A stretch of DNA of 64,000 bases from Dirofilaria immitis (lineage: Eukaryota > Nematoda > Chromadorea > Rhabditida > Onchocercidae): positions 3,596,001 through 3,660,000 of the forward strand of contig JAKNDB010000103.1 in NCBI GenBank assembly GCA_024305405.1, in the 5' to 3' direction. The notes under the pieces are model-generated. The model saw nothing but the letters and a program-made list of their open reading frames with translations, did not search any database and had not been told where the DNA came from. Of the stretch, positions 1 through 64,000 are shown one piece after another; the first letter of the stretch is position 1; the number at the start of each line of letters is the position of its first letter. Made by a program: the position numbers and the translations under genes.

Positions 1-1195
1 TACATAAATAATTTCAACAAAAATAAACAAATCGAATTATATTAATTATGCAAAATATTTTCCATTAGAATTTTACTTATATAATATATATTAATTAAAT
101 TAAATATAAATGCAAAAATAATTTCAAATTTAAATTTCATATTTGTGCTTTTATTCTATTCTTCTGAAATGATTTTTAAAAAAAAAAATTCCATTAATTA
201 ATTAATTGGGTAAGTGCATTTTATCTTTTTTTTTTTTTTTTAATATGAAATATCATATCAGATAAATTTTTATTCCTTATCAAATTTTTCAATATTATTT
301 CTACATCTTATCAATCATCCTTTTTTTTCCAAATTAATTATTTCATAAAAAAAAAGAAAAATGTTGGAATAAAAATATTTGTTAAATTTCTTTTATTTTT
401 TTATGATTTATACTTTTAAAGATTATTCGCATTTAAATGATAAATGATTATGGACAACGAAATTTTGAATATAAAATTACTAATTTATGATGGGATTGGG
501 ATTGTAACATTTTTGTAACAGATATATGTATTTCATACATGATATAACATGCGATACTGATATTAGTTATGATTAAAACATATTAAATGGATCAATTAAC
601 TGATAAAGTACGGATGATTGATCAATGATTGATCTAATATTTACAATACATGCATAATTAGATAAAATGTTATGTATATGTTTAATAAAATTATTTAATT
701 TTATTACGTTTACATATATATAAATATTATTTCATATTATCATACATATATTATAAATACTTGATCAATCACTTCAATCAATGTAATCAATAACTGATCG
801 ATAAAATTTTCAAGAAATATTTGTGATTAATCGAAAATCGAGCAAATAACAAATAGATATGAAAATATTTGATCTAATGATAATATAGTATCGAATAATG
901 AATTAATGTTAGATATTGATAATTCAAAAATAATGCCTTAAAAATTTCTATTTATTCTGAAAATTTAAAAGATGAAACAATCGTAACGATATCGGAGGAA
1001 TTTATAAATATAATATGATAAAAATAATTGATTATATTTGATAATTTTTATGATTGTTAAATAAATTTAATGATTAGAATAATGTTGAAATTGAACTGTT
1101 AAATAAAGAAATAATCGAGAAATGATTGAATACTTTATTAAATTATACTTTATGCTTTCTTTTTTTTTTTTTTGTTCTACCTCAATTTATTATAG
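1..1195. other. AT-rich sequence, no gene seen
   Basis: Only A/T-rich sequence with short mononucleotide runs and many stops in all frames. I see no supported exon before the acceptor at 1194-1195. Confidence 0.6.
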
Positions 1196-1481
1196 CGTAA
1201 GCAGTTACAGGATAGGCAGTGGTCCAGGTGGAAGTGGTAGCTGGTCAACGCGAGGTGTCGGTGGTATTAGCGGTGATTCCTATCATCAAGGCAACGGAAT
1301 TTTCGGCTCTCATCGTCAACAGGTTTTATTTTATAATTTTGCAAAACTTTAGTCTTGAAAAAAACAAAAGCTGAATTTTACTAAATTGAATAAATTTAAT
1401 GATTGCAGGAGAGATACGATTCCTATCCATCAGGTGGTGGACTTTTTGGCGGTGCAAGTTGTAGCTGCTCATCAGGATACG
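1196..1481 (+). CDS. Two Gly/Ser-rich exons of an unidentified protein (partial)
   Basis: Two consecutive exons join in frame. Exon 1196-1322 follows an acceptor (TTATTATAG) and ends CAG|GTTTTA. Exon 1409-1481 follows GATTGCAG and ends G|GTGAGC, a good donor. The joined peptide is rich in Gly, Ser and Arg and ends with the cysteine motif ASCSCSSGYG. Paired cysteines after a Gly/Ser-rich stretch recall the segment just before the Gly-X-Y block of nematode cuticle collagens, but no Gly-X-Y exon follows within the next 2 kb. No start codon or last exon was found. It may be a collagen-like remnant or the middle of a gene whose other exons I missed. The local base composition (near 50% GC) is far above the flanks, which supports coding origin. 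Confidence 0.45.
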
Positions 1482-3252
1482 GTGAGCTATTTGTCAAGAA
1501 ATGATTTACAGGTTTCTTTTACTTCGTTATCATTTAATCAAAAGATTGGAAGTATTAGATTTAATAACAAATTTAATTTCTTATATATGACTTCTTACTT
1601 TCTAACGTTGTAGTTAAAATGTAATTAATTATCAATTGTTGTTATGCTGCTAATAATTTGTGATTAATTTGATTTTTGTTTGATTTGTTTTTGAAAAAAA
1701 AAAAAAGAAAACGAAAAAGAAAAAGAAATAAAAATGCATGTAATTTAATTCTTAAATAAAAATTAGTATTTAATTTTTAAATTAAATTAATTTAAATTTA
1801 ATTTACAACAAATAAAAATTATTCGAATTATGCATATTCAAACAAAAAAACAAAAAACAAAAGCATTAGAGCATTTATTTTGATGGCGTAATATTTACTA
1901 CGATTGATGATAATGATGATGATGATCAATTAATTGATAAAGGAAAAACCGGTTTAGAGCATTTCAAGATTTTCATTGTTTCAATAGCTTTCTTGTAAAA
2001 AGCATTGTTTTTTTCTTTTTCTGTTTTTTTTTTAGATATCCGTTTATGTTTATTTTATGCATAAAATATAAATATACATATATACAATAAGCAAATACAG
2101 TAGTCAGACGAATTGTTGTAATATTTTTGTCGAAAATATATATATGCATTTGGTTGTTGAGAGTGATAAGATAAGAAGTAAATGAATAGATACATCAATT
2201 CAATCTAAGATAAAATAAGTAATCTGATGATAATACGAGAAGAAAATTCAGATAATTCATAATTTGCTAATCGATTAAAAATTATCATGAATAAATTATG
2301 AACTAAAAATAACTTCCTTAAATACTAACTATACCAAATAATAAATTATTAATGCATCGATTTAATTTTATAACTTTTTTTCTTTCTTTTTTCTTAAATA
2401 GCAATAAGTTTTTTGTTAGGAAAATTTACAAATGCAATTTAAAAAAAAAAAAAAATCAAATTATTACGAAAAAAAGAAGAGAGAGGATGAATAATTATGA
2501 AATGGTAAAAGAAACAAAAATATTTGTTAAATAAACTTTTAAACTTGTTTTGAAATAAATTTAATTTAAATGAACAAAAAGCGAGAACAAAAAAAAAAAA
2601 CCGAAAGCAAAAATTCGAAATGCTTTTTTTTAAATCAATCAATTAATTTTAACGCAAATATGTTAAAATAAAAATAGGCTGCAAAAGAACAAAAAAAAAA
2701 CTTTACAAAAAGAATTTATAAGAATTAACGCAAATATAATGTTAAAATAAAAATGAGCTGCAAGAAAAAAAGAAGTTTTAGAAAAAAATTTGCAAAAGTT
2801 GGATCGTTTTTTTTGTTTAGCTAATTGTTTTAGTCGTTTTTCTTTCTCTCTCTCTTTTAAGTTCAATTTTTTGGTACACTTTTTTTTTTTAAAAAAAATT
2901 TTACAAAGCATAAATATTTCTTAGCGATAATTTTATTATTTTCACATAAATTATCAATCATATAAAAATTGATTAACTAATTTGCATCAATTGATAAAAT
3001 GAATTAATTGATAATCATAGTTGAATAATAATAATAATAATTGATAATCACAGTTGAATAATAATAAAAAACAAAAAACAAAAGGATGAAAAACAAGGAG
3101 TAATTGTTTGCAAAAAATAAATTATTAATAATTAAAAATAATATATTTTAACAATGATACTTTTGTAGTTATGAAATGAGTTAAAAAAAAAAAATTTAAT
3201 TAATCCATTTATTTATTTTCGATAAAAACAAAAACGATTAAATTAATTTTCC
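1482..3252. other. AT-rich gap, no gene seen
   Basis: Poly-A and poly-T tracts and short ATAATA runs. The ORFs here are Lys/Phe-rich low-complexity translations of A and T runs and are not credible genes. Confidence 0.6.
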
Positions 3253-3408
3253 TTACGATACTTGTTTGCTATCAGTTTCATGGTCATATTTAGCCTTAGA
3301 TGAAAAAGGTTTACCACCCGCTTTGGGCTGTAATCTCAAACAACCCAACCCAATTTCAAAGCATAACGTATCGTAAATTTTTTTACCCGTACAGGTCTCT
3401 AGCACCTT
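3253..3408 (-). CDS. Short open frame in a GC-richer island (candidate exon)
   Basis: On the minus strand about 51 codons are open from about 3408 to a TAA at 3255-3253, in an island clearly richer in G and C than its surroundings. The peptide is mixed and hydrophilic, including CTGKKIYDTLCFE and QPKAGGKPFSSKAKY, unlike the Lys/Phe/Asn translations of the background. An acceptor-like GATTACAG lies inside it, so the true exon may be only the C-terminal 25 codons. No start codon or partner exon was found and I do not recognise the family. It may be a gene remnant. Confidence 0.3.
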   Translation of the reverse strand, partial: KVLETCTGKKIYDTLCFEIGLGCLRLQPKAGGKPFSSKAKYDHETDSKQVS

Positions 3409-3720
3409 CTACGGGTTACATTGTATATTTGTTTATTTGTTTATTTGTCTTTTTTTTTTTTTTGTTTCTTTCCAAATATTAATCGATAATTATTCGTATT
3501 TGATAAAATTTGAATAAATGGATTAATTTTTTTTTTTTTGTTTTGAAATTATCATTGTTATATCATTTTTTTTTTCATATGCTGTCATTTTTTTTAATTT
3601 TGATAAAATATTTTATTTATTCATCGATGATAATTAATCGTTTATGAAAAAATTTTTTAACTAAAAATTATATTTTCTCGACAAATAAATCAATTGATTA
3701 TTATTGCTAGAACATTATTT

Positions 3721-6051
3721 ATGGTTGCGGCATCAACAGTTGTTGTATCGACAAAAAATTATTGTTTACCCTTATCATATGAACATATCCCAAAGTTATT
3801 ATACTACTGTATCACTGAAAATGTTTTGGATAAATATCTTCTCATCGATAAATATCCGCATAAAATGCAAAATTATGATAAAATAATCACATCAGCTATT
3901 GGAGTATACCAAAAGACAGAACCAAAGTTCTATATGCAACAAGTTAGAATATTCATTTTTCTTTTTTTTTGAATTTAAACAAAAAAAACATTAGTCTTGA
4001 TTACGTTTTAAGTTTAAAATACAATCGATAATCATGATTTCATTTGCGAATTTTTGATCATGATTTCATTCAATGATTTTTGATTATCATACGATGATAT
4101 CAACAAAAGCATCATTTTCAATCAGCCAAATACTTCTTTTTTTCATTCTTCTCCCCTATTATTTTTTTTTTTAAAATGAATTAATCGGCAAAATCATTGA
4201 TCAAAGTTTTGCATCATTTCTTTTGCTAATTTAGATCATCTTCATTTCTACTGCAATTCCAATCACATTATTTGAGCTAATCGTCGGAAATATTTGTCAA
4301 CAATCGATCAAAAATCAATAATATTTGTTGAACCAAATTTATCATTGACTCAGAAATTAATTGAATATCCGAAAGAAGATCATATGATTTCTGGATATCA
4401 AGGTTTTCTTGCTTCCTTTCCTTTTATGAATTAAATAAAGATCGATGTATCGTCAAATGTTGTTAATAAAAATTCTTCGTATAATTTCATTTTCTAATGA
4501 AATATTTTCCGCCCTTTCGTTTTTTTTTTTAAATCAAATATCTTCATCCTGGATATTTATGGTAGTGTAAAATTTCGAACATTTCGGAAATTTATCATCA
4601 TTCTTAAATCAGGTTAGAAATCAATTTTTAGCACCAATTTATCAAATTCATGATGAATATATCTATCGAAATCAACAATATTCGATTATCGAAATATTGG
4701 TTGCCAATTTTTCATTCAATTATAATGTTGAAAATTTTCGATTATCATATTTATCGTGCTTATCGAGAATGTTAATGAACAAATTATTCCTGATCTATTG
4801 TCAACAACATGTAAGCTTAGTATTTTAAATTTTGAAAATTGAAAAATATTCAATAGATTCATTATTCAAATAATTAGCTTTATTTTTATTAATATTGCAC
4901 TTAATAGATAGAATTTGAATTCGTACATTCATTAATTATTCCAAATTTAAATTCTTATATAAAATTTATTAATTATTTCGAATTTAAATTCTTACACAAA
5001 ATTTATTAATCACTCCGAATTTGAATTCTTATATAAAATTTATTAATTATTTCGAATTTAAATTCTTATACAAAGTTTATTAATTATTCGAATTTAAATT
5101 CTTATACAAATTTCATTAATTATTTCCAATTAAAATTCTTACACAGAATTTATTAATCATTCCGAATTTAAATTCTTATGTAAAATTTATTAATTATTTT
5201 GAATTTAAATTCTTATACAAAATTCATTAATTATTTCGAATTTAAATTCTCATACAAAATTTATTGATTATTTTGCAGATATCATTAAATTGTCATAATT
5301 TATGTACATACAAGCATCGTAAATATATCGCAGAAAAATGCTAGTCGAAACGATTCAGCAAAATTTCTACAATCTTAAATATCTTAGCAATATCATATAT
5401 TGCATGAATCAAAGCCAAAATAATCGTTGCTATTTTAATGGATTGAAATTATCAGAACCGAAAATCGATATTGTTAGGTAGATAGCTGAAAAAATTTTTG
5501 ATGTTTTGATTAAAAATTTTAAAATCTTCCTAAATATTTGTTAAACATTAGGAAAAAAAAAACAAAACAAAATAAAAATATTTTTGTAGCATTTTGTTTG
5601 ATCAAAAATTGTTTGATTAATTATTTTGATTGTTTTTTCTTCTTTTAGAATTATCTAAATAAAACAATGAAATCAATTTTTGGAAATATTTTCGAAGTAA
5701 TTTTAATTAAATGATTAAAAAGATAAACTATAATGGCGAGACTATCAATTTTTCATTATTTTACAATCAATTATCAATTAACATGATCAAAAATCATCAT
5801 AATAATAATAATAATAATAATAATAGTAATAATTTCTTCATAGATGCTTCCGTATGTGCAATATAACTGTCAGCCAGATAATGATCGGATTGATGATATT
5901 GTTGAAACGAACGATTTGGTCTGTCGCAACAACCGGAATATTTTCATCTATTACACATATACTAACTTATATACGATCAATTAAAAAAATAATAAAAATA
6001 TCTTTCATATATTTCGAAATTATTTCAAATTTTTTCAACAATCATTTTTGA
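3721..6051 (+). CDS. Unrecognised five-exon gene, probably secreted or membrane, with two frame breaks
   Basis: Exons read 3721-3942, 4235-4402, 4632-4810, 5279-5477 and about 5841-6051. The start MVAASTVVVS is a short signal-like peptide. Exon 3 ends and exon 4 begins with a cysteine-rich stretch (IYCQQH, then NCHNLCTYKHRKY, IIYCMNQ, RCYFNG). Phases fit only if one base is restored in TTT at 4293-4295 and one in the A5 run at 5334-5338; exons 2, 3 and 4 then join cleanly. Exon 5 is open in two frames. One gives VQYNCQPDNDRIDD, which looks more protein-like but needs a further base; the other gives a hydrophobic tail ending at 6051. Intron 3 is filled by a 37-bp minisatellite. I do not recognise the family. 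Confidence 0.4.
4911..5275. repeat. 37-bp minisatellite in intron 3 of the 3.7-6.0 kb gene
   Basis: About ten imperfect copies of a 37-bp unit containing AATTTAAATTCTTATA and AAATTTATTAATTATT. The last copy runs directly into the TTTTGCAG acceptor of exon 4. Confidence 0.85.
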
Positions 6052-9000
6052 TATAATAAATAAATAAAGAAAATCAATTATATAGGTATGTTGTATCAAT
6101 TTAAAAATTCGATTTAAATTTTAAAAGTTTCTTTCTTTAAAAAAAAAAAAAAACATTCATCATATTTATACATCCATGATCAGATTTATTTTGGAAAAAT
6201 GTTTTTCGATTATTTTAATGAAAATTTCTACTGCAAAATTCTACAGGAAAGCAAAATGTTTATTAATTAATAAAACAGTTTTTTTTTTTTTTTTTTAAAA
6301 CCAAATGATAAAATCTTTTTGATATTATTTTTCTGCTATTTTAAGCAAACTTTTTCTAATTTTATTTTCAACTTTTTTTTTATAGTTTAAAAAAGAAATG
6401 AAATAATAGCAGAAAGGTAAATTTAATTAAAATTATTATTATTTTTTTCTTCTATTTTCAAAAATTAATTTTATTATCATTGCTATAATCTTATTAGATA
6501 TAGCAATTATTTTCGTCTATTATTTTGTTTGCAAAATTTTTATAATGTTTTTTTTTTTGTTAAATGTTAAAAAAAAATGCCTATCAATGGCCCTAAACTA
6601 TATTTCTTTTATAAAATTCATATGATCTTATTATTTATCGAATCGTTTGAAATTGTTTTCCTTCATTTCACTCAAACAAATTTTTATTGTCAATTTGATC
6701 CTATAAATTTAGAATAATAGTCAGTTTTATTGCCAAAAATATTCGATTCGAAAATAGCTAAATAATTAATTGAAAATGATTATTTTTTCAAACAATTTAT
6801 TATATGAAATATTTATTCAACAATTTTCAACAAAACAAAAAAAAGGAAATATGCCTATTATTCAATTTGATAATTCGAGAATCTCGACGATAAACAATTC
6901 CTTCACATCTATTCCATTACAATCATTTTACGATACTCTGCTGTTTTATTTTAATATTACTTTTCGTCTTATTTCTACTACTACTTTATTCTTTTTTTCC
7001 TTCCACCAAAGAATATGTTTGAAAAAAAAATCCATGGCTGATGATTAAGTTTTTTTTTTTTTTTTAATAAAAGAATCTGCCAAAGTTCGGTATCTACTAA
7101 TCGAGACATTCCAAGGAATATTTTAATTTTTTTCACTTTTCTTATATCATAAAAACTATTTAAAAAAAAAAAAAAACTTATGAATTTTCAACAATCAGCT
7201 TAGTTCATTCGTTATATAATGCATTTTGTATTATCTATCTTTTATCAATCGATACTTTTCAAACAATTTCTTTTTCTTTTCTTTTTTTTTTTAACAATTG
7301 CTTATCATTCTTGAGCCACTTATCATCATTTATTCATAATTCCCATAAACATGTATATGACGATGAATTATCTCGTTTAATAAACAAAATTTTTAATTAA
7401 ATTTTTTAGATGGATATAATTTATTTTAGTATAATTAAAAAATTTAAGGGCCATAAATTCCATTTCATTTATTCATTTTTCCTAATTTCAATTTTGTTAA
7501 TCACATTTTTAAAAATTTGAAACAAAAAAAAGAGTAGAGAGAGAGAGAGAGAAAGAAGAAAGTACAATTTTTCGATGTAATCACTTTTTTTTTTTTTAAA
7601 TTATTTTATTTATATCATTTCAAATGATTTTCTATTTTTTGTTTTTAGTTTTTAATTTTTGATATTTCGTTTTTCTTTTATTTTTTTTTCCAACCATATC
7701 ATTTTTATTTGTATATATATAATTGCATATATTAGCAATGATCAACAAATATTATATATAATATATTTTACTATTCTTTCTAATAAACGAAAATTTTTCG
7801 CATCTTTTTTCTTTTTCGAAATAATTTTTATTTTTTACTTATCATTTGATTATTATTTCAACAAACTGCCATCCAAAATGAAAAAACAAAAACAAAAAAG
7901 CAAAAACAAAAACAATAAGTTTTAACAAAAAGTTTTTTAAAATTTTTTTTGAAGAAAATATATGATGAAATATATTTTGAAAAGTAAATAAAATATGATT
8001 GTATCAAAAAAAAATAAATTATTTTTTTAAAAAATTATAATTTTAATATTTTATAATTTTTAAAAACTTTTGTTTTATTATACTAATTTTTATTATTAAT
8101 TACTTTTTTATTAATTTTTTTATTAATTATTATTAATTTTATTATACGAAAAAAAAAGAAAGCAAAATAATTTATTGCAAATATTATTGGTAAAATAATT
8201 GAATTTTTCATTTCGAAAATTAAAAAAAAAAAAGAAAAAATGAAATCAAATATTAAATTTAAGAAATTAGAAATGTGAAAAAGAAGAAGCATAAAGAAAA
8301 TAAGCGAAAATTGAGAAACAATTATAAAAATGAATATTAACAACATCGATCGATTAGAATAAAAATAATTGTTTATAATTTCATTTAAATTATTAGTAAC
8401 AAAATTTTGAAATCAATTTTACAAGCATGATTAACATTCCTTTCAATGTTAAAAGAAAAAAAATAAACGTCACGTGTAATTTTACGTAATATTTCTCCCT
8501 TACAAATTTTAAATATTTAAAAAAGAAGCATTTTTCCAATTTCCAATATTATTCATTTCTAGCAAATATAATCTTCGTCATATGAATTCATATAGGTTTC
8601 AACGATGCGCAAATTTAATTTCTATCCGATTAATTATTATTTAGCCTAAAAGATTGCAAAAAGTAAAAGATAAAATTCGAGAATTCGAGAAATTCCTCAA
8701 ACATTTCAAATTTAAATTTAAAATTTTAACTTTGTATGAAAAGAATTTTAGTACTAAAATTTAAAAACAATCTTTCGAATTAATCCAAATGAATTTTTCA
8801 TGCATTTGTTTGTCATCGGTAAATTTATTATTACCTGTAATTATCGATGATAACATATTATCACCTATACTTCCGGTATTTCATTATTATCTGTAATTAT
8901 TGTAATAGAGCGGTTAAATGAGTGGGTGGGAGAAAGTTGGCAAAATTTTCGAATAAAATTGTGAAAAACATTGGGCCAATCAATTTGATGAAAAATGATG

Positions 9001-9641
9001 AATGATTGCGAATTATGCGTGCATCAATAATAACAACAATTCAACAACGATTGATAGCACATACAAAAAGTCAACAAAGCAATCGATCGATTAATTGATT
9101 GGTTGGTTCAATTAGGACGACTAACATAGAGGTCAAATTAATCAATAAATGCTTAGCTATCATGAAAATCGATTACGACGTAGAAAATGGTAAGAAATTG
9201 GAGGAAAGCGTTGTGGAAATTCAACAATGAAATCGATCAATTTACGACGAGCGTAATTAAGCATTTATTTCGCTTCACAATATATCTATCTTCTCCTTTC
9301 CTCTATATTTAATGTGTAAAATTGATAAGTTTTTTTTAAATATGCTGAACTTTGATCCCTTCCATATAAAATAATAATCTCATATTATCATGTTTATTTC
9401 AATGAACTTTATAGGAAAGTAAACAAATCTCTTCTTTTCTTTCTTTTTTTTTTTGTTCGAGATTTTTATTATTGATTTTAAAAATAAGTACAAATTAAAA
9501 TTTATCGATTTGACGAAGGGTCTTAAAACGAAGGCTAGCAATTGGTACAAAAAGAAAAAAAAGAAAGAAGGAAATTTTAGAAATAAGTTTGTAAATTTAA
9601 CAAAAGGAAATAAAAAAACAAAAAGGAAAAGGAATCGATCG
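6052..9641. other. Gene-poor AT-rich interval
   Basis: Long A and T tracts, a GA-rich simple repeat near 7535-7560, and low-complexity ORFs (for example 6770-7048) that I do not trust. Toward the end lie GATCGATT-rich stretches (about 9075-9110). Any promoter of the DUF273 gene would lie here, but no motif is clear. Confidence 0.5.
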
Positions 9642-12600
9642 ATGCGAAGACGACGTAAAATATGGCTATTATTCATTTCAATCATTTCTATCATCATTTT
9701 TGCATTAATTATTTACGAAGAAATTTATGTTAATATTTATTATCTATATAAGAATTATTATGGTATTATGATTCTTCGTAATATTACGATTCGACGATTT
9801 GAAGGTAACAATAATTTAATTTAATTTAATCTTTTTTTTTTTTTGTTTGGATTTCTTTCTTTTATTTTTTCAATTTTACTTCATAATTTAATTTTTCTTT
9901 TTTGTTTTTTTGTTTTTTTTTTACATTTCAATTTATTTCACAAATTGAATGATATCGTTTCGTAAAATTTGATTAATAATATATATATATATATACATAT
10001 TTTTTTTTCTTTTTTATAATTTGTCGGAATTTATTTTTCAAAAAAAAAAGTAAATAAATAAATGAAATTGTAAGAAATTATTTTTATCATTTTTAATATT
10101 CGAAAAATTCTAAATCTAACAATAGATATTTTTTTTTTTGCATATAATAATTGTTTCGAAGCGATAAAATTAACGATTGAATTAACGATCGTATTTTTCG
10201 ACATTTCAAAACTTTATCCATTTCCCTTTTAAAATAATGTTGTTGATTATTTATTCGAAAATACGAATAATTCATTAGCTACATATGATGATGATGATGA
10301 TGATGATGATATGATGATGATGATGATGATGATAATGATGATGAGTGACATGATTTATTGTTTATGTGATTAAATTTCGCGAAAAAAAAATATCAAATTT
10401 CAAATTTTAAGTGTACAAATTTTAAAATTCATTCATTCGAAAATTTCAAATTTTTGGCTATATTATTGGACTGTATTATAATTATTGTTGATAATGATAG
10501 AATATACAAATTACAATAATGATAATGTATGATTTCAGATCAATATTATCACTAATGTATAAATTGATCAAAAAAAATACATTTCAGGTCAAAAATCAAT
10601 TCCAATAGCAATAATTACGGTTTTGCTAAATTGCAGTAATTATGAGGAATATCGTTTAGCTCAAGAAAGTTTCGAATGTTATGCCTTATATCATAATTAC
10701 AAATGGATTGTAATCGATTTGTCGAGAAATGTTACACTTCAAAAGTTATGCCCTCATAAAGATGTAATTTCTTTTTTTCCTTTTTTTTTTATTGATTAAT
10801 TGATAATAGATTATAGCATTAGAAATAATATTAAATATAATTATAAATATTAATAATTAATAGTTTTATATGTAACAATAATTATAATAATAAATACTAA
10901 TAATCAGTAATATATTGTGAAATGATAGAGCAATGATAACAACAGTGATAAATCCTTAGAAACAGAGTGAATTAAAGAGATCAGAAAAAGTTCAACTTAA
11001 TTTATAAAAAATTGAAAATCTAACTGAGAATGTTTAATAAATGATACGAACTATTTATTAGGAATAGTTTGAGCAGAATTTATACTAAAATTTTTTATTT
11101 GATTTCGAGAGTGATAACAATTGATTCATCTTTGATCAATCAAATTCATAGAATAAATGAAATTAAACAAACAAATATATATATATATGTATGGAAGAAT
11201 AAGCCGAATGATCAATTTTGAAATATTGTACCATCTCTTGAGAAGAAGAAAGAGGGAATAATATTGAATGACTACTTTGACTGATATTTACAGTAATATT
11301 TATCAGATCAAAAAAAAAAGCGAGAGAATATTTGGGACAGAAAAGATTGGTTGCTTTTAGAAATCAAAAGTATGATCAAAAATAAAAAAAAATTTTTACA
11401 AAATATCCTTCCAATCTTTCTTTTTATCATATCACATTTATCGTGATTTTTTTTTATTTTAATTTTTTACACTTTTTTTGGCTTTTTTTAAAAAAATTTT
11501 TATAACTTGGCTAATATTTCATTAATTTTAAATATCTATATGAGTAAATTATCTATTTGAAGCATTTATTAGATTAAGAAAATCAAAACTACATGAATTG
11601 TAGTGTTATAAATGATAATAGATGATATTAAGAATGATAAAAGATAATTTTATCAAGAAGCAATTATAGTGTTATAGTGTTAAGAATGATTTAATACAGA
11701 TAATGCTAAGATGATAGAGATATTCTATTAAATTATCTGTAACGCTATAATATTTATTAGATTAAGAAAATCAAAGCTGCATGAATTATAGTGTTATAAT
11801 GATAGTAAATGATATTAAGAATGATAAAAAGATAATTTTATCAAGAAGCAATCATAGTGTTATAGTGTTAAGAATGATTTAATACAGATAATGCTAAGAT
11901 AATAGAAATAAAATTTATCATGAATGATTAAAGTGATGATAATTTTAGTTTATGTTTGCTCGACATTGTGTCACAGCAGAAGTAATGAAGGAAACAAGTG
12001 ATATCCAATGGTTTCTATTTATTGATGCTGATATGGGAGTGATTAATCCTAATCATTTAATCGAAGAATGGATCGATAATAGCGTTAATATTATTTTGTA
12101 TAATCGAATTTTTAATCACGAAGTAATGGCTGGAAGCTATTTAGCAAAGTTAGTTATGATTAATAATAACTTAATTTATCGCAAATTTGATTTTCTTCAA
12201 AAATTATCACTATATTTTAGAATATTATCATATTATTATGAATGATTTATCATATGCTAAATTTTATTTATCGCTTAATAATATAATGTTGCGAATATTT
12301 TTATATGATCATTTAATTAAAGCATAAGGTGTATATCTAATTTTTTTTAAAAAAATGAAAAGAATTATTAAATTAGTTATTTGAATTTTTATTATCATTT
12401 TTGAATATCATATTTACTAAATTATATTAAACAAAGATTAAAATATTAATTTTTCTTTCTTTTTTTCCTTTAAATTTATTACTTTACAGAAATACACCAT
12501 ATTCATGGGAATTTCTTCAATTTTGAGCAAATTATGAATTGAAATTATCATTTCCAGTATTTGGATCAGATAATGGTGCAATTCATGTATGTTAAATTTA

Positions 12601-14599
12601 TTCATTCTAAATGTTTGATAATAATTTATTTAAATTCAAAATAAATTATTTGGGTAATCGATTCTAGTCGTAAAATATCCACATTTATGATCGTTGAATT
12701 TTGCTACTGCCCATCCTGATGCCTACGTTATTACTATATTTTTACAATTTGGATAATCTGAAAATTTTAAAATTATAAATTTTCATTCAAAAATTATTTT
12801 TAGTTTCTTAATGACTCTTAACTCTTAACCTTTTCACTGTGATTATTCAAAAATTAATGATAGGAATTCATATTAATTCTACAACCATCTTGCTTTTTTT
12901 TTTACTATAATTCAACGAATTAGCATGATAAGTAGATGATAACGTATCATCATCATATTGAAATTTAAGTAATTAACAGAATAGTTGAATAAATACGAAA
13001 TTGATAAGCAAGGAAATTTAAAATTAAAAATCTAATTTACGCTTATTTTGCTTCTGTCATAGCAAATTATAATCTTTTAAAATGTTATAATAGAAAATAA
13101 AATAAACGTAAATTAAGTGATACGTAAGTTAAATAAAGTATACGTAAATTAAATGATTAATTAAAATATACGTAAATTGAATGATAAAATAAAATTTACA
13201 TAAATTAAGTGATTAAATAAAATATACGTAAATTAAGTGATTAAATAAAATATACGTAAATTAAGTGATTAAATAAAATATACGTAAATTAAATGATTTT
13301 TTTGTGAAGCATTATTTACGCGATTAAATAATTCAACTTTTTATGTTAATTTTTTTTTTTGGTAAAACGAACAAATAATAAGATTTTAATATTCTAAAAC
13401 TATATCGTAGTCGAGACTAATAATAGCATAAATTGATTCAATTCTTTTAGTACTTTTTTTTCTTTTTCAATTTGTAAAATTTAATTTTGCAGAATGTTTT
13501 GCTCGAATTTATATTCCCAGGACGAGTAAGCGAAAGAGAATTTTGCGAAAGTATTTGGATGGACGTAAAGTTCGTAATTTATATATTTATATATATATTT
13601 TTTTTTGGAATTAAAATTTACGCATAAAAATTATGTCGAGAATATAACATTAACATTCGAAAATTTAATAATCAACAATTTTATAATCCTAATTTTTAGT
13701 AATCAGTGCATAATTTTGATGTATAAATAAAATGATTAAGCAAAGAAATTCAATTAATATTCGTTAAATTAAATAATTATTTGATATGAATTGATTTCTT
13801 GAAATGAATAATAAATTAGAATCCGTTTATTCATTTCTTGCTATTCCGGTTTTTTTTTTTTTTTTAAATCATATCTTTTATTTTATTATTCGAGCTTAAT
13901 TATTTGTTAATTTTAAATAAATTACAAAATTTCATTTTACCTCAAATATGAAACATCAATATCGTTTATCTAAAAATTTTTAAAAACTTTTATATCATGA
14001 TAAGATGAAAGTTTTGCAGGAATTATGATGATTTAAGTATTTATGTAGCTTGTGTTCGAAATATTACCAATGAAACAGCAATTTGGCCTAGTAAAGTGCG
14101 AATTTTGCCAAAAGGTGAAGCATGGGCACGTGATACTTGGCTTACAGATTCGATATGGAGTGAACGAGATTTCATCTTACATGGTTGGCAAAAACGGTTA
14201 GTTTATGTATAACCAATATCATATATTCTTTTGTCTCTCAAAATTTATTCAAAAAAAAAAATTGTCTAGCTTTTATTTGAATAATAATAGGTCATTGAAA
14301 AGAGAAATTGATTTGGCTTTATTTTTAAATTTGTCTTTAATATTAAAATTAATTTTATTTGTTATTTTAGAAGAATTGATCGAATTGTATTTGCTGGTTG
14401 GCCATCACCTTTCGTATCACATCATTTTAATCTTTCACTATGTACCAATTTTAATACAGTTTTATTAAATTGGCAGTATAAAGATACATTTATCAGGAAT
14501 AACTATGAAGTGGAAGAATGGCTTAATAAAACAATTATTAATTCAAGATATGAATTTGAGAAACATTTAAAATTAGTTGCCAATCGAAAAAGGCAATAA
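9642..14599 (+). CDS. DUF273 family type II membrane glycosyltransferase-like protein, interrupted by TGA
   Basis: Seven exons: 9642-9804, 10588-10763, 11949-12148, 12490-12586, 13493-13569, 14020-14196 and 14371-14599. Phases add to 373 codons with no frameshift. A basic start (MRRRRK) precedes one membrane segment (about residues 7-24), giving a type II topology. Exon 3 carries [20 protein letters not shown], typical of Pfam DUF273 (PF03314), a nematode-enriched family resembling GMA12/MNN10 galactosyltransferases; DAD is the likely metal-binding DxD. GSDNGAIH and FAGWPSPF are further family blocks. Codon 192 (12524-12526) is TGA where relatives, as I recall them, have Trp (F-W-A-N-Y), so translation would stop halfway, just after the DxD domain. 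All later exons stay open. Expected site is the Golgi lumen; the substrate is unknown. I chose the ATG at 9642 because it directly precedes the basic/hydrophobic anchor. Confidence 0.85.
10284..10344. repeat. (ATG)n microsatellite in DUF273 intron 1
   Basis: About 20 ATG/GAT triplets with one interruption near 10310. Confidence 0.9.
11564..11911. repeat. 188-bp tandem duplication in DUF273 intron 2
   Basis: Two close copies, each starting TTTATTAGATTAAGAAAATC, offset by 188 bp. The second copy ends shortly before the exon 3 acceptor at 11947-11948. Confidence 0.85.
13105..13297. repeat. 28-bp tandem array in DUF273 intron 4
   Basis: About seven copies of a unit with core ACGTAAATTAAGTGATTAAA. 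The three copies from about 13205 are almost identical; earlier ones are diverged. Confidence 0.85.
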
Positions 14600-14798
14600 T
14601 TTTTATGTGAAAAAAAAATTTAATTTTTTAAAATTCTTATCATATCATATATATATGCTGATAGCAAATTTCTTATATAATTATAAATTTTTAATATATT
14701 ATTTACTAAATAATCAAAATTATTTAATCTTTTCTTTTGAATCTTAAGATTCCCCGAGAAATTTCATTCATTTAAGCTTTATTTTGCCTATTTTATAT

Positions 14799-15063
14799 AT
14801 ATGAAATAAAAATTATCTCGATAATCATTCATATATTTTATCGATTTTATCTAATAAAGTACGATATCTATTTTATCAATAAAATTTTAGGAGAATATGA
14901 TTTGATAAATAAAAATATGAAATAAAAATTATCTCGATAATCATTCATATATATTTTATGAAATAAAAATTATCTCGATAATCATTCATATATTTTATCG
15001 ATTTTATCTAATAAAATTTAGACATACTAGAATATTAATATCTATTTAATCAATAAAATTTTA
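14799..15063. repeat. Direct repeats downstream of DUF273
   Basis: Three copies of ATGAAATAAAAATTATCTCG plus following sequence start near 14800, 14916 and 14958. A second motif (TTTATCGATTTTATCTAATA) is also duplicated. The rest up to 15.8 kb is AT-rich with no supported gene. Confidence 0.75.
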
Positions 15064-15875
15064 AGAATAAATTTTAAGAGATTTGATAGATGAAAAAAAA
15101 TTTGGTTTATATATTTGAATTTAATTTTTATTTTTGTTTATATTTTCATGATGTTTGCTTGCTTCTTCCTTTTTATTTTTCAGGCTATTTTCTTTCAAAT
15201 TGATTGGTGCTTGTTAAATATTTAAGTGTTGAATTTATTAAAACACTGTCTTCTAATGCACTTATGTAATTCTTCCAAAATGATCATTTCTAATTATCAG
15301 TTTAGCAATTTCAAGTTTTATTTTTTCTTATCTTATTGTATATTTGAATTTGATTCAAATTTATTTTGCTGTTTTGAAATTATTATAATTTTCTTTTTTG
15401 TTTATTCGTTATATTCTACAAAAGCTTTTTCCTTCATCTTACATTTTTGTTTTTCATTGATTAATTGAATTATTTGTTTTAGAGCAAATATTTTTCTTTT
15501 TCTTTTATAAATATTTAATTTAAAAATTTTCATTATTATTTTTTATTTCTAACCATTCAATATGTTTTTAGGCAATAATTGTCGATCGTTATATAAATTT
15601 GTAAATTACATTTATAAAAAAATGCTTATACTGTTATTTAGTTTATTGTATAAAATTAATTCTCAAAATTTAAATATTATTTCATAGTATCGAATTATTT
15701 GATGATCTTATTTTATTCTTAAAACATTTAATTAACGAAGGGTAGGAAAAAAATACTAGAAATTTAGGTATTTATTTTGATTAAGATTTATTTAGTCAGA
15801 AAAAGATATGGGTTAAAAGAATATGGATGAAAAATTATTAGGAAGAAAAATAAAACATATTCCAGTGATCGAGAA

Positions 15876-16096
15876 AAATGAAATATTGATAATGACATTT
15901 GAAATGCTGGGAAAAAAAGAAATGAAGTATTGATAATGGCATTTGAAGTGCTGGGAAAGGGAATGAAATACTGATAATGGCATTTGAAGTGCTGGGAAAG
16001 GGAATGAAATACTGATAATGATATTTAAAATGCTGGCAAAAGGAAATAAAATACTGATAATGGCATTTGAAGTGCTGGCGAAAAGAAATGAAATAC
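15876..16096. repeat. 41-bp minisatellite
   Basis: About five copies of a 41-bp unit with core GGCATTTGAAGTGCTGGGAA. Because 41 is not a multiple of three, the long minus-strand open frames across it are repeat artefacts. Confidence 0.85.
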
Positions 16097-16317
16097 TGGA
16101 AAAAATTGATAGTAACACAAATTGAAAATATTATGAATTGGAAAGAGAATGAAAAAGCAATTTTATTTTTTGAAATTTCTTTTAAAAAACAATTTCGCAA
16201 CTCGTCGTTCAAAAAAAAGTATCCTAAAATGATATTGCGAAAATGATCCATATATTTCTTGTTGCTAATTTTGTAGTTATTCATAACGATCGCATATTCT
16301 TTGCTTGTTTCGAATGA

Positions 16318-16875
16318 ATAGTTAATTAAATATTTGAAATTGAGGTATATTTGCTAATAACTAATTGAGTACTTGAAATCGAAATGTAATTATTATTGAT
16401 TAATTGAATACTTGAAGTAATAGTGCAATCGTTAATGATTAATCGAATACTTAAAATACAATCATTAATGGCTAATTGAGGACTTGAAATTAAAGTGCTA
16501 TCTGAAATTGAAGTACATTTATCAATAACTTGTTGAGTACTTGAGATTAAAATTGATTATTGATATTAATAGAGCATTTGAAATTAAAATGCAATCATTA
16601 ATGATTAAATGAATACTCGAAATACAATCATTAATAATTAATTGAATACTTGAAATCGAAGTGTAATTATTATTGATCAATTGAATAGTTAAAATATTAA
16701 TGCAGTCATCAATGGTTAGTTAATTGGATACTTGAAATATAATCATTAATAACTAATTGAATACTCAAAATTAAAGTACATTTGTTAATGATCAATTGAA
16801 TACTTGAAATTGAAGTGCAATTATTAATAGCAAATCGGAAATTAAATAATATTTAATCGAATACTTGAATTTGAA
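16318..16875. repeat. Degenerate array of TAATTGAATACTTGAAAT units
   Basis: More than ten diverged copies of a unit of roughly 40-50 bp containing TAATTGAATACTTGAAAT and GTGCAATCATTAATGAT-like parts. Spacing is irregular, so the array is old. From 16.9 to 17.38 kb I see no gene, only the presumed 5' flank of the colmedin gene. Confidence 0.7.
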
Positions 16876-17373
16876 ATGAAACAATTAACTGCTTGAAAAG
16901 CTCATTGATAAGCCTATTGAAATAGTAATATATTAAATTGTTTACATAGCGAAGGAAAACAATATAATAATAAACAATGTATCTTGCAATGATTAGTATT
17001 ATATTACATTTATCAGCATCATTTCATCTTTTCAATTTTGTTATTTCTTCGTTCCACTTATACAATTTATCATTGATTCTCGAACGGGGATCAAGGAGCT
17101 TTTATTAGAAATAAACTTGTTGATTACTAGTTATCAATTTCTACCTTTTATCTTATCTCAATAGTAATGATCAAGTATCTGAATAGCTACCTAATTATAT
17201 AGATTAATTTAAATATCAGGTATGTAAAACAATACATTGGAATAAATTTACCTTCATTATTATTAGTTGAACTGATAAGCTCTGGAAATCGTAAATGTTA
17301 AGATACCACAATCAAGTGATGAATCTTTTTCCTCTCTACTATTATATTGTTGCGAAAATTTGTATAATTTTAT

Positions 17374-17375
17374 AG
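17374..17375 (+). promoter_or_regulatory. Acceptor-like AG just upstream of the colmedin ATG
   Basis: TATAATTTTATAG ends 11 bases before the ATG at 17387, as expected for a spliced-leader addition site or a 5' UTR intron. Inferred from sequence context only. Confidence 0.4.
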
Positions 17376-17386
17376 ATTTCGATAAA

Positions 17387-20300
17387 ATGTCAGATGAAGA
17401 AACAAATTTGAAAAAAGTTCGCTACTTGGAATATTGTCAGATGCTTTGTTTATTACTGACTTTACTAATATTTGCTAACATTTATTCACGTATCGGTGAC
17501 GTAGAGACAAATTGTCGTTTGGAGAAAAACGAATAATTTCGAAACGTATTCGACGTGCTACCGCATCATCATCATCCATTCAAACTTTATTAAATGCAAC
17601 AAAAGATGAAGTTTTAATACATTCTTCAATAGAAAATAAGGTTTCGTCTAAAATAGACTTTCTAAAAAAAAAAAAAATAGGCCTAAAATAGATTTTGTAA
17701 AAATAGCATTCTGAAGAAATCAATTTTAAATTAAAAATTATCCTAATTTCATAATATCAATATCAATAAACGTCCTATTATTGAAAATATAAATTATTTA
17801 AAATTTACAAATTTTAATATGCTTTAACTAGGATAATAAATTGCTTGCAAAATGTTTGGAAATACATCAGTATTGTGCGAAAGAATCGGATATTAGTCGA
17901 GGAGCACCCGGACCGATTGGACCACCAGGATTACCTGGGTAATTGCTTATATCAATTAAATTCCGATAAACGAATCTTTATTCAGAATAATAAAATTTTC
18001 ATGATTTTTTAGATATCCTGGAAAACCTGGACTTCCCGGGCGAGAAGGTCTAATGGGAAAGCCTGGACCTCCCGGTCCACAAGGTACTATTTTTCTTTTT
18101 TTTTTTTCGTTAACGTAATATTCATGCTAGTATTCGTACATATTTGCATTACAAGATGCGTCATATCAATAAATCTCGAATTTATAGGACCTCCTGGAAT
18201 GCCGGGGAAACCGGGAATTTGTCCAAAATGTCCAGTTGCCGAAAATTTTGAAATGTTTCGTACGGAATGTCCAAAAGTTGGACCAATGGAATGTCCAACA
18301 CAGATGGTGTTTGAAAGGAGAAAACGCAATATGTCGAACGTCAATTACCATATTTCGTTAGAATGGTATATCCTCGTTATTTATTTTTTGTTTTCAATTT
18401 TCATACATAAAAAAAAAAACCTAAAAATACAATTATTGATAGAGTGCAGGTATTATTTTAATAGATGCTTTTGAATGATACTGATTTGATTACGGAAATT
18501 GACAAATGTGTTCGCGTATGTTTACTAAATGTAACAGTTCCATCTGAAGCAATTACTGTACCAATTAGTACCGAAATACCGTACATCGAAGGAGCAACAG
18601 CACGTACGCTTTTTCTTTCTATAAATTTTAAATTTACAACACTAAAATTATATGACAATTTTTCATTTTGTTACTATGATACATGATATCAAGTTTTACT
18701 TATATATCAAATTGTTAGATTGTTATTTGGATGATGTTGGCAAACCAATGTTTCATGCACATTCTAATACATTTTTCGGCGCATGGATGCGTGATGCTTA
18801 TCCACAAAATGGACAGGTATATAAAATTTTCATTACTATTTATGAAAAAATGATGACAATATTGAAAGATACAATTTATTGATTGGTTTTTTTTTTTTTA
18901 TCTCTGCTGTTTAATTATCAAGCATTTTTTGCATAACATAAAACAAAAAAGTTCTATTAAAGGATATGATGAAACGTTGGATGACAAAACATTTTCAAGG
19001 TGATACAGTGGAAGAATATTCAGATGAAGGTGATATGCGAAGACAACGTGTTTCTGTCACGTTAGCACTATTTCTATTCTTTATCATTAATGTTTGAAAA
19101 TGATAGTAATAAGTTAAAACACGCTGATAATCATTAAATGTGGTAACTTCAAATTATAATTTGCGCTTATTGCAAACTAAGTAAAATGTTGGATATTTCG
19201 GATAATGTTCGAAAGGATTGTATATTTCTATTTCAAGTAAACGACAAAGTTATTGGCGCATTATTACGAATTAAGCCAAAAAGTTGAACATTTCTGGCGG
19301 CATATTAATTTTGCATAATTATATCGTTTTTTATTATGAGTTGTTTCAAAATAATTTATATATGATTATATTTAAGTAATTAATTATATGCTATCGGATA
19401 GATTAAAAATATTTTTCGAATTATGAAAAAAGTTTTTTCTTTTTGAAAATAAATTAAAAATTTTGAACAAAAGCGGTTAATGATAATAATCGATTTTCTA
19501 AATGAATAAGTCAAAAAGTATTAGAAACAATTAATTAATTAATTAATCGATTAAAATTTTTAGTCATCATTTACCTTATCTATATGATGGAACAAATTTG
19601 ATATTTTTAACGGTTCATTATATTTTCATCGTGCTGGCACTCTAAAATTGGCAAATATGAGCTGAATTCAAAAATATACAATGAAGTGATAATTGATAGG
19701 CATGCAGCACATAAAGGAAACAATGTTGGTTAACTTTCATTTTTCCATATTGATAATGAAAAGGCAAAAATTTTTTTTCCTGAATTTTAAGTCATTCACA
19801 ATTTTCAATTTACAACACGTCACAATTTTTATTTAAAAATTCATTTTGTTTTTTCACAAAAAGTTATTCGTTAATGTTGAAGTTTTTTTAATGAATTTTT
19901 CAAGTTATGGAAATCTAAGTTCTAGAAGTTTTTTACAGTATCTGTTCAACTTATCGATGAATTATTTCGATTTGGCAGTCGATGAGAATGCTTTATGGGT
20001 GTTATTTCATTATGAAGATGAAGAGTTCTTATCAATAGCTAAATTAGATATTAGCAATTTAACCATTTATGAAACTTGGAATCTAACATTAATTAATCAT
20101 ACCGAAGTATCGAATGGTTTTGTTGTCTGTGGTGTACTATATTTGGTTAGTTTAAATTGGAAAAATTTAATAGAAAAAAAGTAAAAGTTATTATCTTTGA
20201 TTTTTCAGAAAGCGAAAAATATGTAGATTTATGATTATTCAAATATTATCATTAATTAATAATTTCTATTTGAAATTTTATTTACAGGTAAAAAGTTCAT

Positions 20301-20494
20301 ATGATTTAAAAAGTGAAATAGCGATCGCATACGATCTATACCGTAATAAATACCGTAAACCAAACATCCAATGGATTAATCTATATCGAAATGCTAATAT
20401 GATATCATATAATCCTTATGATAAGCGAATTTACGTCTATGATCGTGGATATTTGCTAACTTTACCAGCAAGAATAAGTTGGACAGCCAAATAG
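17387..20494 (+). CDS. Colmedin: collagen plus olfactomedin type II membrane protein (UNC-122/COF-2 family), three frame breaks
   Basis: Ten exons: 17387-17640, 17832-17938, 18013-18083, 18188-18375, 18465-18603, 18719-18816, 18963-19060, 19564-19724, 19939-20145 and 20288-20494. Order: cytoplasmic start, membrane segment (LLLTLLIFANIYSRI), basic site SKRIRR|A suited to furin, two short Gly-X-Y blocks (GPPGLPGYPGKPG and relatives), Cys-rich linker (CPKCP), then olfactomedin with FGAWMRDAYP, RWMTKHF, NYFDLAVDENALWV and INLYRNANMISYNPYDK. This matches colmedin/gliomedin; C. elegans UNC-122 and COF-2 are relatives, and I cannot say which is the ortholog. Frame requires one base restored at A5 17525-17529, T5 19604-19608 and AAA 19653-19655; the total is then exactly 511 codons. 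The exon 4 end at 18375 was chosen by phase; its donor is weak. Confidence 0.85.
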
Positions 20495-21017
20495 AAACAT
20501 GAAGAAGCCAAGTAGACAATTTAAAAATCCAAACAGGAAGTTTTATCATCATTGCAAATTTCACGATCTTACAATCAGTTATAATTGTTTTGTTTGTATA
20601 AATGTTATAATAAATTATTCAGCATATTTTGTGTTGTCACCTTGACAACATATATTGGATATGCTCAAATTAATTATCTTTAGCATCTAAACATAGATAA
20701 TTTTTGTTTTATATCTTTTATATCGTATTAGTTTATTAAATACTTTATATTTCTTTTTTTTACATCTATTCGGTTCTTATGACAATAAAAATTTATTACA
20801 ATAACAAGAATTACTTGACAAAAAATTTAGTTAATCCTAAATTTATTAAAATTTTTAAGACCATACATATAAGAATGCCTAAAAATGGCGATTGATACTG
20901 TAATTAACCACGTGGCAATCGATACTGTAATCAACCATATTTCCATTCAGTCCTGTTACTTACTTTGAATTCTATAAGTACTGCTACTGATGGTGAATAA
21001 TTTATAGATTTCGGTGG

Positions 21018-21112
21018 AAAAAAACTAACAAAATCAGGCTAATAAATAATGTCAAATTTTATTTCATGAAAAAAACTAACAAAATCAGGCTAATAAATAA
21101 TGTCAAATTTTG
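21018..21112. repeat. 51-bp tandem duplication
   Basis: AACTAACAAAATCAGGCTAA and its downstream sequence occur twice, offset by 51 bp, almost identical. Confidence 0.85.
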
Positions 21113-21287
21113 TTTTAAATAAGTCATAATATCGATTATATCAATCTGAATCGAATTACTGATGACATTAATTGAAATGTTTTGATAACAATGATATCAT
21201 AAGATTTCTTTTTTTGACGAATTAATTCAAGAATTCATCCAAGTAGTATCGATTATCGGATATATTAATTATAACAGTTGTTGTTAT

Positions 21288-21682
21288 AAAGGAAACGAAT
21301 AAAAGCTTCAATAACTTTTGATTATGAAAATTTACGATGGATTTACGACCGATACGTTTGCATTTATTTCAAACATGATAGGATAATAAGTTTATCAATA
21401 AAATAACGATATTCTGCATGTAATATTAAATAATTTAGTTATCTGTTAACATGTATTGAATGTTTTTCATCAATCAAAAATTTAGTTAATGCATTTATTG
21501 CTCTTTGACCTTTACCTTGACCTTATTATATGCGTAATTTTCAACTTGCATACCTAATGCATATAAAGTTTAGTAACTTGAAATTAAGCGAAAGATAAAG
21601 GAAACGAATAAAAGCTTCAATAACTTTTGATTATAAAATTTACGATGGATTTACGACCGATACGTTTGCATTTATTTCAAAA
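21288..21682. repeat. 85-bp direct repeats about 309 bp apart
   Basis: AAAGGAAACGAATAAAAGCT and the next 65 bases at 21288-21373 recur at 21597-21681 with only a one- or two-base length difference, pointing to a recent duplication or paired repeat ends. Confidence 0.85.
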
Positions 21683-22969
21683 CTCGCTATCCACCTCATT
21701 CAATATTAGGCTTGCGTAACATGTTGGCAAGCTTCTATCACATGACAAGTCGGCGGTCACATTGTTATTATTGATTAAAATACTACTTTATTGATCTTTG
21801 ACCGAATTATTATTTATATGCTTATGTTTTTTTATGTATATATGTATATACAAATATATTATTATTATTAAAGTAATCATTTAATATCAATTTGTTCCTT
21901 TTTTAAATTTAGAATTATAATAATATTTTAAATATTTAATATCGCTCAGGTTGATTTTTTTTTGCCCTTCTCTTTTTCACATCTTTTCATTTAACTCAAA
22001 TATTTGATAAAAAAAAAAAAAAAAGGAAATTTTATATCTTTCAACTAATACCATGCAATAAAGAAGTATTAAAACATATGATTGATTATCAGAAACAAAA
22101 AACAAAAGAAATGTAATTATTGGGAATATTGTTTAGAAAAAAAATATTATTTCGAAATTATAAAAATTATTATTTCTTTAATGTTTTGTTATAGAATAAT
22201 TGAATATTTTGAATGATATAGTATTTATATTACTATAATTATCTCTCAATAATTTATATCCATTTTAATAAAAGAAATGAAATTCATATTTATTCCATTA
22301 CTATTTTTATATTTCATTTTATGATTTGATAAAATTATAGAATTTTTTTCGTCTTTTTTAATGAAATGAATAGAATAATTTTCAATTAAATTTTTATTCA
22401 ATTAATAAAAATTGAAATATATCGATAAGATAAATTGTTAAAAATTTTTCTATCACAAATGCTATTTATTTTAAAAATTTTACATGAAATTAATTAAAAA
22501 TACTAAAAGTAAATTAGTACATCATTAATAAACATATTTTCAATTTAAAATTTTCAATTGAAATTTATGCAAAATTTATTTAGATCATATCAATTATACT
22601 AATTATGATGGTACGTAATTTTATTCAATCTATTTATTAAATTGTATTTTGCCAAATGATGCATTTATCATTTTAATTTTTATCAAACAAGAGAAATTTT
22701 TTTTTGAAATTTTGATAAAATTAAAACTATAAACTAAAAATACAAATATTATCATTTGAGATTGCTGTTGCTACCGCCAATAAGTAATTATATAATGCTT
22801 GATAAATTATAATTTTAAAAATATCATATTTAAACATTTCATTCATTTATATCATGTATTCTTCTAAAAAATTAAAATCATATAAAACAAAAATAATTTG
22901 TTACTTAATTTATTAGCTATTATATATAAAGGTTAAATAAGATTGATGGAAATTTCTTTACAGAAAATG

Positions 22970-23540
22970 AGCCTGTTATCATTGCTATCAGTAGCATATT
23001 GATAAGTATATTTGTAAGCTAATTTTTCGAATATTTTACAGTAACATTGATAAATGTTTTTGCAATATTTAAAATCAAATGTGACATATCTGATATAGAT
23101 TAATAATTTTTAAGATATTGATGAAATATATTGCTGTTATATGTATGATGGATGAAATTATCATCGTGAAGAACTTATAAATCAATGTGATATCATGAAG
23201 TTTACGAATATACCGATGAATTTAAAAGTGAAATGCATTATGAATAGACAATTATTTCACAGAGAAATAAAATTGATTTTTACTTAATTCCTTGTTCATT
23301 AATTTCAAATTTATGTATTTCTTTTTTCCGCTTTTTTCATCTTTTAAAGAATCTTTTGAAAAAGAAAATTTTTAAGAAATTAAACCATTATTAAAAAATT
23401 GAACAATTTATTTATAATATTTTTTTAGGTTTCAGGTTTTAATGGTTAAATTATTATGCCGAAAATCTACGCAACATTATGCTCAATGATCACTTTTATT
23501 AAATTCAATAATCAAACAGTAAGTGTTAGAATTAGTATGA
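22970..23540 (+). pseudogene. Candidate exons of an unidentified gene with in-frame TGA codons
   Basis: Three stretches look exonic. 22970-23015 (acceptor TTTACAG, donor GTAAGC) encodes a hydrophobic NEPVIIAISSILISIF. 23117-23288 follows TTTTTAAG and encodes YCCYMYDG, then a TGA, then NYHREELINQCDIMKFTN and on to a TAA. 23440-23520 encodes KLLCRKSTQHYAQ, a TGA, then SLLLNSIIK before GTAAGT. Two stops in an otherwise readable frame suggest a decayed gene or chance. I do not recognise the family, and all of this is weak. Confidence 0.25.
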
Positions 23541-24343
23541 AAATTTTGAAAATCCGAAATTTTTTATCGGTATTAAAAAATTTTATACATTTTACAGTAA
23601 TACATTTTTTTGTATGATGTATAAAAATTCATTACAGTAATTCACGATACTTACAGTAGTTCGTAACGCTTACAATAATCCCATTATTAGGATAATGAAA
23701 GAGATGGTAGATGTCAAGAAAGTATTGCTTAAATTTGGTCTATCAAATTTTTGATTAAATTGAATATTTGCAGCTATTGGATTTGCGAACTCGATACTTT
23801 GATAATATTTTAAATGATTTGATCTAAATAACTGTAATATATATTTATTCTCTCAATGAATAAAATTATTTTAAAAATTAGTAGAACATAATTTCTATAA
23901 AATTGAGAAGATAAGTGTAAACTATAATTAGTTTTCTTTGTTTATCTTGCTATTATCAATTACTATATGAATTTGATAATGATAATGATAATAAAAATAT
24001 TTTTATTCGGAAATTTTTTTGGCGAAATATTCTCTAGAAAATTTAATTTGCAATAAATATCTCAATTCGAGAATTTTTGTTTTCCCTCGCTAAAAGTAAA
24101 TTATTTGTGACGGATAGAAGATTTATTTTTTAGCAAAAATTAGAAATTAAAAATGATATTAATTGAAATTAAATAAATCGGCAATTTCATATTATAAATT
24201 ATTTTTGCTCATTAATTGTTTAGAAAAATTTCATAATCGTTTATTAATTTCTAATATATTAATTTTATATTAATTATTTATTTCGTAATTTTAAGGCATT
24301 CAAAAATATAGAAATTTTAGAAAAAAATTGACTAAATTTTAGA

Positions 24344-24420
24344 AGTTATAAGATTTATGATGAATTATAGTTATAAGATTTATGATGAATTATAGTTATA
24401 AGATTTATGATGAATTATAT
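24344..24420. repeat. 25-bp unit repeated three times
   Basis: AGTTATAAGATTTATGATGA plus five bases occurs three times in tandem with no differences that I can see. Confidence 0.9.
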
Positions 24421-24569
24421 AATTAATTAATGAATATGAGTAATTATTATTGTTTTTTCTTTTTTTTCTTCTTTTCTTCTATCTAATCATAAATATTTGG
24501 ATACAAAATGATGCAAATCAATGTATTATGATAGAAAAAAGATTGGAAGATATGCAAAACATTTGAATG

Positions 24570-24604
24570 GATAGATATAGATAAGATTCTTATCTATATC
24601 TATC
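24570..24604. repeat. Perfect 17-bp inverted repeat with a one-base centre
   Basis: GATAGATATAGATAAGA is followed by a single T and then its exact reverse complement, a 35-bp near-palindrome that could form a cruciform or be a transposon scar. Confidence 0.85.
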
Positions 24605-26125
24605 TCAATTACTGTTACATTCTCGATACATCAACTTTACCTGTAAATATACATCAACTTTACCTGTAAAGGTAATTCATTAATGAAGAAATATCTGAAG
24701 GCTAATGATGAGCTAAATTGCATTCCCCGTCCGTGCTCTGAATATATATAAATATATTGAGCTAAAATTGATGATAAATATGCAATGAAATCTGAAGCTA
24801 TGTAAAATGGAATTAATTTTTTAATCAGATGATAATGAATAATTTTTGGTCTAGATGATAACAAAATGATTTGTGGTCTTTTGTTATATGATAAATTAAC
24901 AATAGAATAGCAAATAGAATATTATTTGTAAAATTGTATTGTTATGATATGATATTGTTATATTTGTAACAATTTAAATTATCAATAAAATCCTTTTTTA
25001 TTTTTTTGTTTCGATTTAGAACAAAAATGAATTATGAAAATGTTAAAGGAAGAAGGATAAAAAGTAGAAAATTATAAAAATATTAAAGAAATCAAATAAT
25101 CATATTTATAGGATAATCATTTGAATGATATTTTTATTTTAATTTTTTTTTTAAAAATATCTTTAAAAAAAAGATTTTCGTTCATTTGTTTAATCATAAT
25201 TATGCAAAAAGAAACAAAAAAAAAAAAGGAATCGGGAAAATAGTTGAAAACAGAGAAAGATATTTTCTTGATTTTTTCTCAAATTATATTTTCTTTATGA
25301 AAAGAAAATTTTCTTCTTCTCGCTAAAGGAATATAAAGGACGTGTAAAATTAATAACAGAAGAATAAATGAACAGTATTTTAGATAAAAATATTTTAAAA
25401 AATTTTTAAATTTTTCGCTTATCTTCTTTGCCGTATTCTTTATCAATAAAATAATATCAATTAATCGAACTGAATAATTCTTTATTCCGCATTCATTTCA
25501 TAATGATAATAATAAAACTTATTCGTTGAAATGAAATTTTGAAATTGATTAAGATTGAAAATGAAAAGAAAAGAAAATTTTTAAATCATCACATGGAAAT
25601 ACTAGTATAACAATTAAATTTATAATTAAACAATTATAAATTTGATTATCATATTGATATTTTGCAAAATTTAAAATTATTTATTTAAAAATTTATTATC
25701 TTATCCATGCTTTTTCAATTCAAAAAAATGAATATTTCTCTAATAAATTAATTGCATATCTATTAATCGCTAATATATCACATAACTGCTAATTTGTTTT
25801 TTTTTTTTTATATAAAAGCTAAAACTAAAACATAAATTTTATTAAAATGAAATATGAAATATTATTGAATTTCTTATCAAAACAAATATACAACATGAAA
25901 TTTATTCATATATGATGAATGATATTAATGCTATAGCTACTAACGAAAGAAAAATGAAATTTATCAATCATTGCTAATTTTAATCGGATAAATCTAATAT
26001 TTTGGGTAATTCTTCTTAAATTGAAATATTCCATTTCACAATTGCTACTTACATCCAATGAATGAACTGCGTAAAATTTTGTGATGAAATCTTGAAAAGA
26101 AACGAAGAATGCGCAGAGGATATTG

Positions 26126-29100
26126 ATGTATAGCAATAATGGCGTGTTGTGGTCTGTTCCGCTCATCGTTTGCATTGTATTTTTGTACAATGAGTATTTG
26201 ATATATTATATAACGATTTATATCAAATGTTCATGGCCTATATCGTTATCACTGCGCGAACAACAACAGAAAAAGGAAACACGGGTAATGATGTTGACCG
26301 ATATCCATCTCCTTGGGCCCTATCGAGGACATTGGTTCGACAAATTAAGATTTGTTCGCCGCTTTTTATTTTTCTTGCGAAAAAAAAAAGTCATAGTTAA
26401 AGAAGAATTACATAGAAATAAAAATAATACTGTTTTTCTTCTCTTTCTTATGCTAAAAATTAAATGTTAAAAATTGTGGGATGAAAATTGCATTAAGTAA
26501 AGTTTACAATATTATCATATAAAAATAGAAATATTTGCATAAATAAAGCAAAAAGGGCAAATCAGAAGTACGAATATCAAATCCAAATAAATAACATTAG
26601 CAATAATTATACAAATTAAAAAATGATGAATAAAAGTTAATATAAAATTTGTTTAGATGAACAGAAGTAATAAATGCTATAATGCAAACGATATTGAAAT
26701 AAAAATTAATTGCATAAATTTATGTGTTTTGAAATTAGATAAAAATACATACAATTTTTAGAAGCTAATGAATATACTATAAAATTTATCAAACTATTTC
26801 AAAAATATTTTAAAAAAATGAATTTATAGATTGAGTTCTGTTCCATTTTAACTGTAAATCTTAACTGAGTGGAAAAGTTGCGAAACTTTCTATTCAGTTG
26901 GAAAATCCAACTTAACAACTTAGTTACCGTATTGATTAATTATGTATGAGAAAATAGGAGCAAAGATTTTTTAATACCTTGCAAATGAATCTGCTAAATA
27001 AAACTTATCATAATCTTTGATTGTAATTTATTTTGTTTATATATTCCTAGGGTATTAAAATTCTAATTTTAGCATTTCGATATACTACCTCATTTCAATC
27101 TTTATTATCGATATTTAAATACTGATAATTTTAATTGAAAATATTTATTCAACTAAAAATATTTATTAATACTATAGAATTTTAGCATTTCGATATACTA
27201 CTTCATTTCAATCCTTAGGTAAGAATGTGCGAAATATTTCTCATTACAAATCGTCTCATCTAAGTAAATTTGTTTTGATATTAAAATTTCACCTACGAGA
27301 ACATATCAATGAATAAATGCCTGAATTTATTGTTTTTCAGGGAATGGCAAATGTACCGGTCGTTTCAGTCAGCTATATCACTAATGCGTCCGAATGCCGT
27401 TTTCTTTTAGGTTTGTGTATCACATATTCGAAATAATTAAATACCTAGTTCTTAAGTATGCATCCAGAAAGCATATATTTGAAATAAACATTTGGTTCTT
27501 AAATATACATCCAAAAAACAGTAAGAATTCTTTTAACTCACATAATTAACGACAACACTAGGAGTACGTCAGTGTCTGTTGTTTCATAATTTGGAATTTA
27601 TACATTTCAAATATTTGGACGAATTCGCGAAATTATGCAAATGCAAACATGTTACATTAAAAACTACTTTGTATTTGCATATTTTTATTTCCTTGAAGAT
27701 TTCAATGAATTTATTTTTCGCTGGTAGTTTTTGATAATGGAAAGAATTTGTAGGATAACAGTAGAAAAAAATTTTTGATTTTTTTAAATGAATCAAAAAT
27801 TTTTAGGAGTGGTTTTGAAAGAACATTATAGTTTTAGGTGATTTATTTGATGAAAGTACTATAAGCGGTTATCAAGGCCTTGTGAACTATGTAAATCGTT
27901 TCAATGAACTTTTTATGTGCCCGAGGATGTAGAGAGACAATGTATTCTGGGCAATCATGATATTGGATTTCATGATGAGTAAGTTTCCTAATGCTACTTT
28001 TATTTCGAGCTTTGCCTGATTTTAAGAGTTTGCGCAAGAGGTCGTTAAAGCTAAAATCGCAACTTCAGTTTTTGAGCCGGTTGCATATGTCTTTATACCA
28101 ATTGTCGTTTGATCTTAATTTTTTTCTAATTCCTTTTCGTTTGATCTTAATTTTTTCTAGCAGTAATTAGCTGTAACATGCGTTTGAATATTTGCCCAAT
28201 TGCATATATGATAACTGAAAGATTACTGTAGTTTGAAATTCATTTTTTTGTTAATAATAATGAAGAGATCAAATCAACGCATTGTTCTCATTTTATACTT
28301 CTTTGGATTTAAGAAATGTTTTTTTAATCCTTTAGCTTTTGAGAATTTTCAAATTTCTCGAATTTTCTAACCATAAAAATTCCAAAAGTTTCATTCGATT
28401 AGGATCAGTCCAGGACGACTTCAGTTTCTCTCGCATCATTTTTCACGCTCATTTGCGGATCATATTGTTATCAGTGGAAATCATTTCGTATTACTGAATT
28501 CGATGACGGTTGAACGTGATGGTTGTTCTCTCTGCAGCGCTACAGAACGTCAAATTGAGGAATTGAGTCAAAGATTTGACTGCACGAAAAATAAAACAAT
28601 GTGTAGCATGCATTCAAGACCCATTTTGCTACTTCATATCCCATTATATAGGTGATTTTTAATGAAATCAAAAATGTCGTTTTTAAATTATTCATTCTAA
28701 TCACCAAAAGATGCGATTGTCATTGTTTCATATAAATGTACCATATCATTTTCGTGGTATTTGACTAAGTTTTTCTCAATATTATTCATTTTTAAATTAA
28801 AATTTCTTAACATTATTAAATTGAATTTAGAAATATTTTCGAAAGAACAAATTTCGCTTAGATTTTAGTGATTCTAAAAAAATTCCACGCAATTTTTGTA
28901 TAATTTTTGATGGTCAGGAAAAATGATGCACATTGTCCAGATGACAGTGATGCAAGTCCAGAACCAGTAAAATCAAAGCGTTTTCATGTTGGCATTGATT
29001 GTCTTTCGAATGCTTCTTCTCACTATATTCTGGAAAAGTTGAAACCTCGTGCTGTTTTTAATGGTCATACACATTACAGTTGTCAAACTTGGTGAGTCAA

Positions 29101-29591
29101 AATTTGCCTTACTTAAATCATCTCTTGGAATAAATTTTTGCATGCATTAACATCAGAAGCTTTTATAATTAAAAATTATTTCGAAATTAATTAATTAGTA
29201 ACAGTTGTGATTAGTCACAATATCCATAATTTACAAATTCTCGAGGATTTATTTTTGATGTCTTGAAAGATTACCAATTTACGTTGCTTTAAAAAATGCT
29301 ACTTTTCATTGTTTTCCCTAATGTTATTGTCAGACATATTTCGGAAACAATGATTTCCAGAGATATCTTTAGTTTAATCTATATTCCAGGTGGCGATCAC
29401 CGTACAATATGTTTGAATGGACGTTGTCGTCGTTTTCATGGCGGAATATTCCACAACCTGCATTTCTTCTCGTTACCATGACATCCGATGATATTCAAGT
29501 CAACAAATGTTTTCTACCAAATGAGAAAACAGTTATCGCTAGCTATGTCATAACTGCCTTGGGTTTAATATTTTTTTGTTCTACCGTTTAG
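26126..29591 (+). CDS. MPPE1: Metallophosphoesterase MPPE1/PGAP5 (GPI-anchor remodelling), two frame breaks and an odd donor
   Basis: Six exons: 26126-26349, 27341-27410, 27838-27978, 28403-28651, 28918-29091 and 29390-29591. Metal-binding motifs of the calcineurin-like phosphoesterase fold appear in order: LTDIHLLG (about residue 58), GDLFDE, ILGNHDIG (about 136) and FNGHTH (about 277). An N-terminal hydrophobic segment and a C-terminal one (residues after KTVIAS) match the two-membrane-span MPPE1 topology. The family removes ethanolamine-phosphate from the GPI glycan at ER exit sites. Frame needs one base in the T4 run 27405-27408 and one in T5 27910-27914; the sum is then 354 codons. The end of exon 1 must be 26349 by phase and by the DKLR-EWQM junction, but it is followed by ATTTGT instead of GTTTGT. 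The last exon is in the frame giving SPYNMFEWTLSSFSWRN; a longer rival frame is a shadow. Confidence 0.88.
27066..27213. repeat. 35-bp direct repeat in MPPE1 intron 1
   Basis: ATTTTAGCATTTCGATATAC and the following 15 bases occur at 27066 and again at 27179, with one or two differences. Confidence 0.8.
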
Positions 29592-30510
29592 TTTTGTATT
29601 TACGATACCGACAGTCATATCAGATCATAACTCAGAAAAACGACTAAATATTGCTGTCATGTAACTAACTATCAAGTTTAAATTTTTTTCAGTTCTGTCG
29701 AAATTTTGAAATTTGAAGTGCTGAAATTTTCACATTATTTGTTTTTATTGGTTCCATCCCATCAAAACAATCAGTAGTTAATATTTTGTCTTTGGAGAAA
29801 ATGAGAGTGTTGAAATAATCAAAATATTTTATAAATTATAAGTATGACAAATAATTAAGAATTTTATATGGTAGAAATGATAGCTAAACTTTGTTACAAA
29901 AGAAATTGTTTGTTATGAGAAAGATTTATTGACGGATAGGAAATACACTGGTATTTAAGTATAATAGAAGGAATAATATACTAATATTGAAATAAAATAG
30001 TAGAAGTAGTATTAGAGTGAGTAAAAAGTAATAAAAGTAGAATAACAGGATATAATCGAGTTAAAAGGTTGTGTGGGTCCAGAGCATTTTTTTTTGACCA
30101 GTAACATATCTGAAAACGCCAGATATAGGGGTGCTTATTAGACCGGAACATTTACCTGAATGATCTAAGATTTTTTGCTGTTGAATTAAGCCTGGTAATC
30201 ACAATAAAGATAGCTGTTTGAACAAAGGAACTTTTTACATTTTACAACACATTGCTTTAAAGAAGTATAAGGCGAAGAAATTCGCCTTATACTTCTCATA
30301 TGAATTGGATTAATAGATATTTAAGATATTTTTACCACTAAATTTAGGATAGAAAATTTACGTATGAATTGGATTATCAGATTAATTAAAACAACATTTT
30401 ACAATATTTTATAAAAAGAAATGTTTTTGTTTGATTTTAAGCTTATTTTATTGTCATTTTTCTTATTTTTAATAATACGAATTGGTGTATGCCTTATAGT
30501 TTTTATAGTA
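29592..30510. other. Convergent intergenic region between MPPE1 and RPA12
   Basis: The 3' ends of two converging genes face each other. The interval holds a strong hairpin (30261-30296) and a duplicated TATGAATTGGATTA (about 30299 and 30363). No coding sequence seen. Confidence 0.6.
30261..30296. repeat. 16-bp perfect inverted repeat with GAAA loop
   Basis: AGAAGTATAAGGCGAA, then GAAA, then the exact reverse complement. As RNA it would form a 16-bp stem closed by a GNRA tetraloop. It lies about 215 bp beyond the RPA12 stop codon and about 670 bp beyond MPPE1. Confidence 0.85.
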
Positions 30511-31265
30511 TTATGCATTTTCTACCATATTATAATTACATTTCAGACATGTATAAAATACTGTTTGTCCTTCATCAGCAGATCGTGTTTGTCTACAGGC
30601 ATAGCTCATCTTATCATGACCACATTTATCACATATTTTATCCACAACAGGATTTTCCAATGCACCTTCTTTCACATCCACTACACGTTTCTGGTATATT
30701 TTCTCAAATTTATACACCAGTTTATTTCGAACAGCTGGAAATTTAGACAAAATTTATATCTTCATTTTTCAATGCTTTAGAAGAAAAACACCAGTATTCA
30801 ACATGATCAATTTCTTCTAACTAAATATGATTATATTCCGCAGATTTTTTTACGTTTGATCGAACAATTTTCTAGTCATAATAGAGAGAAATAGAAAATG
30901 TTAAAATTAATTATGTGTTTCCTGATGATTCATCTATTTAAACGATTCCTATTTAAATAAGAGTTCATTCAAATTAAATGAATAGGAAAGTTAGTGCATT
31001 TCCGATATAATCCCTTAATTTTGATTACTATGCATGTAGTCTTTCAATAATTTTTCCTTTATCAGACATTCCAATTCCACCAAAGATAGCCTTAGTATTA
31101 GAACAATATTTGTCATTTGATTAGAATTTTATAATAAAATGAATGCTAGAAATACCGACGTTTGATATGCCATTGTGTCCGGCAATAATTACACGTAATA
31201 GCAGTTGGAGCAGTTGTTGGTAATGGAAGTACTGTGCCACATTCGGAACAAAATTCGGATAACAT
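30511..31265 (-). CDS. rpoa-12: RNA polymerase I subunit RPA12 (POLR1H/ZNRD1)
   Basis: Two exons on the minus strand: 31265-31160 (start MLSEFCSECG) and 30734-30511. The N-terminal zinc ribbon shows C-x2-C (CSEC) and a second pair (CNYC). The C-terminal TFIIS-like ribbon has CDKCGH, the acidic hairpin loop RSADEGQTVFYTC and a final C-x2-C (CLKC). The loop inserts into the polymerase active site and supports RNA cleavage. Total is 109 residues, close to the usual 110-125. The junction uses donor GTCGGT to keep phase; a stronger-looking GTATTT four bases further would be out of phase, so the exact join is uncertain. An acceptor-like TTTCATTTTAG lies nine bases before the ATG. TMEM170 and EDC3 lie upstream in the same orientation. 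Confidence 0.93.
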
Positions 31266-31274
31266 TAATATTGC

Positions 31275-31276
31275 CT
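31275..31276 (-). promoter_or_regulatory. Acceptor-like site upstream of the RPA12 ATG (candidate trans-splice site)
   Basis: TTTCATTTTAG ends nine bases before the start codon, leaving a very short 5' UTR as is common with spliced-leader addition. Inferred from sequence only. Confidence 0.5.
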
Positions 31277-31277
31277 A

Positions 31278-32539
31278 AAATGAAATAAATTGAAAAATTA
31301 ATTTCTGCTAGAAAATTGATTATGCACAACGTAAAAATGTCAAAATTAATTTTTCCGAGAATCGAATAATAGAAAATTTAAAAACTCCTAAAAATTAGTA
31401 TTTATTTATAAACTATTCATAGAAATCTTCCTCATTTACATTATATGTGAGTTTCATTCATAGTAAAGTTGAATCGTCATTTATAACCTTTTGAATTCTT
31501 TTCAAAAGCATACTCTCCGATGTTTTAATAATAAAAAATTAGATTCTCAGCAATTGGCAATCTTATCAATGGGGTAAAAATAGGATATTCTTCTGAGTAG
31601 TTACTTTTCATGATACATTTTGATCTTCAAAATCAAAAAGTTTATTTATTCCACAAAAAAATAACGATTTTACTGCTGCATTAGATTTATTTTGTTTATA
31701 ATTACAATGTGAATAACAATTATTTATAGCAAATTAAAATTAAGCAATTATGAAATCAATATAATAAAATCCAAAAGATAAAAGGCTATAGTAAAATGAG
31801 GAAGTGAAAGGTTATCAATTCAAATATAAATCATTATTAATGTGCTAACAGATCAATTTAAACCATTCTGGCATAGAATGTTTCACTTTATTTTAAAAAT
31901 GTTTTCAAATTCAGAAAACTGTCATTAAAATCAATTATCTGTTGACTATATAATGTTGTAAAAACGAAAAAAAAATGAAACGAAAAATTGAATACATCAG
32001 TAAAAAATAGATGGAATCAAAAAACGAAATGCAATAAAAAATTAGAAATGGAAAGAGCAATTCAATAATCTAAATAAAAATATTGAGAGAATTGGAAATT
32101 GTAATATACATTTGCAGTTGTTTTTGATTTTAGTGATACAGTTTCCTAAGTTTTCCTATTCGAATAACAGCAGAGTATATAAACCATAATAGTTTCCTAT
32201 TCGAATAACAGCAGAGTATATAAACCACTAAGTAATTTTATAACAACTGAGCTAAAACTACGTTCCATTCATTCTTTATAAACAACGAGGAAAAAAATAC
32301 CTCGAAATATAGTTCTGAAATTCCAGAAATTCAAAAATAAGTTACATAAATCGAAATCTTTATGTAGAACTTTATGGAAGAGATATTACTATTTTATCGT
32401 TATGTGAGAATTTTAATATTTCAAAATGCATAATCTAAAATCTTTTTGAATCTAATAAGTTTAGATTGCTATATTCACAATTAAAACATCATAAGTTCAT
32501 TTTTTATATACTGCTAACTATGCAAAAAAGAAATATTTG
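31278..32539. other. Spacer between RPA12 and TMEM170
   Basis: AT-rich with a 41-bp tandem duplication (TTTCCTATTCGAATAACAGC at 32152 and 32193). No gene seen. In a co-transcribed cluster this would be the intercistronic region. Confidence 0.6.
32152..32227. repeat. 41-bp tandem duplication
   Basis: TTTCCTATTCGAATAACAGC and the next 15 bases occur twice, identical, offset by 41 bp. Confidence 0.9.
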
Positions 32540-33894
32540 TTAGAGAGTAGCTAATATCCTTGAAAAACTGATAATTACGACGGCAAGTGTTTGTGCTGAA
32601 CCAAGTATCATGCAATGCCAACAATTAATTGCTTTATCAGCTGATGAAAACATTAACGCTATTGAAGCACTCGTTAATGCACCAACAGTCGCAGGTCCTA
32701 ATATTGCCATACCTGAAAGAAATATTACTAGGAATGAATATTCTGGATAAAATAGAACGATCAAATAATTTAAAGTTCATAAAATTACTTAACATTTGTA
32801 GCTAATAGCAAAATTTTGTTTATTAATGCCAGATAATTTATCATACATGATTAATAGTTGTTAAATTTAAATCAATGGGCGAATTTAAGTAAATAATGTC
32901 AATTTCGTCATCTTCTTCAGATAATGCAGATAAACAACTATCACGAAATGCATTATAATGAATTATTAAAAGAATGTAATGAATTAAAAATGAATGAGAA
33001 TTTGGAATTTATCTTTATGATTAATAAATGTCTGTTATTTCAAGTCTACTAAACGAATTATTTAAATTCTCTAAAATCTAACACTATTCGATAGCATTTA
33101 ATAATTTCCTAAACAAAACAACTGTAAACAATTGAAGCGATATAACACTTCTATAAATTTATGTAAAGTTTTAGAAAAAGTGAATATGGTCAAAAATATT
33201 AATATAACAACAAGAAAAAATATATTACACTAAGCGGAAAGTCTCAATTATTTCACCAAAAAGATAAACATCATACATTATGATAGAAAGAATACGATGA
33301 ATAGAAATATGCAATAATCCTACAGTATGTAATATATAATAAAGCTAATCTAAGAATGAATTTATTCAGAAAAATGAAAAAATAGGAGTACTATATCTGA
33401 AATTGAGCTTCTAATAAAAATAGACATTAAGTATAAATCTTGATGAAAGAAAATATATACATATATATATAATTTATAATTTGCTGTTTGACGAAATTTA
33501 GTAAAACTAACTAAGTATAGAAGCTGCATAAATAAACATCCATGGATGATTACGTAACATAATCATTGAAATTAATGCTACAATAATATAAACAAATACA
33601 TATGAAATAACCATCCATAGGGTAATTCCGAGAAACATTTCCCAGAACGATGAAATATCTTCACAACTTAATGTTAACACTTTCCACAATGAATAATTAC
33701 TTGCCCTGAAATTTCAACACTTCAACTTCCTGTAAATATTGAAAAAAAAATCACTAAATTTTTTAAAACTGTTGATTGAATAAAATTTGCTTGAATTCAT
33801 CCATTATTTAGTTTCACAAAAAATTTAGAAATGAAACTTACGTTGCAGTAGTATTTACTTCCGCGGCAAAAATTGAAAAACTTTTGGCACCCAT
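32540..33894 (-). CDS. TMEM170 family membrane protein
   Basis: Three exons on the minus strand: 33894-33842, 33705-33512 and 32712-32540. They add to exactly 420 bases (139 residues) with good junctions, so the gene is intact. The start MGAKSFSIFAA leads to an N-glycosylation site (NTTA), then SFWEMFLGITLWMVISY, LRNHPWMF and the C-terminal block ILGPATVGALTSASIA ending SFSRILATL. These match vertebrate TMEM170A/B (SILLMGIVGPITAG, FLRILATL), including length (human TMEM170A is about 144 residues). Three membrane segments are visible. The human protein shapes ER sheets and tubules and the nuclear envelope; the same role here is inference. A CCTTAG acceptor-like site ends three bases before the ATG. 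Confidence 0.92.
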
Positions 33895-33897
33895 TTT

Positions 33898-33900
33898 CTA
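33898..33900 (-). promoter_or_regulatory. Acceptor-like site 3 bases upstream of the TMEM170 ATG
   Basis: TTGTTGCCTTAG then AAA then ATG on the minus strand, a typical arrangement for spliced-leader trans-splicing. Inferred only. Confidence 0.45.
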
Positions 33901-35020
33901 AGGCAACAATTATTAAAAAGAAAATAGAAATGAACCTCCTCAATGTCCCATCTGTACAAATTCTGAAAATATATTATCCGGTAATGTTCAAGGATTGCTT
34001 GAATATTTGCATGACATCTTAGAATTATCACTAATTTTTTAATATATCGAAAATTATTCCATTCAAATATAACAATCTAATATCCAATAATTTACAATTC
34101 ATCCTGCTACATCCCTTGCAATGTTCTAAAAATAAATAAGATTCTCATGATATAACAGGTAGCACTATCCGTAGCCAAGTATCAGATGGTTGATACCATT
34201 GAGCAAAACTATTTTTCGAAAAAGTTAGGAATATCACATAAAAAAGGAAGATATCATGGAAAATCAAATCAGTTTCTCATGCAAATCTTCCGCTGACTCG
34301 TCAAATCTAATCCGTCAGCTAACCAAGAAAATCTATCAAATGAGAAATATCAAATCTAGCTAATATTCAATCCAAGCAACATTACATTCGACAGATGACA
34401 TTTGAACTGTAATTTTTTTTGTTTTATTGAGAAAAACATGAAACAAAAAAATGTTTTACCAAAACAGTATTCAATTTTATCAAGAAATTCAAAATCTTTA
34501 ATCGATACATCATTTTTCAAAAACGAAGAATGCAATTAAATAAAATTTGCTAGTATCAGTAATATAATGAAATACCAGACATTAGCAATACATACCACAA
34601 ATAATCAACTAACAAAATGAAGAGCATAAGAAAATACCTAAACAACGGAATCAATGAAGTACAGTTAAGTTTCAAATTATTTTTAATTGTGACACACCAG
34701 AGAATCACGCGACCGACTTACAGTAAATATCAAATACTTATCCATTATTTCATTTTTATGTTACATATTTAACGAACTAAAAAAATCTAGAATGGAAACA
34801 ATTGTAAAATAAGATCTAAAATACGGACATCCAAACAAGAAAATGAAAAATAATTTGTTATACCATTTTACTGGAATATAACCAGAAGTTGGGAATATAA
34901 AGCATTAAAGTTTTGAAGCACAGTAATAAGAAAATACAGTAATTCATACCACCTAAAATCATTGCAAAAAAAATAAAGCACAACTTTTGAGCCAACCCAA
35001 TCAATTGTACCAATAATTTC
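33901..35020. other. Spacer between TMEM170 and EDC3
   Basis: AT-rich with no supported exon. It spans the EDC3 3' end and the TMEM170 5' flank, both on the minus strand. Confidence 0.6.
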
Positions 35021-38000
35021 TTAATATAAAACAATATTTTGTGTAGAAAATGCACTCGAAAGAGAAGTAGCAGAGTCAGCATCCATCCAGGCAAACGGTA
35101 TCCCAATATCTGCGACACAACATAAATTATCTGAGTTCTTCTGCTTTAAACCTATAATAACAAGTGTGAATAGAGATTTGAAATCAGAAAAAAAGCATAG
35201 TGTGTTTTTGTTTAATAACATAATAAAAAAAATGAAAAGGACTAATAAGGGCAGAAAAACTTGCTAAACTCTACTAATTAAAAAAAAAAACTGAAAAACT
35301 TACAGCCATCGTGATCAGTTCCAACACCAACCATCAAAACATGCTCATTTTTGACAAGCTCCGGAACTTTTTCTATACAGACCAAATGAATTGATGATCC
35401 CAAATTTTTTATCCATTCCTTGACACTCTCCAAAAGCAAAGGACCCAAAACCACGACAAGCTGCAGTGAATTCAATCAGAAATCCAAAACATATATATTA
35501 CCATCCAATTTTTAAAAAAAAGAAAAACAAAAAAATTTTTAAATAAAAAGAAGTGTGATTAAAAAAATGATGAAGTGACTCTCTTATCGGAACTTAGCTG
35601 AAGTAATTATTTAAATTATAGGCTTGTACAATCAAGAGTTAAACGTATTTTAGCTTTACATAAATCATAAATCATTATTTAATTACACAGATCATTATAT
35701 CAATTTGGGAAGTAAAAATTATTCAAACCTTGAAAATACCAATAATATAAAGCAGCTTAATTCCATTTTCACAAAACGTAAGCTGGCATTTTATGAAAGC
35801 ACATACATAAATCAAAAACAATTACCTCAATACCATCTTTCGGAAGCTCTTGTACATTATGAACTTGAAGTACATGTGGCAAATTGTATTGGCCAAGTAA
35901 GCAAGAATATACAACTGTTTGGCACGCTCTGTTTGAAATGTGGCGCAAAAACATCGTCGTTAAGAAAGTATTAACCGCTGCTGAGTCCAGCACAACTATT
36001 TGACTAACCATTATTTCAAATCTTAATTTATGAATTTTTATTCATGAAGAAAAAACATTCGCTGAGAAATCGCTTTCAATTTTAGTTATTTAATGGAATA
36101 TTTTGGCTCTACCTGTATCAAATTTTAGAATTTCAAAACTTCAACTCGCTTTACAATTGCTACCGTTTGATGCTAGCTAAAGTTTGCTAACTTTGATTTT
36201 TATGAAAGCCTTTTTTGCTTACATTGCGCTTTTGCGCTTCTTATCAATAAGAGAAAATATATTAAAAATAAAAAAAAATACTACTTTTCAAAGACTGCTA
36301 TAATATAGACTGCTATGATCAATTAGACTCGGAACGTAAATCATCTATTGGTGCTGCTGATAGAATTGCCAATTCATCATATATTTAAATTATATTATTA
36401 AAGACTATAAACTTAGGAGGCAAAACTTACTTATCAATAATTCTCCAGATGAACATCATTAAACGATCAGCGATCAATACATGGAACATATCACTTCCCA
36501 AATACGGCTCCGCTCTCTAAAACAATAACAGGAAATAAATGCAGATAAAACGATTCTTTCTTAATTGGCAGATGGGTCAGTCAAAATGATTTGGTCATTA
36601 ATTAATTATTCAAGCATATTTTTAAAGAACATCGTGCACCAAGCAATTAAAATTGTTCCCGAACATTAACGGGATTTGAAATTAGAAATTATTGTCAACA
36701 AAAGCTGACACAAATCTAAAAATAAAATCGAAAACACAAAAACAAACCTGCAAAAACTTTTCCTTATCACACGGTTTCAAAAGCGGAATCAGTTGTCCAT
36801 CTACTGTAGTTTCAAGACGTGTTGCGACGAATTGATCATGTGTCTTTGTAGTCCAAGATGTAACTCTCGATGGATCGGAAATGACATTTTCAAAATGCTC
36901 GTAATTCTTCTGCGCAAACAACGTCCCAACAGCTGACATTTCCTTCTGCTCAGAAATATTCGCATTTTTTTCCTATTATATTAAATGTATGTCAGTTAAC
37001 TGATTAGTATACTATAGGATAACAACATTCATCAGTCTGCAGGAACTATGATGGAACGAATCATTACATAATTATTTGTATTGTAAATTAAAAATATAAA
37101 GACAAAAATTTCGATGGAGAATAGTTGAAAAAGATCAAAGAAATCCGAAGAATCATTAAATGACCCATTGTCACTTATTTTTACTGTCATTTAAATCTGT
37201 AAAGAGAAATTACTGCAATCATGACTGTATAACAAATGAAATTACAATAACAAATGCATCAAAATGAACATAAATATAACTCACATAATTTCGGAAAATC
37301 TCCAAATTTTTTCAAAATCAAAGTCCTCATTCAAATCAAAATCAATAGGTTTGATAAGACCCTCATTTGTTTTTTATCTCGATTATGTTGAACAGTAGCA
37401 TCTGATTCCGATATTATATTAGGTCCACGATCTAAAATGGCCTTGATAAAATGTTATGATAAAATTTACAAAAGAAAGAAATGAGAAAAACCGATCAAAA
37501 TAAAATACATATTTATAGCGTCTATGGTAACTTATCTAGCTTATGTATATCTGCTACTTTGCAGCTCATCTTTTCAAAATCAAAATTTAAATACACATAA
37601 ATATATGCTTACTTCGTCGCCCTTTGTGTATTGGTACAGCTACAACTGGTAGTGACTTCGATTCGCCATTAATTGAAGAAACATTTTTTCCATTTGAGAT
37701 ACGAGTTCCATGGCCATGTCTTAACTTTGATCTGAAAAAAAATGATAGATATCAACAATAATGAACATCTTGCAGATATCATTTAAGTTAAGCCTTCCTA
37801 ATGGTCAACATTAATCAAATTATGCTGAATAGTCGAATCAGAATAATTTCCCTAACCACTGAAAATTAATGACTGCATAATGATGATTTGCGGAAAAAAA
37901 ATACTTACAATGGTTTGACCATTGGCGATGGACACGATGAACCAGAAGGAGAGGAACAAGGCGACTGTTGCTGTTGATGTACATTCAACTCACGAACTGC

Positions 38001-38981
38001 GGTGGTATCCGTGATAGCAATATTTTTACAAGCATTTGTAATTTCTTCAACTTGTTTCTTTTTAGAATTTACTTGATGTACTGCCTCTTCATGTTTTGTT
38101 GTTTTCGATGGACAGTCGCTGGCAGCACATGCAGCTACAGCATCATCATGAGTAGTCGTAGATTCTATGGTTTTTTCAGATATCGCCTTAATATATTACG
38201 ATTCATTTGAAAACAGAAGAAGTTTCGGATAAAACCGAAAACAATGAATTATTGAAATATCATTCAATTAAAAATCATTAAAAAATGCCTCAAGCTCATA
38301 AATGAAAACTTATTTAAAATCATTTATACACTTGAGAATATTTACCCCTCGTTCTTTTATTATAGCCGACAAAAATAGATAGTATTTGCAGACAAACAAG
38401 AACATAGATATAATAAACATTTTTACGACTAATTAACTATTGATGGTATAAATGAAAGCATTTTATTTGGTTTCGAATAAGTTCCAAATTTTTGAATTAT
38501 TAAAACTATTTAAAAATTCTTTAGAAAACTATACATCTTATAATCCACAACGACTTTCTTTATATTCATTCAAATTTCACAAATTAATTATTATTCTCAC
38601 CTTTTTGTTCGGCGTTTCGGCTTCAGTATTCAAAATTCGGAAGGAATGAATTGAATTAATTTGAAAAATTTTTCACGTTCACCCATTGGCTTACCATTTC
38701 TGCAAAAAAAACTTATTCTTAAGTTCATCATTAAAAACTTGAAATTGAAAACAAATTTAAAAATAAAGTCGACTATTTCTTCCCAATAAATCAGGCAGAA
38801 CATCGAATTCAGATTTGCTGCATATTGAATTTTTCTTAAGGAAAAAAAGGAGAGAAAAAAGCATACAAAAAGGCCGCTCCAAGAGGACAGTCCGTTTATT
38901 CGCATTAACGGACTTGATTCGTCCCTGAACACATTTACCATTTTTCAGATTCAACGTTACCACTTGTCCAACGTTACTCAT
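35021..38981 (-). CDS. edc-3: Enhancer of mRNA decapping 3 (EDC3), four frame breaks
   Basis: Ten minus-strand exons: 38981-38867, 38699-38601, 38186-37909, 37731-37613, 37431-37285, 36972-36748, 36516-36431, 36021-35826, 35460-35304 and 35151-35021. The N-terminal LSm-like domain begins MSNVGQVVTLNLKNG. A Gln/Ser/Pro-rich linker follows, then the FDF motif (IDFDLNEDFDFEKN), then a YjeF-N-like domain (MFHVLIADRLM, QIVVLDSAAVN, LVVVLGPLLLE, HVLMVGVGTDHDGC, VADIGIPFAWMD). This order is that of EDC3, a P-body scaffold that activates DCP2 and binds the DDX6 helicase through FDF. One base must be restored in each of T6 37307-37312, T6 37370-37375, A4 38632-38635 and A5 38867-38871 (plus-strand letters); the sum is then 519 codons. 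Confidence 0.85.
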
Positions 38982-38997
38982 TAGAAGTACAATTGCT

Positions 38998-39000
38998 CTG
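38998..39000 (-). promoter_or_regulatory. Acceptor-like TTTTTCAG upstream of the EDC3 ATG
   Basis: AAATTTTTCAG ends 16 bases before the start codon and is a strong nematode acceptor. It is either a trans-splice site or the end of a 5' UTR intron. Confidence 0.5.
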
Positions 39001-39781
39001 AAAAATTTAAATAAACAATCAAATTTCTCGAGATAAATAAATTCTTTTACTTCAAAAAAGTTTCTAAAATTAGTGAACTTTTCATCAACAAAAAATGAAC
39101 ATTATGGGAAAAAGGGTAGTCATAAAAGAATCATCTACTACTCTTACTCTATTCTAATGACAAGACAGAATTCAAAATATTGGAATATCAGGAAACTCTT
39201 AAAAAAAATTACTAAAAGGATATACGGAATCAACAGGACATAGAAGTGGGATATTCAACGGTACTCATTCAAAGATATATAACTAAGAGCTAAAAACATT
39301 TACCACAATTTCGATCATTAATTTCGGAAAGTTGATCATTTCGAGCATTTGAAATAAATAAAAAGTATAATAATAGTAAAGTAAAATAATCGATTACAAC
39401 TTAGTTGGATTACTTACGTTTTTCTGATCGCACAACAATATGTGAAATTCATATCATAATAGAAAAATAAACCCGGCTATCCAGATGGATGAATAACTCT
39501 ATGATAGTAAAAATGATCGCTAAATGGACATTTTTCAGGAAATGGACATCATAATGATCTATGAAGATAATGAATATGGAATTGAGTCATAAAGAATATC
39601 ATTAGTAGAGTAATTTTGCCAATTTTTTTTAACAGAGGAATCTATAAGATCAAAGTTGCGAGAGAATAAACTATCAAAAATAATATTACAGATATTGCAA
39701 ATGATTGAACTACAGTTCAAAATGAAATGTGATAGCATAAAATTATAGAACATTATAGTATAAAAATTATCTCTACAACAT
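39001..39781. other. Spacer, no gene seen
   Basis: AT-rich sequence between EDC3 and the small minus-strand ORF. The minus-strand frame 39559-39753 is Asn/Ile/Cys-rich and lacks support. Confidence 0.5.
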
Positions 39782-40024
39782 CTAATCTATTTCTTCAAGT
39801 ATATTCTTTTTACCGTAAATAATTTCAAAAGCCATCATCCTAATATCCTTATCACATTTACTATTTACAAATCCAGAAAGGTACAGCGAAGTGGAAATCA
39901 CACCGTACATTACTCTCCGATTTAGACGATTTTGTTTCATAACACGTCGAGTTGGACCGCATATTAAAAGAGCCAATCTGAAAATGGTCCATCTTGGAAT
40001 ATAAAATTTGCGGGATCTCTGCAT
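39782..40024 (-). CDS. Small basic protein, hypothetical (80 aa)
   Basis: An uninterrupted 80-codon frame starts MQRSRKFYIPRWTIFRLALL. It is rich in Arg and aromatic residues at the N-terminus, then RRVMKQNRLNRRVMYGV, a short uncharged stretch, and an acidic end (EEID). Composition is unlike the Lys/Asn/Phe background. The start lies 223 bases from the divergent L54 start codon, suggesting a shared promoter. The basic N-terminus and the neighbour hint at a mitochondrial protein, but this is inference and I do not recognise the family. A second overlapping frame (40043-39861) reads less like protein. Confidence 0.45.
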   Translation of the reverse strand: MQRSRKFYIPRWTIFRLALLICGPTRRVMKQNRLNRRVMYGVISTSLYLSGFVNSKCDKDIRMMAFEIIYGKKNILEEID

Positions 40025-40247
40025 TTCTGTAATGAATGGTCATTTCTGTGATCAGTTTTTCCGATTTCTGTATTTCGTTTCTCTTTTAAGTTCTGGATTA
40101 TGCAGTGCGATAATGAGCGTAAGATTAAAGTTTCTTGGTGCAATTATATTGAAAAAAGTTCTAAATTCAAATTAACTTTTTTCTTTTGAAAACTAATAGA
40201 ATTTTAGAATGGTTAAATCAGTGGCTTAAACAAAATATGTGATAAAA
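40025..40247. promoter_or_regulatory. Candidate bidirectional promoter
   Basis: About 220 bases separate two divergent start codons. ATTTTAG at 40201-40207 is an acceptor-like site 40 bases before the L54 ATG. No TATA-type element is evident. Confidence 0.35.
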
Positions 40248-41632
40248 ATGCTTGCTAAAAGAATAATTACGACATTTCGATGTGTAAACTTACCGGGACC
40301 AGTATTTTTCAAAATGCTCATGGTAAGTTATTTGTGTTTTTCTCGTTAGAATTAATCAAAATATGACATTATCAAGTGAATTATAGTTTAAACGTTTGCA
40401 GTTTTGCAAATTAATTACTGAATTATGATATGTATTCGTATTTGATTCTAAAATTCTAAAATTTAAGGAGATCTCTTTTAAATAAAAAAGATCGTTTTGA
40501 TCTTATTTGTTTAGTAAACGAATTTTAAACATAATCTGTAAACGGTTGCCTTAATGAATAATGAATGATTCATAGAGTTGACAGCGATCTGTTGCTTTAT
40601 CTTTAAATTCGTTACATCCACACAATTCTGCATGAATATATTTGTGGATTTCCTGTAATTTTATGTTGTTTCATTCATTCATTCGTTTTACATTCGGTTT
40701 GCACTTAGCAAGATGCCAACCATTGTCATCTTTTTTGCTACACTGCTAGTATCTAGTCTCATTCGTTATTTTGACTTAAATTATTTACTTGTTAATTACA
40801 TTCTCTTCTATTATATGATGTTTAAATGAATGATAATAAACTATCATTAATGCATCATTCTATTCACTTGTGAATCATCAGATTTTTATTTTAGGACTTG
40901 TGATGACGTTAAGGAATTATGCTGCAGTGGGTTCGAAAATTCTTCCTGAAAAGGAAGATAAAGGTTTCATTGATTTGAATACCGAGAAGTTATGCAGCTA
41001 TGTCTGTGTAAATTATCTTGTTGAGGGTATGTTTAAATACTGGAGTTTTCTACATCGGATTTATATATATATATATATGGCCCACTTGGAGTACACATTC
41101 AATGTCTATCAATGTCTATGTTTCATTCAAGCAAGAAAGACGTCATACTCATTGAAAGTTTGGATATATATATATAATTAGCTAGTTATTCAAACTTTAG
41201 TTAGCTAGTCATTTAACGTTTATGATTCTCCGATTCGAAAATAAGATAAACTTATGAGTACATTAAATTTAGCTGTTGCTAACCAATTATAGGTGGGGAA
41301 GATCGAAAAATTTTGCCCGATTCCGAGTATCCACCATGGCTTTTTGAACTGAAGTTGGGAAGAAGAAAAGAACTGGAAGATTTAGACCCAGAGGTTGACG
41401 GTTGGCTTTATTGGCGAGCGTACCGATTGGTCAGTATTTCAATGCTTTACAAAATGTTTTATCTTCTAGAAATATGTTTTCATATAAATAGAAGGATTCT
41501 GAAGAATTAGTTTTAGCGACAATTGCACCAAATTCATCGCATAGAAAAGCTAAAGCACAAGTTTATCAATCTACAGAACTCTCCAACAATGCGGAAAAGT
41601 GGTTACCGAGGAAAGAAAACTTCTTTATATGA
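40248..41632 (+). CDS. mrpl-54: Mitochondrial large-subunit ribosomal protein L54, one frame break
   Basis: Four exons: 40248-40322, 40895-41026, 41293-41429 and 41492-41632. The start MLAKRIITTFRC is basic and amphipathic, fitting a mitochondrial import signal. The core CVNYLVEGGEDRKILPDS, then YPPWLFEL, DLDPEVDG and WRAYR is characteristic of mL54 (MRPL54), a mitochondrion-specific ribosomal protein. Exon 1 joins exon 2 in phase only if one T is restored in the T5 run 40315-40319; the total is then 162 codons (161 residues, close to the usual size). The other three exons are unbroken. Confidence 0.9.
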
Positions 41633-42112
41633 AGTGTGATATTTATTTCATAAATGATTGTGATACTCCAGCATTTCATAATAGCAATCATCTGAAAATC
41701 TGGACTTACATCCATTTCTTTTTGATTTGTATGAATCTTGAAATTGTGTAAATCGTTCGGAGTGTGAATTTATTATATTAGGAAAATATTCCTAAGTAGA
41801 TTTTATCAAGATCAGTTTCTGCTGCTCTGCTGAGATCCTTCAATAGTTAAGAATTTAATCATGGTAACTATGTATTTTTGACGTAAATTTTGCTGAATGT
41901 ATCGGTACTTACCAAGTCACAACACAATTTAAGAATTTTGTTACCTAAAATGATAACAAGATTTTTAAATAACATTAACAGATCCTGTACAGAGTTATAA
42001 ATTGACATCATTTTTTATTTTTGTTGAAGTTAGCATCTTTTCATTTTTGCTGTTTATTAATTGCTCTTAATTACTCATTCTTAACAACTTTTTACTTATT
42101 ATTTGTCAGGTG

Positions 42113-42279
42113 TTTATCGTCAAGACGAAGTTTTGGGAATTTGTTATTGGCTTTGTCAACTTATGAAAAACGCTATAATTTGAATGTTCTAATCTTTTTT
42201 GCAATATACGTCCTTACAAATGCAACTTTAATTAAATTTAATGTTCTCGAGAATACTGAAAATGGACCAAGATTTTAAA
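42113..42279 (+). CDS. Candidate C-terminal exon, unidentified
   Basis: After an acceptor (ATTTGTCAG) a frame of about 55 codons runs to TAA: RCLSSRRSFGNLLLALSTYE, then a hydrophobic stretch and VLENTENGPRF. It looks like the end of a protein with one membrane segment, but I found no upstream exon. The 480 bases between L54 and this site show nothing else. Confidence 0.3.
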
Positions 42280-42528
42280 TTTTAAATGAGACAACGAAAT
42301 ATCCTATTCCATTCTTTACAAATGTGATCAATAAAGAAACGTCTGAAATTTTTAATTTGAAGATTTGTAACAAATAATTGGCTTTGAATCATATTTGATA
42401 AAAACGCAATTTCATTAGAATTATAGAAGTTTAATAAGTCACATTGTCATATTTTCAGAAAAAAATATTGTCAACGAAAGACTGCAGCTCTCAAATTTTC
42501 CAGGATAATAATTTAAAATTATAATTAG

Positions 42529-42786
42529 GATTTGAAATTGGAGATCCGATAACACATGGTACATTTCAACAAAGGAAATGGTAAGAATACGCATAAAGGA
42601 TTTTCTTATCTTCACCTTTGGCCTTTGGTATCTCTGTGTATCTCCTTTTATACAGTGTATATTTTTTTGCAATCTTCAATTATACGTAAGAGGATTCTTC
42701 ATCGGACAACTTGTCATCATGTTCACACGCTTCCATCAAAGGATTATAAATTATAAAACCATATGGAATCCTTTGTATGGCATATA
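42529..42786 (+). CDS. Candidate exon(s), unidentified
   Basis: TATAATTAG precedes FEIGDPITHGTFQQRKW, which ends at TG|GTAAGA. Beyond it, 42578-42786 is open to TAG and reads as a hydrophobic segment followed by VRGFFIGQLVIMFTRFHQR and a conserved-looking NPLYGI end. Two frames are open together, so the true frame is unclear. It may be the tail of a multi-span membrane protein with a missing base. Confidence 0.3.
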
Positions 42787-43690
42787 GCGCATTCATTTTT
42801 GTTTAGATTATCTGATTTATTATTAATATTGTAAACTGTCATAATTATCACAGCTATAAACTATTGTCATCATCATCATCATCATCAGTTAGATGTTTTC
42901 ATATTGACTCCAGTTACGGTATCCATATGTTCATAATTTCAAGACCTTTTAGTTAGTGAACGATAGATGATTACTGTAAATAGGATTTGTTAATGATGAT
43001 AAATTTTAATGACAGATGTCATTGTATTTGAGATGAATTTGTCAAATTTGGTTGGATTGATATGCCAAAAATAGCCAACCAAGTTGAAGGGGAAGAATAT
43101 AAAGAGTAGGGAATGAAGTATCAGGATAATGTCAATTTTTGATCAATTTGATGATCGTATTTATAGTGCAAACACTTCAATAAACAATATTCGAAATAAT
43201 ATTCAGATAAAATTTTGAAACTTCTTGATGTATCATGCAAACGATTTCTGATATCTTTTTTTTTTCAATAATAATTCTAAAGAATTAATAATTTAGCAAT
43301 TTTAATTTTTAACCTTCAATAATTGAATCTTTGATACGCATTGAAGAGTTTCTATTGTTTAATTTCATCAATTACAGAAAAATATCAAAAGTGATAATAT
43401 GATAATAAACTGTCATATTTGTGTGTGTATACCGTAGAATATAATTTATCGTGTATTTTAAAATGAATAATAAATTTAATATTTAAAAGTTCTTAAATTG
43501 ATAGATTTAAATTGGATCAGATTTTTCATGCCTTTTTATTGAAAGATTACCAGTTTAAATCGGTGAATTCTCGATACTTAAATACTGCATTCAAGAGTGT
43601 AATTCACAAAATATCTTCTTCTGCTTGATTTACCGTGGTGATAATAACGAACAGTTGTGAAAAACACTTCAACAGAAAGTTAATTATTTC
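42787..43690. other. Spacer, no gene seen
   Basis: AT-rich, with a short (CAT)n run near 42868-42888. Confidence 0.55.
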
Positions 43691-43972
43691 AAGGGATGCA
43701 TAAAAATTCATTTGTAATCTATTCTCGGAAAAAGGGAAGTCTATCTGTAATCTATCCCGAGAAACAAGGAATGCACAAAATCCAACCAACAGTCTATCTC
43801 GAGAAAAAGGAATTGTATGAAAAGTCATCTACAGTCTATTCCGAGAAATAAGAAGTGCATGAAAAATCCGTTAATAGTCTCTCTCGAGATATAGGCAATA
43901 CATGAGAATTGTGAAAATTCATCTGTAATATCGATCTCGAGGAATGAGGAGTGTATCAAAATCGCTTATAGC
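43690..43972. repeat. Degenerate array of about 55-bp units
   Basis: Five or six diverged copies share CAGTCTATCTCGAGAAAAAG-like and GTGCATGAAAAATCC-like parts. The minus-strand open frame across it is an artefact. Confidence 0.7.
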
Positions 43973-46900
43973 ATAAATTTTAATTTATGAATTTCTGTTC
44001 ATTAAGCCAAAAAAAAAAATGAAGTAAAACAGAAAACGAATAAAAAAAAAAAAAAAAAAGAAAGCGGTAATGATAGAACTGGCGGTAAATTTTCCTTTAA
44101 CATTTGGAAGATGTAAAAATTCAGAGATCTTTATCATACCATCATCATCTTAACAAACATACCTTACCACATGTTTACATATTTATAACATGTAACTAAG
44201 ATGAATACACTTTTTTTCTTTCTTTTTTTTTTTTTTTACCAAACAAGAAAGAAGAAATCTTATCGAAAGTAGAAGGTGAAGATGGAAACTAGTATGAAAA
44301 ATTTTATTTAAAAATTATTCTCCCAAATTATCCATTTATTTTACCCTTTTTTTTCCCTCTCCCCACCTTACCCCTCCCCACTCCCATCCAACTCCTCTTA
44401 TAATACAGTAATCTGGCTTTACCTGTAACTAATTTTGATTTTCTGATTGTTCGATATATACCGAATATAATAAAGTTTATTTTATGATTAGTTTGCTATA
44501 TATAGTATATAAAATTTTGATACATATTATTAAATCAAGAGAAGGACATCGAATTCTTTAATTTATTAGTAGTAGTATTTAAAAAGTTAAAAGATATTTC
44601 TGATCAAATATCTTCGTAAATATTTCATTCACTGTTAAAAATGATAAAAAAAAAATTGCGAAAATGAGGTAGTAAAAAGCTCGCGCAAAAATTTTTCCTT
44701 CATGGAGGGAAAAAATGCGGTTAAAAGATCCTTTTTTTTTTCTCCTTTCACAAATATGGCAATCTTTTTAAGCGAAAGAGAGATTCCTCAACAAATATGT
44801 ATTCGATTGTTATCAGTAAGATGAATGCATGCATGTATGTATATATATGATGATGTGTATGTATCACTATCATGTCACCATAAGGTTGTAGTAGAAGTTA
44901 TGCATTACCCTCATTCTATCCATTCTTGATCGCTTGTCCTCTTTATCGAGATTAACACTCTCTTTTTTCCTTTTTCTTTTTTTTTTTTTGGTTTCAAATT
45001 AACAGTTTTCCTGTTTTCTTCTCTAGTAGCCACATCTTCCTTAATCGAGGTGAAATTTTTCTCATTAACGAAACATGAACTTTGCATCTCATTTGGCCAC
45101 AACTATCGCCCTCCTCCTTCCCTCATTTTGGTCCTCGCTCGATTAGTTGATAACAACTAAACTTGATTGACCTATATGTCAGTTGTCCGATATCGAGATC
45201 CTTTCAACTTTGAGGTGAGATTTATGACTATGATATGAGTCTTTCTACCTTCTATTACATGGTGTTATCGCACCCTCAAAACAATATTCAACCACTGACA
45301 CATACAGGCACCGATCAACCAACCAACCGATATATCGCCACATATATACTCACAGTTACAAACATATATACACATACATATATAACAGACAAATACATCG
45401 ATGATAGGCTGTGACATCAATTATTTGATAATCATCAATAGCAACACCCCAAAAATACTAATACATATTATCGGATACTAACAAAATTTACCATGTTTTA
45501 ACGGCAAAAAAAAAAAAAGTTAGAATTTTGAATAATCTCGATATGAGGCAAATATTTCTAAATCGTATTATAAAACTTACCTCATTATTATATCTATTGA
45601 AATAGAAAAAAAAGATTAAAGTTCATGTCGTAATTTTCAGACCTGATTTTCGTAAAGATTTCGAGACTAATATTGCTTGAATATAATGTACTACTTCTTT
45701 TTTATTTATTTATTTTTTTAATGAAAGCGATAGGAAAAGAAAATGCTGCATTCTAATGCCTTATCTTTTAAACATCAATTCGATAGTTTTTTTTTTTTTT
45801 TTTTTTTACATAACCATTATTTTTTCTTTCTGAGTAAAAAAAAATGTAAAATGTATTCTTTTCGAAATTTCAATAATTTGAGATAAAACATCAAGCGATC
45901 ATTATCAGTCTGATTAAATCAGATTTCATAATCAGTTCGATAAAATTTGTGAGCTTTTTTAATCCTGATCAAATGAGGAAGTATAGTACGAAATGAAGAA
46001 GTGAGGAATATTAATTAGTTAGAAAAGAAGAGGAAAAAGATGGATGATAAAAAAATGATAAAAAGTGCGTTCGTTATGAAAAACTGATATTAAAAAATAA
46101 TGGAAAGTATTTTTTTCTCTTTAACTGATAAATGATAGTATTATGAAATGATAAATGATAGATAAATAGATGCAAAGTACAAAATGACAGAAAAAAGAAA
46201 TGAGGGAATAAAATAAAATAAAACAAATATGGCGTATTACAAACGTAGACATATCAATTTAATCATTCTAATTTTTTTTTCTTATCAAACAGCTCTTATA
46301 ATTATTTGATTCGATACAGTAATATGATATGATTTTGCATTTAATAAAAATTAAATTGGTCAAAAATTCTAGATTGATTATATTTTATCATTTTTTTCTC
46401 GCATTTTAAACGAGATTTGCTTGATATTTAATGGGATTGCAGAACAGCCTATTTTAAAAAAGTATCGCAGATTCTATTTTCCTGAAGGATAAAATTCTTC
46501 TTTTTGAATTAGTCATCACAATTTTGCAAAATCAATTTGTAACTTTGGACCATATTTAGAAGATCTAAAATTGCATCAAATTTGCGCTTGAAGTTAATTT
46601 AACTTTTTAACTTAAACTTCAAGTCAAACTCAAAAGTAAAGCGCTCCGTTTGCATCGGGGAACGTCTGCAAATTTAAGATTGCATTTTTTTTTTTGCTAA
46701 AATGTTTTAAAATTTTGGATTAAAATTGGAAATTTATCAAGTCAGATGATTGAAGTTGCAAAAATATTATTACAATATTCTTGATTTTTATATTATATGA
46801 AAATATTGAAATTATTATATAAATTTATTTCTTAAAGAAACCAACAGTTAAATATTACTGTATATCAATTTACTGTCATTTTGTTGCTATTTTTATCTCT

Positions 46901-47629
46901 AATCTCTTCTTCGTTCCGCCTATAATCATATCATTTTGCTTTATATTTTATGATAAAGAATGAATACAGTTATGCAACAAAGTTCAAAAACGACAAAAAA
47001 AAGCCGATGCAACCGGAAGAAGAGAAACGGTAATTTAGAGATTAATACGCTCAATAAATAGATAATTAACTGTCGATCGGCTACAAGTTGTTAATTGATT
47101 CACACCTTACTGTTGTCATTCTTTTTTGTTATATTATTTGTTTGCTTTCTAACAAATAAATCTATGTTGTAATTATCATCTTGTGATAATCTTATTCTCG
47201 AGATTCGAGAGAAACAGAGAGTCTACTTTTTTTTGCTAATGTAAAAAATGTTTCTATTTAGCGATTATAGATAGTTTAATTAAGTTAATTGCAATTATAT
47301 AATTGTCATTTTGAACATGTATACATATATTTTATATATATATATATATACGTTTTTTTTTACGTATTTTATGTTTATACACGTATCTTACGCTTATACG
47401 CAAAGTTAATCACAAATTAATTTCATTGTAATCGTTGTTTTGATTAGTAGTAATGTTAATAAGATGATTAATAAAACAGAATTAGGCATATTCAGTTAAT
47501 TCATCGTACCTTTGATGAGATTTGTAGCAATGCGATTTGTTATATGGATAAATTGATTGAAGAAAAGCAGTTGATCGATCAGCTAATTTCAAATAGCTTT
47601 AATCCAATGGCGATAACTGGATTGTAGAA
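43973..47629. other. Long 5' flank of BRO-1
   Basis: Contains the C-rich/G4 tract at 44355-44385, a GC-richer block at about 44880-45360 and a (TA)n run near 47330-47351. The minus-strand frame 44911-45102 has no supporting motif. No gene recognised. Confidence 0.5.
44355..44385 (-). promoter_or_regulatory. Potential G-quadruplex tract
   Basis: The minus strand reads GGGAGTGGGGAGGGG, TAAGGT, then GGGGAGAGGG: five runs of three or more G with loops of at most six bases. This satisfies the usual G4 rule and is exceptional in this AT-rich sequence. Confidence 0.6.
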
Positions 47630-50600
47630 ATGCGACGGATGACATCGGCATGCTTATTATCCATGTCAGTTACGGACGGAAAAGTATTAAGAAAAAGGAA
47701 GGAGGATCAGGAGGAGGAGGAGGCGGATGAAATTATACGACGGCAGGATAGCATAAGAGATATTAGTAATAGTATGGGCGGGGCTGCGATCTCACCCGCT
47801 ATTGTTGCCGCCGCCCGATATGCGGTCATGGTTGCGGCTGACGTCCAACAGCAAATGCGGTGTTGTATGCCCGCGGTGGTGGATAATCAGCTTCAAAAAT
47901 TCGGTATGTTAATAATAATGCTAAATCTTGCTACAGTAACTTAAACTATCTGATTCTTGATTCGCCGGTAATTTTTTTTTTTGGAAACATGGATAAATAT
48001 AAAATACTTCAAATATGGATACGGTATCGTAGCATCTCTTTTATTATCTAGAATAATAAAAGCAACAGTTACGATCATGATTATTATCATGATTATCGGT
48101 TACGTTCATGATTATTATCAAAATCAATGATATTGTAAAGAAACGCAAATGAGCATTTTAATACAATTCAATCAACGTTTCCATAGTTACTAAAGGAAAA
48201 TTACCTATTCCTTACGGCTGTTTGTAATTATTAGCTTATCAAGCAATGCTATTCTTGTTGAAACTTATGATAAGCTACTGTTACTTATCACAAATTATCA
48301 CGACTAATCTTAGCAAGAAATTGTTATAAGAAATTTTCTTTTCTTCTACAAGTCGATTATAGACAATATGTTGTTAAACTTTTGAGATTTTTTAAAATTT
48401 CCTTTTTCTTCCTGTAATTTATTCATCCTACGTTTCTCATTATTTAATTATCTCTAGAAACTGATCCAGAAATCAGACAGCTTGTTGGTCCATCACAAAT
48501 AGCTTTTGCCGGATTGCCGCATGCACCACCGATGGAACGACGGAACGCATTATTGCAAAGCTGTACTGATCGGCAACAACCTCATTTACCTATTGTTAGT
48601 TTTTTTTTCTTTCGTTTTTTTCCTAAGCTAAATAAAATAAACAACCTGGTATAATTCTGATTTAAATTTTTATTTCTTTTTCATCATTTCTAAAATTATC
48701 AGATTAACAAATTTGTCGATTATTTAAAATTGAAATTTGTTTGTTACATTCTTCCATTTGCTATATTTTCCTATCAACGATATTACACTCTTTCCAATAT
48801 AATTTGATGAAAATTTAAAATCATTTGCTAAAATGAAACTTATCCTAATCTTGTTATAATTCATATTATCATATATTTGATAATATCAATAGAAAAAATA
48901 TCCCTGACTAAAAGTTAAAAAAGTTAAACTTGATTTTAAAAATCAGAACAAATATTTCTTTAATTTATTCTTTAAGTAAAATTTGAGAAAAAAACATTTG
49001 AATAATTTCTACCACTCTTACTAACATCAGAAATTTGCACAGTTTTATTTGCTAAAACCTAAAATTGATTAATAAAATTCAATCTTAATACTTAAAATTA
49101 ATTTGAAAAAATTCAATATTTATTAAAAAAAAAAATTGATTTTTCTTTTCTCTCTCTCTCTCTCTCTCTTCTTCTCCCTCTATCACTCTCTCCTAAATAA
49201 AATACATTTTAAAATAGTTAAAATTAAAAATGAAATTAGAAAAATAAAAATGTAAATAGCAACCGCAAAAAAAAAACATCGTTTACTTAAACAATACGAG
49301 ATTTCTTTTTACCGAATGATTCGAATAGTCTTTGTAAGAATGATGATGATGATGATGATGGTACATATTAAAAATAATAGAATGGATGAGGTGTGGGATG
49401 TAAAATATTCGTTTTCATTTGTTTATTTTTTTGAGGTTTGGTTTTTTTTTTTTTTTCCTCCTTCATATTTTCAAGTAAGTTGATGAAGTTTCAAATTACC
49501 AAACTAACCACTTCTATTTATTATAAGTATTACCACAATTATTATTTATACTTATTAAAAATATTATCGTTATCATCAACAAATCATTATTAATTCCATG
49601 GAAGTAATCTTTGGAATGCATTTGTGGAAATGATATTTCTATATCAATTTCAATACTAAAAATTGGAAACAAATATGAAATTTTTTTTTCAACTCCTGGA
49701 ACGGTGAAATGAAGAAGGAAAAAAAAGAACAGTTTAATAGTTCTTATTTAACAATTAAAAATTTAATTCTAATTATAAGCTTATAAGTATCAAACAAATT
49801 ATTTCTTTATTAATATTAGTTTTTTCAGGCTTAGATTAGCTTTTATAGGAAATGAATTTTAAAATACTAATTGAATATTCTATGAATTAGTCTAAAAATA
49901 AATTAAAATGCAATTTCAAATCATTTTGTCAATCTATGGCTTTTTTTTTTTTCAGACATTTACTCAATTTGGTTATAACAGTGATTTTCCCTTATCTTCC
50001 TGTACAGTTGGTCAAGAAGAGGTATAATAAAACTTTTATTGCTGAAATTAATTACGCATTGAATAAATTTGATATTATACTATGACGAGTAATAGCATTT
50101 CCCTAAGCGTATCGGAATATTTGAGATATTTGATTTTTTCAATGAATGGCAAACAAGAATTTAAAAAAGTTCCGTTTGCTATTTTAGTTTGAGAATTCCT
50201 ATTTTTTTTTTTTTTTGTTTTTGTCAATGAATAAAACAATGTATTATGATTTCGGATAATTGATTTTTTGCGTTTAGAAATCATTAAAAGGCAGATAAAT
50301 TATGTTATAGCAATTGAAATATTTTTAATTGAATTTAATTTGATTACATCAATGGAAATATAATCAATCGAATATAGTTGATTGATATACTATTTTTTTT
50401 TTTTGATGCAAAAGATCTATAACTATTATGAATGAGATTCACAGCAACAGATGTAAACCTTGAAAATTTATCAATTGTTAGGAGAATTATTGAAAATTCT
50501 AGAAAAATATAAGCTAGCATTTACAGATAACTTTTGAAAGTCGATTTATCCTAAACGGTGTTTGCGTGATTCTACGTGGTATGCTGAATCGTGAAATGAT

Positions 50601-50733
50601 GACAGGTTCTAGTACATTACAATTTGATGAAGAAAAGGCTGCTGAACAGGAAATTCGACGACAACAAGCAATGCAACAGTATGGTGATCGAATACAGGCA
50701 ATTCGGCAAAGGTTTAATTTGCCGCAAAGTTAA
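47630..50733 (+). CDS. bro-1: Core-binding factor beta homologue (BRO-1)
   Basis: Four exons: 47630-47903, 48458-48594, 49956-50021 and 50527-50733. They sum to 684 bases (227 residues) with clean junctions, so the gene is intact. CBF-beta signatures are PPMERRNALLQSC in exon 2 (compare RPHEERQARFQNAC in the human protein) and FILNGVCVILRGML followed by LQFDEEKAAEQE in exon 4 (human MILNGVCVIWKG, LEFDEERAQQE). The C-terminus is a Gln/Arg-rich helix. CBF-beta binds RUNX proteins and raises their DNA affinity; in C. elegans BRO-1 with RNT-1 drives seam-cell proliferation. The first exon carries a Glu-rich, Lys/Arg-rich extension (KEDQEEEEADE) and an Ala/Val stretch that I do not know from other CBF-beta proteins. 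Intron 2 is 1.36 kb and may hold enhancers. Confidence 0.9.
49148..49172. repeat. (CT)n microsatellite in BRO-1 intron 2
   Basis: Uninterrupted TCTCTC run followed by a CT-rich tail to about 49193. Confidence 0.9.
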
Positions 50734-53528
50734 ATGAGTGGAGAGAAAAAAATGCTAATGTTTTCTTAAGTTTGAACTGTTACCGTTTTGAGGTCTTCTC
50801 AGGTTTATATTTTGTCTCGGCGATGTTATCGTCATTTTTAATGCTTTTTTTTTTTTACATGTTGTTAGTTATATAGCGGTGTTCGTTTGTAACGTGATGA
50901 AAATTTATCTCTACTAATTATGTGATTATCTTAATTGTGTATTTTATTACAGAGATTAAAGATTAACTTTTAGATTAGATAAATAGGTAGTTGATAAATA
51001 AAATAATCCTTAGTGTGAATATGCTTAATTTTAACATTTAAAAATTAACAATTAAATTTTGATCCAAATGAAAAAATAACCTTAGGTAAATGATTTTCAA
51101 ATTTCAATTATTCATTAATCGATTTACTATTTAATGTAAAAAAAAAAAAAAAAAACGAAGAGCTGATTAAGGGATATTTATGACATGAAATACTTTTCAA
51201 TTTCTAACAGCCTTCGAGAAGAGACTTTTATGGAAGACACGAATACAAGAAAAAAAAAAAACAATCTCATCAAATAAATGTATTCTTAAGCATAGCATAT
51301 CTTTTTATTTATTCATATTTTTGCTTTACAATTCACTTAAATTTATTCATACATTTGTGCCAGCTTTCATTTTTGTGTATATGTGTCTTCTAATTTAACT
51401 CAGGGATTTTTTTTCTTTTTTTTCATTTGTTTTTTTAATTGTCATCACTTATTTGCTTTTTGAAAATTCATTTCCAACAGTATTAATTTTTTGATTTCTT
51501 ACTTCTTATATGTTTCTTTTTGTTATATGTGCCTTCTATTTTTTTTTCTTCCTTGTAAGTTATATCACTTTATATGGTACATTTATTTGTCAGAATGTTT
51601 TGTTTTTGATCAAAATTTATCATTTATTTCGCTAAGTAAAAAAATTTTAAGTTTTGAAACGAAGATTTTTTTTTCTTGGAAATATTAAGAAATAAGATAA
51701 AAAAATGGAATAGAAAACTATCTCACAAAATTTTTACTTATTTTCAAGATTCTAAAATTAAGAATTGAAAATTCTCTAATCAATGATTTATACCAATAGA
51801 ATAGAAAGAATGAACAATACGACAGGTGGTAGTAAGCTGAAAAGGAGCAGCATAGAGCAATATTTCGACAAAATTTACATTTTAGTGCCAATGATGACGA
51901 ACAGTGAAATTGGTGCGATTTCGAGAAATGCTTAGTAAGTTTTGCTGAACAGCCCATCCAATACATCAATCAGCTGATCAGCTGCTTGCTACTATTGCTG
52001 TTGTTGCTGCTACTACTAATACTTCTACTAACCGCTGCATTGAGACCGATATCAATAAGCTTATCAATATCTACTGATAGAGAGGGTATGAAATTTTGAC
52101 GATGAATGCAAATTAATGAATGTTGTTTGCCGATAAATTACCAGATTTCCAAATTACCTAACTTTCATTAATATTATAATTATTATCATAACTGTCACAT
52201 TGATAAGACTATATCTACCAGTATCATTTGGCGACAACATTCTGTTCTTAATGACATGTGAATTTTAAAAATCTGTTGAAGCTAATTTTTTTCAAACTAT
52301 TACTATCTATTTTTGGAATCAGAATTCGTAACTTTTAAATTATAAATTGAAGTACGCCAAAAGCTTCAGATTTACGAATATTTTATTAAATTTTGAAAAT
52401 TTGCTCATTTTGAAAAATTATCGCTATATTCATATAAAAGTATAATGATTATTACTAATCATTATCATACAAACATTGCATTATTACTATTATTACTATA
52501 ATTAGCATATTTTAAGTACACAATATGTTTTATATAGTATTTATTTTTCATTTGTTAATATATTCTTTATTCAAAATTTAAAGCTGTAAAATGTACCAAT
52601 GGTATACTTCCTGTTATAAAGGCGAGAAAAAAGAAAACGATAGGATTTATGATTTCACACTTTTTAAATAAAAAAAAAAAAACCACTTAATCATTGTCCG
52701 TTCCAAATTGACCATTACAACTTTTCTTATTCCAATATTCGCTTCTTTTCCACTTTCCACTTAAACAATTCCACTAGTGAATTAGTATAATTATATAATA
52801 AACTCGGCACCATATCATATTTACAAACAAATTAAAATCTAATGGATTCAGAAACTTTTAAAAATCTTTTTATCTACCCTGCAATTTTTGAAATATTTAC
52901 ATAGGTTAATTAATCAGTCAAAAGATTTTTATATAAAATTCTTAACGAATTTAATTTTATAATTCGACTTACTTTCTAATCTCCTGAAGATTAGGAGTTC
53001 AGTAAATAGAAGTTCAGTAAAATAACAGGAACTGAAATCACATTTCAAACTGCTCTTAAAACTCTGTTCAAATTTATTTGAAATTAATCTACAATATTTG
53101 GCAAATTAAAATTAAATGATAATGTGCAATCATAAAATAATTATATGCATAGTATTTTTTTCAAAAGCATCGCAATGATGTTTGAGATTTCTTGAATTAT
53201 GAATTAAATGATTAGAAATTGAAAGTAGTGATCGTTAGATTGTTAATTTGATTTTCAAATTTTTGCAGAACAGTGACATTTTGAGAATAAGATGGATTAA
53301 TCGAGATAATTTAAATGAGTGTCTTTTGTTCAGAAATAAAAAGAAAATAGGACTTTTATCATTAAACGATTACATGAACATTTGTATTTATTTCTTATTT
53401 TATTGTTCAATTTTTCAAATCCATTCCTAAATAAAAATAATACACTGATCATTGATGAAAGAGATAAAAATATTAAAACTAACAGTAATAAAAATTATAA
53501 GAAAAGCAACAATGAATAATGAATTATA
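50734..53528. other. BRO-1 3' flank and spacer
   Basis: AT-rich sequence. Near 51975-52030 a triplet-rich patch (TGCTGTTGTTGCTGCTACTA) occurs. ORFs in the interval are low-complexity. No gene supported. Confidence 0.5.
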
Positions 53529-55117
53529 TTACAAATCACTATAATCGGTATCATTAAATTCTGGATATTTATACGGCCAATCAACACATCTCACAGTATT
53601 AGATTGATAATGAATATTTTCTAAATCAATATTAGATAGATCAAAGCGAACTGCTCTCAGATCAGCTCGAATTTCATGCTTCGCTCGCATAAAACAATTC
53701 TATAATTCATATTTTAATGCATTTTTATGAAATTTTATTCGTTACTTTTTTGTTTTTTTTTTTTTTTTAAAGTATCATTAGGCGGATTAAAATAAATGGA
53801 ACGATGTAAACGGTTGGTATTTTATAAGGTTTCTTTAAAAACATTATTCAACAGCTGCAACTGGCACTACGATCATGTGATCGCCAATACTTTTGAAGTA
53901 TTATTTGCTAGAGCAATTACGATGATCATTATAAATTCTTTTTAGAAAAAAATTATGATAATGTTCATCATGAAAAATTTCATTGGTAAATTTTTGCAAA
54001 AGATCGTCAACGAAATTATAACTGAATAATGCATTATTTGCTAACGCTAAATTTACTTATTCTAGAACTGGAAATTTAATTAAATTATTTTACATATTGA
54101 TTTGGCCCCTTCAATCAACATATTAATTTTCTTTTTAGGCGAATTTTGTGACGAAAAGAATAATTTAAAAAAAAAAACGAATTAGTCAAATGATGAAAAA
54201 AAAAAAAGTTGGCAACTGACTTGTAACGCATTTCGTCTGTCATCAGGTATACAATGATGGGTAATATTTAAATATAATTTATGACCGATAACATATCGTA
54301 TTGCCGCAATTTCAAATTTACCGTTACGTTCGCTTAGGTAATAATTGCTAGTTCGCAAAAACCTTTTTCTATATTTCCATATTTCATGTCTTTAAAATGA
54401 ATATGAATTTAGACTGTAAAATTTCTCTAAATAAATATCTTTATTTTTTTTTAAAAAATTCTAAAAATTATCGATACTATAGGTGTTAATTTCGTACGTG
54501 GCAGCATTAAATATTTTTAGATAATTTCATTATTAAATTTTCTTAGACGATTAGTTTATTTTTTCTAGTTTTTTTCTAAGCAAATTTCAAGTCTAATAGT
54601 GCAATTTTTTAACTAGATAAGTTTTACTTATCTTTTTTTTTTAAACAAAATTGAATTTGACAAAATTTATTTTTAAATTATCACTAGTCACAAATTAATA
54701 ATGATAAAATATTACTGAACATGTGCGTTAGAAAAACCTTCATCAAGTCATGTTATATTTTGACCTGATTAATGACCGGACAAAATCATTGAGCATCCGC
54801 TAAACTGTCAAAGCTCAAATGTCAAATGACATTGCGTGATATTTAATAAGGATAGTATAAAGTTATACTAAATATGCGTTATGCATAACATTTAACAAAT
54901 CTGCTAAATTTAAATGGATATAAAGTATGAGAAACTTACATTCAACTTCTTCAATGCTATTGATTAACACTGCATAAGCTGTTTTATTATTACATTTCAT
55001 TACTCCATTTATGACAATTGGATGTGGATATTTCGTTTTTACTTCGGAATTTTTTCTGCCATCAATGTTATCAATGCAGCCAACAATTTCATCAGGATAT
55101 AGAAGTGCTCTATACAT
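53529..55117 (-). CDS. Transthyretin-like (TTR) family protein, 5' end uncertain
   Basis: Minus-strand exons: about 55117-54940, 54347-54221 and 53699-53529. The first carries GVMKCNNKTAYAVL, the second SERNGKFEIAAI and YLNITHHCIPDD, and the third CVDWPYKYPEF to the stop. The series K-C-N-N-K-x-A, then N-G-K-F, then H-x-C is the pattern of the nematode TTR-like family (PF01060), usually small secreted proteins of unknown or signalling role. Exons 2 and 3 join in phase. Exons 1 and 2 are one base out of phase, so either a base is missing or the donor differs. The residues before KTKYPHP do not look like a signal peptide; the real exon may start at the GATGGCAG acceptor, with the signal exon further upstream and not found. 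Confidence 0.65.
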
Positions 55118-55312
55118 TAAGCTGATATATAAGATATGAAATAAAAGTTTTTACTGAATATCTGTCTTCCTTAGATGACTTTTTGCAAATATGAAGTTAC
55201 AGGTACTAAGACTGGCAACAATATTTCCATTCATAGGTATCATTTTTTTTAACCATGCCTGAACAGAATGGAACGAGAGGAAAGTCTGGTAGAAGTTTGA
55301 AGCAATTCTGAC

Positions 55313-55455
55313 GAGCAAGTTAATCGTCTGACTTTCGTGTAGAGGTGGAAGATTAATTGAACTTTTTAATAGCTGGTTCTCTCTGAATATTTCTCTCAGG
55401 ATAGCTGAGCATAATTAATGAAGCAGTTATATTTGATAAATCGAACGATTAAACG
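55313..55455. repeat. Diverged interspersed repeat, copy A
   Basis: Shares an ordered series of words with 59035-59170: AATCGTCTGACTTT, AGAxTAATxGAACT, CTCTGAATATTT-like, TAATxAAGCAGT. Similarity is moderate, so the copies are old. Confidence 0.55.
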
Positions 55456-58400
55456 GATTGTGGAACAAAATATTTTCAATTTGTCCTTATACTTTGAATA
55501 GATTTGACTACTCGCTTGTTTGGATGAAGCATGGATCTTAAATGTGTGCTCGAGATTTGATTGGAATTGGCGTTGTGGAATGAACCAAATGTTGAGTTGA
55601 AAACTACATTTGATGTTAGCTTATAACGATAACATTGTCGAAACTCATCTACTAGAGAGAACAGTAATCGATACTATGAAGTAATGAGCTTATAAATTAA
55701 TAAGCAGAACAAACCAGACATCTTCCAGATAGAGTGTTTTCTTGAAAATTTCTGACCTTTCGCTATGAGAAATGTGAAATGATAACTGATTTGAGAAAAT
55801 TATTTTATGTTCTGTACATTGCATGCAAATTTCTTGTTAATATTATTGATAATACCAAATTTAATTTGCATATTTTTCATTCATATGATGCGAATTTATT
55901 ATTATAGCATCAAAAAAAGCAGTAATTTAATTTATCACGTAAAGACAAATAATACTAAAATATATTTGATTAGTAGCCGTTTATATGATTCTTTCGTCTA
56001 TTTGCATTTTGTAACGCATTATTCATATTTATTCAGAAAGAAAAATAGTAAAAGTAATCATCATCTTTGAATATAAAATAATTGATGATAAATAAATGAT
56101 AAAAATTAGCTTGTATTTATAATTATTATGATTAATCATAATTATGATGCAAACGTATAAATGACTATAAATCGTGTTGAAAATTTCAAAAAGTTATAAA
56201 ATTATTTCAATTATTTCTTAACTTTTTTTTTTAAATCTGAACATTAATGCTAAAATGTTAATGAAACAATAACACTGCAATCTAGTGCGTTAGGAAGTGC
56301 CAATTTAATTTCTAGAAGTTATCAAATAAGATGATATATAATTTAGCAATTAGTAGATTTAAAAAGATTGGTGAAACGATTAAAAACCTTCTTCGCTCTT
56401 TCTTTTCCCATTTTCCTTTTTTTTTTTTTCTTAATTTTAATTGAAGGTTATTTTTTCATCATTTTATATTTTCATTCTTTTTTTCCGTCATTTTTGATAC
56501 TTTCTCTGATCACATTTCCAAATGGTACAAGTCATATTCTGTCAGTTAATTTAGTTAATCAATTAATTCTAAAATGCCTTTTGCAATATGTCTGTTGCAT
56601 CATTCTTTTATCGGCTGCTCATTTTAAAAATTCACTTTTAAACAATCGAATGAATTTATTTGTTTATAGTTTTTGTCAATATTCACCCGAACGTCACTAC
56701 GTATAAGCAATCATCTTATCATTGCATTTTTAGTTGTTATCAGAAATTTAATTTGTTTCGATTTTAAAAGAATTAAATTATTTGTATAAATTCTGGCCAC
56801 AGAATAATTTCTTGAGAAATTCTCTTGTAATTGATATTGAAAAGTACCATATCAGTTAATTTCTTCCTTCAAAAGATATGAAATGTTTGAATTAGCTAAT
56901 TTAATAAACTGCAAATAAATAAAAAGCATAAATAAATGAAGATAACTTATTTCATCAATTAACATGCAAAAATTTACAATTTTGTCTATCAGTGGAATGT
57001 TGAGGACTAAAAATGAATTAAATTAAACAGTTCGAATATTCGCAAAAAAAAATGCAAATAACGTTGCTGTCAAACTAAAAGCTTGTCGATTTTGGATTGA
57101 TAATTAAATTGGTTGATTCAAGAATTGGGGATAAAATGAATTAATAATTGTTAAGAATATGATTATAATAATATAATTTCGGAAATGATATTTGCATGTG
57201 AATGATATTAGAAATCAACACACTGATGTAAATTAATTATGTAAAGTGATATGCAAATATTGAGCAAGTAAAATCGAATAAGAATAGATTATAAATGTAT
57301 TTATTTTTATTAAATTAAATAAATTTATTTTTCCATCCATTAAAAAAATTAAGTTGTAAAATTTATGCATATATTTAAAATTACGAATGAATGATAGCTG
57401 ATAATGCTACATATTTCTAGAATCACTTACCGAAATTATCTAATTTAAATAAACAATTTAAAGTTAGCTTGCTGCAATAACAATTTCTAAATCATTCGTG
57501 CGTTGATGTCCATGTAAATTCTTGCATAATATGCATTTAAATGATAACTTAAAAATAAAAGTTTATCAGTGTTCGATTTATGATTATCATGTCATATGAA
57601 TTGCTAAAAATTTTCAATACTATGAACGAATTAAATAATCAGTTAAAAATATTTTTCGTTAATAAAAAATTCGATTACCTATTACTAATGAATGCAAAAG
57701 AGAAATAAAAAAAGTAAAAAAATTTTTGTATTTTCTATTCGCTACAAATCGATACCTATTTCTTTTTGAAGTTCAAAACAATTAGCTAATATCAACGAGC
57801 TTATTTGGTGTTATGCAAAAAAAAAAAATGAAATGAAAATCAGTATTCTTGTATCTTTCTTATATAGTTTTCCATTAAATAAGCGAAATAATTTTAATGA
57901 AAAACAAGCTATCATTATTTTCCATATCATTTTTTGTCATTTTTTTCTGTTTTCGTCTTCATATTCTTCTATCATAAGATACAAAAAGTGCCTTTATAAA
58001 TTGCCAAGGAAAGATTTTGATTTTTTATAGCCGAATTTCTGAATTTATGAATTTTCAAAAGTAAAGTGCATTATCTCATGAAACTTTTAATTTGATTGAT
58101 TTACAAAGAAAAATAATTTGCGCATTACTGTAATAAAAATGTGCCCTGTCAAATGATTGACCTTTTGAAACGCGAAAAGGCTTGTAAATCGTAAATATCT
58201 ATCTGAGTATTCCAAAAAAAAAAATTCCAGCATTTTTTTGATTTTTTCTGAAAATAATTCCTTCATGTACTTCAATTCATCCATCTACTGAGACATTTTA
58301 ATCCAACTATATTGTTTATTTGACTTTGCACTTTACTAAATTTGAACGCATTTCTTACACATTGAAATAAGTCTTGGTTAGAATTTACCATATATAGAAG

Positions 58401-59034
58401 TTATAATACCTTGAAAAGTTGTCATAAATTTTTACTATATATTTGTTTTTTTTTTTTCTGTTGGAAGTCTACAAATTCCTTTGCTATAGAATCTGTAGAA
58501 ATAAACTCATTCAGAAAATATTGGCCATTTCATCCCTTTTCGATGTTACAATGTTGTAAAATTAAGAATCTGATTATAAGTATTTACGATAACTTTCTTC
58601 CAAGGAAACAGCATCACAAGTTCGAACTTTAAGGACGAAATTTTTTTTACATAATATAATATTGATGCGGGAAGTATCATTAATTAAATTATTGAAATGT
58701 CATCAATCTTTTAATGATCTTCTGCTACATAAATATCCTGCATGGAACAAGGAAAAACGAAACTCGAAATTCGACTACCCAAATGATGACACTTTCATTT
58801 TCATGAGATGCGATGATAGTATATTGGTATATTGGCTCCACTAATATTGGTATTGATTCCTAAGCTTTGAAACCAATATTCCGAAAAAAAATTTTGGCTT
58901 AAGAAAAAATTTTTTTCAAAAAAATAGAAAAAGAAAATAACAAGAAAAATCAAAATATTAACAGAAAAAAACCGTATGTAATCCTCTAACTAACGCATAA
59001 ATCTAAATGATTCAAATCGAGGTTTCTGATGTAC

Positions 59035-59170
59035 AAATCGATCGTCTGACTTTGGTATAAGGGCAAAAGACTAATCGAACTATTTTGCAGTTGGTACGCT
59101 CTGAAATTTCCATCAGAATAGGTGGAGGACGTAATAAAGCAGTATGATATTGCATTATTGAAAAACGATT
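59035..59170. repeat. Diverged interspersed repeat, copy B
   Basis: Matches copy A at 55313-55455 in the same orientation. No terminal repeats or coding capacity seen. Confidence 0.55.
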
Positions 59171-62100
59171 TAAAGGTGAAATGCATTGGAAAGTGAATTT
59201 TTACATCAATCGATTCTAATTACTTCTCGAAATAGACCTAATAAATTAATCAATGCTTTTTATTTACCCTAGACTTACAAGTGATACGAATGGTACTTTC
59301 GTTAAATAATTTTAAAAGATCAAATTTAATCCAAATCGTAGTCTAAGCTATTGATTTAATTTTATAAATTTTTTCAGCCATTATGAGAAATACTATGGAT
59401 GTTGTATCAAATTATTACATTCTGGAACTGTTTCCAAAATTAAATGAATTATCGTTTGGATTAAATAAATATGTCACAGTAACTGGATGATACATTATTG
59501 TTCATATTTTCTACTGATTTTTAAACTGTTAAAGTTATTAATATTCTAGTAAATTTTATCTTAACTGTTACGTCATTTATTATAGTTATCATGTTACATT
59601 GCAATATCTTTGCATACTTTTTTGTTTTTTATTAATAATTCTTTTTGCACTTAAATTTTCCATTATAACAGTAAATTATAAGTAATAATGATCAAAAATT
59701 ATTTTGAATTTATTTTTAGCAACCATTATTTTCACTTCTTAGGTTTTGTCCGTAAATCAATTTTATTTCAATTACTTTACAAATATAAAATTTATGTTAT
59801 ACCGTCTTTCTATTAAAAGTACATGAACTTCTTAGCAATCATTCAAATATTGATTTTGAATCACTCCAACAACACTATCGTCAATCATTTTGGATGAAAC
59901 GAACAAATGATCAGAAAAAAATTCTCTTAATTCACTTTTAATTCGATAATTAGAAATAAATAAGCAAGTAATTTTCTAAATTATTTGAAACTTTGGTCAA
60001 AGCTTTAATCAATAATGTTTTGTTACTTTAAAATTTTGGCTACCATAAAAAGAAGTTATGCGCAATGAGAGGAGCACAAATAAAAAATAGTAGAGAAGAA
60101 ATAACTTTACAATAATTAGGAACTCGTCGAATTTTTTTTTTTTTAGAAAATCATTTAGCTTTTAAGGAACTAATTTTCTTCCGTTTTCTTATTTCTTTCT
60201 TCATAATAAATACATAAATAATGATGTGTATTCTACGTAAAATATTCAATCTATTATAATTATTTGAATGGCATATATTCCGCGCTTATTTTTTTTTTTT
60301 GTATTTAAAAATTAGCTTTTTATCATTTTCCAAAAACGAAAAGCTTCGATTGCATGAATCGATTGAATTGGTCGCTAAATACAAATTGATCTATTCGACG
60401 TACGCAATCATTGCATCATTGAGAATTAAATAAATTTTCTATTTTTTATTTACCTTTCAAATGTAAAAAAAAAAAAAAATTCGAATTCTCCAGGCATTAA
60501 CTTGCCATTTTTCTTAACCATATATGGACTTTATATGAATTTTGTGATAGAATAATTGGTTTATATAAGATAATAGGTACCTACAAATGAATTATGAAGT
60601 CATACTAAACATGTTTACTTCCTATTTTACTTTTTTTTTTTTAAGTAAAAATCTTTTTATATAATTTTGCTCTAGAGAATCGATGGAACTGACTTATGCC
60701 ATAGAATACAGTATCTGCATATTGCCAATAAATTACCATACTGTAAATAGATAAATAAGTTTTTAGCATTGATTTAATCAATAAAAGCAATATTATAAAT
60801 GGATGAATTGAAAAGTTTTGCTAATTAATCCTCTTATTATTTCTAAATATTTATTAACTAATCCGATAGTTTCTCCTAGCTGATCATTTGTGGCAAATTT
60901 TATTTACTTGTCAGGAACAAGCCTTGCAAATTCATTTTGTGGCATTAGGACTGCTAGCAAGCTTCATCAACCAATCATTTAATGTATCCATTTTCTGATT
61001 TTGGATGTAATTGTCAACTCATTTAATTTAATTTTCAGGAAAACGAATTATGAAAATTTGACTAGCTAATAAACAAAATATAGTAAGAATTTGATTAGAA
61101 TGCGAAATCATAGTTTTTAACCTTTTAAGCTTATTCTTAAGCAGAATGGAATTATTTAACAATTTGAACACAATCGAAATTTCTTAAATATAAATAGGCA
61201 AAGTAATAATCCGATCAATATCTAATTAAAGCACAATTTAATGTTACAGAACGTTAGATATCATAAAATAAATCATACACGATTTATTTGTATAAAAGAT
61301 ATGGTGATAAATATATAAGGAGATGAAACAATTTAATTAATGATAGTAAAGGGAAGAGAAATAATGTCTCTTCCTTTAACTATCATAATCTGAAAAACGA
61401 AAAGAGAATACAGTAGAAAGAGGAAATCAGATAAAAGAGGAACAAATCTTTGTTTTGATTATAATCAATGATATTTCATATATGATAACAAAAAATATTA
61501 CAGTTAACTTCTGTATCGATAATCATCTTGCCTGTCATATGAGTCCATAATGAATACTTCTCTTCTTAAAAGTTAATCACAGTACTTTGTCTTACTTTTT
61601 TATTTTACTTTAAACGATTTTTTTATCGCTTAATATTTCGTGCTTTCAAAAATCAATCATGCTGAACTTTATGGTTACACAAAAATGTTAGTGAAATATT
61701 GTTTATTTGTGGTTGATGTTTGAAGCGTAAAGAATTAGTCACCAATTATTTTCTCACATTACTGCTTCTCAATATTTGCGTATTTGGTTGTTCTTGATGT
61801 TTCGAAAGATGACGTTTCAGAAATAGAACCAACTGGAAAAGTGTGATCAAATTTAATAAAAGGTCACAAACTTTGCAAGCTGTTTTTTTTTGTGATAAGA
61901 TAGGCAAGATTATTATTAGTTTCGCAAATTTCATTTCGAATTTAATTAATGAAAAAGATTGTCTCAATTAATTGCTAATTTTTTTAATAATGAATGAAAG
62001 AAAAATTTTTTATTCCCCTTTAATTACTTTTCTGAACTTTATTCGTTTCAGTTCTTTTGATAATTAAGATTAAAATATTATTTCTCGGTCTTTGTACTCT

Positions 62101-62335
62101 GGTAAACATAAGCAAATGTATTTTAGATATCTTATATGAGTTTCATGTCATCTTTATGCGTATATGAAAATTTCAATTCACCAAAAGTTCATTAGATCAA
62201 ATCAATCATTCAGTGAAAATGTAATTAACATTTTTTCTGCTGTGTGATAGAAAATAAATGAGTAAATAATAGATTTTCTTATTACACTTTATGTTTCTTA
62301 TTATAAATACTAATTCTAAACTTAATTATATTTGC

Positions 62336-62337
62336 AG
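62336..62337 (+). promoter_or_regulatory. Acceptor-like TATATTTGCAG upstream of the heptad-repeat gene
   Basis: Ends 18 bases before the ATG at 62356; candidate trans-splice or 5' UTR acceptor. Confidence 0.45.
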
Positions 62338-62355
62338 GAATTTTGAATTCTTATC

Positions 62356-63201
62356 ATGTTGCCATTCATTATCGCTAAATATTTAACCGCTCTAGTAATA
62401 ATGTAAGTTAAAATGATAAACAAATGGTTTTTACTGTTATTATATATTCATTCAATTTATTGAAATATTAATGTATTCCATTTCTTTCAGTACGATATCA
62501 TTAATCGCTGAAATGGATGCAATAACGTTCAATTTTAATATATTATCATTCAATAACAACAAGGCAGGTGATAATGTAAGTTTTGTATTCCTGATAAGAT
62601 AATGCTTACTATGTCACGTGCTATAGCACAAATATGCAATATATTAAGTATTAGTGCTTAATTCAAGATCAATGTTCCCAAGAAAAACTTATTTTAAATT
62701 TCAGTCATTGAACGGTAATGGTAATGCAGCAAGTTCCAGTTCTAATCGAGATGAACCTACAAAGAAAGATGATTTTCATGATGATTCTCAATATGATGAT
62801 TATTATGATGAAGTAACTTCAACTACACAGAAACCTTTCAACACATTATCAATTAGCAGCATATTTAACATTCCTTTCTTAGGTAAAGTTGGGCTCAGTT
62901 TTCCGATCCACATTGGATACCTTGGGCTAATCAAAACTGCAAAGAAAACGATCGATATAGTAAAACATCATATTCGCAGAGTAGAACACCAATTGTAATA
63001 TACAGTGGAGGACCATATATCTACGGTAGAACACCATATGTGTATGCTGGGACATCATACGGATACGGTGGGACATCATATGGATACAGTGCAGTACCGT
63101 ATGGGTATAGTGGAGTATCATACGGGTATAGTGGAACACCAAATTATTACTACAATTCCAGGCAATATTATCCATCTCAATCCAGTGTTTATCGTGGCTA
63201 A
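62356..63201 (+). CDS. Secreted Tyr/Gly heptad-repeat protein, one frame break
   Basis: Three exons: 62356-62402, 62491-62575 and 62705-63201. The start MLPFIIAKYLTALVIITISL is a clear signal peptide. A Ser/Asn-rich then Asp-rich acidic segment follows (DDSQYDDYYDE), then PHWIPWANQNC and a C-terminal repeat of seven residues such as GGTSYGY, SAVPYGY and SGVSYGY, seven copies in all, ending YPSQSSVYRG. The repeat frame joins the N-terminal frame only if one A is restored in AAA at 62885-62887; the sum is then 210 codons. Without it, translation runs into a different frame ending at 62998. Tyr/Gly repeats suggest an extracellular structural or cross-linked protein (cuticle, sheath or eggshell), which is inference. 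A polyadenylation-type AATAAA lies near 63266. Confidence 0.75.
63006..63153 (+). repeat. 21-bp coding repeat (xGxxYGY heptads)
   Basis: Seven imperfect 21-bp units encode Gly/Ser-x-x-x-Tyr-Gly-Tyr. The unit length keeps the frame, as expected of a functional coding repeat. Confidence 0.8.
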
Positions 63202-64000
63202 TTGATATATTTGCTAAAAATCTTTGAATATTATGATTAATTGCTATATTTATTAAAAATCTTTCAATAAATTCTAAAACTATATTGAAAAACTATGCAG
63301 TAAAAGTTGTCGTTATGAAAATCGCCGCAGTTAATAATAATCAAATTGATCAATAATCTTTTGTAATACTCAAATCAATCAGTAATTTAGTGATTGAAAT
63401 GGAATACCAGAAATAAATGAGTGTGTCAAGTAATTTTGATTACAAAAATTTATTGAAGGATTGAAAAATTAGATGATTAAAAATAAAAATTATCATAAAA
63501 CATCATATGTCTAAGCGTCTAAGTTGGCATTCCTAGAAGATTATTTTGAAAAATATTCGTTGAAATTTGTTACCAAAAGAACGCGTTTTAATGACAGATA
63601 AGTCTATAAAAAAATTGCATACTGTTAAATATATTATCATTGAGATTATTTGTGCGTTATATAACTAAGCTACTATTGCTCATATTTTGATTTTAATTAA
63701 ATTGATTTAAGTGATTTTTAATCAATAAATCAAATAAAACAGTCCGTTAAAAGATGATTGACGAGATGCGAAAGATCAATTATCGTAGTCGAAGTAACAT
63801 AATTTAAGTAAAACAATGAAGAAGATGCGAAAGAAAGTCATTTAAAGGTACTTTTTTAAAAAAAATTCGAAAGGGAAGAATAATCGGCGAAGAGAAAGTT
63901 CATTACATAAAAAAAAAAATCCGCCAATTGTATCGTAAATTTTCATTGGATAAATTTCTTCCGGCAAGAACATAATTTTCTGATATTTCTAGAGAGAATC
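63202..64000. other. 3' flank, no further gene seen
   Basis: AT-rich; no ORF or RNA gene recognised before the window ends. Confidence 0.55.

Follow-up and report, generated by a model that had tools for sequence, protein, structure and literature searches.

Does a 64,000-nucleotide stretch of the heartworm Dirofilaria immitis, close to the end of a contig of 3,667,787 bases (C63, positions 3596001-3660000; hereafter the window), carry a series of damaged genes, or do the genes only appear damaged in the assembled sequence? A sequence-only reading of this DNA had proposed that thirteen single bases, each placeable in a run of A or T, must be restored for the frames of seven genes to close, and had attributed the gaps to systematic under-calling in the assembly. 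Based on alignments to intact proteins, on genes of other contigs and on the published history of the assembly, we conclude that the one-base gaps are almost certainly consensus errors of a nanopore-only assembly and not damaged worm genes. Errors of this type are a known kind of artefact.

The genes of the window are intron-rich and lie in DNA with a G+C content of 21-30% when measured in 4 kb steps. The values were 21-23% in positions 1-28000, with 27% at 16-20 kb, and 24.5-30% in positions 28001-64000. Arrays resembling minisatellites, whose units measure about 28-41 and 147-188 bases, were observed at 4927-5273, 11564-11910, 13129-13298, 15876-16098 and 16331-16828; one of them separates exons of the 3.7-6 kb gene.

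Two genes of the window could be aligned to full-length proteins of the same species. The MPPE1/PGAP5-like metallophosphoesterase gene (26126..29644, plus strand) was compared with P0001, a D. immitis protein of 373 aa deposited as a model on a 15,667,105-base contig of another assembly. A frame- and intron-aware alignment revealed 366 identical codons out of 366, and 364 out of 364 once non-canonical introns had been made costly. Three T runs on the plus strand are each one base short, at 27405-27408, 27909-27916 and 29571-29578; the last of these had escaped the sequence-only reading. The first break was drawn as a non-canonical intron in the initial alignment and as a break when such introns were costly; its equally good placements reach into the intron (27405-27442), with the costly-intron alignment putting it at 27405. 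At the end of exon 1 (26348-26354), the fit to P0001 needs either a non-canonical donor or, if such donors are costly, one extra base at 26348. This junction lies outside any long homopolymer and was left out of the in-exon break counts; in either reading it is something other than a run called too short. The protein deposited from the window's own contig, P0009 ('Metallophosphoesterase 1 [Dirofilaria immitis]', 308 aa), contains out-of-frame segments.

The second gene lies on the minus strand at 35024..38999, a part that covers residues 12-535 of P0121, a full-length D. immitis protein of 535 aa deposited as a model that is also located on the 15,667,105-base contig of the other assembly; residues 1-12 of P0121 fall outside the aligned part. 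We take this gene to be an EDC3-like mRNA-decapping gene, a tentative name based on weak LSM-like matches and on source names that read 'DFDF domain-containing'. P0121 itself is annotated as 'Tryptophan synthase alpha chain', and P0136, a related record from D. immitis, as 'Alanine--tRNA ligase'; both names look wrong. The same type of alignment showed 509 identical codons out of 510, together with four frame breaks on the minus strand, at 38867-38873, 38667-38674, 37368-37375 and 37306-37313, every one of them one base short. For the first EDC3 break, the interval of equally good placements extends into an intron.

Six gaps had been proposed from the letters alone for these two genes. Five of them (27,405; 27,910; 37,307; 37,370; 38,867) overlap breaks found by alignment to the intact proteins, while the sixth, placed at 38,632-38,635, corresponds to a real break that is located 32 bases away, at 38,667-38,674. 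The argument that corrected exon lengths sum to whole codons did not hold up in the same way: the totals that had been given contain neither 373 nor 535, the intact lengths in aa, and such sums therefore test little.

Proteins of filarial relatives were also compared around each break, as the reading had suggested. Within 21 residues around the break, the seven relatives of P0001 agree with it at 8-19 positions for the first MPPE1 break and at 14-19 for the second. At the third, near residue 350, agreement falls to 4-14 of 21, with one record missing and one relative at 4 of 21. For EDC3, each of the four breaks shows agreement with P0121 at 13-21 of 21 residues in six of the seven relatives; the remaining relative is a partial record that spans two of them. 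Taken together, the 14 filarial proteins support the sequences of P0001 and P0121 at the majority of the breaks.

Several neighbouring genes broken in a window near a contig end could be the mark of a decaying chromosome segment, in which the genes would be real pseudogenes. In decaying genes, substitutions as a rule exceed indels. The comparison with the same species shows the reverse, with seven in-exon breaks beside a single differing codon in 876 (or 874, with costly introns), an identity judged against proteins, to which silent changes are invisible; substitutions have not accumulated. Furthermore, each of the two proteins matched at a single place within the 65-contig genome that was searched (86,694,620 bases): all 8 matches of P0001 and all 11 matches of P0121 fall inside the window. 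Full-length records of both proteins exist in another assembly, and PRP8, located on a different contig, is broken likewise. We therefore consider decay very improbable; of the alternatives that the sequence-only reading had named, decay and ribosomal slippage, neither fits MPPE1 or EDC3.

PRP8 is a core splicing gene and essential. A genome search located it on contig C10 at 6.93-6.95 Mb, where all 7 of 7 PROCN matches are found. Compared with a Prp8 reference of 2,341 aa (P0139), 2,097 of 2,270 codons are identical, and the alignment contains 12 in-exon breaks, one base short in 12 of 12, a result that was repeated under other alignment settings. For this contig (12,535,412 bases) a PRP8 model has been deposited, P0137 (2,153 aa), which aligns with no break; its exons are trimmed or skipped at 11 of the 12 break sites and an exon has been added beside the twelfth. 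Thus a gene finder working in an intron-rich genome hides the breaks through altered exons.

Ten chaperonin regions were retrieved, of which two were aligned, with solved-structure chains taken as references for those two. Over 439 codons, CCT5 on C22 contains 1 break, one base short, whereas the 322 codons of CCT3 on C17 showed no break, in alignments that could miss shifts near exon ends. Since CCT3 shows none, the density of breaks is uneven. Beyond the window, the breaks thus number 12 in PRP8, 1 in CCT5 and 0 in CCT3, in three genes on three contigs of 65, as expected of a fault that is genome-wide. A search for the HSP90 family gave a hint of adjoining pieces in different frames, to which no weight was given. 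Six COX1-like matches were observed on the large contigs C64, C26 and C58, five of them with internal stops by the standard code; these stretches may be mitochondrial or Wolbachia genes copied into the nuclear genome.

The breaks in PRP8 also bear on the possibility of true indel polymorphism between the Portuguese worm and another isolate. The two assemblies were deposited separately and could derive from different worms, which would leave room for such variation. However, a worm with twelve breaks in PRP8 should be inviable, the PROCN domain is present at a single place, and apart from the breaks MPPE1 and EDC3 hardly differ between the two records. True polymorphism is accordingly an extremely unlikely source of the gaps.

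Altogether, the alignments yielded 20 in-exon breaks (7 in the window, 12 in PRP8 and 1 in CCT5), all of them one base short. The claim that no site requires removal of a base holds for these 20 of 20, although the MPPE1 exon 1 junction may hold one extra. Over the five genes measured, roughly one base is missing for every 380 to 710 bases of coding sequence. The window contains 7 breaks in 2,682 nt and the genes elsewhere 13 in 9,246 nt (two-sided p 0.18). As to a fault confined to the end of the contig, the rate in the window is 1.9x that elsewhere, a difference that is not significant (p 0.18).

To describe the setting of the breaks, we determined for each of the 19 breaks in MPPE1, EDC3 and PRP8 the interval over which it can be placed equally well, scored the longest run in that interval, and compared it with equally wide intervals drawn at random from coding sequence; the list held one-short events alone by construction. 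Breaks touching A/T runs of at least 4 bases numbered 13 of 19, against a mean of 4.1 for the random intervals, and 0 of 2,000 draws reached 13; the two wide intervals that extend into introns (the first MPPE1 and the first EDC3 break) make these draws more generous. With runs of at least 3 bases the number was 16 of 19. Among the other three, two lie in no run of 3 and one falls within four consecutive C. The indels are thus enriched in homopolymers, which are the main setting of the breaks and not the sole one; under-calling is not confined to A/T runs. The histogram of A/T run lengths, tried as a test that needs no reference, dips at 6 (z -5.7 in the window and -2.7 in 13 other loci); phage T4, the sole outside control, also falls steeply at that length and has no run of 7, so the dip was given no weight.

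A preference for A/T runs and one shared sign in all 20 in-exon breaks are also what programmed ribosomal or transcriptional slippage, restoring the frame at such runs, might produce. P0001 and P0121, which come from another assembly and are known as proteins only, nevertheless run through the break sites, although slippage would require the other assembly to share the short runs, and twelve such events would be required in the single gene PRP8. We regard programmed slippage as scarcely credible. Hardly more can be said for a broader version, in which the short A/T runs would truly be present in the worm DNA and full-length proteins would arise through genome-wide slippage of the polymerase or the ribosome; we give it next to no probability.

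The other seven proposed sites, in the remaining genes of the window, were judged from reading frames and domain profiles. On the plus strand at 17387..20494, a three-frame reading and the OLF profile point to a gene with collagen repeats and an olfactomedin domain, with breaks near 17525, 19604 and 19653. The later olfactomedin exons alone match OLF profile positions 114-185 (73.3 bits) and 184-243 (47.0 bits), and three short pieces around 19,604 and 19,653 gave no profile match when taken alone. When the olfactomedin pieces were joined by X and followed by the later exons, one OLF match was obtained that covers positions 61-243 (148.4 bits, E 3.5e-43). This extension of the match across the joined pieces supports the gaps proposed at 19,604 and 19,653. 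We infer that the whole of 17,525-19,655 belongs to a single collagen-olfactomedin gene, which brings the number of genes in question to six in place of the seven that had been claimed.

Three-frame reading also revealed frame changes near 4276-4318 and 5323-5341 in a gene at 3721..5984 (plus strand), for which there was no Pfam match above the cut-off, and near 62885 in a short gene with a Gly/Tyr-rich C-terminus (62356..63201, plus strand), for which a Pfam search was likewise without a match. The gaps proposed at 4,293, 5,334, 17,525 and 62,885 are thus candidate gaps, taken from the three-frame reading. A gap at 40,315, in contrast, is not needed. Exons 2-4 of a mitochondrial ribosomal protein gene, identified by PF08561 and by their frames, occupy 40895..41632 on the plus strand; the family suggests an MRPL54-like gene. 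An in-frame ATG in exon 2, downstream of the proposed gap, starts the open frame, so that no break at 40315 is required.

It is conceivable that most of the breaks are errors and that one or a few of those in the genes at 3.7-6 kb and 62-63 kb, in the collagen-olfactomedin gene or in the MRPL54-like gene are real or reflect misread splice sites. These are the genes read without an intact same-species protein, the site at 40315 proved unnecessary, and 1 of the 6 sites that could be checked had been misplaced. On the other hand, at the rate measured elsewhere (13 breaks in 9,246 nt) the unreferenced genes would be expected to contain breaks anyway. We consider such a mixture unlikely, and return to consensus errors as the explanation of the gaps.

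The published history of the assembly agrees with this explanation. According to its description (PMC9179477), JAKNDB01 was obtained from one MinION flow cell (R9.4.1), base-called by Guppy 2.3.5, assembled with Flye (nano-raw) and polished by Pilon using the raw nanopore reads; short reads do not appear in the methods as given there. The description reports 110 contigs and 87,899,012 bases, in comparison to the 65 contigs and 86,694,620 bases analysed here, an N50 of 3,687,191, gene models by GeneMark-ES and a BUSCO completeness of 93.9% (PMC9179477). The source is thus a nanopore assembly without polishing by accurate reads. Together with the intact records elsewhere and the same one-short errors in PRP8, this origin supports systematic under-calling in the assembly, as the sequence-only reading had suspected.

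At the level of the reads, the gaps would have arisen in three steps: R9.4.1 reads would under-count bases, mainly in A/T runs; the Flye consensus would retain the under-counted runs; and Pilon, supplied with those very raw reads, would leave the errors in place. Under-calling explains the sign of the breaks, their setting, their occurrence on several contigs and the almost complete identity apart from them. A limit on this explanation is that P0001 and P0121 are deposited models, compared as proteins only.

Similar errors have been described in nanopore assemblies of Drechmeria coniospora, in which, as here, indels located mainly in homopolymers break the frames of conserved genes (PMC7500977). 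According to that study, long-read polishing fails to cure homopolymer indels and BUSCO overlooks them, as the protein can still be put together from fragments in separate frames (PMC7500977). Since BUSCO was found there to be insensitive to short indels, the completeness of 93.9% does not contradict a high number of broken frames in D. immitis. The two cases differ in sign: the errors left after polishing in D. coniospora were more often over-long runs (PMC7500977), whereas 20 of 20 in-exon breaks in D. immitis are one base short. Kastor (PMC12007338) likewise addresses errors of long-read assemblies in which shifted frames and spurious stops turn genes into apparent pseudogenes, as in our window; that tool serves small genomes, whereas the present case concerns an intron-rich animal genome in which breaks are hidden by changed exons. 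Among the titles and opening lines of abstracts listed in a literature search, none mentions frame errors for the D. immitis assembly examined here.

These results remove a false biological signal from this region of the D. immitis genome and quantify the size of the error. The consequences extend to public records, as both of the two JAKNDB01 proteins examined, P0009 and P0137, contain false segments. Gene loss, pseudogenes and new exons in D. immitis should therefore not be inferred from JAKNDB01 alone.
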